DNA of 64,000 bases from Polynucleobacter necessarius (GTDB lineage Bacteria > Pseudomonadota > Gammaproteobacteria > Burkholderiales > Burkholderiaceae), in contig NZ_LT606948.1 in assembly GCF_900095185.1 (NCBI RefSeq), positions 823,823 through 887,822 of the forward strand. The letters run 5' to 3'. A program made the translations under genes and the position numbers. Shown here in pieces: positions 1 to 64,000 of the stretch. Numbering within the stretch: the first letter of the stretch is position 1; each line of letters opens with the position of its first letter. The notes under the pieces were generated by a model. That model saw nothing but the letters and a program-made list of their open reading frames with translations, was not told the DNA's origin and did not search any database.

Positions 1-744
1 CAAGAGCTGTGCCAGTGCTACCTTATTGGCACCCTCAGTTGCTGTCTCATAGGTCCAACGCCAACGGACGTGCCACAAGCAATGATATCGCCAGCTTCAA
101 GTGGCACATTCTGAGAGATCGGGCTTACCAGTTTTGCCGGCGGGCAGATCATATCTGCAATTAGGTAGTTTTGACGCTCTTGATCATTAAGAATGGTTTT
201 GATAGTCAGCTTATTTGGGTCTACATCGGTCGTGATGTAGAGACCAAAGACGCCAAAGGTCTTAAAACTCTTGGCGCGAGTCCACTGAGCATACCCAGGA
301 TCACGATTTAAGATTTCGATGGCTGTGACATCATTAATGCAGGTATAACCAACAATTGCTTTAGCCGCCTCTGCTTCATTGACTGCATGACAATGCTTGC
401 CGATTACAATACCCAACTCGCCTTCATCAACGACTTTTCCTGAATAGGATTTGGGGGTGTGAATAACTTGGTTTGCTGCCAAAAAGGAATTGTGTCCTTT
501 TAAAAAGTAAAGCGGCTCAGCAGGAACTGCATGCTCAAGCTTAGTGACCAATGCATGAAAGTTATCAACCATTTTGGACGGGGTGCATGGGATATCAATT
601 GTTACATCAGATAATTTAATGGTCTCGCCAGTTGCCTTAGGTCCGTTAAATAGGCCGCCATCGTAAGTGGCAATTTGATCTCCCTGTACTTGTTTGTCCT
701 AAAGCACTTTTTCCTTGATGTTGAAATTTGAGCCACTGAGCCAT
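1..744 (-). pseudogene. Fumarylacetoacetate hydrolase family protein, frameshifted and cut by the window edge
   Basis: The longest intact piece (18-572) has the FAH-fold features: VDEGELGIVIGKH, a metal-binding E-G-E-type segment, and ACGTSVGVG near the end. The family cleaves or hydrates C-C bonds in aromatic and keto-acid breakdown. The same frame continues upstream of the internal Met to about 700, where a TAG lies. The real N-terminus, MAQWLKFQHQGKSALG from an ATG at 742-744, is in another frame, so an indel lies near 695-705. At the 3' end the frame after GVGPM runs into a stop at about 18-20, while another frame continues as ETATEGANKVALAQLL to the window edge, so a second frameshift lies near 46-50. 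Two frameshifts in one gene argue for a true pseudogene. The substrate cannot be told from sequence. Confidence 0.8.
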
Positions 745-800
745 AAGGTGATCATATAAGGTTAAATATTTGATATGTAATATCTTACAGGGATAGATTG

Positions 801-1740
801 ATGTCAAAGTCTTCTGAGCTTACATTTGCACCAGAACAAGATCAGCCGGCATGCTATGTTGGAGCGCACCCGAAGCTATTATTTAGGCTTAGGATACGAA
901 AATCCCTAAGTATGGGCCCATTTCGTGAACGTCCCCTTTTTTCTCCTCTGAAAAAGCCACTTTCAGAGTCTGAATTGGGAATAATTACGACGGCAGCTCC
1001 CTATGATCCGGATAAAGGTCCTCAGGGTCAGGATGCGCCATACAACGCCGCCGCTAAGTTTTATCAACCATACAGTCAATCTGTGGGCGGTAAGAGCGAT
1101 CTACGAATTGTACATGTTGGCGTTGAACGTAAAAACGCCGATATGAAAGATAGCAAGTATTGGTTTCCTCTGGAAACTGCAGACAGAACGGTTAGCGCTG
1201 GCAGAGTAAAAGCGATTTCTTCGAATGTTTATGGTCTACCGACTAATTGGAGGCAGCGACATACATTAGAGACAGATGCCCATCTCGTGTTAGAAATGCT
1301 AAAAGCAGATGGTGTGGATGTGGCGGTATTAATTCCAAACTGCCCAATATGTCATCAGAGCCAAAGTTTGTTAGCGCGATATTTGGAGTCAGCGGGTATT
1401 TCCACTGTATTGATGGGCGCGGCCAAAGACATCGTGGAATATTGCGGAGTACCCCGTTTCTTATTTAGTGATTTTCCGCTGGGCAATGCCGCTGCAAAAC
1501 CGAATGACTTAGCATCGCAAGATATTAATCTTGACTTAGCTTTACGGCTGCTCGAATTAGCTCCAATCTGCCGCACTACCCGTTCAATCTCCATTAATTT
1601 GGTCTGAGGACCCTTCTTGGAAATTGGATTATTCAAATTTAGCCAAACTATCCAGTGGAGAAATTGCACGCTTACGTGAAGAATCTGAATTGGCACGCAT
1701 TACTGCACGTGAGCTCCGAGTTAGTAGCCTAGGAGCTTAA
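801..1740 (+). pseudogene. GrdB-like (glycine/betaine/sarcosine/D-proline reductase family) protein, multiply frameshifted
   Basis: The frame from ATG 801 shows the family features: PLKKPLSESELGIITTAAPY, a VLIPNCPICHQS motif at about residues 176-187 where clostridial GrdB carries selenocysteine, and AAKDIVEYCGVPRFLFSDFP. Homologues are common in Burkholderiales, and their role there is not established. Three places are broken. Between about 860 and 940 the ORF is out of the ancestral frame: the +1 frame there reads ERTRSYYLGLGYENP, a TAA at 907-909, then VWAHFVNVPF. Near 1577-1580 an extra C shifts the frame, because dropping it gives TTVQSPLIWSEDPSWKLDY and an open frame to TAA 1738-1740. 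The long ORF 798-1607 is therefore deceptive. The 3' end overlaps the ispB stop region by 4 nt. Confidence 0.85.
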
Positions 1741-2741
1741 GTTTGCCTTGTCAGAGAGTAGGTGCAAAGCTCCTGAAGAGCTTTACTAGCTTGGTTTGCT
1801 GGGAAGTCTTTAAGGCAGGAAAGCGCTAGGTCTGCTTCACGTTTAGCGGCTGCTTGTGTGTAATCGAGAGCGCCCGAGCTTTGAACTGCAGAGAGGATTT
1901 TGATAAACACATCATCTGGTAAGTCTTGATTTTGTTTAATTGTTGCGCGGACCAATAAGCGCTCTTCATTGCTGCCATTTTCAAGCAAATAAATCAGCGG
2001 TAATGTGGGCTTACCTTCGCGTAAATCATCACCAGCATTTTTCCCCATTTGAGCTGCGTTAGCGGTGTAATCTAGTAGATCATCCATTAACTGAAAAGCG
2101 GTGCCGATATGACGCCCGAATGCTGCTGCCCGCTCGCGTTGAGTATCTGAAGCGTTGGCGAGAATGGCCCCAAGTTCGGTAGAGGCCTCGAATAGTTTGG
2201 CAGTTTTGTAGCGAATCACTTGAAGGTAGCTGGCTTCATCGACTTCCGGATCATTCATATTGAGGAGTTGTAGTACCTCACCTTCAGCAATCGTATTGGT
2301 TGCATCTGACAGAATTTGCATGACTCGCAGGTCATTAGGCCTCACCATCATCTGAAAGGCTCGGGAATATAAGAAATCGCCCACTAAGACGCTGGCCGCA
2401 TTGCCGAATGCGGCATTTGCTGTCTCACGTCCTCTTCTGAGAGTGGATTCGTCGACGACATCATCATGAAGCAGGGTGGCTGTATGAATGAATTCCACGA
2501 CAGCAGACATTTCCAATGTGTGGGGCGTTTCCTGGCCATTGGCCAAAGCTTTGGCTACAAGCATCAATAGGGCGGGTCTAACCCGTTTGCCACCCGCTTG
2601 GATAATATAAGTTGAGATTTGATCGATTAAGGCAACTTTTGAGGTCAAACGCTGACGCATAACCTCGTCTAAGGCCTTGAAATCTAAGGCGATTGGGGCC
2701 AGAATTTGGCTTAAGGCATTGATTTTGACAGTGCTCGTCAT
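1737..2741 (-). CDS. ispB: Octaprenyl (all-trans polyprenyl) diphosphate synthase
   Basis: This enzyme extends farnesyl diphosphate with isopentenyl diphosphate to make the long side chain of ubiquinone. The 334-residue protein is full length. It shows GKRVRP at 51-56 for substrate diphosphate binding, the first aspartate-rich motif DDVVD at 93-97 and the second, DDLLD, at 220-224, all needed for Mg2+ and allylic substrate binding. It is divergent from rplU-rpmA, the usual arrangement in proteobacteria. Its start region overlaps the strong promoter of that operon, so transcription of the two may interfere. The exact chain length (C40 or other) cannot be read from sequence, and octaprenyl is assumed from the family. 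Confidence 0.95.
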   Translation of the reverse strand: MTSTVKINALSQILAPIALDFKALDEVMRQRLTSKVALIDQISTYIIQAGGKRVRPALLMLVAKALANGQETPHTLEMSAVVEFIHTATLLHDDVVDESTLRRGRETANAAFGNAASVLVGDFLYSRAFQMMVRPNDLRVMQILSDATNTIAEGEVLQLLNMNDPEVDEASYLQVIRYKTAKLFEASTELGAILANASDTQRERAAAFGRHIGTAFQLMDDLLDYTANAAQMGKNAGDDLREGKPTLPLIYLLENGSNEERLLVRATIKQNQDLPDDVFIKILSAVQSSGALDYTQAAAKREADLALSCLKDFPANQASKALQELCTYSLTRQT

Positions 2742-2753
2742 GCAAGATATAAT
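2725..2753 (+). promoter_or_regulatory. Consensus sigma-70 promoter of rplU-rpmA
   Basis: A perfect TTGACA at 2725-2730 and a perfect TATAAT at 2748-2753 are separated by 17 nt, which is the ideal sigma-70 layout. Transcription would start near 2760, leaving a leader of about 55 nt before the rplU ATG at 2817. The -35 box lies inside the first codons of the divergent ispB gene. Confidence 0.85.
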
Positions 2754-2816
2754 GATAGGCTTAGCTTATCCAGGCTGGATTAGCTTAAATGTAGATATTA
2801 ATTGAGGTTTCAAACC

Positions 2817-3128
2817 ATGTACGCGGTCATAAAAACCGGTGGCAAACAGTATAAAGTTGCTGCAGGCGAAAAATTGAAAATAGAACAGATACCAGCGGAA
2901 ATCGGCAGCGAAATCACTCTTGGCCAAGTCCTCGCCGTTGGCGAGGGCGCTTCACTGAAATTAGGTGATCCATTGGTTAATGGTGCAGCTGTGATGGCCA
3001 CTGTCGTCTCCCAAGGACGACACGATAAAGTGACAATCTTTAAGATGCGCCGTCGCAAGCATTATCAAAAGCACCAAGGCCATCGTCAAAATTTCACTGA
3101 AATTTTGATCAACACGATTAAAGCCTAA
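2817..3128 (+). CDS. rplU: 50S ribosomal protein L21
   Basis: L21 binds 23S rRNA in the large ribosomal subunit. The start [14 protein letters not shown] is the near-universal L21 N-terminus, so ATG 2817 is chosen over a possible in-frame start 15 nt upstream. The 103-residue length is normal. The C-terminal [16 protein letters not shown] segment is the typical basic rRNA-binding part. It is the first gene of a two-gene operon with rpmA, 19 nt away, behind a consensus promoter. Confidence 0.98.
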
Positions 3129-3147
3129 TTCAGGGTAGGAGAAAGAT

Positions 3148-3408
3148 ATGGCACAGAAAAAAGGCGGCGGCTCAACACGAAATGGCCGTGACTCAGAAGC
3201 GAAACGCTTAGGCGTTAAGGTGTTTGGCGGCGAGCATATTCATGCTGGCAGCATCATCGTTCGTCAACGAGGCACACGTGTACATCCAGGTGCTAACGTT
3301 GGTATTGGCAAAGATCACACTTTGTTTGCTTTGATTGACGGACAAGTGGAATTCGGCGCTAAGGGTGCTTTAAAGAAGGCCCAAGTTTCAGTCTTCCCTC
3401 GTGCATAA
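3148..3408 (+). CDS. rpmA: 50S ribosomal protein L27
   Basis: L27 sits near the peptidyl transferase centre, where its N-terminal tail helps position tRNA. The 86-residue protein starts [16 protein letters not shown], the standard sequence without an N-terminal cleavage extension. It also contains [17 protein letters not shown], the family core. AGGAGA is a clear ribosome-binding site just upstream. It is cotranscribed with rplU and followed by a GC-rich hairpin before obgE. Confidence 0.98.
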
Positions 3409-3469
3409 GGCGCCTGCCTGACTGAGAAACGTTTGATTCAGATTTATTCCGAATTTAACTCTTAGGAAC

Positions 3470-3497
3470 AGGCCTCGCTAAGCGAGGCCTTGTTTAT
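3470..3497 (+). terminator. GC-rich hairpin between rpmA and obgE
   Basis: GGCCTCGC at 3471-3478 pairs with GCGAGGCC at 3482-3489 over a 3-nt loop. It is followed by TTGTTTATT, a weak U-rich tail. It looks like an attenuator or terminator for the ribosomal protein operon. The only ribosome-binding-site-like bases for obgE (CGAGG) lie inside its 3' arm, so it may also limit obgE translation. Confidence 0.6.
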
Positions 3498-3499
3498 TC

Positions 3500-4588
3500 A
3501 TGAAATTTATAGACGAAGCACGTATTGAAGTAATTGCCGGGCAAGGTGGTGCCGGAAGTGCCTCTATGCGCCGTGAAAAGTTCATTGAATTTGGTGGTCC
3601 TGATGGTGGCGATGGTGGCAAAGGCGGAAGTGTCTGGGCTATTGCCGATCGCAATATCAACACTTTGATTGATTATCGTTACGCAAAAACACATATTGCA
3701 AAAAATGGTGAGCCGGGTCGTGGAGCTGACTGTTACGGACGCGCTGGCGATGATATTGAATTGCGCATGTCGGTTGGCACCATCATTTCTGACTATGAAA
3801 CAGGTGAGCCTATTGCTGACTTAACTACGCATGGTGAACGTTTGTGTCTAGCGCAAGGTGGTGTTGGTGGTTGGGGCAATATTCACTTTAAGAGTAGTAC
3901 TAATCGGGCTCCGCGCCAGAAGACTAATGGCAAGCCTGGTGAACGCCGTAAGTTGAAATTGGAACTTAAGGTATTGGCTGACGTAGGTTTATTGGGCATG
4001 CCAAATGCTGGCAAATCTACCTTGATCACTGCGGTTTCTAATGCCCGACCAAAGATTGCGGATTACCCATTCACTACTTTGCATCCAAACTTGGGTGTTG
4101 TTCGTGTTGGTAATGAGCGTAGCTTTGTGATTGCGGACATACCGGGGTTGATTGAGGGTGCAGCTGAGGGTGCTGGTTTAGGTCATCGTTTTTTGCGCCA
4201 CTTGCAACGTACAGGTGTCTTGCTGCATTTGGTTGAGATTGCCCCTTTTGATGAGAAAGTAGATCCAGTAGCGGATGCTAATGCCATCGTCAATGAGTTG
4301 CGTAAGTATGATGAGGCTTTGGTTGAGAAGCCACGATGGTTGGTGTTCAATAAAGTCGACATGATCCCAGAGGAAGATCGTAAAAAAGTGGTTGCCGACT
4401 TTGTTAAAAAGTTTAAGTGGAAGGGGCCTGTTTTTGAGATTTCCGCTTTAACTGGTATGGGCTGCGATAAGCTCTGCTACTCTTTGCAGGATTACTTAGA
4501 CTCTGTACGTCGTGATCGAGATGATGCTGATGAGCGCGCTCAAGATCCTCGGTATCAAGACGCTGCAGAGGATAAAAAACCAGATTAA
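3500..4588 (+). CDS. obgE: GTPase ObgE/CgtA
   Basis: Obg is an essential GTPase involved in late assembly of the 50S subunit. The glycine-rich Obg fold fills residues 1-158 ([27 protein letters not shown]). The G domain follows with G1 GMPNAGKS at 166-173, G2-region FTT at 191-193, G3 DIPG at 213-216 and G4 NKVD at 284-287. The acidic C-terminal tail ends DAAEDKKPD. The 362-residue length is normal. Its place after rplU-rpmA and before proB is the usual Burkholderiales order. The start codon lies 11 nt after a hairpin. Confidence 0.97.
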
Positions 4589-4608
4589 ATATCGATTTAT
4601 TTATTGCT

Positions 4609-5406
4609 ATGAGTGTTAAAACCCCCCAACGGATTGTTGTCAAAGTAGGTTCGAGCCTCGTCACGAATAATGGTGAGGGCTTAGACTATGCTGCAATCGC
4701 GCTGTGGGCCGAACAAATGGCAGGCCTATTAAAGGCTGGTCATGAGGTATTGATGGTGAGCTCGGGCGCTATTGCCGAAGGTATGAAACGCTTAGGTTGG
4801 ACCAAGCGCCCTCAAGAGATTCATCAACTGCAAGCAGCAGCTGCAGTTGGGCAAATGGGCTTGGTTCAAGTTTACGAGAGTTGTTTTGCGCGTTTTAATT
4901 TACGCAGTGCCCAGATTTTATTAACCAATACCGACTTAGCTGATGCAGAGCGCAATGCTAATGCAAGAGCGACTCTGGACACCTTGCTGAAGATGGGTGT
5001 TGTTCCGATTATTAATGAGAATGATACGGTTGTAACGGATGAGATTAAGTTTGGCGATAACGATAGCCTGGCTGCCTTAGTAACGAATTTGATTCATGCG
5101 GATTTATTAGCGATATTGACAGATCAAGGTGGCCTTTTTACCTCCGATCCTCGTCAAAACCCAAATGCCACATTGCTGATTGATGCAATAGCAGGTGACC
5201 CTGCTTTGGAAAAAATGGCAGGCGGAGCTGCGAGTGAATTGAGTAAGGGAGGTATGTTAACGAAAGTTTTGGCTGCCAAGATTGCAGTGAAAACGGGTGC
5301 AGCCACTGTAATTGCCTCTGGACGCGAACCGAATGTCCTTACTCGCTTAATTGCCGGGGAGCGGATTGGGACTTTCCTAGCCCCCACCTCTATTGAGGGT
5401 AGTTAG
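4609..5406 (+). CDS. proB: Glutamate 5-kinase, single-domain form without a PUA domain
   Basis: ProB phosphorylates glutamate in the first step of proline synthesis. The amino-acid kinase domain is complete: [10 protein letters not shown] at 10-19 binds phosphate, VSSGAIAEG follows, and NENDTVV and [11 protein letters not shown] bind substrate. The protein has 265 residues and stops right after the kinase domain, whereas many proteobacterial ProB proteins run to about 370 with a C-terminal PUA domain. I see no PUA remnant in the following bases, which belong to a minus-strand pseudogene. Some families lack the domain naturally, so this may be ancestral. The partner proA lies separately at 46.7 kb. 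Confidence 0.93.
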
Positions 5407-5998
5407 TGAATGATGCTATATGAATGGCTTGGCTTAGTGCCGCCAGTAAATCCATTTGGGTTGCGTGATTGCAGAATTGTTTTGATATTTTTTTCTTGTA
5501 AATTGAAATTGCAAAAAGCACCCTGCGCTAGAGCGGCTTGATAGCGATTGGGGATATTGCTTTGTATTGTTTTCCAGCTGGATAATGGATTCTCCCTCCA
5601 AGGACTATTGTCAAAGATGCCATCAAGGCGCCATTGAAATGAATCACAGCGAATACCTTCATATTGCGCTTGCGTGCGCGCTTCCGCTTGGATTTGTCAT
5701 CACCACAATATAGCGCGCGTAACGCCATCTGCGCCGATCTGTATAGAGTCCGTCTCTACCGCAATAGAGAGACTGTATCTACCGCAAATTTGAAAATAGT
5801 ATGCTGGGAAATATAAAAAGGCACTAAGGTAGCTTGGTTGGGTGGGTTGAGGGGCATAGTGGTTGTGCCCTCCTTGAATATCATTGGCGTAAAAGGATCT
5901 AGTCCGCTTTGCAGGAGATCGCCTGTGCATACAGCTAATCCTGCGCCCATGATGGCGGCGCCAATGTAGGAGTAAGTCCGCTGGAATGAATTAGTCAT
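5403..5998 (-). pseudogene. CNP1-like family protein, pseudogene
   Basis: Starting at ATG 5996-5998 there is a signal-like N-terminus (YIGAAIMGAGLAVCTG), then FYISQHTIFKFAVDT. The reading then jumps frames: SIQIGADGVTRAIL in a second frame, VVMTNPSGSAHAS in a third, and QYEGIRCDSFQWRLDG onward to a TAA at 5403-5405. These blocks follow the order of the CNP1-like family, which in Burkholderiales commonly sits next to rppH. The function of the family is not known to me. The first frameshift is explained by a 23-nt tandem duplication. At least three frameshifts make it non-functional. Its start overlaps the rppH stop by 4 nt. Confidence 0.8.
5743..5786. repeat. Imperfect 23-nt tandem duplication
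   Basis: Two adjacent copies (5743-5763 and 5764-5786 on the plus strand) both end in CTACCGCA and begin ATAGAG. On the minus strand they encode AVDTVSL and AVETDSI in different frames. A unit length that is not a multiple of three explains the frameshift in the CNP1-like gene. Confidence 0.6.
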
Positions 5999-6594
5999 TG
6001 AGATTTGACTTTTGGGTTTTCTTCTTTAGAGCGCTCTTGAGAGTTGCCGTAAAAAGATTGAATGAGATTAAGAGGTGTTCCCCAGGCAAGTTGTTGCCTC
6101 CTGATGCCTCGAGCAAGATAGCGCGCTAACTCTGATAGCGCCAATTGATAAACTTCACGCTTGAAGCCAATTACTGAATCTAATGGAATCCAAAATGGGA
6201 CCCAACGCCAAGCATCAAATTCGGGATGTTCTGAAGCGCGTAATTGGATATCGCTGTCTAACCCAGCCAGACGAAGCAGAAACCATATTTGCTTTTGTCC
6301 ACGATAAGCTGCCCGATGTACACGAGTAGAGTTTTGGCGGCGCAAGTATTCCTCAGGGACATCGTAGCGAAGCCAATCCCTAGTGCGTCCAATAATTTGG
6401 ACATGCTCCGGCAGTAAGCCAACCTCCTCTTGCAATTCGCGGTACATAGCCTGTTCAGGGCTCTCACCATGCTGAATCCCACCCTGTGGGAACTGCCACG
6501 AATGCTGCCCAACGCGTTTTCCCCAGAAAATCTCGTTACGGCTGTTAAGGAGGACAATGCCGACATTCGGGCGATACCCCTCACGGTCAAGCAT
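5995..6594 (-). CDS. rppH: RNA pyrophosphohydrolase (Nudix)
   Basis: RppH removes pyrophosphate from the 5' triphosphate of mRNA and so starts decay. The start [15 protein letters not shown] is typical. The Nudix box runs from G38 to L60 ([20 protein letters not shown] and VGL), with the catalytic REXXEE glutamates present. WFLLRL and FDAWRWV are further family features. The 199 residues include a C-terminal tail beyond the Nudix fold (about 170 on), which is variable in this family. It is divergent from proS with 48 nt between them, and the broken CNP1-like gene lay downstream in the same transcript. Confidence 0.95.
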
Positions 6595-6642
6595 GATCGT
6601 GCCTCAAATCCTTTAAAATCAACGATTTGATTATATCCATAC

Positions 6643-8385
6643 ATGAAAGCCTCACAATCATTTCTCGCTACGCTAAAAGAAACTCCCTCCGATGCTGAGG
6701 TGGTTTCGCACAAACTGATGGTGCGTGCAGGACTCATTCGCAAACTTAGTGCGGGCGTCTACAACTACCTACCTCTCGGTTTAAAGGTCATCCGTAAGGT
6801 GGAAAACATTATTCGCGAAGAGATGAACCGTGCTGGCGCGATTGAGTTATTGATGCCGATGATTCAGCCTGCTGAATTGTGGCAAGAGACTGGGCGTTGG
6901 GAAAAGATGGGTCCAGAGTTACTTCGCATCAAGGATCGTCATGATCGCGATTTTTTAATTCAGCCGACTTCTGAAGAAGTCATTACTGATTTAGTGCGCA
7001 ATGAACTTAAGAGCTACAAACAGTTGCCCGTCAATTTTTATCAAATTCAGACGAAGTTCCGTGACGAGCGTCGCCCTCGTTTTGGCATCATGCGTGGTCG
7101 TGAATTTAGTATGAAAGATGCGTACTCATTTGATCGTGATGCCGAGGGACTTAAGAAGTCTTATCAAATTATGCTTGATGCCTATACACGGATCTTCAAG
7201 CGTATGGGGTTAAAGTTTCGTGCCGTGACTGCAGATAATGGCGCTATTGGCGGCTCTGGTAGCCAAGAGTTTCATGTGATTGCAGATACTGGAGAAGATG
7301 CAATTGTGTATTGCCCCAATTCTGATTATGCCGCCAATTTAGAGGCCGCTGAATCTTTAGCACTGAATGCATCTCGTGCCACAGCCTCTTGTGCAATGAC
7401 CAAGGTGCCAACACCAGAGAAAACAAACTGTGCAGATGTTGCTCAGTTCTTGAATATTCCTCTTCAATCAACGGTGAAATCGCTATTGTTTGCAGTTGAT
7501 CAAGAAAATGGGCCAGCAAAACTCTTTATGTTATTGGTTCGCGGAGATCATGAGCTTAATGAAGTGAAAGCAGGTAAGATTCCTGGAATGGCGGAGTCCC
7601 GTTTTGCTACCGAAGCAGAAATCAAGCAAGCTTGTAATGCAATAGCTGGTTATTTGGGACCAGTTGGTATAAGTGCTGATGTAACTGTTGTTGCTGATCG
7701 TACCGTAGCCAATATGGCTGATTTTGTTTGCGGTGCAAATGATGCAGATCATCATTTGACTGGGGTGAATTGGGGTCGAGATTTGCCTGAGCCATTGGTA
7801 ATGGATATCCGAAATGCAGTGATTGGTGACCCTTCGCCTGACGGAAAAGGTGTTGTGGATATTTGTCGTGGAATAGAAGTGGGTCACGTGTTCCAATTAG
7901 GAACACGCTACTCAGAGGCAATGTGTTGCACTTATTTGGATCAACAGGGGAAAGCCCAGCTAATGGTAATGGGCTGTTACGGTGTTGGCGTGACGCGTTT
8001 ACTTGGCGCAGCAATTGAGCAAGGGCATGATGAGAAAGGCATTATTTGGCCAATTTCCATGGCGCCTTTTGAGGTCGTGATTTGCCCAATGGGTTATGAC
8101 AAGTCAGAGGCTGTCAGAGCTGCATGCGATCAATTGCATGAAGAGTTATTGAATGCGGGTATTGACGTCATTTTAGATGATCGTAATGAACGTCCAGGAG
8201 CGATGTTTGCTGATTGGGAATTAGTCGGAGCACCATTCCGGGTGGTGATTGGCGATCGTGGTTTGGCAGATTCTCAAGTCGAATTTAAGGGTCGCACTGA
8301 TGCTGACGCTCAAAATATTCCGTTGGCGCAAATCAAAGAGAAAGTGATTTCTGCGATTCAAGCAGCAAAGAACTTGGTGGGCTAA
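6643..8385 (+). CDS. proS: Prolyl-tRNA synthetase, bacterial type
   Basis: It charges tRNA-Pro with proline. The 580-residue protein has class II motifs: motif 1 around [18 protein letters not shown], motif 2 [17 protein letters not shown] and motif 3 [17 protein letters not shown]. Residues of about 230-400 form the inserted editing domain of the bacterial-type enzyme, which clears Ala-tRNA-Pro. The C-terminal anticodon-binding domain starts near [12 protein letters not shown]. It is convergent with ffh, and the two stop codons abut at 8385/8386 with no room for a separate terminator. Confidence 0.97.
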
Positions 8386-9768
8386 TTATTTTTTCAAGAG
8401 GCCGCCTAGACCTTTAGCGGCTCCTTTTGCAGCCATACTTGCCATGGTGCGAGCCATTTTGCCGCCCTTAAATTGCTTCATCATCGTTTGCATTTGCTCA
8501 AATTGAGCTAGCAGACGATTGACTTCTTGCACTTCTACGCCTGAACCTGCAGCAATACGACGTTTGCGACTGGCCTTTAACAATTCAGGCTTTCTTCGTT
8601 CCTGAGGTGTCATGCTGTCAATAATGCCGCGCATTCGGATGGTCTGTTGATCGGCATTGCTGAGATTGGTTTTAGAGGCTGCTTGCCCCATTTGGCTTGG
8701 TAGCCTATCCATTAAGCTGGCCATGCCACCCATCTTTTGCATCTGCATGAGCTGATCGCGAAAGTCCTCCAGATCAAACCCGCCCTTAGAAATCTTCGTC
8801 GCTAACTTTTCTGCTTTAGCGACGTCAACGTGTTGTTGGGCTTGTTCAATCAAAGCCAGAATATCGCCCATACCCAAGATACGATTGGCCATGCGTTCAG
8901 CATCAAAGGCTTCAAGACCATCCATTTTTTCGGCAACGCCGATAAATTTGAGTGGCACACCAGTCACTTGACGAACAGAAAGCGCAGCACCGCCACGAGA
9001 GTCTCCATCAAGTTTGGTCAGAATGACGCCTGTGAGTGGTAGAGCCTCATGGAAAGCCTTCGCTGTGTTGACGGCATCTTGACCCAGCATGGCGTCGACA
9101 ACAAATAAGGTCTCGATTGGGTTTAGGCTAGCATGCAAGGTTTTAATTTCTTGCATCAGCGCTTCATCGATACCAAGGCGACCTGCCGTATCGACTAAGA
9201 CAACATCAAAATAATGGCGTTTTGCCCAATCTAAAGCCGCAAGTGCAATGTCATTGGGCTTTTGATGAACATTGCTTGGGAAAAATTCAGCAGCAACCTG
9301 CTTGGTAACCGTTTCTAATTGCTCAATAGCTGCAGGACGATAGACGTCACAAGAAACTGTTAGTACCTTCTTTTTCTTCTTTTCTTGAAGCCATTTGGCC
9401 AGCTTACCAACAGATGTGGTTTTACCAGCACCCTGTAAACCAGCCATCAAGATTACTGCTGGGGGCTGCGTGGCTAAATTGAGCTCGCCACTTTGATTGG
9501 TATCACCGCGCATTACTTGAGCGAGTTCCCCTTGGACTACACCTACCAGCGCTTGGCCAGGGCTCAGACTTCCAACCACTTCCTCACCAAGGGCTTTAAA
9601 TTTAATTTGCTTGAGTAAAGACTTCACCACTGGAAGCGCTACGTCAGCCTCCAACAAGGCCAGACGGATTTCTCGCAGCATTTCTGCGGTGTTCGCCTCA
9701 GTAAGGCGGGCTTGGCCACGCATCGTTTTCACAACGCGAGATAGGCGGTCGGTGAGGTTTTTTAGCAT
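8386..9768 (-). CDS. ffh: Signal recognition particle protein Ffh
   Basis: Ffh binds 4.5S RNA and signal sequences and targets nascent membrane proteins to FtsY. Its 460 residues hold the N domain (1-90), then the G domain with G1 GLQGAGKTTS at 110-119, DTAGRLGIDE, and TKLDGDSRGGAALS. The methionine-rich M domain follows, including MQMQKMGGM and MRGIIDSMTPQERRKPELL. The C-terminus is glycine- and lysine-rich. Only 20 nt separate its start from the divergent membrane-protein gene, so each promoter must lie inside the other gene. Confidence 0.97.
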   Translation of the reverse strand: MLKNLTDRLSRVVKTMRGQARLTEANTAEMLREIRLALLEADVALPVVKSLLKQIKFKALGEEVVGSLSPGQALVGVVQGELAQVMRGDTNQSGELNLATQPPAVILMAGLQGAGKTTSVGKLAKWLQEKKKKKVLTVSCDVYRPAAIEQLETVTKQVAAEFFPSNVHQKPNDIALAALDWAKRHYFDVVLVDTAGRLGIDEALMQEIKTLHASLNPIETLFVVDAMLGQDAVNTAKAFHEALPLTGVILTKLDGDSRGGAALSVRQVTGVPLKFIGVAEKMDGLEAFDAERMANRILGMGDILALIEQAQQHVDVAKAEKLATKISKGGFDLEDFRDQLMQMQKMGGMASLMDRLPSQMGQAASKTNLSNADQQTIRMRGIIDSMTPQERRKPELLKASRKRRIAAGSGVEVQEVNRLLAQFEQMQTMMKQFKGGKMARTMASMAAKGAAKGLGGLLKK

Positions 9769-9788
9769 TTATCGATTAAAATTTCCAG

Positions 9789-10640
9789 ATGGATATTTTA
9801 GGTTACCTCAGTTACGGATGGCTTCCTTCCGTACTTTATTTAGTTCTTTTGCTAGTCTTAAGCATAAAAACCAAGGCTGGCGTGGAGTCTGGCCTGTCGT
9901 CTTCTCTGGTACAGGCGGCGATTTTTGTCATCCTGGTGATCCAGGGGATGCAACTTCATGATTCTGTTTTCACTTCAGAGGGTTTTGTTTTTGATTTTGC
10001 TCAAGATTTATCCCTAATAGCCTGGGTTGGGTTGGCATTTTATTGGTTTCAGTCATGGTTTTTGCCAATCTCCAGTTTGCGCTGGATGGCTGTGATGTTC
10101 GCAATGGTTTGCGCATTTCTTCCTAGTCTTTTTCCAGGAGTTTTAATTTCTCCTAAAGCCGTTGCAGATCCTTGGTTTAAGGGGCACTTTTTTGTAGCAA
10201 CAGTGGCGGTTGGATTGCTGAGTTTGGCGGCCATGCATGCCATGTTGATGAGTGTTCAAGATCGCGCTTTACACCGACAGCTGGCTATTATTCCCAACAG
10301 CCGTTTTGTGCATTGGCTGGAAGAGCTTCCGCCTTTGATGACAATGGAACGTATCCTGTTTAACTTGTTATACGTTGGCTTTGCATTGCTTAGTTTGACA
10401 GTCTTCTCGGGTTTACTTTTTTCCCAAACGTTGTTTGGGAAGCCTCTCGTGTTTGATCACAAAACTATTTTTGCTGTGATCTCGTGGTTTTTGTTTGCAG
10501 GATTGCTTTTGGCTCGTTGGCAGGTAGGTTTACGTGGTAGAGCCGCAATTCGCTGGGTCCTAAGTGCTTATACCGCCTTATTGTTGGCTTATGTCGGTAG
10601 TCGTTTTGTCGTTGAAGTGATTCTTCAGAGATCTTCATAA
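9789..10640 (+). CDS. Cytochrome c assembly (CcsA/YpjD-like) inner-membrane protein
   Basis: This 283-residue protein has about eight hydrophobic segments, for example LPSVLYLVLLLVLSI, LIAWVGLAFYWFQSWF, FFVATVAVGLLSLAAM and AYTALLLAYVGSRF. HKTIFAVISWFLFAGLLLAR carries the conserved His of the family. Family members handle haem or assist cytochrome c maturation, and this stand-alone type, found next to ffh in many proteobacteria, has no proven role that I know of. The following gene starts at the very next base, so the two are translationally coupled. Confidence 0.85.
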   Translation: MDILGYLSYGWLPSVLYLVLLLVLSIKTKAGVESGLSSSLVQAAIFVILVIQGMQLHDSVFTSEGFVFDFAQDLSLIAWVGLAFYWFQSWFLPISSLRWMAVMFAMVCAFLPSLFPGVLISPKAVADPWFKGHFFVATVAVGLLSLAAMHAMLMSVQDRALHRQLAIIPNSRFVHWLEELPPLMTMERILFNLLYVGFALLSLTVFSGLLFSQTLFGKPLVFDHKTIFAVISWFLFAGLLLARWQVGLRGRAAIRWVLSAYTALLLAYVGSRFVVEVILQRSS

Positions 10641-11459
10641 TTGCTGAAGTGGTTTTTACTATTCCTCGGTATAGGTTGTGTTTACTTCTGGGTGAAGAAG
10701 CAAAAGCAGGCCAAACTCAGGTCAGAGGAATCGAAAGTATCGAATGATAATAAGGCCAAGCGGGTTGGCGAGCCGGAAGCAATGGTGCAATGTCAAGCCT
10801 GTAAAGTGTATTTGCCTCAATCAAATGCACTTAGTCATGAAAGGCGTTTTTATTGTTCAAAAAAACATCGCGATACCTTGGATTCTGAGGGGTGGATTGG
10901 CAATGCTTTTTGGCGTGTATCTCCAAATCAAGACCTCAGACCAGAAAACACCCAGCCTGATTTGGTTGTTATTCATCACATCAGTCTTCCACCAAGCGAG
11001 TTCCGTAATCGCAACTTTAGTCATTGCATAGTAGATCTTTTTCACAATAAGCTGGACCCAAATGCACATCCGTACTTTGCGGAGATTGCCGATCAAAAGG
11101 TATCAAGTCATTTTCTGATAAATCGATCTGGTGAGTTGTTCCAGTTTGTGTCAACCCATAACAAGGCCTGGCATGCGGGTGTTTCATCATTTCTTGGTAG
11201 AGAAATGTGCAATGACTTTTCTATTGGAATTGAGTTAGAAGGTGATGGTGATGCGCCATTTGAGGATGTTCAATACCAAGCGTTAGTACAACTTATTCAA
11301 AAATTAGAGAGCGACTATCCTCATCTGCAATTCGCAGGGCATAGCGATATTGCACCCGATCGCAAAACTGATCCCGGAATTTATTTTGATTGGGAAAAGT
11401 TCCGAAAAGATACGCAAATTTCGACAGAAAAAATGCCTTTTGGCCTAGAGCCTCGATAA
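10641..11459 (+). CDS. ampD: Fusion of a PP0621-like zinc-ribbon membrane protein with AmpD
   Basis: Residues 1-17 are a membrane anchor (MLKWFLLFLGIGCVYFW, from a TTG start directly after the preceding TAA). Residues of about 50-80 carry CQAC and YCSKKH, a PP0621-type zinc-ribbon. From WIGNAFWRVSPNQDLRP on, the protein is AmpD, the zinc amidase that cleaves anhydro-MurNAc peptides in peptidoglycan recycling. Zinc ligands appear as VVIHHIS, AGHSDIAP and KTDPG. In the genomes I know these are two proteins. A TTG codon at about 10876 could still start a free AmpD. If the fusion is made, AmpD would be tethered to the inner face of the membrane. Its recycling partner mpl is broken at 22.4 kb. Confidence 0.82.
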   Translation: MLKWFLLFLGIGCVYFWVKKQKQAKLRSEESKVSNDNKAKRVGEPEAMVQCQACKVYLPQSNALSHERRFYCSKKHRDTLDSEGWIGNAFWRVSPNQDLRPENTQPDLVVIHHISLPPSEFRNRNFSHCIVDLFHNKLDPNAHPYFAEIADQKVSSHFLINRSGELFQFVSTHNKAWHAGVSSFLGREMCNDFSIGIELEGDGDAPFEDVQYQALVQLIQKLESDYPHLQFAGHSDIAPDRKTDPGIYFDWEKFRKDTQISTEKMPFGLEPR

Positions 11460-11471
11460 GTTTTATTGTAT

Positions 11472-11493
11472 GTAAGCGTACGCTTACTTTTTT
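11472..11493 (+). terminator. Rho-independent terminator after the AmpD fusion
   Basis: The 16-bp perfect palindrome GTAAGCGTACGCTTAC (11472-11487) is followed at once by a run of T. It lies 12 nt after the stop codon of the AmpD fusion gene. Confidence 0.75.
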
Positions 11494-11612
11494 AGCCTTT
11501 ATATAAAAAGGGCAAAAAAACTCCGCACCAAAATGACCCCAGAGTTAGTCGAAAAATTAGTAAAAATACTAATAAGTATTTGTTAGAAAAAGCTTACCAA
11601 ATATCAAATATT

Positions 11613-11659
11613 TCCATATACTTAGTGCCTAATGCACTTCAAAACACTAGATGTAGTGT
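11613..11659 (+). promoter_or_regulatory. Probable tandem NrdR boxes upstream of nrdAB
   Basis: ACACTAGATGTAGTGT at 11644-11659 fits the NrdR consensus acaCwAtATaTwGtgt at nearly every position. A weaker copy, TCCATATACTTAGTGC, begins at 11613. The two begin 31 bp apart, about three helical turns, the known spacing of paired NrdR boxes. NrdR is the ATP-cone repressor of ribonucleotide reductase genes, so nrdAB is likely repressed when dATP is high. An exact promoter was not assigned. Confidence 0.75.
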
Positions 11660-11733
11660 TTTGAATCTAGCAATACCTTATTGTTTTTTAACGATATTTT
11701 GTCCGAATCACTATATATGAACGCAGGAGCAAC

Positions 11734-14718
11734 ATGACATACGCCAACCCACAGACAGCCGGCCAACCAGCTGGAACAAATAATCCTGGAATGAGCTCTG
11801 TTGGTGCTGTAAGTCAGACCCCTTCTGCCGGCTTTGTGGCTGGTGGCGTTGGGGGTACTCAGGCAACTCAATTGTCTGATTACAAAATCATTCGCCGCAA
11901 TGGATCAGTTGTTGCTTTTGAGCCATCTAAAATTGCGATCGCAGTAACTAAAGCATTTTTGGCCGTCAATGGTGGGCAGGGTGCCGCATCTGTACGTGTT
12001 CGTGAGCAAGTTGAGCAGTTAACGCACTCAGTTGTGCGAGCATTACTCCGTAGCCGACCAAACGGCGGAACTTTTCACATTGAGGATATCCAGGACCAAG
12101 TTGAGTTGGCCTTGATGCGGAGCGGTGAGCATAACGTTGCCCGCGCCTATGTTCTTTATCGTGAGAAGCGCAATCAAGAACGTGCTGTTCAGCAAGAAGT
12201 TTCACAAGAGTCTCAAGCAGCCAACCAAGCTGGTGAGACTGACATCAAGGTAACCGATAACGGTGTTGAAAAATGGCTTGATATGGCCGCTTTGCGTACA
12301 GTCATTGAAGCTGCTTGCGAAGGTTTAGGCACCCGCATCGACACCACTCCAATCATCACGGAGATGATTAAGAATTTGTACGATGGCGTACCAATGGCGC
12401 AAGTCTACGACGCTGCCATCTTGGCTTCCCGTACCTTGATTGAACAAGATCCCGCATACAGTCAAGTGACAGCACGTATTTTGATGCATGTAATTCGTAA
12501 AGAAATTCTTGGTAAAGAAGTGTTGCAGGGTGATATGCAAGCTGAGTACAGCACCTATTTTGCTAAGTACATCAACGAAGGTATTTCTGCAGAATTGCTA
12601 GATCCACGTATGCGTGAATTCGATTTGCCGCGCTTGGCCGGCGCTTTGAACGCTAGCCGTGATCTACAATTTAACTACCTCGGCTTGCAGACTTTATATG
12701 ACCGTTATTTCTTGCATATTGAAGAACGTCGCATTGAAATGCCACAAGCTTTCTTTATGCGCGTAGCAATGGGCTTGGCACTAAATGAGTTGGATCGTGA
12801 GCGTCGTGCAATCGAGTTTTATGAAATCCTCTCCACTTTTGATTTCATGTCCAGTACTCCAACCTTATTTAACTCAGCAACCACACGTCCACAGCTCTCT
12901 AGCTGCTACTTAACGACTGTGGATGATGACTTAGATGGTATTTACGAAGTGCTTAAAGCAAATGCTTTGTTATCTAAATTTGCTGGTGGCTTGGGTAATG
13001 ACTGGACTAATGTGCGTGCATTAGGAAGTCACATTAAGGGCACTAACGGCAAATCACAGGGTGTTGTTCCATTCCTCAAGGTGGTAAACGACACAGCTGT
13101 TGCTGTGAATCAAGGTGGTAAGCGTAAGGGCGCTGTTTGTGCCTATTTGGAAACATGGCACTTAGACATTGAAGAATTCTTGGAGTTGCGTAAAAACACT
13201 GGTGACGATCGTCGCCGTACCCACGATATGAACACTTCTAACTGGATTCCTGACTTGTTCATGAAGCGAGTCATGGAAAACGGAGATTGGACATTATTTT
13301 CCCCATCAAATACTCCAGATTTGCATGACAAATACGGTAAGGCGTTTGAAGAGGCCTATGTTGCATATGAGCAAAAGGCAGATCGCGGCGAATTGAAGTC
13401 ATTCCGTCGCATTCCAGCGCAGCAACTATGGCGCAAGATGCTTGGTATGCTGTTTGAAACTGGTCATCCATGGATCACTTTCAAAGATCCATGCAATATT
13501 CGTAGCCCGCAGCAGCATATTGGCGTAATTCACTCATCTAATCTTTGTACTGAGATTACTCTCAATACACATGAGAGTGAGATTGCAGTTTGTAACCTAG
13601 GTTCCGTGAACTTGACGGCTCACATGACTACCGACGCTAATGGCAAGATGATTTTGGATCACGAGAAGCTCCAAAAAACAGTGCGTACGGCAATGCGTAT
13701 GTTGGATAACGTGATTGACATCAACTACTACGCAGTAGCTAAAGCGCGTAATTCCAATTTGAAGCATCGTCCAGTTGGAATGGGCATCATGGGCTTCCAG
13801 GATTGTTTGCATATGCAACGCATTCCTTACGCTAGCGAAGATGCTGTAAAGTTTGCTGACTCTTCTATGGAAGCGGTTTGCTACTACGCGTATCAGGCTT
13901 CCAATGAGTTGGCAGAGGAGCGCGGCGTTTACAGCACCTATAAAGGTTCTTTATGGGATCGTAGCATCCTGCCACAGGATTCAGTGGCAATGTTGGCGGC
14001 TGAACGTGGCGGCTATGTAGAAGTAGATAGCTCATCCACGATGGATTGGAGTGGTTTGCGTGCACGTATTAAGCAGCACGGTATGCGCAACTCTAATTGT
14101 GTGGCAATTGCACCAACAGCAACGATTTCAAACATCATAGGTGTTTCAGCTTGTATTGAGCCTACATTCCAAAATTTATTTGTGAAATCTAACCTTTCTG
14201 GCGAATTCACCGTAGTAAACGAGTATTTAGTTCGTGATTTGAAGGATCGCGATCTCTGGGATGAGGTGATGATTGCTGACTTGAAATACTTTGACGGCAC
14301 CTTGTCTAAGATCGACCGCATTCCACAAGATTTGCGTGATCTATATGCCACAGCCTTCGAGGTTGAGCCGAGCTGGTTAGTAGAGGCAGCTTCCCGTCGA
14401 CAAAAATGGATTGATCAAGCCCAGTCACTCAATATTTATATGGCTGGTGCCTCTGGTAAGAAGCTGGATGACACTTATAAATTGGCATGGTTGCGCGGTT
14501 TGAAAACAACTTACTATCTCCGCACTATGGCTGCAACCCACGTTGAGAAATCAACCGTTACTAGTGACCAGCTGAATTCTGTTTCCAGCGGTGGTGGCGT
14601 TAACGGCACCGATGTTGCTGCATCAAGCGCTGCTGGAGGCGTTGAAGCAGCGGATGGCCCGGTTTGTACAATGCGCCCCGGTGATGCTGTGTTCGAAGAA
14701 TGTGAAGCATGCCAATAA
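11734..14718 (+). CDS. nrdA: Ribonucleoside-diphosphate reductase class Ia, alpha subunit
   Basis: NrdA reduces ribonucleoside diphosphates to deoxy forms using a radical supplied by NrdB. The start is supported by AGGAG five bases upstream of the ATG. After a low-complexity N-terminus, an ATP-cone begins near YKIIRRNGSVVAFEPSKIA (about 50-140), giving allosteric activity control by ATP and dATP. LSSCYLTTVDDDLD and NLCTEITLNTHESE contain active-site cysteines, and the C-terminal CEACQ carries the redox-shuttle pair. The 994 residues are long for class Ia enzymes because of the N-terminal extension. The 3' neighbour is nrdB, 44 nt away, and tandem NrdR boxes precede it. Confidence 0.97.
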   Translation: MTYANPQTAGQPAGTNNPGMSSVGAVSQTPSAGFVAGGVGGTQATQLSDYKIIRRNGSVVAFEPSKIAIAVTKAFLAVNGGQGAASVRVREQVEQLTHSVVRALLRSRPNGGTFHIEDIQDQVELALMRSGEHNVARAYVLYREKRNQERAVQQEVSQESQAANQAGETDIKVTDNGVEKWLDMAALRTVIEAACEGLGTRIDTTPIITEMIKNLYDGVPMAQVYDAAILASRTLIEQDPAYSQVTARILMHVIRKEILGKEVLQGDMQAEYSTYFAKYINEGISAELLDPRMREFDLPRLAGALNASRDLQFNYLGLQTLYDRYFLHIEERRIEMPQAFFMRVAMGLALNELDRERRAIEFYEILSTFDFMSSTPTLFNSATTRPQLSSCYLTTVDDDLDGIYEVLKANALLSKFAGGLGNDWTNVRALGSHIKGTNGKSQGVVPFLKVVNDTAVAVNQGGKRKGAVCAYLETWHLDIEEFLELRKNTGDDRRRTHDMNTSNWIPDLFMKRVMENGDWTLFSPSNTPDLHDKYGKAFEEAYVAYEQKADRGELKSFRRIPAQQLWRKMLGMLFETGHPWITFKDPCNIRSPQQHIGVIHSSNLCTEITLNTHESEIAVCNLGSVNLTAHMTTDANGKMILDHEKLQKTVRTAMRMLDNVIDINYYAVAKARNSNLKHRPVGMGIMGFQDCLHMQRIPYASEDAVKFADSSMEAVCYYAYQASNELAEERGVYSTYKGSLWDRSILPQDSVAMLAAERGGYVEVDSSSTMDWSGLRARIKQHGMRNSNCVAIAPTATISNIIGVSACIEPTFQNLFVKSNLSGEFTVVNEYLVRDLKDRDLWDEVMIADLKYFDGTLSKIDRIPQDLRDLYATAFEVEPSWLVEAASRRQKWIDQAQSLNIYMAGASGKKLDDTYKLAWLRGLKTTYYLRTMAATHVEKSTVTSDQLNSVSSGGGVNGTDVAASSAAGGVEAADGPVCTMRPGDAVFEECEACQ

Positions 14719-14762
14719 GCTAGTTGCTTATTGACTATAAAGAGAATAATTAGGAGACAGTT

Positions 14763-15947
14763 ATGTTGAACTGGGAAGAGGAAGTTGCTCCAGCACTAGC
14801 GAAAGCTGGTCTTGCCCCGGAGTCGGTTGTAGTGGAGCCACAACGCCCACAGTTAGATCAAGTAGCAATTGCGCTACAAACTGCTGCACCAGAGCCAATC
14901 CCCGCTGCAAATTTATCTGGTGGTGCATCCTTGCGTGTAAATGCTGCTGATAAGCGAGTGATCAATGCTAAGACTGATGTAAATCAGCTGGTTCCATTTA
15001 AATACAAGTGGGCTTGGGAAAAGTATTTGGCTGGTTGTGCAAACCATTGGATGCCTCAAGAGATCAATATGAACCGCGATATCGCGCTTTGGAAAGATCC
15101 AAACGGCCTGACGGAAGACGAGCGTCGCATTATTAAACGTAATCTTGGTTTCTTTACAACTGCTGATTCTTTGGCTGCAAACAACATTGTTTTGGGTACC
15201 TATCGTCACATTACCGCTCCAGAGTGTCGCCAATACCTATTGCGCCAAGCTTTCGAAGAGGCAATTCACACCCACGCATACCAATATATTGTGGAATCTT
15301 TGGGTTTAGATCAGTCCGAAATCTTCAATGCGTATCATGAGATAGAGTCTATTCGCGCTAAAGATGAGTTCTTAATTCCATATATTGATGTGCTGACCAA
15401 CCCCAATTTCAAGACTGGCACATTAGAAGCTGATCAAACTTTGCTTTGTTCGCTCATCGTTTTCGCTTGCGTGATGGAAGGATTGTTCTTTTATGTTGGT
15501 TTTACGCAAATACTTGCGATGGGTCGTCAGAACAAAATGACGGGTGCTGCTGAGCAGTATCAATACATCCTTCGCGATGAGTCAATGCACTGTAATTTTG
15601 GTATTGATTTGATTAACCAAATCAAGCTGGAGAACCCGCAGTTATGGACTGCTGCGTTCAAAGATGAGATCAAATCCATCTTTGAAAAGGCGGTTGAATT
15701 AGAGTACCGTTATGCCGAAGATACGATGTCTCGCGGAGTGCTCGGATTGAACGCTCCGATGTTCAAAGGGTATCTAAGATACATTTGTAATCGCAGATGT
15801 TTGCAAATAGGACTTGACGCGCTGTTCCCAAATGAAGAGAATCCATTTCCATGGATGTCAGAAATGATTGATCTGAAAAAAGAACGAAACTTTTTTGAGA
15901 CACGCGTTATTGAGTATCAAACCGGTGGTGCGCTTAGTTGGGAGTAG
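14763..15947 (+). CDS. nrdB: Ribonucleoside-diphosphate reductase class Ia, beta subunit
   Basis: NrdB holds the di-iron tyrosyl-radical cofactor. Carboxylate and histidine ligands appear in order as [24 protein letters not shown] (E and H) and [12 protein letters not shown] (E and H). The 394-residue length includes an N-terminal extension of about 60 residues ahead of the ferritin-like core, which begins near [15 protein letters not shown]. The C-terminal peptide that docks into NrdA ends in GGALSWE. AGGAGA precedes the ATG. It is cotranscribed with nrdA. Confidence 0.97.
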
Positions 15948-16094
15948 TAAGACTGTAATAAGGCGCACAACTGGCTAAATAGGAGATTAGACGGTTGGAT
16001 AGTTGTAGTAGTCAGCAAAACCAGACTCAAATCCGAAAACCCTTCCTCAAGGGTGCCAGGGCTATTCTCTCTATTTTTTTCAGCACATTTCAGA

Positions 16095-16126
16095 AGCCGT
16101 TGTCCTTCGGGGCCGCGGCTTTTTTT
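16095..16126 (+). terminator. Rho-independent terminator after nrdAB
   Basis: AGCCG at 16095-16099 pairs with CGGCT at 16116-16120, and an inner stem GTCC/GGGC closes a TTCG tetraloop. Seven T follow. It lies 150 nt downstream of nrdB, and the bases between (15948-16094) hold no gene that I can recognise. Confidence 0.75.
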
Positions 16127-16279
16127 CTAGGATTCATTAGCGTGCAGCACTTAGCATCAAGCCGTGCGCCGATGAATGGCTCGCTCGTCAGACCCAATAG
16201 GTTGCAAAACCTGGCGGAAATGAGTGGTCGGGTCTTCTTAATGTAGTTTATACTAATCCTCACGTGAAGGAGTAATACT
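16127..16279 (+). promoter_or_regulatory. Leader of the H1-like gene with a TATACT -10 element
   Basis: No gene is visible here. TATACT at 16249-16254 is a good -10 box about 26 nt before the ATG at 16280, but no clear -35 box stands 16-18 nt upstream. GAAGGAG just before the start codon is a strong ribosome-binding site. Confidence 0.45.
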
Positions 16280-16607
16280 ATGGCAACTGCCAAGAAAAAA
16301 CCTGCTGCAAAGAAACCTGCTGCAAAGAAACCAGCTGCTAAAAAAGTTACTGCTAAAAAGCCAGCCGCTAAAAAGCCAGCCGCTAAAAAGCCAGCCGCTA
16401 AAAAAGTTACTGCTAAAAAAGTTACTGCTAAAAAGCCAGCCGCTAAAAAAGCTGCAAAAAAGCGTGTAGCAAAAAAAAGTAAGTAAGCCTGCTGCGAAGA
16501 AAGCGGACGCTGTTGTAAAAAAGCCCGTGGCTAAAAAAGCTGCACCAGCGACTAGTGCGTTGAATCCTGCCGCTGCTTGGCCCTTCCCAACTGGCACACG
16601 TCCTTGA
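16280..16607 (+). pseudogene. Histone H1-like nucleoid protein, frameshifted in a poly-A tract
   Basis: The first frame gives 68 residues made of AAKKPAAKKP and AAKKVTAKK repeats, a lysine/alanine-rich DNA-binding tail like that of H1-like proteins of Burkholderiales. It stops at TAA just after an A8 run at 16471-16478. With seven A the frame continues as VSKPAAKKADAVVKKPVAKK and ends NPAAAWPFPTGTRP, the usual C-terminus of this family, at TGA 16605-16607. So one extra A splits the gene. The truncated 68-residue basic peptide might still bind DNA, and polymerase slippage on A8 could restore some full-length protein. The lysine codon repeats make a 15-nt tandem repeat in the DNA. Confidence 0.8.
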
Positions 16608-16633
16608 GCTTCGGCTTTAGACGGGTTTTGCTA

Positions 16634-16662
16634 AAAAGGGTCTCTTATGAGACCCTTTTTTT
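16634..16662. terminator. Strong hairpin terminator, probably bidirectional
   Basis: AAAAAGGGTCTC pairs with GAGACCCTTTTT around a TTAT loop, with a T run on the plus strand and an A run before the stem that serves the minus strand. It lies between the convergent H1-like gene and PfkB kinase gene. Confidence 0.85.
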
Positions 16663-16715
16663 ATTTCCTAAAACCGCAATGATCCAACTCTGAGTCTAAG
16701 TACAAACCAATAAGC

Positions 16716-17675
16716 CTAGAGGCTAAAGCCAAATGCTCTTTTAAATTGTTCGGCAATCTCATCTTTGCGTAATTGGTGGTTTTGCGGTCCTTGGTGGGTA
16801 ATTTTGATTGCACCCATCAGGCTGGCTAATCGGCCGGTTGTTTCCCAGTCCATGTCGTTTTCCAGTCCGAACAATAATCCGCCGCGAAAGGCATCGCCAC
16901 AGCCTGTTGGATCAACCACTTTTGCTGGTGGTACGGGGGGAATTGCAATGCATGTACCCTCAAAGTAAATATCAGCGCCTTCTGCCCCTTTGGTAACAAT
17001 CATTGCTTTCACTCGTTCGGCTACTTTTGCCAGGCTTAAGCCGGTTCTTTGGGCAAGCATTTCACCTTCATAGTCATTTACCGCTAAGTAACTGGCAATT
17101 TCAACCAACTCTAAAAGCTCTGGACCATTAAACATGGGCAAGCCTTGGCCTGGATCGAAGATAAATGGAATATTGGCATCGGCCAACTGATGGCAGTGCT
17201 CCCACATTCCTTGGCGACCATCGGGCGCAACGATTCCGAATTTAGCTGGGTTCTTAGCGTTTTTACTACGTTCTGCAACAACTTCCGAAACCTGATTTAA
17301 ATGGGACTTACCCATGGCGCCTGGATGAAAAGCGGTTATCTGATTATTGGCCTGATCCGTGGTGATCATGGCTTGAGCAGTGAAGGCATGTTCGATTTGA
17401 CGAATATGGGTCGCATCGATCTTGAGTTGTTCAAGGCGGCGCATATAAGGTGATGCATCGCCACCAACAGTAGCCATGATGATGGTATCGCCACCCAAAA
17501 GATTGAGGTTATAAGCAATATTTCCTGCGCAACCGCCAAACTCTCGGCGCATTGTTGGTACCAAAAAGGCAACATTCAGAATGTGAATCTGCTCTGGTAG
17601 TATTTGATCAGCAAATTTGCCTTCAAAGTTCATAATGGTGTCGTAAGCGATAGAACCGCAGATCAAGCTAGCCAT
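16716..17675 (-). CDS. PfkB/ribokinase-family carbohydrate (adenosine kinase-like) kinase
   Basis: The 319-residue protein has the PfkB layout: an N-terminal GGCAGNIAYNLNLLGG (47-62), where ribokinases bind the sugar, and the C-terminal DPTGCGDAF at 255-263 with the anion hole and catalytic Asp261. Homologues in Burkholderiales are often labelled adenosine kinase, but the substrate could be another nucleoside or sugar. It is intact. It is the last gene of the minus-strand run that includes prmA, accC, accB and aroQ, with 2 nt to the PrmA fusion gene. Confidence 0.85.
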   Translation of the reverse strand: MASLICGSIAYDTIMNFEGKFADQILPEQIHILNVAFLVPTMRREFGGCAGNIAYNLNLLGGDTIIMATVGGDASPYMRRLEQLKIDATHIRQIEHAFTAQAMITTDQANNQITAFHPGAMGKSHLNQVSEVVAERSKNAKNPAKFGIVAPDGRQGMWEHCHQLADANIPFIFDPGQGLPMFNGPELLELVEIASYLAVNDYEGEMLAQRTGLSLAKVAERVKAMIVTKGAEGADIYFEGTCIAIPPVPPAKVVDPTGCGDAFRGGLLFGLENDMDWETTGRLASLMGAIKITHQGPQNHQLRKDEIAEQFKRAFGFSL

Positions 17676-17677
17676 AG

Positions 17678-19258
17678 TTACTTTCTTATAAGAATAAAAG
17701 GTGAATAATGAAATGAGGAAGGAGAGTAGGGATACAAAACGCGAACACGATAGCCCGCGGCACTTATAGGCAACGTAATCGGTAATTCAACTTGGAGGAT
17801 TTCGCCAGAGGGAACCCCGGTTTTTAAAAAATCAGCATGCTGCTCTTGCCAAGAGCTGGGTAACCACTCTTGAGGTGTAAATTGCAGCGATTTGATATCT
17901 GACTCTTCAGCATCGGTCAAGGAAATTTCTAAAGTTGGCGGTAAAACAGCAATAGCAAGACGATTTTGTATCTCCACTTGCAATAGAGATTGATTTTTGA
18001 GGCTTTTAAGCCCGTCTCGTGAGTTTTCAGGTGAGAGTGTGGCTGATGAAGTGATTTGCCATGCTGCAAAATCACTCACAGTGCGTTCTATGCAGCCTAG
18101 TGCCTGACAAAGTTTCGTATCGATACGTTGTAATAATTGAAATGCACCAACTGAAAATGAATTGGATGATCCGTCCACTCGTGGCGCTAATGTTGGGAGC
18201 AAAGAATTTCTAGAAAGATGCTCTCCAAAAATCAGCAGCAATAGAAATAAAGTAGCTAATAGGGTTAGCTTAAAACTTTTTTTTTGAGCGGGTGCGGTTA
18301 AGGAAGCTGCTTCCGTGACCTGCTTTTCTGAGCCAAGGGTTCCGTGCAGACATATCCAGCCTTCATTCTCTTTCCAAACGGAGAGTTTGAGCCATTGACT
18401 ATAGGTAGCAATCACTTCTTCTGCTTGGCGGGCGAGCACGCCAGATAAAACAATGTGACCACCCACTTTCATTTTGTTTACTAAGGCTGGGGCAAGAACT
18501 TGCAGTGGATTGGCTAAGATATTGGCCATAACGATGTCATATTTGGTTTCGGCAGCCAACTCTGGTGCATCTTCGTTGGGGAGTACAAAACGGATCGAAG
18601 TGTGATTGATCTCGGAATTGCTGCGAGCAGCAACCATTGCTTGAGGATCAATATCTGTGCCGATAACTGGATTGCAGCCCAGTTTTGCAGCAGCAATTGC
18701 CAAAATACCTGAGCCGCAACCATAATCGAGGAGGCGTTGATTTTGTAAATTACTCTGTTGTTCAAGCCATAGAAGGCATAAATGCGTAGTTGGGTGGCTA
18801 CCAGCACCAAATGCAAGCCCTGGATCAACCGCAAGACAAATGGCGTTGGGATCGTTTGGTGCGTCATGCCAAGAGGGTACCACCCAAACACGCTCACCAA
18901 TCTGAATTGGTGCAAATTGACTTTGGGTGAGCCTCACCCAATCTTGTTCTTCCACCATTTTTTCTTGAGGAGGGTCTAAATGAAAGCCAGCCTCTTTGAG
19001 CGAAACTAGGAGTTCGGGGATAAATTCTGCGCTATCAGAAAAATCAATTTCAGGGTTAAATAGAGCGGTGACAGCTGATCTATCCCAAGCTTGTACTTCT
19101 GGATGAAGTCCAGGCTCACCATAAAGTGGGTTTTCATCGTATCCACCAGCAGCAGCATCTTCAATGGTGACCGAAAGGGCACCCAGCTCCAACAGTACAT
19201 CGCCCAATGGCTCTGCAGTTTCAGCAGCTACCGTGAAGATCAGCTCACGATAAGTCAT
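17678..19258 (-). CDS. prmA: Fusion of ribosomal protein L11 methyltransferase PrmA with a DUF3426 membrane protein
   Basis: Residues 1-307 are PrmA, which trimethylates ribosomal protein L11. The SAM motif LLDYGCGSGILAIAAAKLG is at 177-194 and ANILANP at 245-251. PrmA normally ends near residue 300, at a segment like EGWICLHGTLGS here. The frame then continues through a basic linker into a membrane segment (LTLLATLFLLLLIFGEHL, 331-348) and a DUF3426 domain with LCQALGCIERTVSDF at 383-397. In relatives DUF3426 is the tail of a separate zinc-ribbon protein encoded right after prmA. The zinc-ribbon half is missing, so a deletion most likely joined the two genes. PrmA may remain active but would be membrane-anchored. 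Confidence 0.88.
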   Translation of the reverse strand: MTYRELIFTVAAETAEPLGDVLLELGALSVTIEDAAAGGYDENPLYGEPGLHPEVQAWDRSAVTALFNPEIDFSDSAEFIPELLVSLKEAGFHLDPPQEKMVEEQDWVRLTQSQFAPIQIGERVWVVPSWHDAPNDPNAICLAVDPGLAFGAGSHPTTHLCLLWLEQQSNLQNQRLLDYGCGSGILAIAAAKLGCNPVIGTDIDPQAMVAARSNSEINHTSIRFVLPNEDAPELAAETKYDIVMANILANPLQVLAPALVNKMKVGGHIVLSGVLARQAEEVIATYSQWLKLSVWKENEGWICLHGTLGSEKQVTEAASLTAPAQKKSFKLTLLATLFLLLLIFGEHLSRNSLLPTLAPRVDGSSNSFSVGAFQLLQRIDTKLCQALGCIERTVSDFAAWQITSSATLSPENSRDGLKSLKNQSLLQVEIQNRLAIAVLPPTLEISLTDAEESDIKSLQFTPQEWLPSSWQEQHADFLKTGVPSGEILQVELPITLPISAAGYRVRVLYPYSPSSFHYSPFILIRK

Positions 19259-19278
19259 GGGTCGCTCGCATCAAAGCA

Positions 19279-20643
19279 TTAGGGCTTGTCGCGGCTTGCA
19301 GCCTGCTTTTCGAGACGATTCTCTAAGTAGTGGATGCTGGTTCCACCTTCAATGAAGTTAGGATCCAACATCAATTCACGGTGCAATGGTACGTTGGTTG
19401 TGATTCCGTCAATGACTATTTCTGAAAGTGCGATTTGCATACGACGAATGGCTTGCTCGCGGGTATTGCCGTAAGAAATCAACTTACCAATCATGGAATC
19501 GTAGTTTGCAGGCACTACATATCCGCTGTAAGCATGAGAGTCAACACGAATACCAGGACCACCTGGCATATGGAATGAGCCGATGCGACCAGGACTTGGA
19601 GTGAACTTAAATGGATCTTCCGCATTTAAACGACACTCGATCGCATGACCACGGAAAACAATATCCTTTTGGCGATAGCTTAATCTCAGGCCGGCCGCTA
19701 TACGAATTTGTTCTTGAACAATATCTACGCCGGTAATCATCTCGGTAACCGGATGCTCTACCTGAACACGAGTATTCATCTCAATAAAAAAGAATTCACC
19801 ATCCTCATCGAGGAACTCGAATGTACCAGCCCCTCGGTAGCCAATTTTGCGGCAGGCTTCAGCGCAACGCTCACCAAGTTTGGCGATTAAATAACGATCA
19901 ATGCCTGGGGCAGGGGCTTCCTCGATGACCTTTTGATGACGACGCTGCATAGAGCAATCTCGTTCGCCTAGCCAGATTGCATTACCGTGGGTATCTGCGA
20001 GAATCTGAATCTCTACATGGCGAGGTTTTTCTAAAAACTTCTCCATATAAACCTCTGGGTTACCGAATGCGCGACCTGCTTCTTCGCGAGTCATATTGAC
20101 AGCGTTCATTAAGTGCGCTTCAGTATGTACGACGCGCATACCACGACCACCACCACCACCTGCAGCTTTAATAATGACTGGGTAACCAATTTTTTTGGCA
20201 ATTGCAATAATTTCTTTTGGGTCATCGGGAAGTGCGCCCTCCGAACTAGATACGCAAGGGACACCTGCGTTAATCATGGCTCGTTTGGCTGATACCTTAT
20301 CGCCCATAAGACGTATAGATGCTGCAGTAGGGCCGATAAATGCGAATCCTGACTTCTCAACGCGTTCTGCAAAGTCTGCATTTTCAGAGAGGAAGCCGTA
20401 GCCTGGATGAATAGCTTCGGCATCGGTTACTTCCGCCGCCGAAATAATCGCTGGCATATTGAGGTAACTGAGTGGAGACGGTGCTGGTCCGATGCAAACT
20501 GCTTCATCAGCAAGCTTTACATACTTCGCCTCTTTATCGGCTGTGGAATAGACCACTACAGTTTTAATTCCCAACTCGCGGCATGCGCGTTGGATACGGA
20601 GAGCGATCTCTCCGCGATTGGCAATCAGAATCTTATCGAACAT
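19279..20643 (-). CDS. accC: Acetyl-CoA carboxylase, biotin carboxylase subunit
   Basis: AccC carboxylates biotin on AccB using ATP and bicarbonate, the first half of malonyl-CoA synthesis. Its 454 residues are full length. [17 protein letters not shown] starts the biotin carboxylase N domain. [13 protein letters not shown] is the ATP-grasp glycine loop, and [17 protein letters not shown] holds the catalytic and metal residues. It lies 62 nt downstream of accB and 20 nt upstream of the PrmA fusion, all on the minus strand, which suggests one operon. Confidence 0.97.
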
Positions 20644-20705
20644 GTCGGCTCTGAGGTAGATGATGGTGAATTGGAGTGAATCGAAAAATAATCAAAGATG
20701 ACTCA

Positions 20706-21161
20706 CTAAGCGATGATGAAAAGTGGCTGGTCAAACTCAACACCTTGACCGTTTTCACAAAGAATTTCTTTAATCACACCAGCGTTTTCAGATTCGATCT
20801 CATTGAGCAGCTTCATCGCTTCGATAATGCAAAGGGTCTGACCCACCTTGACGGTATCGCCGATATTGACGAAGTTTGGAGACTCTGGATTTGGGGCGCG
20901 ATAGAAAGTTCCCACCATTGGTGAGCGCGCCACAAAGCCTGCTTCAGCAGCAGGAGCTGACGTAGCAGGCGTTGCGCTGGCCGCTGGTGCAGCTTGAGTC
21001 GGTTGCGCAGGGGCTGGATTGGTATAAACCACTTGGCCAGAGGGGGCTGGTGATCCAGCGTTGACGATGCGAACGCGATCTTCACCCTCGTTTACTTCTA
21101 ATTCTGAAATACCAGACTCAGAGACTAGGTCGATCAAGGTTTTTAGTTTTCTCAGATCCAT
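20706..21161 (-). CDS. accB: Biotin carboxyl carrier protein of acetyl-CoA carboxylase
   Basis: AccB carries the biotin that moves CO2 from AccC to the carboxyltransferase. Its 151 residues have an N-terminal part ([20 protein letters not shown]), an Ala/Pro-rich flexible linker at about 37-75, and a biotinyl domain with [10 protein letters not shown], where Lys117 is the biotinylation site. [15 protein letters not shown] carries the thumb region typical of AccB. It lies between aroQ and accC. Confidence 0.97.
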
Positions 21162-21197
21162 ACGAGTATTTCCTCTCTTGCGATTCTTTAAATAGAC

Positions 21198-21647
21198 TTA
21201 CTTTTGTAAACGAGTTATGGCTGCTTGTAGCGCTACTTCATAGCCAATAGCGCCAAGGCCACAAATCACGCCCGTTGCGATATCTGACAAATAGGAATGC
21301 TTACGGAATTCTTCGCGCTGGCGAATATTGGATAAGTGAACTTCAATAAATGGGATCGCTACGCCTGCCAATACATCCCGCAAGGCAACACTAGTGTGAG
21401 CAAAGGCACCTGGATTAATAATGATGAAATCAACCCCATCTTGTTTAGCTTTTTGAATGCGGTCGATTAACTCACCTTCATGATTGCTTTGAAAATTGTT
21501 TAAATCAATCGACTGTGCTTTTGCCAGTTCGCTCAGTGTTTGATGAATATCTTCTAGTGTAGTTTTCCCATAAATAGCGGGTTCGCGAGTACCTAAAAGA
21601 TTGAGGTTTGGGCCCTGTATTACGAGAATTGAAGCTGTTTTCGACAT
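21198..21647 (-). CDS. aroQ: 3-dehydroquinate dehydratase, type II
   Basis: AroQ makes 3-dehydroshikimate in the shikimate pathway. The 149-residue protein shows [17 protein letters not shown] at 11-27 with the catalytic Tyr26, [14 protein letters not shown] with the substrate-binding Asn and His, and [14 protein letters not shown]. The length is right for the dodecameric type II enzyme. It heads the minus-strand run aroQ-accB-accC. The 249 nt between it and the broken TlpA-like gene contain no gene that I can support. Confidence 0.97.
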
Positions 21648-21896
21648 AGATCCCTGTTTTTAGAGGCAGTTAAGCGTTCATTGATGGATTAGGCTTTGGG
21701 CCCTTCGTACAACTACATGCTTGATTGCTAATGAGCAAAGTATACCTTTTTAAACTTCTCGAAAGGTGAAAAAAGTCCCCTAAAAAATTAGAATTTTCTG
21801 AGCTTTTAGATGCAGATATTGAAAAATAGCCTCTTGATTGCTTAATTTTTATGCAGAGCATATTTCTTATTGATGGAGTCAACTCTAATAAATTCT

Positions 21897-22424
21897 CTAT
21901 AAAGCGTTTTTAATAGCACTTCTTAGTTCATCTTCGCTTATCTTGCCTAATTTGCTATAGGTTGCTTTTCCCTTTGCACTGATGATGATGGTATAGGGTA
22001 AGGCTCCTTGGGAGCTTCCTAATTGTTTGGAAAGGCTGCTACCTTCCAATCCGCCTATCACAATTGGATCGGAAACTGGAGTTTCTGAAAGAAAATCACG
22101 AATATTAGAGGATGAAGCGATACCAATGCCAACAAATAAGACATTTTTTTGTAAAAAATCTTGTTGAAGCTTATCTAATGTAGGCATTTCCTCGACGCAA
22201 GGGGGCACCAAGATGACCAAAAGTTGACCACAAGCACTTTCCCTTGCCATTTTTGAATTTCAACTGCTTTTCCATCCGGAGTTTGCCAAGAATTGCCTAA
22301 AAAGGCTTTTACAGGAGGAGCGTTTGCTAAACCAGTTTTATAGGATCCACTGCGAAGTGAGGACGCCGGCAAGGAGTGCTAAAAGACTAATTGTGACGAT
22401 GATCATCCATTGTTTGCGGTTCAT
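21897..22424 (-). pseudogene. TlpA/ResA-like thioredoxin-fold protein, pseudogene
   Basis: From ATG 22422-22424, behind a GGAG site, the frame reads MNRKQWMIIVTISLLALLAG, a membrane anchor. It is then shifted near 22340 to YKTGLANAPPVKAFLGNSW and KVLVVNFWSSWCP. The frame breaks again inside the active site: a G5 run at 22201-22205 should be G6 to give WCPPCVEEMPTLDKLQ, the frame that then continues to the stop at 21897. The intact family makes periplasmic disulfide reductases for cytochrome c maturation and similar tasks. With two frameshifts, one between the two active-site cysteines, it cannot work. Confidence 0.88.
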
Positions 22425-22450
22425 TGGAACTCCTTCGCTAAAATTCGCTA

Positions 22451-23852
22451 ATGCATATACATATTTTGGGCATTTGCGGTACTTTCATGGGCGGCATTGC
22501 CGCAATTGCGAGACAGGCTGGACATCGTGTTGCTGGTTGTGATGCCAATGTGTATCCACCCATGAGTACGCACCTTGAGGCTCAAGGCATCGAACTAATT
22601 GAGGGGTTCTCGCTGCATCAATTATCTCAGTTTGAGACCATGCCTGATTTATTTGTGATTGGTAATGTGGTTTCTCGCGGCAACCCTTTGATGGAGGCGA
22701 TTCTTAATCAAGGCTTGCCTTATATTTCTGGACCGCAATGGTTGGGCGAGCAAGTTTTGTATGGAAGGCGCGTTCTTGCAGTAGCTGGAACACACGGTAA
22801 AACTACTACCTCAGCCATGCTCACTTGGATTTTAGAATTTAATGGCTATAAACCAGACTACCTGATTGGTGGTGTACCACTGAATTTCACTGTCTCTGCG
22901 CAATTGAGCGAGAGTAAATATTGTGTCATCGAAGCCGACGAGTACGACATGGCATTTTTTGATAAGCGCAGTAAGTTTGTCCACTATCGCCCACGTACAG
23001 CATTGCTCAATAACTTAGAGTTTGATCACGCTGAGATTTTTTTTGAGCTTGCAGCAATAAAAACACAGTTTCATCATTTGGTGCGGACCGTTCCCGGGGA
23101 TGGCTTATTGGTAGCCAATGGTGAGGAGCCTGCCTTAGCCAGTGTAATTTCGAGGGGGGCTTGGGCTCCTGTTGAACGTTTTGACCAGGAGTCTACCAAC
23201 GAATGGTGTTTGATTTCACAAGAAATCGATGGTTTTATTATGCGCAAGTCTGGCAAGGAGGTTGCAACTGTGCAGTGGTCGCCTGATTCTGGTGTGATAG
23301 GGGCGTCATAATCAATTCAATGCACTTGCTGCTATCGCTTCTGCAAACCATATTGGCATTTCGCCGGCGGACTCAACTCATGCATTGGCTGAGTTTAAGA
23401 ATGTTAAGCGTCGTTTGGAAACAATTGGCGTTGACAATGACATCACAATTTATGATGACTTTGCGCATCATCCAACTGCGATTACTACAACCGTTGATGG
23501 TCTTCGTCGTCGTGTGGGCAAGGCGTGTATCTTAGCTGTGCTCGAGCCACGTTCTAACACGATGAAGCTCGGCGTGATGAAGGCCCAGCTACCTGGAAGC
23601 TTACAAGCGGCAGATAAGGTATTTGCCTATGGCGCTAGTACAGGAAAGGAATCATTGGGTTGGGACTTAGCAGAGGTCCTATCCCCGCTGAATGTAAACA
23701 ACCAAGATAAAGCTAGGGCGTTTGATGACCTAGAGGTTTTGGGTGATGCAGTCATTCTAGAAGCTAATCTAGGCGATTAGATCTTGGTGATGAGTAACGG
23801 TGGATTCTGCGGCGTTCATTAGACAATATTAAAAGCTTTATCAAAGCAGTAA
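22451..23852 (+). pseudogene. mpl: UDP-MurNAc:L-Ala-gamma-D-Glu-meso-DAP ligase Mpl, pseudogene
   Basis: Mpl re-uses the murein tripeptide released in recycling. The N-terminal Rossmann part (MHIHILGICGTFMGGIAA) and Mur ligase P-loop (VAGTHGKTTTSAML) are intact in the first frame. That frame stops at about 23311 because G4 at 23300-23303 should be G3. The next frame restores GRHNQFNALAAIA and continues through KRRLETIGVDN and YDDFAHHPTAI. This part then meets a TAG at 23778-23780, reads on as ILVMSNGGFCGVH, meets another TAG at 23820-23822 and ends TILKALSKQ at TAA 23850-23852. Three lesions of two kinds make this a true pseudogene. It is divergent from the broken TlpA-like gene. Confidence 0.92.
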
Positions 23853-23908
23853 AAAAACAGACTGATTCAAAATAATCGCAGTAAAGATCTAGTTACAGAA
23901 AGCAAAAA

Positions 23909-24643
23909 ATGGGCAAAAGATTGCAAGGCAAAGTAGCCATCATGACTGGCGCTGCTAAGGGGATTGGTTTTGCTACTACTCAGCGTTTCTCGCAAGCAGG
24001 CGCGAAAATCATCATTACAGACATTAATCAGGATGCTGTGAATGGGGCTGCAGCACAAACGCCTAATGCCGAGAGTTATGAAATGAATGTCACCGATCGC
24101 GCCAGCATTCAAGTGGTGGTAGACCAAGTTATGCAAAAGCATGGACGAATTGATATTTTAATTAATAACGCCGGCATCACCCAGGATGCGCGCCTAATTA
24201 AGATGAGTGAAGCGCAGTTTGATACTGTCGTTGATGTTAATTTGAAGGGCGTATTTAATTGCACGCAACTGGTTGTCTCCCATATGCTGGGAGCGGGTGC
24301 TAGTGCGATTGTTAATGCGTCAAGCGTTGTTGGAATTTATGACAACTTTGGTCCAACCAACTATTCGGCTACTAAATTTGGCGTGATTGGATTTACCAAA
24401 ACTTGGGCCCGAGAGCTGGGTCCTAAGGGAATGCGGGTCAATGCGGTCTGCCCTGGTTTTATCGCTACAGAAATGGTGAAAGCTATGCCAGAAAATATTT
24501 TGCAAGATATTGAAAGGCGGAGCTGGCTTGGGCGCCGTGGTACACCTACTGAAATGGCTAATGTGTATTTATTCTTGGCTAGCGATGAAGCGAGCTATGT
24601 CAATGGCGTAGCTCTAGAGGCAAGCGGCGGAATTTCGCTCTAA
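23909..24643 (+). CDS. Short-chain dehydrogenase/reductase, FabG-like
   Basis: The 244-residue protein is a classical SDR. TGAAKGIG at 13-20 binds the cofactor, NNAGI is at 86-90, and the catalytic residues are Asn111, Ser139, Tyr152 and Lys156 (NASSVVG, YSATK). It resembles 3-oxoacyl-ACP or acetoacetyl-CoA reductases. Since a canonical fabG usually lies in the fab cluster elsewhere, this copy may reduce another 3-ketoacyl substrate. It is intact, unlike the adjoining mpl, and its stop is 2 nt before the ribonuclease start, so the two are probably coupled. Confidence 0.85.
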   Translation: MGKRLQGKVAIMTGAAKGIGFATTQRFSQAGAKIIITDINQDAVNGAAAQTPNAESYEMNVTDRASIQVVVDQVMQKHGRIDILINNAGITQDARLIKMSEAQFDTVVDVNLKGVFNCTQLVVSHMLGAGASAIVNASSVVGIYDNFGPTNYSATKFGVIGFTKTWARELGPKGMRVNAVCPGFIATEMVKAMPENILQDIERRSWLGRRGTPTEMANVYLFLASDEASYVNGVALEASGGISL

Positions 24644-24645
24644 GT

Positions 24646-26697
24646 ATGAATCTTTTATACGAAGAGGGTGGTGACATCAAGATTGCCACAGCTCAATCTG
24701 CATCGGGCACAGGGGATGCGGAGTCTTGGCAGGCTACAAGCCTTTCTGGAAAAAAAATTAAGCTCAAGGCCAAAGAGGTTTGGTTGCGTTTTGAAAAGCC
24801 AGAGGCTCAAGCGGCCATGGATGAAGCGGGTAAGCTCACTGCAGATATTGATTTACAGTTTCTTTGGGATTGTGCATCAGACGAAGAGTTTGGTTTGGTC
24901 GATGTGGCTAAGGAGTACTTTGGTTCACAAGCAAGTGTTCCACAGCAAGTTGCGTTAGCGATTGCTTTGCAAGGTGTCCCCGTATTTTTTCGTCGTAAAG
25001 GGCGTGGCCGTTTTCAAAGAGCTCCGCTGGAGCAATTGCAGGCTGGCTTGGCTGCATTAGAGCGCAAGCAAAAAGAACTCGAACAGCAATCGTTGTGGCA
25101 ACAAGAGCTAGTCTCAGGATATGTTCCTGAATCGCTGAAATCTTCCGCCAAGCAACTATTGTTTGCTCCCGATAAACATACTTCGGCCTATAAGGCATTG
25201 ATTGCTGCTTGTGCTGAGACTGGAGAATCGCCTGCGCAACTCATGATTCGATGTGGCGCTATTGATTCGCCATTGGCATATCACCAGGGCTTGTTTCTTA
25301 AGACGCGTTTTCCAAATGGTGCAGCTCATCAAAGTGATATTGGCATTGATAAAGCGGCTTATGCCGCTGCAGTCGCAGAGCTGCCGTTTGCCCAAGTACA
25401 AGCCTTCTCGATTGATGATTCTGACACCACTGAAATAGATGATGCGTTATCAGTTACGGTAATTGACGGTGGACATCGGGTGGGAATTCATATTGCTGCC
25501 CCAGGTTTGGCGATCTCCAAAGATGATCCATTGGCTAAGGTGGCTCGTAATCGCATGTCGACAGTTTATTTTCCCGGCGACAAAATTACGATGTTGCCAG
25601 AATCAGTGATTGAGCAATTTTCACTGGATGAAGGTGGGCCAAGACCTGCATTATCGATTTATGTCGATATTGATGCGCAAGGCGTTGCAAATCGAGATAC
25701 CCTTCAGATGCGTACGGAGATGGTGCCAATGACATCTAACCTCCGTCTAGAGGATATCGAGCATCTCGTAACCGAAGAGAGCTTTCTTGATGAGAGTTCT
25801 GGATATCCCTATCGCAATGAATTAGCGATCTTATGGCAAGCTGCTAAATTGCTTTATGCTGCTCGCCAAGAAAAGCGTATTGCAAATGGATTACGTGCCG
25901 AGCAATTGGGCTTAATAGATTCAAATGCGCTAGCAAGAGATTTTCATTTTCAGATTCAGGAGGTGGCTGGCGTTCAGCGCGTCGATATTGTGCCGCGTCA
26001 ACGAGGGTCTATCCTGGATACGATCGTCGCTGAATGGATGATTTTTTGTAATAGCGCCGCAGGGCAGTTGCTTGCGGACTATGGCTTGCCTGGGCTATTT
26101 AGAACTCAGAAAGGCTGGGGTCCATTACGCACTCGTATGCAAACTACCCCTGGGCCCCACGAAGGTCTAGGTCTCGATTATTACGCTTGGTGCACCTCTC
26201 CACTGCGTCGGTATTCAGATTTAGTGAATCAATGGCAATTAATCGCTCTCGTAAAGCATGGAGTTACTGCAAAGATGGTTGCCCCATTTTCACCTCGGGA
26301 TGCAAGTTTGATGGGTATTGCAGCAGACTTTGAATCTTGTTATCAGACCTATGGTGAGTTCCAGGATCGTTTGGAAAAGTATTGGTGTCTACGTTGGGCT
26401 GTGCAGAATGGGGAACCTAAATCCTTTCATGTTCGCCACTTAAAAGCAGGTATGTCTCGCTTGGAATTAGTACCTCTACATTTGCCTATTCCTGAGCTTG
26501 CAAGTCATCCTCGTATGACTCGAGCTGAAGTGCTAATTGCAGACGTCGATTTATTGCAATTGAGCGCAGGTGTGCGAGTGATAGAAATTGAGTCAAAGCA
26601 GGATTTCCCCGAACAGCCTCTTGAGTGTGAGGCGTCAGTTAGTCCCGGCACTTTGGCAGTAGCAGAACGTCCCGAAGAAGATGCTAGTCCAGAGTAA
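24646..26697 (+). CDS. RNB-domain exoribonuclease (RNase II-like)
   Basis: This is a 683-residue 3'-5' exoribonuclease of the RNase II/R superfamily. The catalytic acidic cluster FSIDDSDTTEIDDALSV at 254-270 is intact, as are YFPGDKITMLPE and the C-terminal CTSPLRRYSDLVNQWQL. The N-terminal region lacks an obvious cold-shock domain pair, as in the Burkholderiales RNB type that is neither classical RNase II nor RNase R. The TonB-like gene starts inside its last codons, overlapping by 17 nt. Confidence 0.88.
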   Translation: MNLLYEEGGDIKIATAQSASGTGDAESWQATSLSGKKIKLKAKEVWLRFEKPEAQAAMDEAGKLTADIDLQFLWDCASDEEFGLVDVAKEYFGSQASVPQQVALAIALQGVPVFFRRKGRGRFQRAPLEQLQAGLAALERKQKELEQQSLWQQELVSGYVPESLKSSAKQLLFAPDKHTSAYKALIAACAETGESPAQLMIRCGAIDSPLAYHQGLFLKTRFPNGAAHQSDIGIDKAAYAAAVAELPFAQVQAFSIDDSDTTEIDDALSVTVIDGGHRVGIHIAAPGLAISKDDPLAKVARNRMSTVYFPGDKITMLPESVIEQFSLDEGGPRPALSIYVDIDAQGVANRDTLQMRTEMVPMTSNLRLEDIEHLVTEESFLDESSGYPYRNELAILWQAAKLLYAARQEKRIANGLRAEQLGLIDSNALARDFHFQIQEVAGVQRVDIVPRQRGSILDTIVAEWMIFCNSAAGQLLADYGLPGLFRTQKGWGPLRTRMQTTPGPHEGLGLDYYAWCTSPLRRYSDLVNQWQLIALVKHGVTAKMVAPFSPRDASLMGIAADFESCYQTYGEFQDRLEKYWCLRWAVQNGEPKSFHVRHLKAGMSRLELVPLHLPIPELASHPRMTRAEVLIADVDLLQLSAGVRVIEIESKQDFPEQPLECEASVSPGTLAVAERPEEDASPE

Positions 26698-27563
26698 AGC
26701 GTTGGAAATACCGTGTCCTGAGTGGCTTGGAGCAGTGTTCCGCTATCTTCATAGTGCATGGAAACGTTACCCATTTCGTTTTGCACTTTGCATATCTATT
26801 TTGATTCATGTTTTTTCTATCTTTTCACTGGGGGCTTGGGGAGATTCAACACCGTAGAGTAAACACACCATTAAGTGTGGTGCTAGTAAATGCCAGTAAT
26901 AAGATTCCGCCACAAAATGCAAATAAGCTGTCACAAGCAGATTTGCAAGAAGCTACTGCATTACACCGTGCTCGCTTAGGCGCTGAAGCCCGCCTTGAGA
27001 TGTTGGAGAAGCAACAAAAGCAGATGCTCGCAAAATTAGACGAGCGGCGCAATCACTCTGGAGGTCGAAAAAGTGGTGATGAGCAAAAAATTACCCCTCA
27101 ACTGAATTCATTGGAAGCTGAGTTAGCTAAACGACTCCAATCAGAGGGCAAAGAACCTAGGCGTAAAGTCCTGACTGGCGCTAACATCAAGGCAGTAACT
27201 TTTGCTCACTACTACGATGCCATGTGTCAAAAGATTGAAACCTACGGCAGTGCATTTTTCCCAAGGGTATATGGGCGCCCTTTATATGGCAGTCTGATCA
27301 TTGTTATTAGCGTAGATAACCAAGGCAGAATTACAGCGAATGCTCAAGGCAAAGATGGGCTCTCAATAGGCTGTAGTTCGGATAATCCAGAGTTAGATCG
27401 GCAAGCCCTCGCTATTGTCAGAGCTTCTGCGCCGTTTGGCCCCTTTCCTCCAGAAATGCGTAATCAAATCGATGTATTGGATTGGATCTCTACCTTTGAG
27501 TTCACTCGAGATGGCATAGATCGTCTCGAGCTACGACGCCAATCAAGCCATCAAGAGAATTAG
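26681..27563 (+). pseudogene. TonB-like energy transducer, frameshifted
   Basis: From ATG 26681 the frame reads MLVQSKALEIPCPEWLGAVF, then a membrane helix (FALCISILIHVFSIFSLG), and stops at TAG 26854-26856. The rest lies in another frame: RVNTPLSVVLVNASNKIPP, a coiled-coil stretch rich in Q, K and E, and a TonB-type C-terminal domain (PLYGSLIIVISVDNQGRI, RASAPFGPFPPEM). The shift falls in the G-rich bases 26830-26850. The membrane anchor and the periplasmic domain are therefore separated and the protein cannot transduce energy. A weak internal start at 26808 would give only the anchorless part. Confidence 0.85.
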
Positions 27564-27587
27564 AAATTCGCTTATTCTCTATTTATC

Positions 27588-28493
27588 ATGAGTTCTGCAC
27601 ATTTAACCAATCTAGATACTGATCCGAGCCTTTTCCCTGGCTTGGAGGTCTATGCTGTGGCAGGTAATCCGATATCTCACAGCAAATCACCACTAATACA
27701 TCAGCGCTTTGCTGAGCAGGCCAGCCAGCGGATGCACTACGGTCGTTTGCAACCAGATCTCGATTCATTTGTTCAGTCAGCAAAAGCTTTTTTTGCTGCA
27801 GGTGGCAAAGGCATAAATGTCACCGTGCCTTTTAAACTTGAGGCTCAAAACTTTGCAGACGTATTAACACCTCGTGCTCAATTGGCAGGTGCGGTGAACA
27901 CCTTATGGATGACTGAGGGCAAAATTTTTGGTGATAATACCGACGGCGCAGGTCTTGTGCGTGATTTACTGGCACAAGGAATAGCGCTGCATAGTGCTCG
28001 CATTCTCTTGATTGGGGTGGGTGGTGCTGCGCGCGGGGTCATTGGACCATTACTCGAACAGGCACCTAAATTTCTCGTTATCGCTAATCGCTCGAGCACT
28101 AAAGCAGATGAGTTGGTGAGGCTATTTGCTGGCCTAGCAGCCTCTAAAGAAGTCGCGCTAGAGTCGAGAAGCTTGGTCGATCTAGAGGATACTGAAAAAA
28201 CTCAATATCCATTTGATGTAGTTATTAATGCCACAGCCGCAGGATTAATCGATGAGTCCCCTATAAGTTTAAAAGTGGTTGCTAACATTTTTGTGCCCAG
28301 CTCATTTGCCTATGACATGGTTTATGGTAAGTCGACTGCTTTCATGCAACAAGCATTACAACGCGGTGCTCGTGTCAGCGACGGTCTTGGCATGTTGGTT
28401 GAGCAAGCAGCTGATGCTTTTTTACTATGGCGCGGTGCACAGCTTGCGACAATCATCAACCCTCGCGCAGTTCTGGCAGAGTTACGTAGTTAG
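27588..28493 (+). CDS. aroE: Shikimate dehydrogenase
   Basis: AroE reduces 3-dehydroshikimate with NADPH. The 301-residue protein has the shikimate-binding ISHSKSP at 29-35, the catalytic-Lys segment [18 protein letters not shown], and the NADP Rossmann loop [11 protein letters not shown]. It is intact. The N-terminus has about 17 residues more than E. coli AroE. A ribosome-binding site is not obvious. Together with aroQ it shows that the shikimate pathway is kept. Confidence 0.95.
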
Positions 28494-28502
28494 TTTGCTA
28501 TA

Positions 28503-29163
28503 ATGCGCTGGCTTCTCTATCCAGAGAAATGTTTGCTAGTAGGATTTGTGACGATTATGTTCTTGGCACTGGTCTTGTTCTGTCCAGTCTAAATGGGTTC
28601 CTTATGACAAGATTTTGAACAATCTGAAGCGAGCAGTTTTAGTAAGTGAAGACAATATCTTTTTCAGCACAAAGGTGTGCGGATTGAAGATATGCAAAAG
28701 GTCTGGCAGACAAATCAACAAAAAATTCAGGTTGGCAATCAAACAAAAACTGTCTTACGAGGTGGCTCTACTATTACCCAGCAATTAGCAAAAAATTTAT
28801 TTTTATCCTCAGAGCAAAACTATTTACGTAAAAGGTCAGGAGCTCATCATTACTGGTCTTTTAGAGTTAACGCTTTCTAAGCAGAGATTGTTTGAAATTT
28901 ATCTCAATTCTGTCGAATGGGGTTGAGGGTATCTTTGGAATTGGTGCTGCCTCTCAGCACTATTACGCTACTAGTTCAGTTAGTTGAGATCGTGAGCAGG
29001 CTGTGCGGCCTTAGCCTCTGCGCTACCCGCGCCCAAATGCTTTGATAAACAGCAGTATTGCCGTCGAGGAAGGATTAACTATTCGGCCCGGCAAAAATTT
29101 ATTCTGGAGAATATGGGTCGGGTGGCCTTGACCCCTAATCCTAAAAGCACACCTGGCAAGTAA
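28503..29163 (+). pseudogene. mtgA: Monofunctional peptidoglycan glycosyltransferase MtgA, heavily decayed
   Basis: The ATG at 28503 opens a membrane anchor (MRWLLYPEKCLLVGFVTIMF) that stops early. WVPYDKILNNLKRAVLVSED follows in another frame, then HKGVRIEDMQKVW and the GT51 motif [16 protein letters not shown] (about 28760-28810). Past a further shift come [17 protein letters not shown] and [12 protein letters not shown], then GIFGIGAASQHYYATS with TGA and TAG codons behind it. NPKSTPGK ends at TAA 29161-29163. Part of the N-terminal region seems deleted. Multiple lesions of every type show this is one of the oldest pseudogenes in the window. Its product would have polymerised glycan strands. 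Confidence 0.92.
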
Positions 29164-29176
29164 TTGATCTGCTGAT

Positions 29177-30022
29177 TTATTGAACTACAGCAGACCTTAG
29201 AGCGTTGCGTGTGCTCAAAGCTACGTCTCTAGCGGCCTGAGCAAAATCAAATCCTGAGCTCGCATACAGGATAGCCCGAGAGGAATTAATGATCATCCCG
29301 GTTCCTGGCTTACTAGCAATCTTCCCAGCGTTGACCGTGGCATCAATATCCCCACCTTGCGCACCAATCCCTGGAATCAATAAAGGCATCTCACCAACGA
29401 TGGATCGGACTTTACCGATCTCTTCTGGAAATGTGGCACCAACTACCAAACTGATCTGACCCGAGCTATTCCATTCTTGTGTAGCAAGCTTGGCTACATG
29501 CAAATATAAGGGCTCATCATTGGGGGCAATATTGAGAAACTGTAAATCAGAGCCACCAGGGTTAGAGGTGCGACATAAGACAATGACCCCCTTACCGGCA
29601 TATTTGAGATAAGGCTCGAGTGTGTCAAATCCCATGTAGGGGTTCACAGTCACGGCATCGGCTCCATATCGGTCAAAAGCCTCTAAAGCATAGTGATCTG
29701 CAGTGCTTCCAATATCTCCTCGCTTGGAATCTAGAATTACGGGAATATGAGGATACTTATCTTTGAGATGCTTGATCAGTTTTTCTAATTGTGCTTCCGC
29801 TCTTGGGGCGGCAAAGTAAGCAAACTGAGGCTTAAAGGCGCAGACCAGATCCGCGGTTGCATCAGCGATTTCACGGCAGAACTCATAAATGCCCTCGGGT
29901 CTCCCTTGTAGGGAAGGGGGTAAGCGCTTGGGGTCAGGGTCAAAACCAACGCATAGCATGCTGCCTTGTAAAGCCCACGCAGACTGGAGTTGCTGGTTAA
30001 AGGTATATGAGCGAGAGTTCAT
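29177..30022 (-). CDS. pyrF: Orotidine 5'-phosphate decarboxylase, type 2
   Basis: PyrF makes UMP, the last step of de novo pyrimidine synthesis. The 281-residue length and the [15 protein letters not shown] motif, with the catalytic Lys and Asp, mark the longer type 2 family found in Burkholderiales. The phosphate-binding end is seen in [11 protein letters not shown] and [12 protein letters not shown]. It is intact. It is convergent with the mtgA remnant and divergent from corA. Confidence 0.96.
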
Positions 30023-30095
30023 TGAATTTGGCTGATTTTAGTGAAACTGTCATGTTCTATAAGATAAACTAGCGCACATTCCTTAGGAGTTCACT

Positions 30096-31061
30096 ATGAT
30101 CAACTTGTTCGTCCTGCAAAATGGCCGCCTCTCTCAAGAGCAAGTCGAAGATCGCAATGAATTGTTGCAATATACCAATCCTATCTGGATTGACGTTGTT
30201 GATCCAGAAGAAGAGGAATTAATCTGGATTAAAGAGGCATTTGGCGTTCTATTGCCTGAGTTAGATGACTTGGGCGACTTGGAGGCATCTGCACGTTATT
30301 TTGAAGCAGATGATGGCCATCTGCACATCCGAACTGATTTCTTATTAGATGAAGAGGAAACCTCTCGAAACGTTCGAGTTGCGTTTGTTCTTACCAAGCA
30401 AGTATTGTTCTCGATTCATGATGAAGATTTGCCAGTGTTCCGCTTGGTTCGCTTGCGTGCACGTTTACGTCCCGGATCAGTGAGTAATGCCAAAGATGTG
30501 TTACTGGATTTGTACTCAACTGATGCTGAATACTCTGCCGATGCTTTGGAGGAGGTTTACGAAAACCTTGAACAGGCTGGTAAACGAGTGCTTTCTGACA
30601 GTATCAATGATGCCGATGCGGCTGAAGTATTGGAAACTATTGCTAAAGAGGAAGATACCAACGGTCGTATTCGCCGGAATGTAATGGATACCCGCAGAGC
30701 CTTATCTTTCCTAATGCGTAGCAAGCTACTCTCTGATGAGCAGCAAGAAGAAGCACGTCAAATTTTGCGTGATATTGATTCCTTGGAAAACCACACGGCT
30801 TTCTTATTCGAGAAGATTAACTTCTTGATGGATGCTACTGTCGGTTTCATTAATTTGAACCAATCGAAAATTATTAAAATCTTCTCGGTGGTATCGGTAG
30901 CCTTAATGCCTCCAACCTTACTAGCTAGCGTTTGGGGTATGAATTATAAACACATGCCCGAGTTAGATGCGACTTGGGGTTATCCAATGGCAATTGCTGC
31001 AATGGTGGTTTCTGCAATTATTCCGCTTGGATATTTCCACAGCAAAGGTTGGATGAAGTAA
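30096..31061 (+). CDS. corA: Magnesium/cobalt transporter CorA
   Basis: CorA is the pentameric Mg2+ channel of the inner membrane. The 321-residue protein has a long acidic cytoplasmic domain, then a first membrane segment (KIFSVVSVALMPPTLLASVW) ending in the signature GMN at 281-283, and a second one (PMAIAAMVVSAIIPLGYF). The basic tail SKGWMK follows. TAGGAG lies just upstream of the ATG. It is a single-gene unit between the divergent pyrF and the convergent pncC. Confidence 0.95.
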   Translation: MINLFVLQNGRLSQEQVEDRNELLQYTNPIWIDVVDPEEEELIWIKEAFGVLLPELDDLGDLEASARYFEADDGHLHIRTDFLLDEEETSRNVRVAFVLTKQVLFSIHDEDLPVFRLVRLRARLRPGSVSNAKDVLLDLYSTDAEYSADALEEVYENLEQAGKRVLSDSINDADAAEVLETIAKEEDTNGRIRRNVMDTRRALSFLMRSKLLSDEQQEEARQILRDIDSLENHTAFLFEKINFLMDATVGFINLNQSKIIKIFSVVSVALMPPTLLASVWGMNYKHMPELDATWGYPMAIAAMVVSAIIPLGYFHSKGWMK

Positions 31062-31074
31062 CTGGGAGGTGCAT

Positions 31075-31554
31075 CTAGTTTCTGAGTAGAGCAATCAACT
31101 CGGATAGTGCAAATTCTGTTGCTTGTTGTCTTATGTTTTGACGATCGCCGTCAAAATGCATTGTTTTAGTTGAAGTCTGATTTTCTGTAGACCAGCCAAA
31201 GCAAACTGTTCCAACGGGTTTTTCTATCGATCCCCCGCTTGGGCCAGTAATTCCTGTTATCGAGATGGCTACATTACTTCCGGAGTTCACACGGGCCCCA
31301 TCAGCCATGGCTTTTGCAACTTCTTCGCTTACAGCCCCATAGATCTCAATAACTTGCTCTGGCACGTCAAGGCATTCAGTTTTAGCTGCATTGCTATAGG
31401 TAATATAGCCACGCTCAAACCATTCACTTGAGCCTGCTAAATCAACAAGGTTGGCACATATAAGACCGCCAGTACAAGACTCTGCAAGAGACAATGCCCA
31501 ATTTCTAGAAAGCAAAATTTGGGCTAAGGTTTTGGTGAGGTCGACTATGTGCAT
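31075..31554 (-). CDS. pncC: Nicotinamide-nucleotide amidohydrolase (CinA C-terminal domain)
   Basis: PncC deamidates NMN to nicotinate mononucleotide in the pyridine nucleotide salvage cycle. SLAESCTGGLI contains the active-site Ser, and GAVSEEVAKAMADGAR, SITGITGPSGG and PVGTVCFGW complete the family pattern. I chose MHIVDLTKTLAQ (159 residues) as start because an earlier Met would place the first 15 codons inside pgpA. It lies 2 nt after pgpA in the usual thiL-pgpA-pncC run. Confidence 0.93.
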   Translation of the reverse strand: MHIVDLTKTLAQILLSRNWALSLAESCTGGLICANLVDLAGSSEWFERGYITYSNAAKTECLDVPEQVIEIYGAVSEEVAKAMADGARVNSGSNVAISITGITGPSGGSIEKPVGTVCFGWSTENQTSTKTMHFDGDRQNIRQQATEFALSELIALLRN

Positions 31555-31556
31555 GG

Positions 31557-32111
31557 TTAGATGAGGAGCTGTATTAACGCGATTGCTAGCAGAGTGCAAA
31601 ATGCAGCAGCAAGGTCATCAATCACGATTCCAAAGCCTCGCCAAATAAGCTCTAGAAAAGTTGAATGCTGAAAATTGTCGCTGACAAAACTTTTAAAGTG
31701 GTGATCTATTGCGCCAATTGGTCCTGGTTTCACGGCATCAAAAAATCGGAATAATGCAAAAGCAATAACTTGCATCCAAATATTTGTTGGCATGATGATG
31801 AGTACAAGCCAAAAAGCGACGATCTCATCCCATACTATTCCGCCAAAATCTTTTTTACCAAGCTCTTCGCTGACATGACCGCAGATCCAAAAGCCAAACA
31901 AAATACCACCACCGATCAGCCAAAGAAAGTCTGCCGTACTGAGGAAATATTCACCTACTAAAAAAGTAGCCCATGCCCAGAGAGTGCCAGCAGTACCAGG
32001 AGCTATAGGGCTTAAGCCACTTCCAAAGCCAAAGGCGATAGTACGACTAGCAGTTTGAAAAACCCACTTCAAATTCGGCTGCACTTCGGATGAAGTCTGA
32101 CGATTCGTCAT
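31557..32111 (-). CDS. pgpA: Phosphatidylglycerophosphatase A
   Basis: PgpA removes the phosphate from phosphatidylglycerophosphate to give phosphatidylglycerol, on the inner membrane. The 184-residue protein has several hydrophobic stretches, the motif GGIVWDEIVAFW and FDAVKPGPIGAIDH, all characteristic of the family. Its start overlaps the stop of the thiL remnant by 4 nt, so it was once translationally coupled to thiL. Loss of thiL may therefore affect its expression. Confidence 0.95.
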   Translation of the reverse strand: MTNRQTSSEVQPNLKWVFQTASRTIAFGFGSGLSPIAPGTAGTLWAWATFLVGEYFLSTADFLWLIGGGILFGFWICGHVSEELGKKDFGGIVWDEIVAFWLVLIIMPTNIWMQVIAFALFRFFDAVKPGPIGAIDHHFKSFVSDNFQHSTFLELIWRGFGIVIDDLAAAFCTLLAIALIQLLI

Positions 32112-33134
32112 GATGCAAAGTGATCGAATGAGTTGAGAAAAGTTGCTGCTTCTGCATCGCTCAATAACTCCTCCGAGCTATTGAGTAAATCTATTTTGGC
32201 TTCAATCCCTCTTCTGGGAAGCGTCTTGCCGATCAAGGTTAGGGGTGGATTGAGGGAGTTACCAATTTCAGCAACCTGGTCGCGATGATTGACCAATGTA
32301 GTAAAGCAAATTTCATAGTCAGCACCACCACATGCAGCAAATTGATTTTGAATTGACATTTCTTGTTTTTGGAGCGTAGTAGATTGTGGCAGTTGGTCTA
32401 ATTGAATCTCTGCATCTAATTGTGACTGACTCATAATGTGGCGCAAGGCGTTCAGCAATCCATCAGATACATCTAATGCCGCTGTTGCAATACCTCTTAA
32501 TTGCAGACCCAGTGCAATTCTTGGGGTTGGTTGATGCATATACTGCTCAACTTGCTTTAACTCTTCGCTAGGAAGATGGATCTCATGACGCAGCGCAGCA
32601 AGAGCGAGTCTTGCATCACCCACAGTGCTGGAAACCCAAATGTCGTCGCCAGCTTTTGCCCCTGATCGGCCGGATGGCTTTTCCGGATGCAATGGTTCCT
32701 AGGGCGGTGATAGAGATAGTTAATGGGCCCGCAGTGGTATCACCACCGATTAGTGGGCAGAAATACTGCTCAGAAATAGAAAATAGGTCTTTAGAAAATG
32801 CTTTTAGCCAGGCCTCATTCACTTTAGGTAAGGCGATTGCTAGGGTGAATGCTAGCGGTTTTGCGCCTATGGCAGCTAGGTCTGAAAGGTTAACTGCTAG
32901 GGCTTTGTGGCCCAATAGCTCAGGATTAGCATTGGCAAAAAAGTGTCTTCCTTCGACCAGCATATCGCTGGTAACTGCGATTTCTTCATTATTTTGTGGT
33001 TTCAGTATGGCGCAGTCATCTCCAATACCAAGCGTAATGGTTTGATTGGATCGGGTGCACAAGAATTGAGCACCCGCTTTAAAAAAGCGTTCAATGAGGT
33101 CAAATTCACCGATGGGCTTGGAATGAGAAGACAT
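32108..33134 (-). pseudogene. thiL: Thiamine-monophosphate kinase ThiL, frameshifted
   Basis: ThiL makes thiamine diphosphate from the monophosphate. The N-terminal half is well conserved (GEFDLIERFF, LGIGDDCAILKP, VTSDMLVEGRHFF, LIGGDTTAGPL). After GKAIR the frame is lost: an extra base in the GGCCGG stretch near 32668-32674 moves the reading frame. The other frame then carries SGAKAGDDIWVSSTVGDARL and continues to the true end at 32108. Both halves look well preserved, so the lesion is young or is a sequence error. Translation would stop after about 172 residues. Confidence 0.82.
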
Positions 33135-33240
33135 GCCTCATTTTATGGCTGTTGGGAGGCAAATGCCCGAGAGGAATAGAATGAAGCTCTTAACGGCCTT
33201 AGATAAAATGAAGATAAGACGGAACTTAGCGAGTGAGTGG

Positions 33241-35525
33241 GTGAGCAAAGAAAATAACAAAGAGCAACAAATTGTAGCCTTAAGAGAGGCAGCCCTTCAG
33301 TACCATGAGTTTCCGACTCCAGGCAAGATTGAAATTGCGCCCACCAAGTAGCTGACCAATCAACGAGATTTGGCACTAGCCTACACGCCAGGTGTCGCAG
33401 CGCCTTGCGAAGAGATCGTGAAAGATCCAGCGAATGCATTTAAATACACAGCTCGTGGAAACTTAGTTGGTGTGATTACGAATGGTACGGCGGTGCTTGG
33501 CTTAGGAAATATTGGACCGCTGACCAGTAAGCCAGTAATGGAAGGTAAGGCAGTTCCCTTTAAGAAATTGGCTGGCATCGATGTGTTTGATATCGAAGTG
33601 AACGAAAACGATCCAGATAAATTAGTTGCAATCATTGCAGCATTCGAGCGAACATTTGGTGGTATTAACTTAGAAGACATTAAAGCGCCTGACTGTTGCG
33701 TAGTTGAGCAGAAGTTGCAAGCACGCATGAAAATTCCAGTCTTTCAGGATGATCAACACGGTACTGAAATTGTTGTGGCTGCGGCAATCCTCAATGGCTT
33801 AAAGGTAGTCGGCAAAAAAGTGGAAGATGTAAAGCTGGTGACTTCTGGGGCAGGTGCAGCTGCCTTGGCTTGCTTAGATTTATTGGTTGATCTGGGTATT
33901 CAACGCAAAAACATTTGGGTAACTGACCTGGCAGGTGTTACTTACAAGGGGCGCAAAGAATTAATGGATCTAGAGCAGGAGCCTTGCTGCCAAGCAACAG
34001 ATCTGCGTACACTAGATCAAGCGATTGAGGGTGCGGAGATTCTCTTAGGCTTGTCTGCAGGCGGTGTTCTAAAACAAGCCATGGTCAAGAAGATGGCTCC
34101 AAAGCCATTGGTATTTGCTCTGGCTAATCCAACCCCGGTAATCTTGCCTGAGGAGATGAAGGCGGTTCGCCCAGATGCAGTGATGGCCACAGGTCGTACG
34201 GACTGTCCAAATCAAGTTAACAATGTTTTGTGTTTCCCATTCATCTTCAGAGGTGAATTAGATATGGGTGCGACTACAATTACTCGCGGTATGGAAGTAG
34301 CGGCAGTTAAGGCGGTGGCGGAGTTGGCTCGGGCCGAATAAAGCGAGGTGGTTGCATCGGTTTACGGTATTGAGAATCTGTCTTTTGGACCAGAGTATTT
34401 AATACCAAAACCGTTTGACCCCCGATTGATTGCTGTGATTTCTCCAGCGATTGCCAAGGCTGCGATGGATGATGGGGTGGCTTTATGACCAATTAAAGAT
34501 TTTGATGCCTACCGAAACCAGCTGCAGCAGCCACTCTTTAGTATTGCCAAGCGCGTACCAGAAAATCAAAAACGAATTGTGTTTGCTGAGGGTGAAGATG
34601 AACGCGTATTGCCCGTAGTGCAGATCATCATTGATGAGTATTTAGCCACTCCAATCTTGATTGGAGGCCCTGCTGTGATTGAGCATCGTATTGAGAGGTT
34701 TGGTTTACGTATGAAAGCGGGTGATGATTTTGAGGTCGTTAATCCCGAACGCGATCCACGTTTCCGGGACTTCTGGCAAACCTATCTCGGCCTGACAGAG
34801 CGCAAAGGCGTCAATGCGTCCTTTGCCAAGTTGGAGATGCCCCGCCGAAATAGTTTGATTGGTTCCATCATGATCGTTAAAGTCATGGCTGACGGCATGA
34901 TTTGTGGAACAGTAGGTAGCTCCGCAACTCACCGTAAGTACATTGATGAAGTTGTGGGTCGTGAGGCTGGTGCCAATGTTTATGGTGCAATGTCTCGATT
35001 AATCTTGCCGGGTCGCCAAGTATTCTTGTTGGATACTCATATCAATGTTGATCCAAGTGCTTGTGAGTTAGCTGAACTGACATTGATGGCAACAAGTGAA
35101 ATGCGTAAATTAGGTCTCGTTCCAAAAGTCGCGCTGCTCTCTCATTCCAACTTTGGCTCGAGCAATGCGCCGTCTGCTATTAGAATGTGCGAAGTGTTGG
35201 CTTTCATTCAGAAAGCAGATCTTGCTTTAGAGGTTGATGGTGAAATGCATGGCGATAGCGCGTTGGTATTCGTGCGAGGGCAGTGACATCTTCACCATTA
35301 AAAGGCGAGGTTAATCTTCTGGTTCTCCCAAATATTGATGCAGCCAATATTTCCTACAACGTGCTAAAGACAGCAGCTGGAAACGGTATTGCAATTGGTC
35401 CATTGTTGCTTGGAGTCGCTAAACCGATTCATATTCTGACGCCAGCACCTACTGTTCGTAGGATCGTGAATGTGACAACTTTGGCCGTAGTTGAGGCCGC
35501 AAGCAATGCTAGAGCTATTAGTTAA
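33241..35525 (+). pseudogene. maeB: NADP-dependent malic enzyme with phosphotransacetylase-like domain, pseudogene
   Basis: MaeB decarboxylates malate to pyruvate. The frame from about GTG 33241 reads YHEFPTPGKIEIAPTK, then a TAG at 33349-33351 where relatives have Gln, then LTNQRDLALAYTPGVAAP. The malic domain runs to a TAA (34339-34341, Gln expected). A linker follows, then a TGA (34486-34488, Arg expected), then the phosphotransacetylase-like domain (RIVFAEGEDERVLPV). Near 35267 a frameshift precedes SSPLKGEVNLLVLPNIDAAN, and the gene ends at TAA 35523-35525. The active-site stretch reads VFQDDQHGTE where relatives have VFHDDQHGTA. The exact start is uncertain (ATG 33208 is possible). Confidence 0.93.
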
Positions 35526-35653
35526 ATGACGAGTATTTATGTAAGTTAGCGATAACTGAAATAAATTATTCTTATATAAATCAGTACTTTACATAAAAAG
35601 TACTATATTTGGACTTGATTTGATGGCATGTTAAGGGTAACCTAACACCCATC

Positions 35654-36273
35654 ATGAATAATCGCTCTGAAAACAGCAATACAGCCAGCTTCGACGAACA
35701 TAGCCGCGCTGAAAGTTGGGATAGCAGTGATCGACTCGCAACAGAGTCATCCGCCGCCAACATGTATGCAGAAGGCGGCTTATCTCGTTTACAAACCTAT
35801 GCAGCAAATCAAGTTTCGGGAAAAAAGTGACAGCTTCTTGGCGTGCCGCTTTGGCCGTTCGCGATGCCGGACCGCCGGCAATGTTGCGCAGTGTGCGCCC
35901 TAATATCGTGCAATCTATTCGCGCTTTCCGTACGCCTGATTTACAGGAGGCGGCAACTGAATTGGGTCAAAATTTCATTTACGCTCACTGCGCAAATGCA
36001 ATGACTAAAGGTGAAGTTTTAGAATCCATTGCAATTGCATATTCATTCACAAAGCAGCAGGCAAAAAACTATGATCCTTTGTTAGATGCCTTAACTACTA
36101 CTGTAGATAAGGCAGGTCCACAGCCTGGATTTGTAGTGGTGCTTGAAGGTTTGCCATGCACGCAGAAGTTTGATAAAGAAGCTCGCGAGACGCTGTTAGA
36201 TGTGTTCCGTGATGCAGTTGATTTTTGGGCTGAGCGCAGAACCCCCTATCGGGTTTTCTACTCGTTTGCCTAA
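35654..36273 (+). pseudogene. Barstar-family protein, frameshifted
   Basis: ATG 35654 opens a polar N-terminal part (MNNRSENSNTASFDEHSRAE, later GGLSRLQTYAANQV) that ends at a TGA right after an A6 run (35821-35826). With seven A the frame continues as VTASWRAALAVRDAGPPAML to the stop at 36273. The C-terminal half has the barstar pattern: a strand and helix pair with CANAMTKGEVLESIA, YDPLLDALTT, GFVVVLEGLP and RDAVDFWAERRTPYRVF. Barstar-family proteins inhibit barnase-like ribonucleases. No ribonuclease partner is next to it. The remaining downstream ORF could still give a shortened barstar domain from an internal start. Confidence 0.78.
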
Positions 36274-36293
36274 TTTGCAAATTACTAAAAGCC

Positions 36294-37067
36294 TTATAAA
36301 TCGCCTCTTTTGAGGCGATTTTGCATTTCAGCATTCCATACACTATGCACTGTTGTAATGGCAACAACACCGGCAGTTTCAGTTCTCAGCACCCGCTCAC
36401 CCAAAGAAACAAGTTGATAGCCAGCAGCTTGTGCTTGCTTTGCTTCCTCAGGAGAATGACCCCCCTCTGGGCCAATCATAAGAACAAGATCTTGAGGAAT
36501 ATTTTCAAGCAGTACTGAGTAGATACTTTTGGTAGCGTCTGGACTTAATAAGAGTTTGAGAGCGGGCTTTGAGCTTGCCTGCAAATAGGCGTCAAATGTT
36601 TGAATGGACTCTAGGCTGGCACAAATGGTTCGATCGCATTGTTCGCAGGCGGCTTGAATAATGCCCTCCCAATGGTTGAGACGCTTATGGACACGCTCTT
36701 GATCGCTAGCCCGAGTGAGTTTCAGGATAGAACGCTCGCATTGCATGGGGGCAATATTTTGAGCGCCCGTTTCTACCGCTTTTTCAATAATCCAGTCCAT
36801 TTTGTCGCCACCTGCTAAACCTTGGGCTAATGTAATTGCATAAGGAGTCTCTCTATGGGTATCCATCCGGATTTCAGACAGCTGTACTTGACCAGTGTTG
36901 CCGCTCAAAGATAGAAGGTCTCCTTTGGCAACCTGGCCTTTGCCATCAAATACCGGGAAAAATTCCCCAAGTTGGATGCGGCGAACGCGCAAATGGTGGG
37001 CAACCTCAGGTGTGAGGATAGTTGGCTTTTGGGATTGCCATGGTCCGGGAAGATAAAATTGAGGCAT
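36294..37067 (-). CDS. rsmE: 16S rRNA (uracil-1498-N3)-methyltransferase
   Basis: RsmE methylates U1498 in 16S rRNA and belongs to the SPOUT knot methyltransferases. The 257 residues have an N-terminal PUA-like part ([21 protein letters not shown]). The catalytic core has [35 protein letters not shown] and [16 protein letters not shown], the conserved SAM-binding end. It is intact. Its last codons are built from a terminator hairpin that also serves the opposite strand. It is divergent from tkt with 44 nt between them. Confidence 0.95.
36298..36322. terminator. Bidirectional hairpin terminator
   Basis: AAATCGCCTC pairs with GAGGCGATTT around a TTTT loop, with T-rich flanks on both strands. 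It separates the barstar remnant from rsmE and overlaps the last codons of rsmE. Confidence 0.75.
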
Positions 37068-37111
37068 TACTGAAATATAGCCAATTTATTTTCTTCGAGA
37101 CCACTTTGACG

Positions 37112-39106
37112 ATGTCAAACCTTCAAATTCGTATGGCCAATGCCATTCGCGCTTTATCCATGGATGCAGTACAGCAGGCAAATTCAGGTCATCCTGGTAT
37201 GCCGATGGGGATGGCAGATATTGCAGTTGGTCTGTGGAATGAACATTTAAAACATAACCCAACTGATCCACATTGGATAGATCGCGACCGCTTTGTTTTA
37301 TCTAACGGCCACGGTTCGATGCTGTTGTATTCACTCTTGCATCTTTCTGGTTACGACTTGCCTATTCAAGAGTTAAAAAACTTCCGTCAATTGCACAGTA
37401 AAACTCCAGGCCATCCGGAGTATGGAATCACTTCCGGAGTAGAAACGACTACTGGCCCACTTGGCCAAGGAATTTCTAACGCGGTTGGCATGGCTCTCGC
37501 AGAGAAGTTACTCTCAGCAGAATTTAATCGTCCTGGGCACAACATTATTGATCACTACACCTATGTCTTTTTAGGTGATGGTTGTTTGATGGAGGGTATT
37601 AGCCATGAAGTTTGTTCTTTAGCCGGCACTCTCAAGCTAAATAAGTTGATTGCACTATGGGATGACAATGGTATTTCGATAGACGGAAAAGTTGTGTCCT
37701 GGTTTAACGAAGACACGCCTAAACGTTTTGAAGCGTATGGCTGGAATGTCATTCGCGATGTTGATGGCCACGATGCTGAGGCAGTATCTGCTGCCATCAC
37801 AAAGGCCAAAAGGAGCGATAAACCTACTCTGATCTGCTGTAAGACGGCTATTGGTCAGGGCTCACCGAATATGGCAGATAGTGACAAGGTCCATGGTGCA
37901 CCACTGGGTACTGTTGAAATTGCTGCGACTCGCGTTGCTCTGAATTGGCCTTACGCACCCTTTGAGATTCCACAAGATATTTATGCGGCATGGGGTTTTA
38001 AAAAGCGCGGTCAAACAGCCGAGCATGACTGGAATAAAGAATTTCAAAAGTACAAAAATAAATTTCCAGAGCTTGCATCTGAATTACAACGTCGCATGCA
38101 AGGTGAGCTCTCGAAAGATTTCTCATCGACACTGAGCGCATATCTTAAAAGTTGTCAAACCAAAGCGGAGACTATTGCGACTCGTAAGGCAAGTCAAAAT
38201 GCAATAGAGGCTTTAGCCCCAGGATTGCCAGAAATGATGGGGGGCTCTGCAGACTTAACGGGATCAAATCTAACGAATTGGTCTGCATGTAAAGCGGTAC
38301 GCGCTGATCAATGGGGTAACCACATTAATTATGGTGTGCGCGAATTTGGTATGAGCGCGATTATGAATGGTATTGCTTTGCATGGCGGCTATATTCCATT
38401 TGGTGGCACATTCTTGACCTTCTCGGATTATAGTCGCAATGCATTGCGTATGGCTGCTTTGATGAAGTTACGCAGTATTTTTGTATTTACCCATGATTCG
38501 ATTGGGTTGGGTGAAGATGGTCCAACCCACCAGTCTGTAGAGCATGTTGCGAGTTTGCGATTGATTCCCAATCTTATGGTTTGGCGTCCTTGTGATACGA
38601 CTGAGAGCGCAGTTGCTTGGGGTGCGGCGATTGAACGTAAAAATGGCCCTAGCGCCTTGATTTTTAGTCGCCAAACTTGTCCTTTTGTATCTCGTACTAC
38701 TGCGCAAATTAAAGACATTACTCGTGGCGGCTACGTTTTACGTGACTCACAATCTGGCAAGATTGATGCAGTTATTATTGGGACCGGATCTGAAATTGCT
38801 CTTGCATTGCAGACAGCAGAGCAATTACAAAAAGAAGGCTTAGGAATTCGGGTGGTTTCGATGCCATCAACCACTGTCTTTGATCAACAAGATGTTTCTT
38901 ATAAAGCAAAAGTATTGCCTGTTAGCGTTCCACGTATTGCTGTAGAGGCTGGAGTAAGTGATTTCTGGTGGAAGTATGGTTGTTCGGCTGTTCATGGTGT
39001 GGATACCTTTGGTGAATCTGCGCCAGCTGCTCAGTTATACGAATATTTTGGCCTAACAGTTGATCAAATTGCTAAGACTGTTAAGCAATGCATCGCCGAG
39101 AAATAA
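37112..39106 (+). CDS. tkt: Transketolase
   Basis: Transketolase moves two-carbon units in the pentose phosphate pathway with thiamine diphosphate as cofactor. I chose [20 protein letters not shown] at ATG 37112, the family N-terminus, giving 664 residues. [15 protein letters not shown], the TPP motif [18 protein letters not shown] ending in DDNGISIDG, and [16 protein letters not shown] are present. So is a C-terminal domain that includes [10 protein letters not shown]. gap follows after 47 nt and is probably cotranscribed. The cofactor is notable because thiL is broken. Confidence 0.96.
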
Positions 39107-39153
39107 GTAGCAATAGAACTGCGAATACATTCAAAATTAGCAAGGGGAAATTA

Positions 39154-40182
39154 ATGACAATTCGTGTCGCAATCAATGGTTATGGACGTATCGGCCGCAT
39201 GGTTCTGCGTGCTTTATATGAAGATCAAGTTCATGGAAAGCCGCGTCGCGATATCAAGATTGTTGCAATTAATGCGATGGGTGATATCGCAATCAATGCC
39301 CATTTGACTCAATACGATTCAGCCCATGGTCGCTTTCCTGCTGAGGTTTCGGTAGATGGCGATTGCATGGTGGTAAACGGCGATCGCATTAAGATGTTTA
39401 GCACGCGTAAACCTGCAGAAACCCCATGGGGTGAGTTGGGTGTAGATTTGGTTTTAGAGTGCACTGGCAAGTTCACCTCTAAAGAAAAAGCGATGATTCA
39501 TATTCAGCAAGGCGCAAAGAAAGTATTAGTTTCAGCTCCTGGTGAAAAAGATGTTGATGCAACAATTGTGTATGGCGTTAACCAGCATGTTTTGAAGCCA
39601 AGTGACGTTGTGGTATCAAATGCCAGTTGCACCACCAATTGTTTAGCACCACTAGTTAAGCCCCTCTTAGAGAAGATTGGTATCGAATCAGGTTTAATGA
39701 CGACCATTCATGCATTTACAAATGATCAAGTTTTGACTGACGTTTATCACAAGGATATGCGTCGTGCGCGTTCTGCTGTGACTAGCATGATCCCAACGAA
39801 AACTGGGGCAGCTAAGGCGGTGGGTCTAGTACTTCCAGCTTTAGCTGGACGTTTTGATGGCTTTGCAATGCGTGTACCAGTAATTAACGTATCTGTTGTG
39901 GATCTCACCTTTGCAGCCAGTCGTGCCACCAATGTGGATGAGGTTAACTCCATTCTTAAGACTGCAAGCGAGGGTGAACTCAAGGGGAGTTTGGGTTTCA
40001 ATACATTGCCACTAGTATCAAGCGACTTCAATCACGACCCACGCCCCAGTATTTATGATGCCTCCCAAACGAGGGTTTCCGCAGATGGCAAATTGGTAAA
40101 AGTATTGGCCTGGTATGACAACGAGTGGGGCTATTCTGTGCAGATGTTGAATGCAGCAGAGGCTTTAATGGCGGTAAATTAG
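39154..40182 (+). CDS. gap: Glyceraldehyde-3-phosphate dehydrogenase, type I
   Basis: GapA interconverts glyceraldehyde-3-phosphate and 1,3-bisphosphoglycerate. I chose ATG 39154, since [15 protein letters not shown] is the NAD-binding start and AGGGGAAA precedes it. The 342-residue protein has the active site [12 protein letters not shown] with Cys159, then [14 protein letters not shown], and ends in [13 protein letters not shown]. pgk and pyk often follow tkt-gap in Burkholderiales but are absent here. A strong terminator and the convergent fur follow instead. Confidence 0.97.
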
Positions 40183-40236
40183 TCAAAAGTTGTTAAAAGC
40201 AGCTAAAAATAGCTTAAATCTGTTTTTTTAGTGCAA

Positions 40237-40719
40237 TTATGTAAAAAAGACCTCATTTAGAGGTCTTTTTTTTGCTTGTTTATTAAAGCAATTTTTCTTT
40301 TGACAGTGGCCATACATGGCCAACGCATGCTCGTGGAGTTGAAAACCCAGGTTCTTAGCGATATCGCGCTGCCTTTTTTCAATTGCCTCATCTACAAACT
40401 CTTCAACGTGACCACAATCGATACATACCAAGTGATCGTGATGTTGGCCCTCATTGAGCTCATAAATCGCCCTGCTATCCCATTTAGTGGATTCAAAATG
40501 GCTACGTAGCAGCAGCCCAGCCCGTTCAAATTGAGTGAGGACTCGGTACACCGTTGCCAGTCCAATCTCTTTATCCTCTTTGGCTAGAGCCATAAAGACA
40601 TCTTCGGCGCTAAAGTGCGTACCACCATTTTGGTGAAAAAAATCCAGAATTTTCATCCGTGGCCCAGTTGCTTTTAAGCCGATATCGTGTAAATCTTCGG
40701 GGGTAGGAATTTGGGGCAT
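40237..40719 (-). CDS. fur: Ferric uptake regulator Fur
   Basis: Fur represses iron-uptake genes when bound to Fe2+. MPQIPTPEDLHDIGLKATGP at ATG 40717-40719 is taken as the start. The winged-helix domain contains GLATVYRVLTQFERAGL (53-69), and the metal-binding region has HHDHLVCIDCGHVEEF at 93-108 and CQKKNC at 139-144. The 160 residues exceed the usual 140-150: the final KKRPLNEVFFT is encoded by the terminator hairpin, so the ancestral stop may have been lost. It is divergent from bamE, the common arrangement in betaproteobacteria. Confidence 0.95.
   Translation of the reverse strand: MPQIPTPEDLHDIGLKATGPRMKILDFFHQNGGTHFSAEDVFMALAKEDKEIGLATVYRVLTQFERAGLLLRSHFESTKWDSRAIYELNEGQHHDHLVCIDCGHVEEFVDEAIEKRQRDIAKNLGFQLHEHALAMYGHCQKKNCFNKQAKKRPLNEVFFT
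40243..40273. terminator. Strong hairpin terminator between gap and fur
   Basis: AAAAAGACCTC pairs with GAGGTCTTTTT around an ATTTA loop and is followed by a long T run. It can act on both strands. Its bases also encode the last codons of fur. Confidence 0.88.
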
Positions 40720-40801
40720 ATTTATGGCATTGGAGGCTAAAATCAATGTCTTAATGATACGGCCAGCCATGCAAAATTGCCTTGAACTTTTTAACCGCAC
40801 T

Positions 40802-41482
40802 ATGAACCCTCTTTTGAAGGGTATTAATACCCATGTTCGACTAGGAATTTCGGCAATCGCCCTATTTGGATTATTAGGGGTCGGTGGTTGTACTTCTGCA
40901 GTCGATGAAACTCAGCGGGCATGGATGAACAAGATTTTCAGGCCGTATGTTCCTGACGTAGTGCAGGGCAATTTTATTTCTAGCGAGCAATATGCCAAAT
41001 TGCAATTAGGTATGAGTCGCGAACAAGTGCGTCAGATACTGGGCACTCCCTTGTTGGCAAGTTATTTCCACGCCAATCGTTGGGATTATATTTTTGAATT
41101 TAAACGCTCTGGTCAACCTATTAGTAAAGAGCGGCGTGTCACAGTCTTCTTTGATGGTGATAAGGTTGTCAAGTTTGAAGGCGATCCTCTGCCAACCGAA
41201 ATTGAAATGGTCGCTGAGCTTGATAATTACGCCAAGTCTAAACGCTCATTTTGGGATATTGTTACAGGATCTAATAAGCCGCCAGTTACAACACCTTTAC
41301 AGCAACCCGAAGTATTGGTGCCCAGCAAGACAGATAATCTAGCGGCTGGCACTCCCATACCTCCAGCCAATACCAGCAGTTCATTTTGGGATTTTTTTGG
41401 TTCATCTAAAAAGGAACCTGATGTCCAGCCTGAGCTCGGACCAGGCAATCGCAATGTTCCACAGGCTAGTGAAGCGAAGTAA
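40802..41482 (+). CDS. bamE: Outer-membrane assembly lipoprotein BamE
   Basis: BamE is a lipoprotein of the Bam complex that inserts beta-barrel proteins into the outer membrane. I chose ATG 40802. The signal peptide (LGISAIALFGLLGVGGC) ends at the lipidated Cys30. The SmpA/OmlA domain follows with LQLGMSREQVRQILGTP and FHANRWDYIFEFKRSG. The C-terminal half, from about residue 140, is a Pro/Ser-rich extension containing two similar SFWDI and SFWDF motifs, longer than E. coli BamE. It heads the run bamE-dapB-leuS-lptE-holA-proA. Confidence 0.95.
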   Translation: MNPLLKGINTHVRLGISAIALFGLLGVGGCTSAVDETQRAWMNKIFRPYVPDVVQGNFISSEQYAKLQLGMSREQVRQILGTPLLASYFHANRWDYIFEFKRSGQPISKERRVTVFFDGDKVVKFEGDPLPTEIEMVAELDNYAKSKRSFWDIVTGSNKPPVTTPLQQPEVLVPSKTDNLAAGTPIPPANTSSSFWDFFGSSKKEPDVQPELGPGNRNVPQASEAK

Positions 41483-41557
41483 AGATTACTTTTATATAGA
41501 TGCTGATGCGAGTGATTTCGGCAACCCTTAATAAGAAGCTAAGAAGCGAAGAAACAC

Positions 41558-42373
41558 ATGATGAAGATAGCAATTGCCGGCGCAACAGGCCGTATGGGAA
41601 AAATGTTGATTGAAGCTGTGCTCAATACAGCTGATGCGCAATTGGTTGGTGCGCTTGAGCATACTTCTTGTCCAAATTTGGGTGAAGATGCTGGTGCATT
41701 TTTAGGACAAAAAACAGGCGTACTGATATCTTCTGACGTTGCAGGAGTTTTGTCGAATGCGCAGTTTTTAATTGATTTCACAAGGCCTGACGGTACGATG
41801 GCTTATTTGGCTATGGCCGAAAAGACTGGTACCAAAATGATCATTGGCACTACTGGACTTACAGCAGAGCAAATAATGGTTTTGAAACAAGCCTCTGCAA
41901 AATTAGCGATTGTATTTGCGCCGAATATGAGTGTTGGCGTAAACGCAACCTTCAAACTTTTGGAGATTGCTGCCAAGATGCTTAATCAGGGGTATGACAT
42001 TGAAATCGTTGAGACTCACCACAAACACAAGATTGATGCTCCCTCGGGTACTGCGCTCAAGATGGGCGAGGTGATTGCAGAAGCCCTAAATAAAAAGTTG
42101 GATGATGTAGCAGTTTATGCGCGCGAAGGCCATACTGGTGAACGTAAAGAAGGTTCGATAGGTTTCGCAACAATTCGTGGTGGTGATATTGTTGGCGATC
42201 ACACTGTACTATTTGCTGGTGATGGCGAGCGAATTGAAATCATTCACAAGTCCTCGAGCCGTCAATCTTATGCTCAAGGATCATTGCGCGCCGCACGTTT
42301 CTTGCAAAACCAAAGTAGTGGACTATGTGATATGCAGGATGTTCTTGGCTTACGCAAATCATCAGTCAATTAA
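41558..42373 (+). CDS. dapB: 4-Hydroxy-tetrahydrodipicolinate reductase
   Basis: DapB acts in lysine and meso-DAP synthesis. The start may be either ATG 41558 or the adjacent one at 41561. [18 protein letters not shown] is the NAD(P)-binding loop, IIGTTGLT and APNMSVGVN follow, and [21 protein letters not shown] holds the catalytic His and Lys. The 271-residue length is normal. It is intact, so DAP for peptidoglycan can still be made de novo even though recycling by Mpl is lost. Confidence 0.96.
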
Positions 42374-45076
<2,703 letters not shown>

Positions 45077-45098
45077 CCCATTTATAGAAACTAAAACG

Positions 45099-45626
45099 AT
45101 GAGCATAAATCGATTTCGTCGTGTCGTACTGGGATTGATTATTGCCGCACCTATGAGTGGGCTGATTGCTTGCGGTTATCGCCTGCGAGGAATGGTTGAT
45201 CTGCCATTCAAGGCTATTGCTATCATTGGTAATCCATCTCCTCCGTTTAGGGCTGATTTACAGACAGCAATCTTGACGGGTACGGATGCAAAGGTTGCGA
45301 TCAATCCGAAGGACGCAAATCTGATCTTAGAGATTACCAACGATGTAAGCGATCGCGAAATCTTAGCTTATACCTCAAGTGATCAGATATCCGCTTATCG
45401 ACTCAATATTTGTGTTGAATTTAGGGCTTTTGATTTAGCGGGGGCTGAGATAGTACCCGAGGCTGAGATCTGTATGACTAGGGATTTAGACTTTACAGTC
45501 TTAACTGTTTTGGCTGCGGATGTGCAGATTCAACAATTCTTAACTCTGATGCGCAAAGATTTGGCTATTCAGATCTTGCGTCGTGTTGCTGCTGCGGCAA
45601 AAGCGCCGCAAGCAAGAGCATTCTAG
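45099..45626 (+). CDS. lptE: LPS-assembly lipoprotein LptE
   Basis: LptE plugs the LptD barrel that delivers lipopolysaccharide to the outer leaflet. The signal peptide (VVLGLIIAAPMSGLIAC) ends in a lipobox with Cys25, followed by GYRLRGMVDLPFK, the family start. The 175-residue length is normal. It lies between leuS and holA, as in most proteobacteria, 14 nt before holA. Its integrity indicates that LPS is still exported. Confidence 0.93.
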   Translation: MSINRFRRVVLGLIIAAPMSGLIACGYRLRGMVDLPFKAIAIIGNPSPPFRADLQTAILTGTDAKVAINPKDANLILEITNDVSDREILAYTSSDQISAYRLNICVEFRAFDLAGAEIVPEAEICMTRDLDFTVLTVLAADVQIQQFLTLMRKDLAIQILRRVAAAAKAPQARAF

Positions 45627-45640
45627 AGGTGAGATGAGGC

Positions 45641-46702
45641 ATGGTCAAAGTAGATGCCTTGCAGGCACACCTGAAGTCTGTAACTTCTGGCGGTGCTATG
45701 TTGCCGCTATATATTTTTAGTGGTGATGAACCTCTCTTGATGATGGAGGCTATAGATCAATTGAGGTCTGCCGCTAAGAAACAAAACTTTACTGAGCGCG
45801 AAGTATTGCTGCAGGAACGGGGTTTTGATTGGAGTGCTCTATTCAATGCTGGCCAAATAATGTCATTATTTGGTGATAAGCGTTGGGTAGAGTTGCGCAT
45901 ACCAACTGGCAAGCCTGGTCGCGATGGAGCTGATGCACTTAAGCAGTTTGCTACACAAATTGCATCTCAATCAAGAGAACCTGAAGGTCCCGATATAGTA
46001 GTTTGTATTATCTTGCCACGTTTGGATGGTAAGACCAAGACTGCTGCCTGGTTTAGTGCTTTGGATGAAGTGGGGATGGCAATTCAGATTGATTCATTGG
46101 ATCGTGGTCATTTGCCGCAATGGATTGCAGACCGACTGAAACGCCAAGATCAAGAGGTTGAGACGGGTTCTGAAGGTCAGCGCGCACTTGAGTTTATTGC
46201 CGATCAAGTAGAGGGTAACTTAATTGCTGCCCACCAAGAACTTTTAAAGTTGGGTTTGTTGTATCCAACAGGAAAACTAACTGACGAGCAAATTCGTACC
46301 TCTATTTTAAAAGTGGCGCGTTATAACGTCTTTGAAGTAACTGAAGCTATGCTTGCCGGCGATTTAGCCAGGTTAAATCGGATGCTCGATGGCCTTAAAG
46401 GTGAGGGTGAGCCGTTAGTGCTCATTCTGTGGAGCGTAACTGAGGAGCTTCGAATACTATCTAAATTAAAGGCAGCAAGTGATGCGGGTGAATCTGTTCA
46501 GAATCTGATGCGTGCGAATCGTATCTGGGGAAATAAAGAGCGTTTATACCCTGCTGCATTGAGAAGAATTCAGCCTCTAAAATTGCGCAAAGCGATCCAA
46601 GTTGCCGCTGGATTAGATCGCCAAGTTAAAGGGTTGCATGCTGCAGAATTGCCTGGAGACCCATGGGATGGATTGCGTTTAGTTGGCAATTTATTACGTT
46701 AG
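45641..46702 (+). CDS. holA: DNA polymerase III delta subunit
   Basis: HolA is the clamp-loader subunit that opens the beta clamp. The 353-residue protein begins with LYIFSGDEPLLMMEAIDQLR, the delta-family N-terminus. It continues with the AAA-like region (GLLYPTGKLTDEQI, YNVFEVTEAMLAGD) and ends with the helical collar domain (KLRKAIQVAAGLDRQVKG). GAGGTGAG lies upstream of the start. lptE precedes it by 14 nt and proA follows after 33 nt. Confidence 0.95.
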   Translation: MVKVDALQAHLKSVTSGGAMLPLYIFSGDEPLLMMEAIDQLRSAAKKQNFTEREVLLQERGFDWSALFNAGQIMSLFGDKRWVELRIPTGKPGRDGADALKQFATQIASQSREPEGPDIVVCIILPRLDGKTKTAAWFSALDEVGMAIQIDSLDRGHLPQWIADRLKRQDQEVETGSEGQRALEFIADQVEGNLIAAHQELLKLGLLYPTGKLTDEQIRTSILKVARYNVFEVTEAMLAGDLARLNRMLDGLKGEGEPLVLILWSVTEELRILSKLKAASDAGESVQNLMRANRIWGNKERLYPAALRRIQPLKLRKAIQVAAGLDRQVKGLHAAELPGDPWDGLRLVGNLLR

Positions 46703-46735
46703 ATAGAAAAAAATAAGTAATTAGAGATCAAAAAA

Positions 46736-48013
46736 ATGAGTTCAGCTATTCAAGAGATGATGCAAGACATTGGTAAGCGTGCACGCGCTGCATCGCGATC
46801 GATGGCGCGTGTGTCAAGCGAGCAAAAGAATCATGCTCTATTACATGTTGCTATGGTTATTCGCCAAAAATTTAATGAGATTCAAAAAGTGAATCAGTTC
46901 GATGTGGATCGCGCTAAAGCAAATGGGCAGGATGCCGCTTTCGTAGATCGCTTAACTATGATGCCTAAAACTATTGAAACCATGGCGCTTGGTTTGGAGC
47001 AAATTGTTTCTTTAGACGATCCTATCGGAAAAATTTCTGCCTTACAAAAGCAAGCCTCTGGTATTGAGATTGGCCAGATGCGTGTACCGCTTGGAGTGAT
47101 TGGTATTATTTATGAGTCACGTCCGAATGTGACGATTGATGCAGCTGCTTTGTGTTTAAAGTCGGGCAATGCAGTCATCTTGAGAGGTGGCTCTGAAGCC
47201 ATTGCTGCTAATACTTTATTGGCTCAGATTATTCAGGAAGGCTTGGCAGCCGCAGGCTTGCCTAAAGATGCTGTACAAGTGGTGACTACAACCGACCGTA
47301 GTGCTGTGGGTGAGATGGTCACGATGACACAATATATCGATGTGATCGTTCCAAGGGGCGGTAAGAGTCTGATAGCGCGCTTGATGACTGAGGCTCGTGT
47401 ACCTATGATTAAGCATTTAGACGGGATTTGCCATACCTATATTGATGCTGATGCCGACGTTGCTATGGCCATCAAAGTTTGTGATAACGCAAAGACCCAG
47501 CGTTATGCACCATGTAATGCAATGGAGACCCTTTTGGTTAATCAAGAGATTGCGAATCAAGTATTGCCAATCCTGTGCAAAATTTATCAAGACAAAGGTG
47601 TTGAACTACGGGTTGATGATTTAACGCGTAAAACACTTGAGGCAAATGGTTTCCAAAATCTAGTAGAGGCGAATGACGAGGATTGGCAAACAGAATACTT
47701 AGCACCAATTTTGTCAATCAAGACTGTCGCTAATATTGATGCGGCAATGAACCATATTGAGCAGTATGGCAGCAAACATACTGATGCCATCATTACTAAT
47801 AACAAAGCTCATGCTGAGCGTTTTTTGCGGGAGGTTGATAGTGCTAGCGTGATGGTCAATGCCAGCACACGCTTTGCAGATGGTTTTGAATATGGGCTCG
47901 GCGCTGAAATTGGGATTTCGAATGACAAGCTACATGCACGGGGTCCTGTTGGTCTTGATGGACTGACTTCATTGAAATATGTCGTAATGGGTCATGGTGA
48001 GATTCGTACTTAA
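46736..48013 (+). CDS. proA: Gamma-glutamyl phosphate reductase
   Basis: ProA reduces glutamyl-5-phosphate made by ProB, giving the proline precursor semialdehyde. The 425-residue aldehyde-dehydrogenase-fold protein shows [20 protein letters not shown] and [16 protein letters not shown]. The active-site Cys is in [17 protein letters not shown], and [16 protein letters not shown] follows. It is intact. proA and proB are in separate places, as is usual in Burkholderiales. Confidence 0.96.
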
Positions 48014-48048
48014 GAAATAATTTGATTGATAGATAGAGCGCACTACAT

Positions 48049-48474
48049 ATGAGTAATTCATACCTTTGGGTAAAAACATTTCACATCGTATTAATTACTT
48101 CATGGTTTGCTGGTTTATTTTATTTGCCCAGAATTTTTGTGAACTTAGCCGAAGAGAAGAATGCTGAAGCTTATTCTCGTTTACTTGGTATGGCTGATCG
48201 TCTTTATCGTTTCATGACTATTTTGGCGGTTCCCGCAGTGTTGGTGGGCTTAGCCCTATGGCTTCATTTTGGAATTGGTCGTGGTGACGTGTGGATGCAT
48301 GCCAAATTATTTTTTGTGATCTTAATGATTGGTTATCACCACGCTTGTTTGGGCATGCTTAAGAAATTCCGTACTGGTGTAAATAAACGTTCAGGGGTTT
48401 GGTTTCGTTGGTTTAATGAAGTGCCCGTTATTTTGCTTGTCACTATTGTTGCCCTAGTTTTATTTAAGCCTTAG
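48049..48474 (+). CDS. hemJ: Protoporphyrinogen IX oxidase HemJ (CopD-like)
   Basis: HemJ oxidises protoporphyrinogen IX in haem synthesis. The 141-residue membrane protein starts YLWVKTFHIVLITSWFAGLF and has LPRIFV next, the conserved HemJ opening with its His. Three more membrane segments follow (FMTILAVPAVLVGLALWL, HAKLFFVILMIGYHH, VILLVTIVALVLF), and the conserved Lys of KLFF is present. The presence of hemL nearby supports the role. The family was long annotated as UPF0093 or CopD-like. Confidence 0.85.
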   Translation: MSNSYLWVKTFHIVLITSWFAGLFYLPRIFVNLAEEKNAEAYSRLLGMADRLYRFMTILAVPAVLVGLALWLHFGIGRGDVWMHAKLFFVILMIGYHHACLGMLKKFRTGVNKRSGVWFRWFNEVPVILLVTIVALVLFKP

Positions 48475-48534
48475 TGCTAAGTGATTGCCGCGGTTTTATT
48501 TTTACTACCTAAACCCTTATAGATTGTTAGCTAC

Positions 48535-49971
48535 ATGAGATTTTTTGTTGTTTGTCCAGGCGGTTTAGAAATACCGCTGGCCCAGGAGCTGGCCGAAATT
48601 GCTGGGCGCCCAGCATGCAAGGCTCTAGGTGCATGGGTCATCGACCCCACCCCCATCAGCCCAACAGGTGGGGTTGGCCTGGCTGCACCAATATCGGCGG
48701 CTATGGCACTGAATTTGCACTCCCGCATTGCGAGTCGCATATTGTTACAGATGGCGCAAGCCCCTTATCGACAAGAAGAGGATCTTTATAAGTTAGTGAG
48801 CGGTTTAGCTTGGGAGGAATGGTTTACTTCTAAACAAACGCTAAGAGTAGATGTCACTGCTCACCGCTCTCCCTTGAAAAGTTTAAATTTTGCTACGCTC
48901 AAAATTAAGGATGCGATTGTAGATCGCTTGCGTGATGTCACAGGCGACCGTCCAAGTATTGATCCTGCTTTTCCAGATGTGCGGGTGCAAGCACATTTAA
49001 CGGCAACTCAAGTGACTATTTATTTGGATACCTCTGGTGAAGCCTTATTTAAGCGTGGATGGCGAAATGAAAAAGGTGACGCACCTTTAAAAGAGAATTT
49101 GGCGGCAGGTATTCTTTCAATCACCTCTTGGCAGCCTGGAAAAATATTGTTTGATCCGATGTGCGGTAGCGGCACCTTTCTAATTGAGGCAGCCCAGATG
49201 GTTTTATCCATTCCGCCTGGTGCGATTCGTGCAGGAATATATGGTGATGACGCAAAGCCCAGCAGATTAGCTTATCGACCACTAGTAACTTCGGTTCATG
49301 GCTTTGGGTTTCAAAGGCTCAAGCCTTTTAATGAGGCTACCGAACAAAAGCGTTGGGTTGGCTTGAAGGACACTGCGCTTACGCAGATGCTAGAAAAGCG
49401 TAAGCAATATCCAAGCGTTCAAACTTTAAATATTTCTGGTGGCGATATTAATGAGAAATTAGTGTCGATGTTTAAGTGTAACTGGCAAAGAGCGCAGTTG
49501 CCAGAACAGCCAGTAGTGCGTCAAATTGATGCCTTAGCAGCTAATCCTCCAGGAGGAGTTAATGAGGGCGTAATGTTATTGAATCCTCCCTATGGGGAGC
49601 GTCTGGTCATTAAGGGCGGTCGTGGCCAGGAGCGCGTATCTACTCAAGATGCACGTCATGATGAAGTGCTAGATAACCGTTTTGAGCTAAATCTGGAGAC
49701 GGGTCGTCAGAGTGCTAAGCGCTCTAGTCGTGAGTCTTTGAAGAAGCTGCAAGCACAAGCAGAGCAAGACCCAAAGTTTGTGGAGTTTTTGCGCCAGTTT
49801 GGCCAGCATCTCAAAGAGAATTTTGGAGGGTGGAATATCTTTGTTCTTACCGCAGATATGGCTCTGCCTGGTCAACTGCGCATTAAAGAATCGAAGCGCA
49901 CCCCATTGTTTAATGGCTCACTGGAGTGCCGTTTGTTCAAGTTTGAGATGCATGCTAAGCGGCTGACTTGA
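48535..49971 (+). CDS. rlmL: THUMP-domain 23S rRNA methyltransferase, RlmL-like
   Basis: This protein corresponds to the N-terminal half of E. coli RlmKL, which makes m2G2445 in 23S rRNA. An N-terminal ferredoxin-like and THUMP part (residues 1-160) is followed by FKRGWRNEKGDAPLKENLAAG, the SAM motif FDPMCGSGTFLIEAA near 204-218 and the catalytic NPPYGERL near 352. The 478 residues include an insertion around 370-400 rich in charged residues. The RlmK half is absent, as in other betaproteobacteria. Confidence 0.88.
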   Translation: MRFFVVCPGGLEIPLAQELAEIAGRPACKALGAWVIDPTPISPTGGVGLAAPISAAMALNLHSRIASRILLQMAQAPYRQEEDLYKLVSGLAWEEWFTSKQTLRVDVTAHRSPLKSLNFATLKIKDAIVDRLRDVTGDRPSIDPAFPDVRVQAHLTATQVTIYLDTSGEALFKRGWRNEKGDAPLKENLAAGILSITSWQPGKILFDPMCGSGTFLIEAAQMVLSIPPGAIRAGIYGDDAKPSRLAYRPLVTSVHGFGFQRLKPFNEATEQKRWVGLKDTALTQMLEKRKQYPSVQTLNISGGDINEKLVSMFKCNWQRAQLPEQPVVRQIDALAANPPGGVNEGVMLLNPPYGERLVIKGGRGQERVSTQDARHDEVLDNRFELNLETGRQSAKRSSRESLKKLQAQAEQDPKFVEFLRQFGQHLKENFGGWNIFVLTADMALPGQLRIKESKRTPLFNGSLECRLFKFEMHAKRLT

Positions 49972-49999
49972 GTATTAAACCTTAAAATGTAGGCTAAAG

Positions 50000-50019
50000 A
50001 TAAGATAAGATAAGATAAG
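50000..50019 (+). repeat. Pentanucleotide repeat (ATAAG)4
   Basis: Four perfect ATAAG units stand end to end, followed by a GCGGAG ribosome-binding region and the rubredoxin ATG 15 nt later. They lie in the short gap after rlmL. Confidence 0.85.
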
Positions 50020-50033
50020 CGGAGATCAGAGTA

Positions 50034-50204
50034 ATGGAATTTAAAACGTATATGTGCTTAATCTGCGGCTGGGTATATGACGAAGCCGCTGGTTTACCTG
50101 ATGAGGGGATTGCCCCAGGCACTCTCTGGAAGGATGTACCAATGAATTGGACTTGTCCAGAGTGTGGTGCACGTAAAGAAGATTTTGAAATGATGGCCAT
50201 TTAA
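50034..50204 (+). CDS. Rubredoxin
   Basis: This small electron carrier of 56 residues binds one iron by four cysteines, here in CLICG (8-12) and CPECG (41-45). The sequence between them has the family's [15 protein letters not shown] and PGTLWKDVP. The length is complete. GGAG precedes the ATG. It sits 10 nt before hemL, and such a rubredoxin-hemL neighbourhood is common in Burkholderiales. The partner reductase or oxidase is not in the window. Confidence 0.94.
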
Positions 50205-50214
50205 TTCGGAATAC

Positions 50215-51519
50215 ATGATGGAAAAAGTAGATCAAAACGAAGTCTTGTTTGAGCGTGCGCAAAAGACAATTTCTGGGGGTGTGAATTCTCCGGTACGTGC
50301 TTTTCGGCACGTGGGAGGAGTTCCTCGTTTTGTCACAAAAGCTAGCGGCCCATATTTTTGGGATGCAAATGGGCAGCGCTATATTGACTTAATTATGTCT
50401 TGGGGTCCTATGATTGCGGGCCATGCCAATCCCGAGGTAGTTGCTGCAGTTCAAAAGGCTGCTGAAACCAGTTTTAGTTATGGGGCGCCTACTGAGGGTG
50501 AGATAGAGTTGGCAGAGCGTATATGCGCCTTAATGCCAAGTGTTGAGCAAGTGCGTCTGGTGTCTAGTGGCACTGAAGCCACGATGAGTGCACTGCGTTT
50601 AGCGCGAGGCTATACCGGGCGTGACTTAATTATTAAGTTTGAAGGCTGTTATCACGGCCATGCCGATAGCTTATTGGTAAAAGCGGGCTCTGGCTTACTG
50701 ACATTTGCCGACGCTACCCAGAATGCACCTTCTTCTGGGGGGGTTCCGCAAGATTTGGTGAAGCATACTTTAGTGCTGCCTTATAACGATGCAGCAGCTA
50801 TTGAAGAGGTATTTAAAAAGCAGGGTAACCAGATTGCAGCCGTAATTTTGGAGCCGATTGCTGGCAATATGAATCTTCTTCAACCCTCCAAAGAGTTTTT
50901 GTTTACTATTCGTAAACTCACCAGTAAGTACGGTAGTGTCTTGATCTATGATGAAGTAATGACTGGTTTTAGGGTTGCCTTGGGTGGGGCACAATCCTTG
51001 CAAGGTGTTATTCCGGATCTGACTTGTTTGGGTAAGGTGATGGGTGGTGGCATGCCGATGGCTGCATTTGGCGGTACAAAAGAAATTATGTCTAAGCTTG
51101 CCCCCTTAGGGAGTGTCTATCAAGCGGGAACTTTATCTGGCAACCCCGTAGCTGTTGCAGCTGGCCTAAAGAATTTAGAGATTATTTCTCGCGAAGGTTT
51201 TTTTGAGTGCTTAACAGATCAAACTGAAAAGTTGATGAAAGGCTTAAAGCAGGCTGCAGATAAGGCAAGCATACCTTTTTCTGTTGATAGTGTTGGTGGG
51301 ATGTTTGGTATTTACTTTGCCGATGAAGTACCAATTTCTTATAAGGCTGTTACCAAATCTAATATAGAAGCATTTAAGAAATTCTTTCATCTCATGTTGG
51401 ATGAGGGAGTGTACGTAGCACCCTCGGCCTATGAGGCTGGTTTTATCTCGATTACTCATGACAATGAGGTGATCGATGCCATTATTGCTGCTGCTGATAA
51501 ATCATTTAAAAAGCTTTGA
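50215..51519 (+). CDS. hemL: Glutamate-1-semialdehyde 2,1-aminomutase
   Basis: HemL makes 5-aminolevulinate, the first dedicated haem precursor in the C5 pathway, with PLP. The 434-residue class III aminotransferase has [19 protein letters not shown] at the start, [20 protein letters not shown] and [18 protein letters not shown]. The PLP-binding Lys lies in [17 protein letters not shown] near residue 274. Start may be ATG 50215 or 50218. It is convergent with apaH across only 29 nt, and I see no clear terminator. Confidence 0.96.
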
Positions 51520-51548
51520 GCAAATATTTTCTGAATCAGAGGTAATTG

Positions 51549-52388
51549 CTACATTCGGAGTGGGTGGTCATAACCACTCACTTGAATCAGGCCGAGACTT
51601 TTCGAATCCCTGTTTGAGTTTGATAGTTCCAAAGCAGTCAGCTTCCCGCCCCAGACGCAACCGGTGTCTAGGCCAACGACATTATGCTTTCTCAATAATC
51701 CCAGCGTAGACCAGTGACCAAAATAGGTCAGAATATCTTGAGTTTTTCTTTCTGGGGCTGTGAACCAAGGAATAAAACCTTTAGGCCCTTGTCCTAGACC
51801 TTCTTTGCTCAGGAATTCCATCTTACCGGAGGGTGTACAAAAACGTATGCGTGTAAGTGCATTTGTGATGATGCGTAAGCGTTCATATCCTTTGAGTGAC
51901 TTGCTCCATGTATTTGGAGTATTGCCATACATATTTGCTAAAAATTCTTTGTATAACTTACTATGCAAAGTTTTTTCAACTTCTTGAGCGCATTCAATCG
52001 TCTGTTGTAAGTCCCATTGTGGCAGAACGCCAGCGTGCACAGTCAGGATCTTGCCATTACTTAGTGCCATCGGGCGATGGCGTATCCAATGAATCAATTC
52101 CTTACGATCAGGTGCTGAAAGTATGGGCTCAATAGTATCTACATTTTTGGGCTTCCTAAGTCCAGCATCAATCGCCAACAGATGAAGGTCGTGATTGCCT
52201 AAAATGCACTCTGCGCGCCCAGATTCTTGCAGGGCTTTGAGTTGGCGCAATACTCCCAGAGAGTCGGGTCCACGATTGACTAGATCCCCCAAGAAAATCA
52301 TCTTTGATTTTTTGGGAAGTTTTTTAACGAGGGCTTTAAGAGAGGGTGCGCATCCTTGTACATCCCCTACAGCGTAGATCTTGCTCAT
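51549..52388 (-). CDS. apaH: Bis(5'-nucleosyl)-tetraphosphatase, symmetrical
   Basis: ApaH hydrolyses Ap4A to ADP, which also affects RNA caps. The 279-residue metallophosphatase has the expected motif set: YAVGDVQGCAPSLKAL, FLGDLVNRGPDS, LGNHDLHLLAIDAG and the C-terminal LDTGCVWGGKLTAL. The length is normal. It follows phr on the minus strand with 8 nt between them. Confidence 0.95.
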   Translation of the reverse strand: MSKIYAVGDVQGCAPSLKALVKKLPKKSKMIFLGDLVNRGPDSLGVLRQLKALQESGRAECILGNHDLHLLAIDAGLRKPKNVDTIEPILSAPDRKELIHWIRHRPMALSNGKILTVHAGVLPQWDLQQTIECAQEVEKTLHSKLYKEFLANMYGNTPNTWSKSLKGYERLRIITNALTRIRFCTPSGKMEFLSKEGLGQGPKGFIPWFTAPERKTQDILTYFGHWSTLGLLRKHNVVGLDTGCVWGGKLTALELSNSNRDSKSLGLIQVSGYDHPLRM

Positions 52389-52396
52389 ACTCTATA

Positions 52397-53869
52397 TTAA
52401 ATCGTCTTCTTGACTACGCTGTAGCGAATCAAGGTATTTTTACGAGCCTCATCATGATCCACGATTGGCATTGGATAATCGCGTCCAAGTTGCAGCCCAG
52501 CAGCTTCTAGTTCGACATGTCCAGCTTTCCAAGGTGCATGGATTGTCTTTTTGGAGAGTTTCTCGAGTTGAGGAAGGTAGCACCGTATGAATTTTCCTTC
52601 GGGGTCAAATTTTTCAGACTGTGTAATGGGGTGAAAGATGCGAAAATAGGGTTGTGCATCGCATCCGGAAGAGGAGGCCCACTGCCAGCCACCATTATTA
52701 GATGAGAGCTCAAAATCATTGAGGTGCTCTGCGAAATGGGCCTCACCCCAACGCCAATCTATCCCCAAATCCTTGGTCAAAAAGCTCGCTACCACCATGC
52801 GTAGTCTATTGTGCATATAGCCGCTTTGGTTCAGTTGATGCATTGCTGCGTCAACTAATGGGTAGCCAGTTTTACCCTCACACCACGCGGTAAACAATTT
52901 CTTCGCCTTGGGTCCGGATTCCCAAACAATATTGTCATAGTCTGGTTTAAAGGATGCACCATCTGCCAGACGTGGATGATTAGCGAGAATCATGAAATAA
53001 AAATCTCGCCAAATGAGCTCGCTTAACCAAATTGTTGCGCCCATGCTGCCAGACAGCATCCGACGATGGACCTCTCTCACTAAACCTCTGATGGATAGCA
53101 TGCCAAAGCGTAAATGCGTGGACAGATAGCTTACGCCTTTAATGGCCGGAAAGTCTCTGCCAATTTGATATTGATCAATACGTGATAGAAAGTCCTCCAA
53201 GAATACTTGACCGCCTTGAGAGCCTGGTGGTAAATAGCTTTCGATCCCAGTGGCACAAAAGCCCATAGATGCTAAAAAAGGAAATGACTGGTCCAATTTT
53301 TTAGGAATGGCTGCCAATTGTCCTGGCTTGGGATTGCATTCATAAGCAGCAAGGTCTTTCTCTTGAAGGGACTTCAGCCAATTATTTTTGTATGGTGTAA
53401 AGATTGAAAAAACGGTGTTTGAGTTGGTGAGAATTTCTTTTTTTTCAAAAATCACGTGATCTTTAAAACTCGCAAAATCAATACTAATTCTTTCTAGCAA
53501 TGCTTTGACTGTCGCATCTCTTTTAATAGCTGTAGGCTCGTAATCATGGTTGGTAAATACCGCCTCAACACCTAACTCTTTAGCAAGCACAGGAATACAT
53601 TCAGTTGGCTGGCCGACTCGAACAAGCAGACCACTACCATGTTTGCGAAGCTCATCATCAATTTGCTTTAAGCCTTGCCAAATAAAATCCACACGTCGAT
53701 CATCTTTTAAGCCATTTGCATTTAATTCACCCTTCAGCAATGGTTTCAGAATCTCGGTATCAAAGATAAAGGTCAGCCAGACCTGTTGATTCGTCTTGAG
53801 GGCGTGGTGAAAGGCGGCATTGTCGTAGAGACGGAGATCACGGCGAAGCCATACTAGAGCTTTTTGCAT
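52397..53869 (-). CDS. phr: Deoxyribodipyrimidine photolyase
   Basis: The photolyase repairs cyclobutane pyrimidine dimers with blue light. I chose MQKALVWLRRDLRLYDNAAF as start (490 residues), because the upstream extension is not conserved in character. The N-terminal antenna domain is followed by the FAD domain: GKTGYPLVDAAMHQLNQSGY, MHNRLRMVVASFLTKDL, then FELSSNNGGWQWASSSGCDA and PYFRIFHP. It is intact and looks functional. It is upstream of apaH. Confidence 0.95.
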   Translation of the reverse strand: MQKALVWLRRDLRLYDNAAFHHALKTNQQVWLTFIFDTEILKPLLKGELNANGLKDDRRVDFIWQGLKQIDDELRKHGSGLLVRVGQPTECIPVLAKELGVEAVFTNHDYEPTAIKRDATVKALLERISIDFASFKDHVIFEKKEILTNSNTVFSIFTPYKNNWLKSLQEKDLAAYECNPKPGQLAAIPKKLDQSFPFLASMGFCATGIESYLPPGSQGGQVFLEDFLSRIDQYQIGRDFPAIKGVSYLSTHLRFGMLSIRGLVREVHRRMLSGSMGATIWLSELIWRDFYFMILANHPRLADGASFKPDYDNIVWESGPKAKKLFTAWCEGKTGYPLVDAAMHQLNQSGYMHNRLRMVVASFLTKDLGIDWRWGEAHFAEHLNDFELSSNNGGWQWASSSGCDAQPYFRIFHPITQSEKFDPEGKFIRCYLPQLEKLSKKTIHAPWKAGHVELEAAGLQLGRDYPMPIVDHDEARKNTLIRYSVVKKTI

Positions 53870-53942
53870 AACCCCTATATTAGGGCTTCTTGAGAAGAAA
53901 TGCAGGGGCAAAGCCTAGTCTGTCAGGTTAAGATTCAATGTA

Positions 53943-54755
53943 ATGATGGATACGATCTTTTTTATTCTCTCGAAAGTAGTGCAATTTTGTTTAGAGCCGC
54001 TAAATTGGCTGCCAATTTTTATTCTATTGGCACTACTCTTCTTGTCTTTGCGAAAGTTGCACCTTTGTAAGCGTTTTCTAATCATTGCCTTAGTAGATCT
54101 TGCGCTAGTAGGCTGGCTTCCGACATCAGAAATTTTTCTGCGTGCACTAGAAAATACCATAGTAAAAACAGAGATCGCTAAGTTGTCAGCAAATGAATTG
54201 GGCGGCATTATTATTTTGGGCGGCGCAATTGATGGTGGTGAAATCGCCGTTGACCGGGGTGAAATTTCAATCTATTCAGCTGCTGAAAGGGTCACTAAAG
54301 CATTTGAACTGATACGAAAGCACTCAAATCTACCTTTTATTTTTAGTGGCTACTCTGGTCGAATTACCCCAAAAGGGGTTTCTGAGGCTGAAGCATTTAA
54401 GCAATTGATTCAGGAACAGGGCCTTAGTAGTGAAAACGCGCATTATGAAAACCAGTCCCGTAATACCTATGAAAATGTGCTTTATATGAAGCCGATGATT
54501 CAGGAGTTTGGGTTAAAAGATGATGGGGGAAAGCTTAAGCCATGGCTTTTAATTACCTCAGCTAGTCATATGTATCGATCGACTAAGATTTTCCAAAAGC
54601 AGGGGTTGGAGGCGATGCCCATGCCAGTGGATTATCAGACGGCCAATAGCCTGCAATGGACTAATTTTGATTTAGTCGACGGCGCTCGAAACTGGAATAG
54701 CCTAATTCATGAAATTGTTGGTCTATTTGCCTATTGGATGACTGGAAAAATCTAG
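53943..54755 (+). CDS. YdcF/ElyC-family (DUF218) membrane protein
   Basis: This 270-residue protein has two N-terminal membrane segments (LPIFILLALLFLSL and FLIIALVDLALVGWL). A periplasmic DUF218 domain follows: IILGGAIDGGE, FIFSGYSGRITPKGVSEAEA, YENQSRNTYENV and ITSASHMYRSTKIFQKQG. The family includes E. coli ElyC and SanA, which are linked to envelope integrity. The reaction is unknown. The start is ATG 53943 or 53946. It is divergent from phr and is followed by yqgE. Confidence 0.88.
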   Translation: MMDTIFFILSKVVQFCLEPLNWLPIFILLALLFLSLRKLHLCKRFLIIALVDLALVGWLPTSEIFLRALENTIVKTEIAKLSANELGGIIILGGAIDGGEIAVDRGEISIYSAAERVTKAFELIRKHSNLPFIFSGYSGRITPKGVSEAEAFKQLIQEQGLSSENAHYENQSRNTYENVLYMKPMIQEFGLKDDGGKLKPWLLITSASHMYRSTKIFQKQGLEAMPMPVDYQTANSLQWTNFDLVDGARNWNSLIHEIVGLFAYWMTGKI

Positions 54756-54776
54756 ATATTCTGTAAAATAAACTTC

Positions 54777-55421
54777 ATGACCTCGGCTAAAAAAGCACCC
54801 CCTGTTTCAGAACTAGCCTCTGAATCTGAGTCATTAATTTCTTTTTCTGCTGACCATCTTGCAAATCAATTCCTGATTGCCATGCCTGGTATGGTGGATC
54901 CAAATTTTGCTGGATCTGTTATTTATCTATTTGAGCATACCGAAAGAGGGGCAATGGGCTTAGTCATTAATCGGCCCACAGAGGTAGATCTTGCCACCCT
55001 CTTTGACAAGATTGAGTTAAAGCTAGAGATCGCACCTTTATTAAAGCAGCCAGTGTATTTTGGCGGACCCATTCAGGTGAAACGAGGATTTGTATTGCAT
55101 GAATCCGATACATTATCTCCATATAGCTCCTCTTTGATTATTCCAGACGGCCTCACAATGACTACATCTAGGGATGTGCTAGAGGCGGTTGCTGCAGGCA
55201 AGGGCCCTGCACATTTCTTGATGACTGTGGGTTATGCAGGTTGGGATGCAGGACAGTTGGAGGAGGAGATCTCGCTCAATGGCTGGATGAATGTGCCGCT
55301 TAGGCGTGAGCAAATGATTGAAATTATTTTTCAAACTCCATCAAGTCAACGCTATGAACAAGCGGTAACTCACCTAGGGTTTGATTTATCTCATCTTTCT
55401 GGTGAGGCGGGGCATGCCTAA
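54777..55421 (+). CDS. yqgE: YqgE/AlgH-family protein
   Basis: The 214-residue protein carries the UPF0301 pattern: NQFLIAMPGMVDPNFAGSVI, HTERGAMGLVINRPTEVDL, VYFGGPIQVKRGFVLHE and GYAGWDAGQLEEEI. A polar stretch of 25 residues precedes the domain. Its biochemical function is not known. It overlaps ruvX by 8 nt, the usual yqgE-yqgF arrangement. Confidence 0.93.
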   Translation: MTSAKKAPPVSELASESESLISFSADHLANQFLIAMPGMVDPNFAGSVIYLFEHTERGAMGLVINRPTEVDLATLFDKIELKLEIAPLLKQPVYFGGPIQVKRGFVLHESDTLSPYSSSLIIPDGLTMTTSRDVLEAVAAGKGPAHFLMTVGYAGWDAGQLEEEISLNGWMNVPLRREQMIEIIFQTPSSQRYEQAVTHLGFDLSHLSGEAGHA

Positions 55422-55830
55422 GGCCGTGACTGTAATTGCTTTTGATTACGGAACTCGCAGAGTGGGTGCAGCAGTAGGTAATTCTCTGACTCAATCAGGC
55501 CAGCCTTTAAAGACAATTTCATCGACAAATAACGAAACCTTGTTTCAGGAAATTGACAGGCTTCTGAAGGAGTGGCAACCAGATCAATTGGTGGTGGGTA
55601 GGCCACTCCATCTAGATGGAGTGGCACATGATATGACTGCCAAGGCGACTCGATTTGGTAATCAACTTCATGGACGCTTTCAGATGCCGGTGGCATGGGT
55701 CGATGAGCGTTACACATCAGCAGTTCTAAAGGGAAATGCAGAGATTCACGACAATCTAGATGCACATTCTGCTGTTTTGATATTGGAGCAATATTTTGCA
55801 GAGCAAAGTGTCAAGTCTTTCAGCAAATAA
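55414..55830 (+). CDS. ruvX: Putative Holliday junction resolvase / pre-16S rRNA nuclease YqgF
   Basis: YqgF is an RNase H-fold nuclease that matures the 5' end of 16S rRNA. I chose ATG 55414 (MPKAVTVIAFDYGTRRVG), giving 138 residues. The catalytic Asp of FDYGTRRVG, VVGRPLHLDG, WVDERYTS and the final DAHSAVLILEQYF are present. The start overlaps the yqgE stop, which suggests coupled translation. Confidence 0.94.
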   Translation: MPKAVTVIAFDYGTRRVGAAVGNSLTQSGQPLKTISSTNNETLFQEIDRLLKEWQPDQLVVGRPLHLDGVAHDMTAKATRFGNQLHGRFQMPVAWVDERYTSAVLKGNAEIHDNLDAHSAVLILEQYFAEQSVKSFSK

Positions 55831-55867
55831 ATAACATCAGATTAAGATATCAGTACCAGGCCAAATA

Positions 55868-56362
55868 TTGAATGCAGAACAGTTATACGGAAGATTGCTA
55901 GAAAATCTGCGCAAAAGAGCGCTAGAGAGTCCATTTGAGCTTGCGGGGTTAGCGATGGGTGGTGCTTGGATTGCCGAGCGTATCGCTGCTGATTTGGGGC
56001 TTGCCCATTTTGGAGTCATTAACGTCGCTTTTCATCGGGACGATTATGCCGAGAAGGGTATGACCGCATTACGGACTGCTAGTACGATGACTACCTATTT
56101 GCCATTTGATGTCAATGGTGCCAATATCATTTTGATTGATGATGTTTTATTCACGGGCAGGACTGTCCGTGCAGCGCTAAATGAATTGTTTGATTATGGT
56201 CGACCTGCAAAAGTGGAACTCATGGTCTTGGCTGATCGAGGGAATCGGGAGCTACCAGTATGTGCAAATTTTGTAGGTGAGCAGGTCATGATTGCAGAAA
56301 ACCAAATGTTGGTTTTGGAGAAAGATACTGCTGGCAAGTTCAGCTTTCAGTTAGAGGGGTGA
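55868..56362 (+). CDS. pyrR: PyrR-type pyrimidine operon regulator / uracil phosphoribosyltransferase
   Basis: PyrR has a phosphoribosyltransferase fold and binds UMP or UTP. Start is TTG 55868, since the only nearby ATG is out of frame. The 164-residue protein shows the PRPP loop [20 protein letters not shown] at 87-106 and [15 protein letters not shown]. It lies 5 nt before pyrB. In Gram-positives PyrR acts by RNA-binding attenuation. I see no clear pyr attenuator here, so its main role may be uracil salvage. Confidence 0.92.
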
Positions 56363-56367
56363 GCTTA

Positions 56368-57327
56368 ATGAGTCAGTCAGTGAATCAATTTAATGCGGCT
56401 GGAGAGTTGACTCATCTTCTGACCCTTGAGGGCCTTCCAAAGGAGCAAATTCTCCATATTTTGGATGCTGCAAAGCAGTTTGTGAGTGTCACAGACCCTG
56501 CGCGTGAAGTAAAAAAAGTGCCACTGCTTCGAAGTAAAAGTGTCTTCAACCTTTTCTTTGAAAATTCCACTCGTACGAGAACAACCTTTGAGATCGCTGC
56601 CAAACGTTTATCAGCAGATGTAATTAATTTAGATATTTCTACATCCTCCACCGCTAAGGGCGAAAGTTTATTGGATACGATTGATAACTTAGTAGCAATG
56701 CAAGCGGATATCTTTGTGGTTCGACATGGCGTTTCTAGGGCACCAATTGAAATAGCGAATCACTTACCAGCCCATGTTCACGTAGTTAACGCTGGTGATG
56801 GTAGCCACCAACATCCAACCCAAGGCTTATTGGATATGTATACCATGCGTCACTTTAAGCAAAACTTTAAGGGCTTAAAGGTCGCAATTGTGGGCGACAT
56901 CGTACATAGCCGGGTGGCGAAATCGAATATTCATGCGCTCACTACTTTGGGTTGTGAAGATATTCGTGCCATTGGCCCGGAAAGCTTATTGCCAAGCGAT
57001 TTCAATATGCTTGGTGTGAAGGTATTTCATAGCATAGAAGAAGGTTTGAAAGATGTAGACGTTGTGATGACCTTGCGCATTCAGAAAGAGCGTATAGAGA
57101 TAGGTCAAGTTCCAGAAGGTGATGCGTTCTTTAGGCAATATGGCTTAACTCCAAACCGTCTCGCTTTAGCAAAAGCAGACGCAATTGTGATGCACCCTGG
57201 TCCCATGAATCGTGGAGTAGAGATTGATTCGGCAGTAGCAGATGGTCCGCAGTCAGTCATCTTGAATCAAGTGACTTTTGGTATTGCTGTGCGGATGGCA
57301 GTAATGTCAATTGTGGCTGGTAATTAA
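56368..57327 (+). CDS. pyrB: Aspartate carbamoyltransferase catalytic subunit
   Basis: PyrB joins carbamoyl phosphate and aspartate in pyrimidine synthesis. ATG 56368 ([14 protein letters not shown]) is chosen with GAGGGGTGAG upstream, rather than an earlier GTG. Its 319 residues contain the carbamoyl-phosphate loop [13 protein letters not shown] at 63-75, [35 protein letters not shown] and [13 protein letters not shown]. It is intact. The dihydroorotase-like pyrC/pyrX gene that often follows is not here. A glycosyltransferase remnant lies downstream instead. Confidence 0.96.
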
Positions 57328-58202
57328 ATCGGTAATTGCTGTAGCTATGTGCTGATCAAAATTAATATGGCTATCCAGTATTAATTCGTCTTGAGCAGCA
57401 GCGCTAGAGTGCTCTAAATTATTGCTGATTACACCATGAAATTGGCATAGCTTTGATAAGCCAAACATTTGTGCCCATGAATTATTTCGATGAGGGTTGA
57501 TTTCTAAAACCTGGACGTCGTCGTTTAAAAACAGAAGATTAAGCACCCCGCGGCGCCAACCATGTAAGTAAAAGTCTTCGCACTAGCTAATGTATCTAGA
57601 TAATCCTTAAAGCTCAGCTTGGATAAAACCACCTGCTCAATATTTAATAAATTTTTACGACTAAGTTCGTTTCGTCCATAAATCAAATTTTTAGTTCGGA
57701 TTTCAGTAATATCGTGCTTGGCAAAACAGATTGATTTGATTTCCCGATAAATTTTTTGGTAATCGGGATAAATCTGTAAATCTCTCCCCTCGGGGTCATA
57801 ATCAAGTCAGAGAAACTATAAGCAGTTTTGTGGTTTAAAAATATTAAATTGCTAGTGTCGAACACTGACTCTAGGAACTCTCTTTGAAATGCATTGCCTT
57901 TAATTGATACGCAGACTCACTTTTTATTATTTCGCCACTGAAGATAAAAAGAAAAAAATACGTCATGAAAAAAATGGGAAATATTGTCCGTATGAATGAT
58001 GAGTAGATAAAAAGCTTCACCTTCAAGGTTTTTTGTCTTGGGTTCAAACGGCAATAAAGACTATCTGCGAATGATAGTGAACTCGATCATTTTTTGCCGA
58101 TAATGTCTTTTTGGCAAACAGCTGATCTTTATAGAGAATGAAGCTAGCACTGCCCGCTATGGAAACAAACAATTTTTGGAAGCGGTCTTTAATTTTTAGC
58201 AT
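57307..58202 (-). pseudogene. GT61/DUF563-family glycosyltransferase, pseudogene
   Basis: This 960-nt stretch without a long ORF is a broken gene. From ATG 58200-58202 the frame reads MLKIKDRFQKLFVSIAGSAS and HYHSQIVFIAV, then stops. Another frame carries EGEAFYLLIIHTDNISHFFH, and another MFDTSNLIFLNHKTAYSF. GRNELSRKNLLNIEQVVLSK and SFKDYLDTLASAKTFTYMVG follow. After a shift near 57545 come NLLFLNDDVQVLEINPHRNN and WAQMFGL. The order matches GT61 enzymes, which end in a nucleotide-sugar site resembling this last part. At least three frameshifts and two stops are seen. It lies at the edge of the glycan region. Confidence 0.75.
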
Positions 58203-58214
58203 GCAGGTTTAATA

Positions 58215-58244
58215 TTCAATATGGTAGGGAAAGCCCGCTATAAT
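58215..58244 (+). promoter_or_regulatory. Possible promoter of the glycosyltransferase operon
   Basis: A perfect TATAAT at 58239-58244 lies about 45 nt before the first glycosyltransferase start, with TTCAAT at 58215-58220 as a partial -35 box at 18-nt spacing. Confidence 0.55.
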
Positions 58245-58288
58245 TTTAGTTACAAATATGATTTTAAGCGGTGATATAAGGGTGCTAA

Positions 58289-59644
58289 TTGAAAGCTAAA
58301 TCCATTGCGCAACAGAAAAATTGGCTTCTGCTTTCTCATGCTTTCAATATGGATGGTAGAGCGGCTAGTTTAGCCATTACAGATAAGATTCCTTACTTCT
58401 TAGAAGCCGGAATTCAGCCGATTGTATTTAGTGCCATTACGGGTTTAAAAGACGAGCGCTTTCCCCATAAGCAATTCTTGGCTTGGGGTCCGGCTGCCTT
58501 TAGATTTGATGTTCGTCACTGGATTGCCAATAAATATGGCCGTGGTTTTATCTACAAGATTACTACGAGAACAGTTTCGATTCTTTTGGCTCCATTTATT
58601 GGGATTGAGAAGTTGGTGCTTGGGTATTCCAGTCAGTGGTCTTGGGCGCTCCCCGCATTTGTACGTGGTTATTTCTTGATTCGTAGTGGAAAGGTTGATG
58701 TTATTTACTCAATTGGAAGTGCGTGGTCAGCACATTTAGCAGGAGTATGGCTAAAACGCGCAACTGGCTTGCCATTAATCTCTGAAGTGCATGATCCAAT
58801 GGTAATTCGTAAGAGCCCCCAAGATCAGGGTTTTGAGAAACCTAAAAATCGAGATGCTCGTTTTCGTCTCTACTTGGAGAGGCAGCTTTGTAAGTATTCC
58901 GACTTTGTATGGTGGTTGACTGATGGCGCTCTGCATTACGCAAAAGTCAGAAATCCAAATTTGAATACTGCAGGTAACGCAACGGGATTTGTAGTGATGC
59001 CTGGTGCTAATCCTCCGGGGGATATGCATTGCAAATCTCACCATCAATATGGTGAGTATCTCAACTTAAGTCACTTTGGCTCACTAGCAAACGATAGATC
59101 GCTTTCTATTATTTTGAAGGCTGCTAATACACTCTTCGCTAAGTATCCCGACGCTAGAAAGCATCTTCGTGTACATGCTTACGGAGCTCCTCTAGACTCA
59201 TTATCACTTGAGGCAATAAAGCAGTATGATTTTTCGGATATTTTGCTTGCGCATGGTCGCCTTGAGCATGATCCAGATACCGGTAAATCGGGGCGCGAAC
59301 GAGTAGCGCAAAAAATGCAAGAAGCGGATGTTTTAATTTTGCTACACGGAAATGATGAGTGGTGTGCTGAATACATTCCCTCTAAATTTTATGACTACCT
59401 ATGGGCTAGAAGGCCTATTTGGGGGATCATTCATCGTAATCCACGGCTCGATAAAATGCTTCTAGAGCGTCAATCTTATTTAAGTGCGGATGGTGATGAT
59501 GTAGATATTGCCATGGCACTTGAGAGAATTTGGCTTGATTGGAAACAAAAACAGCTTTTAAAACCAGTTTGGCAGCCTATTGGTGTAGATCAGGCGGTTA
59601 GCAGTATTCTGTCGCATCTTGCTCAAGAAAAGGCTGCCCTTTGA
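58289..59644 (+). CDS. GT-B-fold glycosyltransferase, GT4-like
   Basis: A 451-residue protein starting from TTG 58289 behind AAGGG. NWLLLSHAFNMDGRAASLAI and VDVIYSIGSAWSAHLAGVWL are the N-terminal half of a GT-B enzyme, and SEVHDP follows the first domain. HFGSLANDRSLSIILKAANT and EADVLILLHGNDEWCAEYIP, then SKFYDYLWARRPIWGI, form the donor-binding half. The sugar cannot be told. No membrane helix is obvious, so it acts at the cytoplasmic face. It overlaps the next gene by 4 nt and probably heads a three-gene operon. Confidence 0.82.
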   Translation: MKAKSIAQQKNWLLLSHAFNMDGRAASLAITDKIPYFLEAGIQPIVFSAITGLKDERFPHKQFLAWGPAAFRFDVRHWIANKYGRGFIYKITTRTVSILLAPFIGIEKLVLGYSSQWSWALPAFVRGYFLIRSGKVDVIYSIGSAWSAHLAGVWLKRATGLPLISEVHDPMVIRKSPQDQGFEKPKNRDARFRLYLERQLCKYSDFVWWLTDGALHYAKVRNPNLNTAGNATGFVVMPGANPPGDMHCKSHHQYGEYLNLSHFGSLANDRSLSIILKAANTLFAKYPDARKHLRVHAYGAPLDSLSLEAIKQYDFSDILLAHGRLEHDPDTGKSGRERVAQKMQEADVLILLHGNDEWCAEYIPSKFYDYLWARRPIWGIIHRNPRLDKMLLERQSYLSADGDDVDIAMALERIWLDWKQKQLLKPVWQPIGVDQAVSSILSHLAQEKAAL

Positions 59645-60540
59645 AAGACCTTGTTCTTTACTGTAAATCCTATCGCAAAGATTTCTTGCGATTAAAGCGA
59701 CTGTTGCAATCAATCTCGGATTTCAATCAGGATCGCATCCAGTTCTATATCTCTACCCCAAAAGTTGATCGCGATTTATTAATTCACCTCTTAGGTGTCG
59801 AAGGTTATGAGTGGGTGTCGGATGAATCTATCATTGAAGCAAATCCTGCTGCGCCAGTCGAAATCGAGAAAACCAAATCTGGCAGCTTGACTCAACAAAT
59901 AGTGAAGTCAGAATTTTGGCGATTAGGCTTGTGTGAGAACTACGTTTGCTTAGACTCGGACTGCATTTTTATAAAATCTTTTTATAAGTCTGATTTCATG
60001 GCAAGCGATGGTTATCCGTATACGGTGATTTATCAAAATAAAGAGTATTTCCAGCTGGCTGTTAATCGCGGCTTTGCAAAAGTGCCTCTTCAGCTGAAGA
60101 CCGAGGGGGATAGGGTTAAACATTTATTTGGACGTCATGGCCCGAATTACTACTGCCCTTGCCCACCATTTATTTGGTCTGCTAAGGTTTGGATGTCGAT
60201 AGAAGAGTCTTATTTAAAACCTAAAGGCCTATCTTTTTGGGATATTTGCACGCCAGAACAGCCTGAAACTCTTATTTATTTAGAAGCTTTGTTAAATTAC
60301 AAAGCGATTCCTTTGCATCCTATTGAGCAGCTATTTCGTATTTATTACTATGACTGGCACTACTATCTACTGTGTCGAATTGGTGAAGCGCCTGCGAAAC
60401 TAAAAGAGCACTATTTGGGCGTCATCTATCAATCGAGTTGGGATTTTAGTTTGGATTATGGCGCTAGTCAAAAATCAATTTTTTCAAGAGCACTGAAAAA
60501 ATTGAAACGATTTGGTCGCTATTTACAAAGTTTTATCTAA
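59641..60540 (+). CDS. DUF6492-like protein, probable glycosyltransferase
   Basis: A 299-residue protein whose TTG start overlaps the previous stop (TTGA). LVLYCKSYRKDFLRLKRLLQ resembles the start of GT-A enzymes, and VCLDSDCIFIKSF contains a DxD motif expected to bind a metal and nucleotide sugar. PCPPFIWSAKVWMSIEESYL, then SFWDICTPEQPETLIYLEAL, match a family annotated as DUF6492. Function is inferred from the DxD motif and from neighbours on both sides that are glycosyltransferases. It overlaps the next gene by 1 nt. Confidence 0.75.
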   Translation: MKDLVLYCKSYRKDFLRLKRLLQSISDFNQDRIQFYISTPKVDRDLLIHLLGVEGYEWVSDESIIEANPAAPVEIEKTKSGSLTQQIVKSEFWRLGLCENYVCLDSDCIFIKSFYKSDFMASDGYPYTVIYQNKEYFQLAVNRGFAKVPLQLKTEGDRVKHLFGRHGPNYYCPCPPFIWSAKVWMSIEESYLKPKGLSFWDICTPEQPETLIYLEALLNYKAIPLHPIEQLFRIYYYDWHYYLLCRIGEAPAKLKEHYLGVIYQSSWDFSLDYGASQKSIFSRALKKLKRFGRYLQSFI

Positions 60541-61496
60541 TGATTTCAAAGCCACTCATCAGCGTGCTGATGCCCGCATACAACTCGGAGTTGTATATCG
60601 CTGAGGCCATCAATAGCATCTTGCAGCAAAGCTATCAGAACATAGAGTTGCTCATTTTTGACGATGGATCTACTGATAAGACTCGACAAATCATTGAAAG
60701 TTTTGGTGATCCTCGTATTGTGAAGATCTTGTCTGACCAGAATTATGGTGTGATCAAAGCGCGTAATGAGATGATCGATAGAGCAGGCGGTCAATATATC
60801 GCCCTTATGGATGCTGACGATATTGCTGATCCTACGCGCCTCGCGAAGCAATTACGAAGCTTAGAGCTAGGCGAATGTGATTTATGTGGAAGTGCCCAAT
60901 GGGTTTTGGATGAGGCTTCTGGAAAACTGAAGAAGTCAAAAGATAAATTTACTGATTCAGACTTGCGAGCACTTTTAACCGTCTATTGTGGCTTGTGTAA
61001 TTCTGCCATGATGGGAAAAGTAGAAATTTTTAAAAGATTTAAGTACGATACTTCCATATTAACTTCTGAAGATTATTGCTTATGGGTGCAGATGGCAGCT
61101 ACTGGATATCGTTTTATTAATTTGAAAGAGCGATTGATTACGTATCGGCGTTATCCTGCGCAAACCAGCTCTGTACACCTCGATAAATTTAGAGTTACCA
61201 CAATTGAGGTGCAAAAGAAGTACTTAGATCTTCTCGGAATTTCTGCGGCACTTTATCCGCGTCAATTGCCATGGCCCAAAAGATTAGGTGTCGGAATGAA
61301 TTTATTACGCGCTTTAAATAAGAAATTTCCAGGCGTTTCTTTTCGAGCAAATTCGGAGATCTATGCTCGCTTTCAGTTTAGACGTAATAGATGGTGGACG
61401 CCATTGACGCGCTTAGAGCGTTTCTTCATCAGTCTTTGGATCACCCTCTGTAATTCGGTCACTACAGCATCCCCTTGCAGATGGCTCTTTATTTGA
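60540..61496 (+). CDS. GT2-family glycosyltransferase
   Basis: The 318-residue protein starts with the GT-A pattern ISVLMPAYNSELYIAEAINS and ILQQSYQNIELLIFDDGSTD. The DxD-like site is ALMDADDIADPTRLAKQ, and the C-terminal acceptor part has YDTSILTSEDYCLWVQMA. The last 41 codons overlap the end of the convergent remnant at 61373, and the tail (SVTTASPCRWLFI) may be unconserved, so the original C-terminus may have been altered. It is the third gene of the run. Confidence 0.85.
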   Translation: MISKPLISVLMPAYNSELYIAEAINSILQQSYQNIELLIFDDGSTDKTRQIIESFGDPRIVKILSDQNYGVIKARNEMIDRAGGQYIALMDADDIADPTRLAKQLRSLELGECDLCGSAQWVLDEASGKLKKSKDKFTDSDLRALLTVYCGLCNSAMMGKVEIFKRFKYDTSILTSEDYCLWVQMAATGYRFINLKERLITYRRYPAQTSSVHLDKFRVTTIEVQKKYLDLLGISAALYPRQLPWPKRLGVGMNLLRALNKKFPGVSFRANSEIYARFQFRRNRWWTPLTRLERFFISLWITLCNSVTTASPCRWLFI

Positions 61497-62481
61497 TCTT
61501 GCGACAGTTCTGATGGCAAGCCAGATACCTCAAGTAGGCGATTTGCGCCTCGATAGGCATACCACATTTTCGGCATGATCTTCATTTGTTGGTTCAACAA
61601 CCCTGCTAAGTGGCTCATTCCACTTTTTGAGCCTATCAATATGTCGGCGTTCAACAGATAGTAAAACGAACTCATAACATCGCTGTCAATACATTCATGA
61701 ACTTCATGTGGGGTGTTTTGAAAATAGGCTTTCCAGGAAACAGCTTGTCCACTTTCAGAGTGATAGATTCCATCTCTGCCTTCGCTAAAGATGTAAATTG
61801 CAATTTGCTGTTGAGTATTGCGTAAAATCATATTGAGGATTTCTAAATACTGCGCATCTGGGAGCATTCTAGAAGAGAGATCTGAGAACTGTTGTCCTAG
61901 CAACAAATCTCCTCGGCGAAGATGTACGGCAATATTTAATTTATTTGGATCGTAGAAGAGGTGAATAGGATGTTGCTCTCGAGCTTTTGCATAGGCATTC
62001 AACAACCATTCTCTAGTGGACACATATTCATAATCGCCAAAGCGATTATTACTGAGTTTGAAAGCGACATTAGGCTCGAGATGATTTTAAATGAACTGAT
62101 CTATAGATTTCATCAGTATTTTACTCGTTAGAGGGGATATGAATCTCAAAAAGGGGGTAATTCGATTAGCTTGATTGCACCACCCCGAATTTGATTTTCA
62201 ACCTCCTCGCGACTGGGTGGTAACGCTATTGGGTTGAGCATTACGTTGAGACCATTCCCAATATGATGGGTTTCGTTTGCCTTGCGCCTTCTGAGCTTGG
62301 GCAAGGTTTGCTTAAGGCGCCATTTAAAGGACTGATGATGAGAGTTTGTGAGCTGGGTCTCTGAATAAGCGAATTGCAGTTGATTGCGATCGGCAATTTT
62401 GAGTGCTCGATTCAAAATACCTATCGAATGACCAATACCTGCATCAGGATTATCGTAATCTAGAATAAAGCGATTAGACAT
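61373..62481 (-). pseudogene. Fucosyltransferase-like (HLRRGD motif) glycosyltransferase, pseudogene
   Basis: ATG 62479-62481 starts MSNRFILDYDNPDAGIGHSI, which overlaps the GT10 stop by 8 nt. The frame breaks after IELPPF near 62150: the next frame has FEIHIPSNE and a TAA. Farther on another frame has KSIDQFI, a TAA, then NHLEPNVAFKLSNNRFGDYE and runs into STREWLLNAYAKA and LNIAVHLRRGDLLLG. The HxRRGD motif binds GDP-fucose in GT11- and GT23-type enzymes, so a fucosyltransferase is the likely ancestor. DILIGSKSGMSHLAGLLN is the conserved C-terminal part. Lesions near 62150 and 62080-62130 make it non-functional. Confidence 0.8.
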
Positions 62482-63490
62482 GCTTGAGGTCTTTAAGAAT
62501 CTTGCTAATAATCGTTGACACGTAAGTTGTGGTATCAAACTCCATTGCTTTAGGAGATGTTAGAAATTCACGAATGTATTCTTGGTATTTTGTATAATGC
62601 TGTGCATTGATGCTCAATAAGAAGCGGTGTACTTCCGCAGTATTCTTAAAGTCTCTTCTATCAATAAAACAGGACTTAGGAATGTGATGTGTGATCGTAT
62701 TCGAGCCCCAGTAGACTGGAACGCATCCCCCAAAGAAGCAATCAAAGATTTTTTCACTAATGTAATCAGGCAGATTGGCTACGTTTTCATAGCAATAGGC
62801 AAACTTCGTTTTTCGATAGATCAATTCTTTATCTTCTACTTCCCCTGCATAACTTGGAAAGGGTTTATAGCCTATGAGTTGGGTCGCTAGTCTTTTGAAG
62901 CGTCTTGATACTTTTTCAGATGCGGTAAAGCCTGGTTCAGGCTTGCTCCACCCTAGACCAAATAGTGAGAAATATTGAGGTGCATGGGATTCGTACCAGC
63001 GAATCACTTCTAAACGTTCCCGATAGAGATCATTTTCAAGACTTTTTGGAAATGCTTTATTCGCATTGATGATGCAGGAAAAAATCGGTCTTTCAGCGAA
63101 AGAGGGTGTGACTTGATTGCGTATTTGGTTGGGAATGAAGACGTGGCTGATATTTGGGAGGCTTGTAAAGTCGGCCTTCCAAGTAAACACCCCATCAAAC
63201 TGACTAAGGTAACCCTCATCTTGATTACGAGGGCAAATATAGGGGTTTTCGGTAGCAATGAGATACTTTGGGCCAGAAATTTGATCTAAAGGCTGACCGT
63301 CATGCAAAATACTAAAAGCGATTTCTCGACCCTCGTTGACATCTGGATTATTTAACTCAATCCCATGCTTCAGAAATTCTGCTCTAAGCAATCTATTGGT
63401 AAAGGTTGGGTTATAGGTATGATGTCTATCGATTTCCTCAAAAGAGGCATTTTTTACCCTATCACGTTGATAGTAATTGGCAAATAACAT
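62474..63490 (-). CDS. GT10-family (alpha-1,3-fucosyltransferase-like) glycosyltransferase
   Basis: A 338-residue protein with the GT10 signature FAYCYENVANLPDYISEKIF then DCFFGGCVPVYWGS, followed by IPKSCFIDRRDF, all in the C-terminal half where GDP-fucose binds. The N-terminal half includes LIATENPYICPRNQDEGYLS. Known members transfer fucose in Lewis-type or O-antigen structures. Here the acceptor is unknown. It is intact and was coupled to the broken HLRRGD gene, which overlaps its stop by 8 nt. Confidence 0.85.
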   Translation of the reverse strand: MLFANYYQRDRVKNASFEEIDRHHTYNPTFTNRLLRAEFLKHGIELNNPDVNEGREIAFSILHDGQPLDQISGPKYLIATENPYICPRNQDEGYLSQFDGVFTWKADFTSLPNISHVFIPNQIRNQVTPSFAERPIFSCIINANKAFPKSLENDLYRERLEVIRWYESHAPQYFSLFGLGWSKPEPGFTASEKVSRRFKRLATQLIGYKPFPSYAGEVEDKELIYRKTKFAYCYENVANLPDYISEKIFDCFFGGCVPVYWGSNTITHHIPKSCFIDRRDFKNTAEVHRFLLSINAQHYTKYQEYIREFLTSPKAMEFDTTTYVSTIISKILKDLKHV

Positions 63491-63496
63491 TTTTAT

Positions 63497-64000
63497 ATGA
63501 CTCTAGTGAAGTTTCGAAAGCATACTCGTAAAGCTATTGCTGATTCCAAAATTTTGCTGGCTGGTCCTATCAGAAATGTAGCGCATACGATTCAAAATGA
63601 AGTTGAAACCTTGGCGGCAAGTTTTGCTAACTTCAAGGAAATTCATTGCTTTGTAGTTGAGAGTGATTCTAGTGATGATACCCCGAAAAAATTAGAGGAA
63701 CTCCAAGCAGCCATTAAAAATTTCTCATTTGTTAGCGTCGGTAACTTATGCAAGCAATATCCTAGACGCACTGACCGTATTGCCTTATGTAGAAATATTA
63801 TTATTGATGCAGTCGCTTCTAGGCAAGAATTCGCTGACATTGACTATATTGCCATGGCTGATTTAGATGGCATGAATGCTCTGGTGACCGCAGAAAAAAT
63901 TGCGCAGTGCTGGGAGGTGGATGAGCCATGGGATGTGATAACCGCCAATCAATTGGGTGAGTATTACGATATCTGGGGTTTAAGTCATCCAGATTGGAAC
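63497..64000 (+). CDS. Glycosyltransferase-like protein, cut by the window end
   Basis: An open frame from ATG 63497 runs without a stop to the window end (168 codons). ILLAGPIRNVAHTIQNEVET and CFVVESDSSDDTPKKLEELQ match a GT-A-type N-terminus. YIAMADLDGMNALVTAEKI carries a DxD-like acidic site, and EYYDIWGLSHPDWN is typical of a family of capsule/LPS glycosyltransferases. It is divergent from the GT10 gene with only 6 nt between them. The rest lies outside the window. Confidence 0.8.
   Translation, partial: MTLVKFRKHTRKAIADSKILLAGPIRNVAHTIQNEVETLAASFANFKEIHCFVVESDSSDDTPKKLEELQAAIKNFSFVSVGNLCKQYPRRTDRIALCRNIIIDAVASRQEFADIDYIAMADLDGMNALVTAEKIAQCWEVDEPWDVITANQLGEYYDIWGLSHPDWN

Follow-up and report, generated by a model that had tools for sequence, protein, structure and literature searches.

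Gene content and damaged loci

The window, the whole stretch of 64,000 nucleotides that was analysed, is part of a closed Polynucleobacter chromosome of 1,655,757 bp (hereafter G000). The initial annotation had named this genus correctly. It had also proposed that thirteen pseudogenes lie beside intact core genes, ascribed this erosion to a switch to a host-bound life, and suggested a locus-by-locus comparison with relatives, a lesion count and a dN/dS-type comparison. At 1.656 Mb, G000 is smaller than three larger relatives used as yardsticks (1.90-2.17 Mb), and the gene order of the window is collinear with that of the larger relatives at ~80% nucleotide identity. The list of damaged loci was rebuilt against orthologues in G004, G024, G002 and G017. 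It comprises 12 loci with lesions that the larger relatives lack: 10 are firm pseudogenes, one is a probable pseudogene and one is ambiguous. Erosion is real, and a thirteenth locus was not found. The damaged loci and two intact core segments are as follows.

24..744, minus strand: pseudogene, fumarylacetoacetate-hydrolase family (FAH hydrolase; 255 aa in G004; PF01557); single 4-nt insertion near codon 16, 184-codon frame still open
798..1737, plus strand: probable pseudogene, D-proline reductase PrdB-like (312 aa in G004; TIGR04483, below cut-off); single frameshift near codon 258, 269-codon frame still open
5412..5998, minus strand: pseudogene, CNP1-like protein (187 aa in G004; PF08750); three insertions, codons ~75-99
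11734..15947, plus strand: nrdA and nrdB, intact core genes
21900..22424, minus strand: pseudogene, TlpA/ResA-like thiol-disulfide protein (175 aa; family profile matches); two single-nucleotide indels ~47 codons apart with stops in between
22451..23849, plus strand: pseudogene, mpl, murein-peptide recycling ligase (466 aa; first fragment over the TIGR01081 cut-off); frameshift near codon 283, then stop codons downstream
26681..27536, plus strand: pseudogene, TonB C-terminal-domain protein (295 aa; family profile matches); single frameshift near codon 47, 251-codon frame open 3' of the shift
28503..29160, plus strand: pseudogene, mtgA, monofunctional peptidoglycan transglycosylase (251 aa; TIGR02070); 86-nt deletion and several frameshifts
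32114..33134, minus strand: pseudogene, thiL, thiamine-monophosphate kinase (340 aa; TIGR01379); frameshift near codon 154
33241..35522, plus strand: pseudogene, NADP-dependent malic enzyme (773 aa; NF009501); three stop codons, 30-nt and 7-nt deletions
35654..36273, plus strand: ambiguous, barstar-family gene (206 aa in relatives; PF01337)
42404..45076, plus strand: leuS, intact core gene
57310..58202, minus strand: pseudogene, glycosyltransferase 61-like surface gene (307 aa, intact in G090, G013 and G096; the intact homologue matches PF04577); frameshift and many stops in the aligned frame, some of them probably out-of-frame readings
61475..62481, minus strand: pseudogene, surface-cluster gene with no Pfam match (341 aa, intact in G090, G013 and G049); split over two or three frames, with a stop

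Among the lesions are stop codons, shifts of one nucleotide or of 4 nt, an insertion of 23 nt and deletions of 7, 30 and 86 nt. Seven loci carry multiple lesions (the CNP1-like, TlpA-like, mpl, mtgA, malic enzyme and two surface genes), and four carry a single frameshift only (the FAH hydrolase, PrdB-like, TonB-like and thiL genes).

Damaged genes were counted with a protein-guided caller because, in diverged genes, the pairwise nucleotide alignment contains numerous indels that come in pairs and compensate each other. The stop counts of this caller are swollen by out-of-frame reading past shifts, which leaves the broken verdict for shifted genes unaffected. The collinear part holds 55 genes that both G004 and G024 conserve; 13 of them were flagged in the window, 10 once artefacts were removed, and the other 42 are open. 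The two damaged loci of the surface cluster were detected via other relatives. Applied to 54 genes in each of two control genomes, the caller flagged none in G024 and 2 in G002. Erosion extends past the window: of 143 conserved genes in the adjacent 200 kb, 58 are missing, cut short or disrupted. The control rate for the longer region is 9 flagged among 223 genes with a G024 homologue; the gene set was chosen as open in G024, so that G024 is not an independent control for it.

Core genes that the initial annotation had described as open (ribosomal, tRNA-charging, dNTP, haem, fatty-acid and pyrimidine) are indeed so and match their families; they include rplU, proS, leuS, nrdA, nrdB, hemL, accB, accC, pyrB, pyrF and pyrR. 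A photolyase gene is also open in G000, and the need for photolyase inside a host is not obvious.

Several flagged candidates were rejected. The octaprenyl diphosphate synthase gene ispB (1737..2741, minus strand) is intact, its flag arising from an over-extended start in the reference; an ORF antisense to rplU (2955-3257) was dismissed as a strand artefact; and rsmE (36294..37067, minus strand) is intact, its flag being a start-choice artefact with the same stop in G002. An Rfam scan of the window at the gathering threshold gave no match, and a laxer scan gave three sub-threshold matches (E 0.036-0.98) beside a segment near nrdB. No lysine tRNA gene was found in the window or in the 280 kb of further G000 sequence scanned.

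Substitution ratios

Selection was compared using N/S, the ratio of frame-corrected lineage-unique nonsynonymous to synonymous counts, from base-level alignments in which codons ≤3 bases from a gap were excluded. For nine damaged genes N/S is 168/476 = 0.35 in G000, compared with 38/363 = 0.10 in the G024 copies. An uncorrected value for the same nine genes (254/478 = 0.53) was discarded as inflated because local matches continue out of frame past the shift. The 42 other genes give 487/2401 = 0.20 in G000 and 209/1847 = 0.11 in G024. Pooled, the damaged genes therefore show roughly a threefold rise in nonsynonymous change, and the remaining genes almost a twofold rise. Residual stop codons in the recount of the 42 genes number 12 in G000, 8 in G017 and 1 in G024, some of them from alignment noise and rejected artefacts.

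Individual genes vary. Among the single-frameshift genes, the nonsynonymous share is raised in three of four (FAH hydrolase, TonB-like and thiL), but not in the PrdB-like gene (12/43 in G000, 7/27 in G024), which is graded only as probable because its N/S is not raised and its 269-codon frame is open. The CNP1-like gene also shows no rise (7/19 versus 7/17 in G024), yet it carries three insertions. Between G024 and G004, conservation is lower for the damaged genes (median amino-acid identity 89.3 versus 94.2, p = 2e-5), and most of these genes are lost in G017, a second lineage, as well. The view that decay follows function is borne out to this extent, and the comparison supports a decay that tracks dispensability. 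Together with the damage within and beyond the window, these ratios make genome erosion with relaxed selection a well-supported reading.

Probable parallel loss in a second lineage

G017 is a second reduced genome in the genus (1.55 Mb), placed on another branch. Across 195 genes, 45 are lost in both G000 and G017, 23 and 18 in only one, and 109 in neither (odds ratio 11.8, Fisher p = 3e-13). When losses were circularly shifted along the gene order, 0 of 194 shifts reached 45 shared losses, the maximum being 35. The genomes are alike in having lost many of the same genes, including the TonB-like gene and thiL, which is split in both; they are unlike in that the lesions mostly differ and that the malic enzyme gene, mpl and mtgA are unflagged in G017.

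The 45 common losses, and an identical one-nucleotide shortfall in the barstar-family gene, would also be expected if both genomes descended from one ancestral symbiont and the shared losses were inherited rather than parallel. This is highly improbable given the positions of the lesions and the phylogeny. Among genes frameshifted in both genomes, the shift positions differ in 12 of 13 comparable cases, and an apparent shared stop at residue 294 is an out-of-frame reading in G017. In a 16-gene tree, G017 is sister to L012 (UK-Kesae-W10) with support of 96 (protein) and 98 (DNA), within a clade of support 100 that does not contain G000. The tree places G000 apart from both G017 and L008, with weak support for the position of G000 (82 protein, 69/55 DNA) and with other reduced genomes left out. 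Judged by lesions and tree, G000 and G017 are very probably a case of parallel reduction, as described for the Polynucleobacter of Euplotes.

The genome L008 (PPGSP2), whose record is named P. necessarius, forms a lineage distinct from G000 in this tree. In the stretch compared, 18 of its 19 genes are open, and strains named P. necessarius therefore need not resemble G000. Of 10 genomes compared, three (G000, G017 and L008) have a broken thiC and seven an intact one; fragmentary matches to thiC are seen in G000, G017, G268, G309 and G310.

The barstar-family gene

The barstar-family gene is the unexpected item among the damaged loci. It is split near codon 55 by a one-nucleotide shortfall, and the same loss occurs in 2 of 186 genomes, G000 and G017. 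An A AAA AAG heptamer lies in frame at the frame junction, directly 5' of a TGA, as in dnaX-type programmed -1 frameshifting; the heptamer is the one used by E. coli dnaX. The slip site falls within a stretch of ~120 nt almost devoid of synonymous change in relatives.

An overlapping gene was considered for this stretch, since a consensus built from 30 relatives has an open -1 frame between roughly codons 40 and 82. The idea was dropped because that frame is interrupted in L010, L005 and G017. Folding revealed no excess of stable RNA structure around the slip site (z = +1.37; 188 of 200 shuffles fold equally well or better), a laxer Rfam scan of the stretch gave no match, and a literature search for Polynucleobacter together with barstar found nothing.

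It is possible, if doubtful, that the same loss has been kept in two separately reduced lineages because expression tolerates it, either through -1 frameshifting at A AAA AAG or through a restart at an overlapping GTGA, each of which would still yield the inhibitor domain. The ancestor may already have held a translational signal, because the site lies within the stretch nearly free of synonymous change. Compensated frameshifts in the endosymbionts Buchnera and Blochmannia are attributed in one account (PMC5009743) to transcription slippage at long poly(A) runs. The barstar-family gene would resemble these in that expression may make up for the frameshift in a gene that is kept; it differs in having an A6 run within the heptamer.

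Interpretation

The window very probably belongs to a Polynucleobacter chromosome in the midst of genome reduction, most likely because the strain became a host-restricted symbiont, probably of a ciliate. The review PMC11253213, citing Boscaro et al. (2013, 2017), describes Euplotes-symbiotic Polynucleobacter as having reduced genomes with many pseudogenes, several origins from free-living relatives and a drift-like substitution pattern, and quotes genome sizes of 1.7-1.8 Mb. G000 belongs to the same genus, is reduced relative to its close relatives, contains many pseudogenes and resembles these symbionts in drift-like substitutions, the nonsynonymous rate being raised in its undamaged genes as well; it may also have an origin of its own from free-living relatives. 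Unlike them, it is slightly below the quoted size range. A switch to a host-bound life, which fits that review's account, is the best reading.

A free-living strain undergoing streamlining, with ordinary pseudogene turnover, is highly improbable. Several genomes of the genus do measure 1.6-1.9 Mb, but almost no genes are flagged in the G024 and G002 controls, N/S is raised in undamaged genes too, and streamlining deletes DNA, whereas the broken genes of G000 are still near full length across 57 collinear kb. It is barely credible that the genome is really intact and free-living, with sequencing or assembly error behind most of the indels: 5 of the 12 loci (FAH hydrolase, PrdB-like, TonB-like, thiL and barstar-family) show a single frameshift and no stop in the aligned frames, but there are also stop codons (malic enzyme, mpl), the 86-nt deletion and the 23-nt insertion, the displayed shift contexts mostly lack long homopolymers, N/S in the damaged genes far exceeds that of the G024 copies, and the 42 open genes would have been struck by random errors as well.

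Under host restriction, a small effective population size and provisioning by the host would relax selection. Because of this relaxation, drift would inactivate genes for cell-wall recycling, thiamine synthesis, accessory redox functions and surface glycans, and genes for translation, dNTP, haem, fatty-acid and pyrimidine synthesis would remain under purifying selection. Genome reduction with core genes kept is an already known process, of which G000 is a good example. Sequence data alone, with close yardsticks at hand, confirm G000 as a case of reduction in progress, and the losses that two lineages have undergone in parallel are now counted. A testable example of a 'pseudogene' that is perhaps still read is offered by the barstar-family gene.

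Damaged and intact genes in the window

The window covers positions 823823-887822 of the + strand of contig C1 in the genome under study (G000). This genome is closed, 1,655,757 bp in length and rated 100% complete, and the LeuS sequence places the window in Polynucleobacter with 93% identity to UK-Gri1-W3. The collinear region was taken from three larger Polynucleobacter genomes, G004 (2.02 Mb), G024 (1.90 Mb) and G002 (2.17 Mb), which, judged by their open genes, serve as presumptive free-living yardsticks, plus G017 (1.55 Mb; L112-L116, L182-L191), a reduced genome of another branch that bears lesions of its own in many of these genes. G004 aligns to window bases 47-57,327 in two long pieces at ~80% identity with hardly any net deletion.

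Damage was called by tblastn with G004 proteins as queries. Of 54 genes in each case, the caller flagged 12 in the window, 0 in G024 and 2 in G002 (rsmE, a start artefact, and a glycosyltransferase-like gene with a stop at residue 3), and found nine genes broken and one absent in G017. A looser version flagged 13 of 55 window genes, the addition being the fumarylacetoacetate-hydrolase family (FAH) gene. The window flags for ispB, an ORF antisense to rplU and rsmE were dropped as artefacts, leaving 10 loci in the collinear part.

Table. Damaged loci in the collinear part of the window, with lineage-unique nonsynonymous/synonymous codon changes (N/S) in G000
FAH hydrolase: 12/43
PrdB-like: 12/43
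CNP1-like: 7/19
TlpA-like: 17/16
mpl: 20/85
TonB-like: 21/61
mtgA: 12/26
thiL: 27/30
Malic enzyme: 40/153
Barstar-family gene: counts split at its frameshift site (see text)

Two genes of the surface cluster, the first of them GT61-like, are interrupted by splits and stops when set against intact homologues of 307 and 341 residues, respectively (G090, G013 and others), while their GT2-like and GT10-like neighbours are open. This brings the count to 12 loci. Seven bear several lesions and four a single frameshift, the PrdB-like gene among these four being only a probable pseudogene; the twelfth is the barstar-family gene. The initial annotation had claimed thirteen pseudogenes; its observation of erosion stands, with a smaller count. 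Its statement that core genes are open was borne out for proS, leuS, nrdA, nrdB, hemL, accB, accC, pyrB, pyrF, pyrR and rplU. Also open are obgE, ffh, prmA, aroQ, aroE, corA, tkt, gap, fur, dapB, holA, proA, proB, lptE-, bamE- and ruvX-like genes and a photolyase gene. Two further features were recorded:

Window 52397-53911: photolyase gene, open in G000, with a broken orthologue in G017
Window 15955-16240: almost 290 nt lying between nrdB and the gene for a Lys/Pro/Ala-repeat protein, conserved and apparently non-coding, with stops in those frames looked at and no Rfam match at the gathering threshold

For the region around leuS, the same caller was applied to named relatives. In each of L001, L009 and L012 (UK-Kesae-W10), 18 of 20 genes are open and the remaining two are cut by locus ends. 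L008 (PPGSP2, recorded as P. necessarius) has 18 of 19 open, the last, thiL, lying at the locus edge, and L010 has 17 of 20, with one gene cut, one rsmE artefact and one stop at residue 158.

Selection on damaged and undamaged genes

Codon changes present in one genome where two others agree were counted after frame correction. For the nine damaged collinear genes, N/S is 168/476 = 0.35 in G000 versus 38/363 = 0.10 in G024; for 42 other genes, the values are 487/2401 = 0.20 and 209/1847 = 0.11. The PrdB-like and CNP1-like genes do not differ from G024 (7/27 and 7/17), and the other seven differ in direction. N/S in mpl and malic enzyme is close to that of the undamaged genes, which may mean that these two were lost recently; the TlpA-like and thiL losses look older.

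Erosion beyond the window and parallel loss

The comparison was extended into the adjoining 200 kb and limited to genes open in both G004 and G024. Before this filter, which requires openness in G024, there were 299 G004 frames over the longer region; 76 lacked a homologue in G024, where 9 of the remaining 223 were flagged. Of the 143 filtered genes in the adjoining 200 kb, 85 are open in G000, with 49 broken, 7 absent and 2 partial; the corresponding G017 figures are 88, 35, 13 and 7. Erosion in the window is milder than in this neighbouring sequence.

Losses were compared over 195 genes (198 minus three artefact genes): 45 are lost in both G000 and G017, 23 in G000 only, 18 in G017 only and 109 in neither (odds ratio 11.8, p = 3e-13), with mean gene length barely different. 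Across 194 shifts of one loss list along the gene order, the overlap never exceeded 35 (mean 21.9), so clustering alone is not its cause. In 13 genes a frameshift was locatable in G000 as well as in G017, and the positions differ in 12, the barstar-family gene being the only exception. A common stop listed at residue 294 of the gene at G004 86159 was rejected as an out-of-frame reading in G017. In a tree of 16 genes (5,770 codons), G017 joins L012 (96, 98) within a clade supported at 100 that excludes G000, which groups with G004, L001, G024 and G002, its exact place being weak (82; 69/55). The differing frameshift positions and the tree placement argue that the losses are mostly parallel.

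The barstar-family gene

Window 35654..36273 (+): barstar-family gene with a one-nucleotide shortfall near codon 55, graded ambiguous
Window 35774-35892: stretch of very low synonymous change among 30 relatives within it, roughly 120 nt

Relatives carry a 206-codon frame; G000 and G017 lack one nucleotide of the G run that precedes A6 near codon 55. Matches occur in 93 of 101 genomes, with the frame change there only in these two; the gene is divided between contigs in G021 and G105, and for 14 distant genomes the match begins only at about residues 30-54. A pattern search of 186 genomes found the long form in 105, the short form in 2 (within two mismatches) and neither in the rest. Among seven small or thiC-damaged genomes, the gene is open in five.

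The short-form frame reads GGA AAA AAG TGA, and its stop overlaps a GTG of the downstream frame. According to the review PMC5009743, dnaX shifts frame at A AAA AAG, and in E. coli this heptamer is far more prone to shifting than four others. In G000, unique changes ahead of the site number 3 N and 5 S, against 3 N and 29 S beyond it; the G017 counts are 6 N and 5 S, then 8 N and 34 S. Purifying selection is thus visible after the site in both genomes, but not visible ahead of it in G017. Counting against possible recoding, no structure above shuffles was found at the site and no upstream Shine-Dalgarno-like motif was seen by eye. The nucleotide losses may also be recent, a further point against recoding.

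Synonymous diversity among the best 30 of these 93 matching loci is 0.006-0.10 at codons 41-80, 0.24-0.37 at codons 11-40 and 81-90, and 0.34-0.44 from codon 91 onward, with codons 1-10 also low (0.010). The low-synonymous stretch has only 82-84% identity in L010 and G016, and an Rfam scan of it gave no match.

Thiamine pathway genes

Seven of ten genomes carry a full-length thiL free of stops; the gene is split into two pieces in G000 and three in G017, and in the genome of L008 it is open, but the match starts only at residue 21. An uninterrupted thiC that exceeds the cut-off is present in 7 of the ten; the gene has eight stops in G017, is in two pieces in the L008 genome and is fragmentary in G000. 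Across 186 genomes of the genus, thiC has a match in 163 and exceeds the cut-off in 158; some of the 23 that lack a match are rated 99-100% complete, and absence of thiC alone is therefore no mark of a symbiont. Four single-contig genomes with thiC in pieces or with a stop, G268 (the L008 genome by coordinates), G309, G310 and G023, are possible further symbionts.

Genome reduction

Boscaro et al. (2013, 2017) reportedly describe genome reduction in host-restricted Polynucleobacter. The initial proposal of genome reduction after a switch to host-bound life is retained, with reduction by drift after host restriction as the best explanation; the frame-corrected N/S values are in line with it. 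Such reduction has been described for Polynucleobacter before (review PMC11253213).

Follow-up and report, generated by a model that had tools for sequence, protein, structure and literature searches.

In dnaX of Thermus thermophilus, which encodes the tau and gamma forms, slippage on a run of nine A (A9) gives about 50% short product (PMC1088944, PMC5009743), and it is at nine A that many bacterial genomes begin to show selection against transcriptional slippage (PMC1088944). Poly-A slippage also produces two length variants from tssM1 of Citrobacter rodentium and tssM3 of Yersinia pseudotuberculosis, which have opposite default frames (PMC4256274). A changeable shift direction is, according to Antonov et al., a sign of transcriptional slippage and not of ribosomal frameshifting (PMC3711429). 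The DUF3426 domain is found in ZitP of Caulobacter, where a zinc ribbon (Zn_ribbon_5) is cytoplasmic and is followed by a transmembrane (TM) helix and by DUF3426, which is predicted to be periplasmic (PMC5182063). PrmA methylates L11 before assembly, and in E. coli it is associated with no noticeable phenotype (PMC3347575).

The locus described here was found in a 64,000-nucleotide stretch of the Polynucleobacter necessarius genome (contig NZ_LT606948.1, positions 823,823 to 887,822), hereafter called the window. It is a single gene in which PrmA is joined in frame to a TM segment and DUF3426, with an A9 tract at the joint. The features are as follows, in window coordinates.

17678–19258, minus strand: fusion ORF, PrmA-linker-TM-DUF3426, 526 amino acids, a single open frame with an ATG start
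18341–19258, minus strand: PrmA part, residues 1–306 (PF06325, TIGR00406, PDB fold match)
18269–18340, minus strand: variable linker, residues 307–330 (hypervariable across species; low pLDDT at 314–327)
18277–18285, minus strand: A9 tract, proposed slippage site (CAA AAA AAA AGT, QKKS; A9 on the sense strand)
18270–18272, minus strand: TAA met in frame with one extra A (from the sequence and near-stop statistics)
18265–18267, minus strand: TAA met in frame with one A fewer (from the sequence and near-stop statistics)
18212–18268, minus strand: transmembrane segment, residues 331–349 (hydropathy; model helix 328–357)
17738–18256, minus strand: DUF3426, residues 335–507 (PF11906; the Pfam span takes in most of the TM segment)
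19279–20643, minus strand: upstream accC-like gene, context (ORF and gene order)
16716–17675, minus strand: PfkB-type kinase gene, 2 bp downstream, context

The Pfam match to PrmA covered residues 3–306 with an E value of 4.7e-84, and the NCBIfam family TIGR00406 (prmA) was matched over its full length, scoring 224.9 bits where the cut-off is 183.15. DUF3426 was matched with 48.9 bits against a gathering score of 27.7 (E 9.3e-13). The Pfam search of the fusion ORF gave no match to Zn_ribbon, the N-terminal CXXC...CXXC zinc ribbon of ZitP-type proteins; the only strongly hydrophobic segment by hydropathy was the one at residues 331–349. An AlphaFold2 model of the fusion, built on an alignment of 22 sequences, had a mean pLDDT of 74. 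In this model the PrmA fold resembles that of T. thermophilus PrmA (top PDB match 3cjq), the linker is of low confidence, a long helix follows, and the C-terminal domain is partly beta; among the best 50 PDB rows for the whole-fusion model there was no separate fold match for the DUF3426 part. The earlier note on this DNA had described PrmA running in frame into a membrane segment and DUF3426 without its zinc-ribbon half, and the Pfam, NCBIfam and hydropathy results bear this out. They also support its statement that the fusion product, if translated, would sit on the membrane.

When compared with PrmA proper, the complete family match and the fold are shared, and the fusion adds about 220 residues with the membrane segment and DUF3426. 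The single TM helix followed by DUF3426 is shared with ZitP; unlike in ZitP, PrmA stands in place of the cytoplasmic zinc ribbon. By analogy with ZitP, the fusion would hold PrmA at the inner membrane on its cytoplasmic side, where it may act, or PrmA may be a mere N-terminal carrier of DUF3426. As in T. thermophilus dnaX, the A9 tract lies in an open frame with stops near in both other frames, and, as is known for that gene (PMC1088944, PMC5009743) and proposed here from the sequence, the unslipped mRNA would give the long form. The gene itself is a different one, and its C-terminal part is a membrane anchor with a predicted periplasmic domain. The likeness to tssM lies in two forms of an inner-membrane protein that differ C-terminally, which here are predicted; the opposite default frames of the two tssM genes are also the pattern seen between most of the genus and three species described below (loci L032–L034). 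Unlike tssM, a secretion gene with A11 for which slippage was shown by RNA mass spectrometry, the tract studied here is an A9 where two genes have been fused, is kept over a genus, and is proposed to slip on sequence grounds. In a literature search DUF3426 was met only in work on ZitP, the fusion was not found, and no report joined PrmA with frameshifting or slippage; no L11 methyltransferase appears in the main text of the GeneTack survey.

Most of the 186 searched genomes of the Polynucleobacter-like genus carry the in-frame PrmA-DUF3426 fusion. Outside the genus there was none among the matches listed for a 399-genome sample of the order, a listing of best matches in which a fused protein would be expected near the top of the ranking. 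The listed non-genus matches stop near the PrmA C-terminus or continue only through stop codons, and the same was observed in a sample of the family. In outgroup genera from the same family, the next gene after prmA, no more than 100 bp away, is a separate one that encodes Zn_ribbon_5 and, past a long linker, a TM segment with DUF3426 (the zinc ribbon is present, for example, in L072), so the earlier note's view of the two genes as usually separate neighbours holds there. In a PrmA tree built by a quick method, 12 unfused species of the genus grouped together with a support of 98, and all fused genes fell apart from them, in a clade B of 14 species and a clade C of 145 species. The unfused members (L035–L046), with mostly larger genomes, have a separate TM-DUF3426 ORF of 142–161 amino acids 3' of prmA, in some cases overlapping it by 1 to 37 bases, and this ORF has no zinc ribbon. 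Because the ribbon is already missing in these unfused members, its loss and the fusion are separable, old events, and the fusion predates clades B and C.

This order of events bears on the origin given in the earlier note, a deletion in this lineage that joined prmA to what was left of the following gene. The architecture does match that description. A recent deletion is nevertheless refuted by the distribution of the fusion, which most of the genus carries, large free-standing genomes of 2 Mb among them; in addition, the zinc ribbon is missing both with and without the fusion, and dN/dS is low in the PrmA part and the DUF3426 part alike. The note had itself held that the same fusion in free-living relatives would refute its scenario and make the fusion ancestral, and the search found it in most of the genus. 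In three single-contig genomes, G017, G023 and G421 (L048, L047 and L199), the DUF3426 part is broken, and in G421 prmA is frameshifted too.

The A9 tract at the joint was absent from the earlier note, and because of it not all of the product is expected to be fused. We consider it likely that the locus is an ancient, genus-wide fusion with a selected A9 slippage site that gives both soluble and membrane-bound PrmA. In the proposed mechanism, a DUF3426 protein of bitopic type would have had its cytoplasmic zinc-ribbon half replaced by PrmA, and the A9 tract would be transcribed imprecisely by RNA polymerase. Messages with nine A would encode a 58-kDa fusion with PrmA in the cytoplasm, one TM helix and DUF3426 in the periplasm, a topology that we infer from the predicted segments; those with one A more or fewer would meet a stop within a few codons and yield a soluble PrmA of about 330 amino acids. 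Both forms would presumably be useful, and slippage would leave part of the PrmA free to reach newly made L11.

The linker between the end of PrmA (GWVCLxG) and the TM segment varies among species in both length and sequence, yet exactly A9 was present in 135 of 173 loci. The other loci had A10 (1), A8 (1), A7 (9), A6 (7) or no tract (20, of which 11 are unfused); a further locus, L048 of G017, which the tract-count script left unparsed, has A8 and a decayed DUF3426. The tract was found in three reading phases, as CAA AAA AAA A.. in most loci, as GTA AAA AAA AAC or CTA AAA AAA AAG in one clade, and as CTC AAA AAA AAA or CCC AAA AAA AAA in others. The residues encoded are QKK, VKKN and LKKK/PKKKW, respectively, and because the phases differ, conservation lies in the bases and not in the amino acids. 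In the codon preceding CAA, the third position, two bases ahead of the run, was T in 111 of 124 cases and G in 13, although the residue itself varies; the entropy of this wobble base (0.48) was below the lowest value (0.82) among the 102 conserved four-fold columns. As controls, three other sense-strand A9 tracts within genes of the same genome (dnaA, mutY and a rhodanese-like gene) were followed, and each was kept in 0 of 29 relatives. Among fused clade-C relatives taken from that portion of the genome list, 31 of 32 kept the prmA tract; this count leaves out G017, with its A8. The slippery runs in dnaA and mutY, private to this genome, may reflect relaxed selection. Tracts of at least nine A are rare overall, as a pattern search found 13 in the 1.66-Mb genome against about 110 expected, a value scaled up from a mean of 4.25 in shuffles of the 64-kb window.

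A plain constitutive fusion with one product, in which A9 is merely the DNA of a Lys-rich, positive-inside anchor, is improbable on these results. Lys residues ahead of a TM segment do suit the positive-inside rule, AAA (78%) and CAA (83%) are preferred codons, and AAA is likewise the sole codon (100%) in some other conserved Lys columns, for which reason codon identity alone is weak evidence. Other KK pairs in these ORFs, however, sit in runs of at least nine A in only 3 of 74 cases, the other A9 tracts are not kept, and in clade B up to about 27 residues separate the tract from the TM segment; near stops accompany the tract, and bases, not residues, survive the changes of phase. One fused clade of 8–10 species is wholly without A9, a point in favor of the plain fusion, and therefore the short form is not universally needed. 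Codon preference was also tried alone as a source of the tract and does not yield A9. It is the control tracts, together with the phase changes and the wobble base, that carry the case for selection on A9. As the tract counts come from related species, they lack independence; stronger arguments are provided by the changes of phase and by the control tracts, which have the same tree in common.

Stops in the shifted frames were counted across the genus. Of 130 genomes with A9, 119 have a stop no more than 15 codons away in both shifted frames, vs 36.5% at control positions; in fused genomes without A9 this was so in 6 of 24, after one of the 25 listed entries (L148, which carries A9 and has a mis-parsed, truncated ORF) was dropped. 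In the window, one A more would give an ending of ...QKKKF* and one A fewer ...QKKVLS*, with a PrmA of about 330 amino acids either way. The sequence features looked for in programmed slippage are all seen here, namely an in-gene run of at least nine A, conservation beyond expectation, and near stops or a reversed shift direction.

Near stops would also serve programmed ribosomal –1 frameshifting on A_AAA_AAA within the tract, which could make the short form (or, in L032–L034, the fusion) and is the main rival explanation. The heptamer is in frame in every phase seen, stops lie close in the shifted frame, and this is the mechanism of E. coli dnaX (PMC5009743). For such a mechanism A7 would be enough, yet A9 is what is kept (135 A9 loci against nine A7 and one A8), and close stops are found in both shifted frames and not in the –1 frame alone. 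RNA structure near the tract in the window was not significant (z –1.18). The default frame is, moreover, reversed in L032–L034, and a shift direction that changes is taken by Antonov et al. as a sign of transcriptional slippage (PMC3711429). Ribosomal frameshifting is accordingly judged unlikely, and we infer that the slippage would be that of RNA polymerase.

The reversal was observed in G090, G005 and G041 (L032–L034), which form one subclade of clade B. There A9 puts DUF3426 out of frame, so that PrmA ends in LKKKLLN*, 4 codons past the run, with an intact DUF3426 in the –1 frame. Their neighbor L052 has A10 and is in frame. Between the three species dN/dS of DUF3426 is 0.10–0.20, indicating purifying selection, and because of this the domain is very probably expressed. 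In L032, standard starts before the TM segment in the DUF3426 frame are limited to two TTG codons that precede the run; L034 has the same two and one TTG just past the run, and L033 has one TTG upstream of the run and one GTG after it. Internal initiation at such an in-frame TTG or GTG is an alternative, and slippage is the simplest route to DUF3426 in these species.

The out-of-frame A9 also enters into a further reading, in which replication slippage in the tract toggles the membrane anchor among the cells of a population (phase variation). Homopolymers are hypermutable, and the A8 of L048 together with the A9 of L032–L034 could be taken as products of this. A contingency locus should, however, give off states in many assemblies, and no genome with A9 or A10 was off frame save for the one state shared by the three related species; the remaining case is the decayed L048. 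Phase variation is therefore very unlikely.

To our knowledge, few cellular (non-transposon) genes with transcriptional slippage are known. On balance, the locus seems to be a new cellular case of programmed slippage, genus-wide, in which one gene would supply an L11 methyltransferase both to the cytosol and to the inner membrane, with the default frame reversed in one subclade and the site lost in another. What is new relative to the earlier note is this conserved A9 joint, through which one gene probably makes both free and membrane-bound enzyme. Over a hundred species serve as replicates, and there are internal controls in which the tract is lost, the frame reversed or the gene unfused; if the proposal is true, they offer a natural series in which recoding is gained, reversed and lost. 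A membrane-tethered PrmA joined to DUF3426 would be a handle on the role of either domain. A standard ORF call reveals the fused product alone or, in three species, PrmA alone.

In the P. necessarius genome the PrmA motif AFGTGSH reads AFGAGSH (T152A; window 18803–18805), the sole genome with Ala at this position among 197 PrmA sequences, and the enzyme may be weaker; the other 196 sequences agree in this motif. Two neighboring genes are split. The gene mpl (UDP-N-acetylmuramate:tripeptide ligase; window 22451–23780, plus strand) is divided into ORFs of 286 and 131 amino acids that match TIGR01081 positions 1–273 and 306–426, and it is probably a pseudogene. A redoxin/TlpA-like gene (window 21897–22372, minus strand) is split over two frames. 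Because of these two splits and T152A, some gene erosion seems to be under way in this genome; the fusion and its A9 are intact despite the neighboring split genes. A small Lys-Ala-Pro repeat protein with AAKKP repeats is encoded nearby (window 16280–16486, plus strand), and the repeats are seemingly longer in L199 (near 3800–4500).
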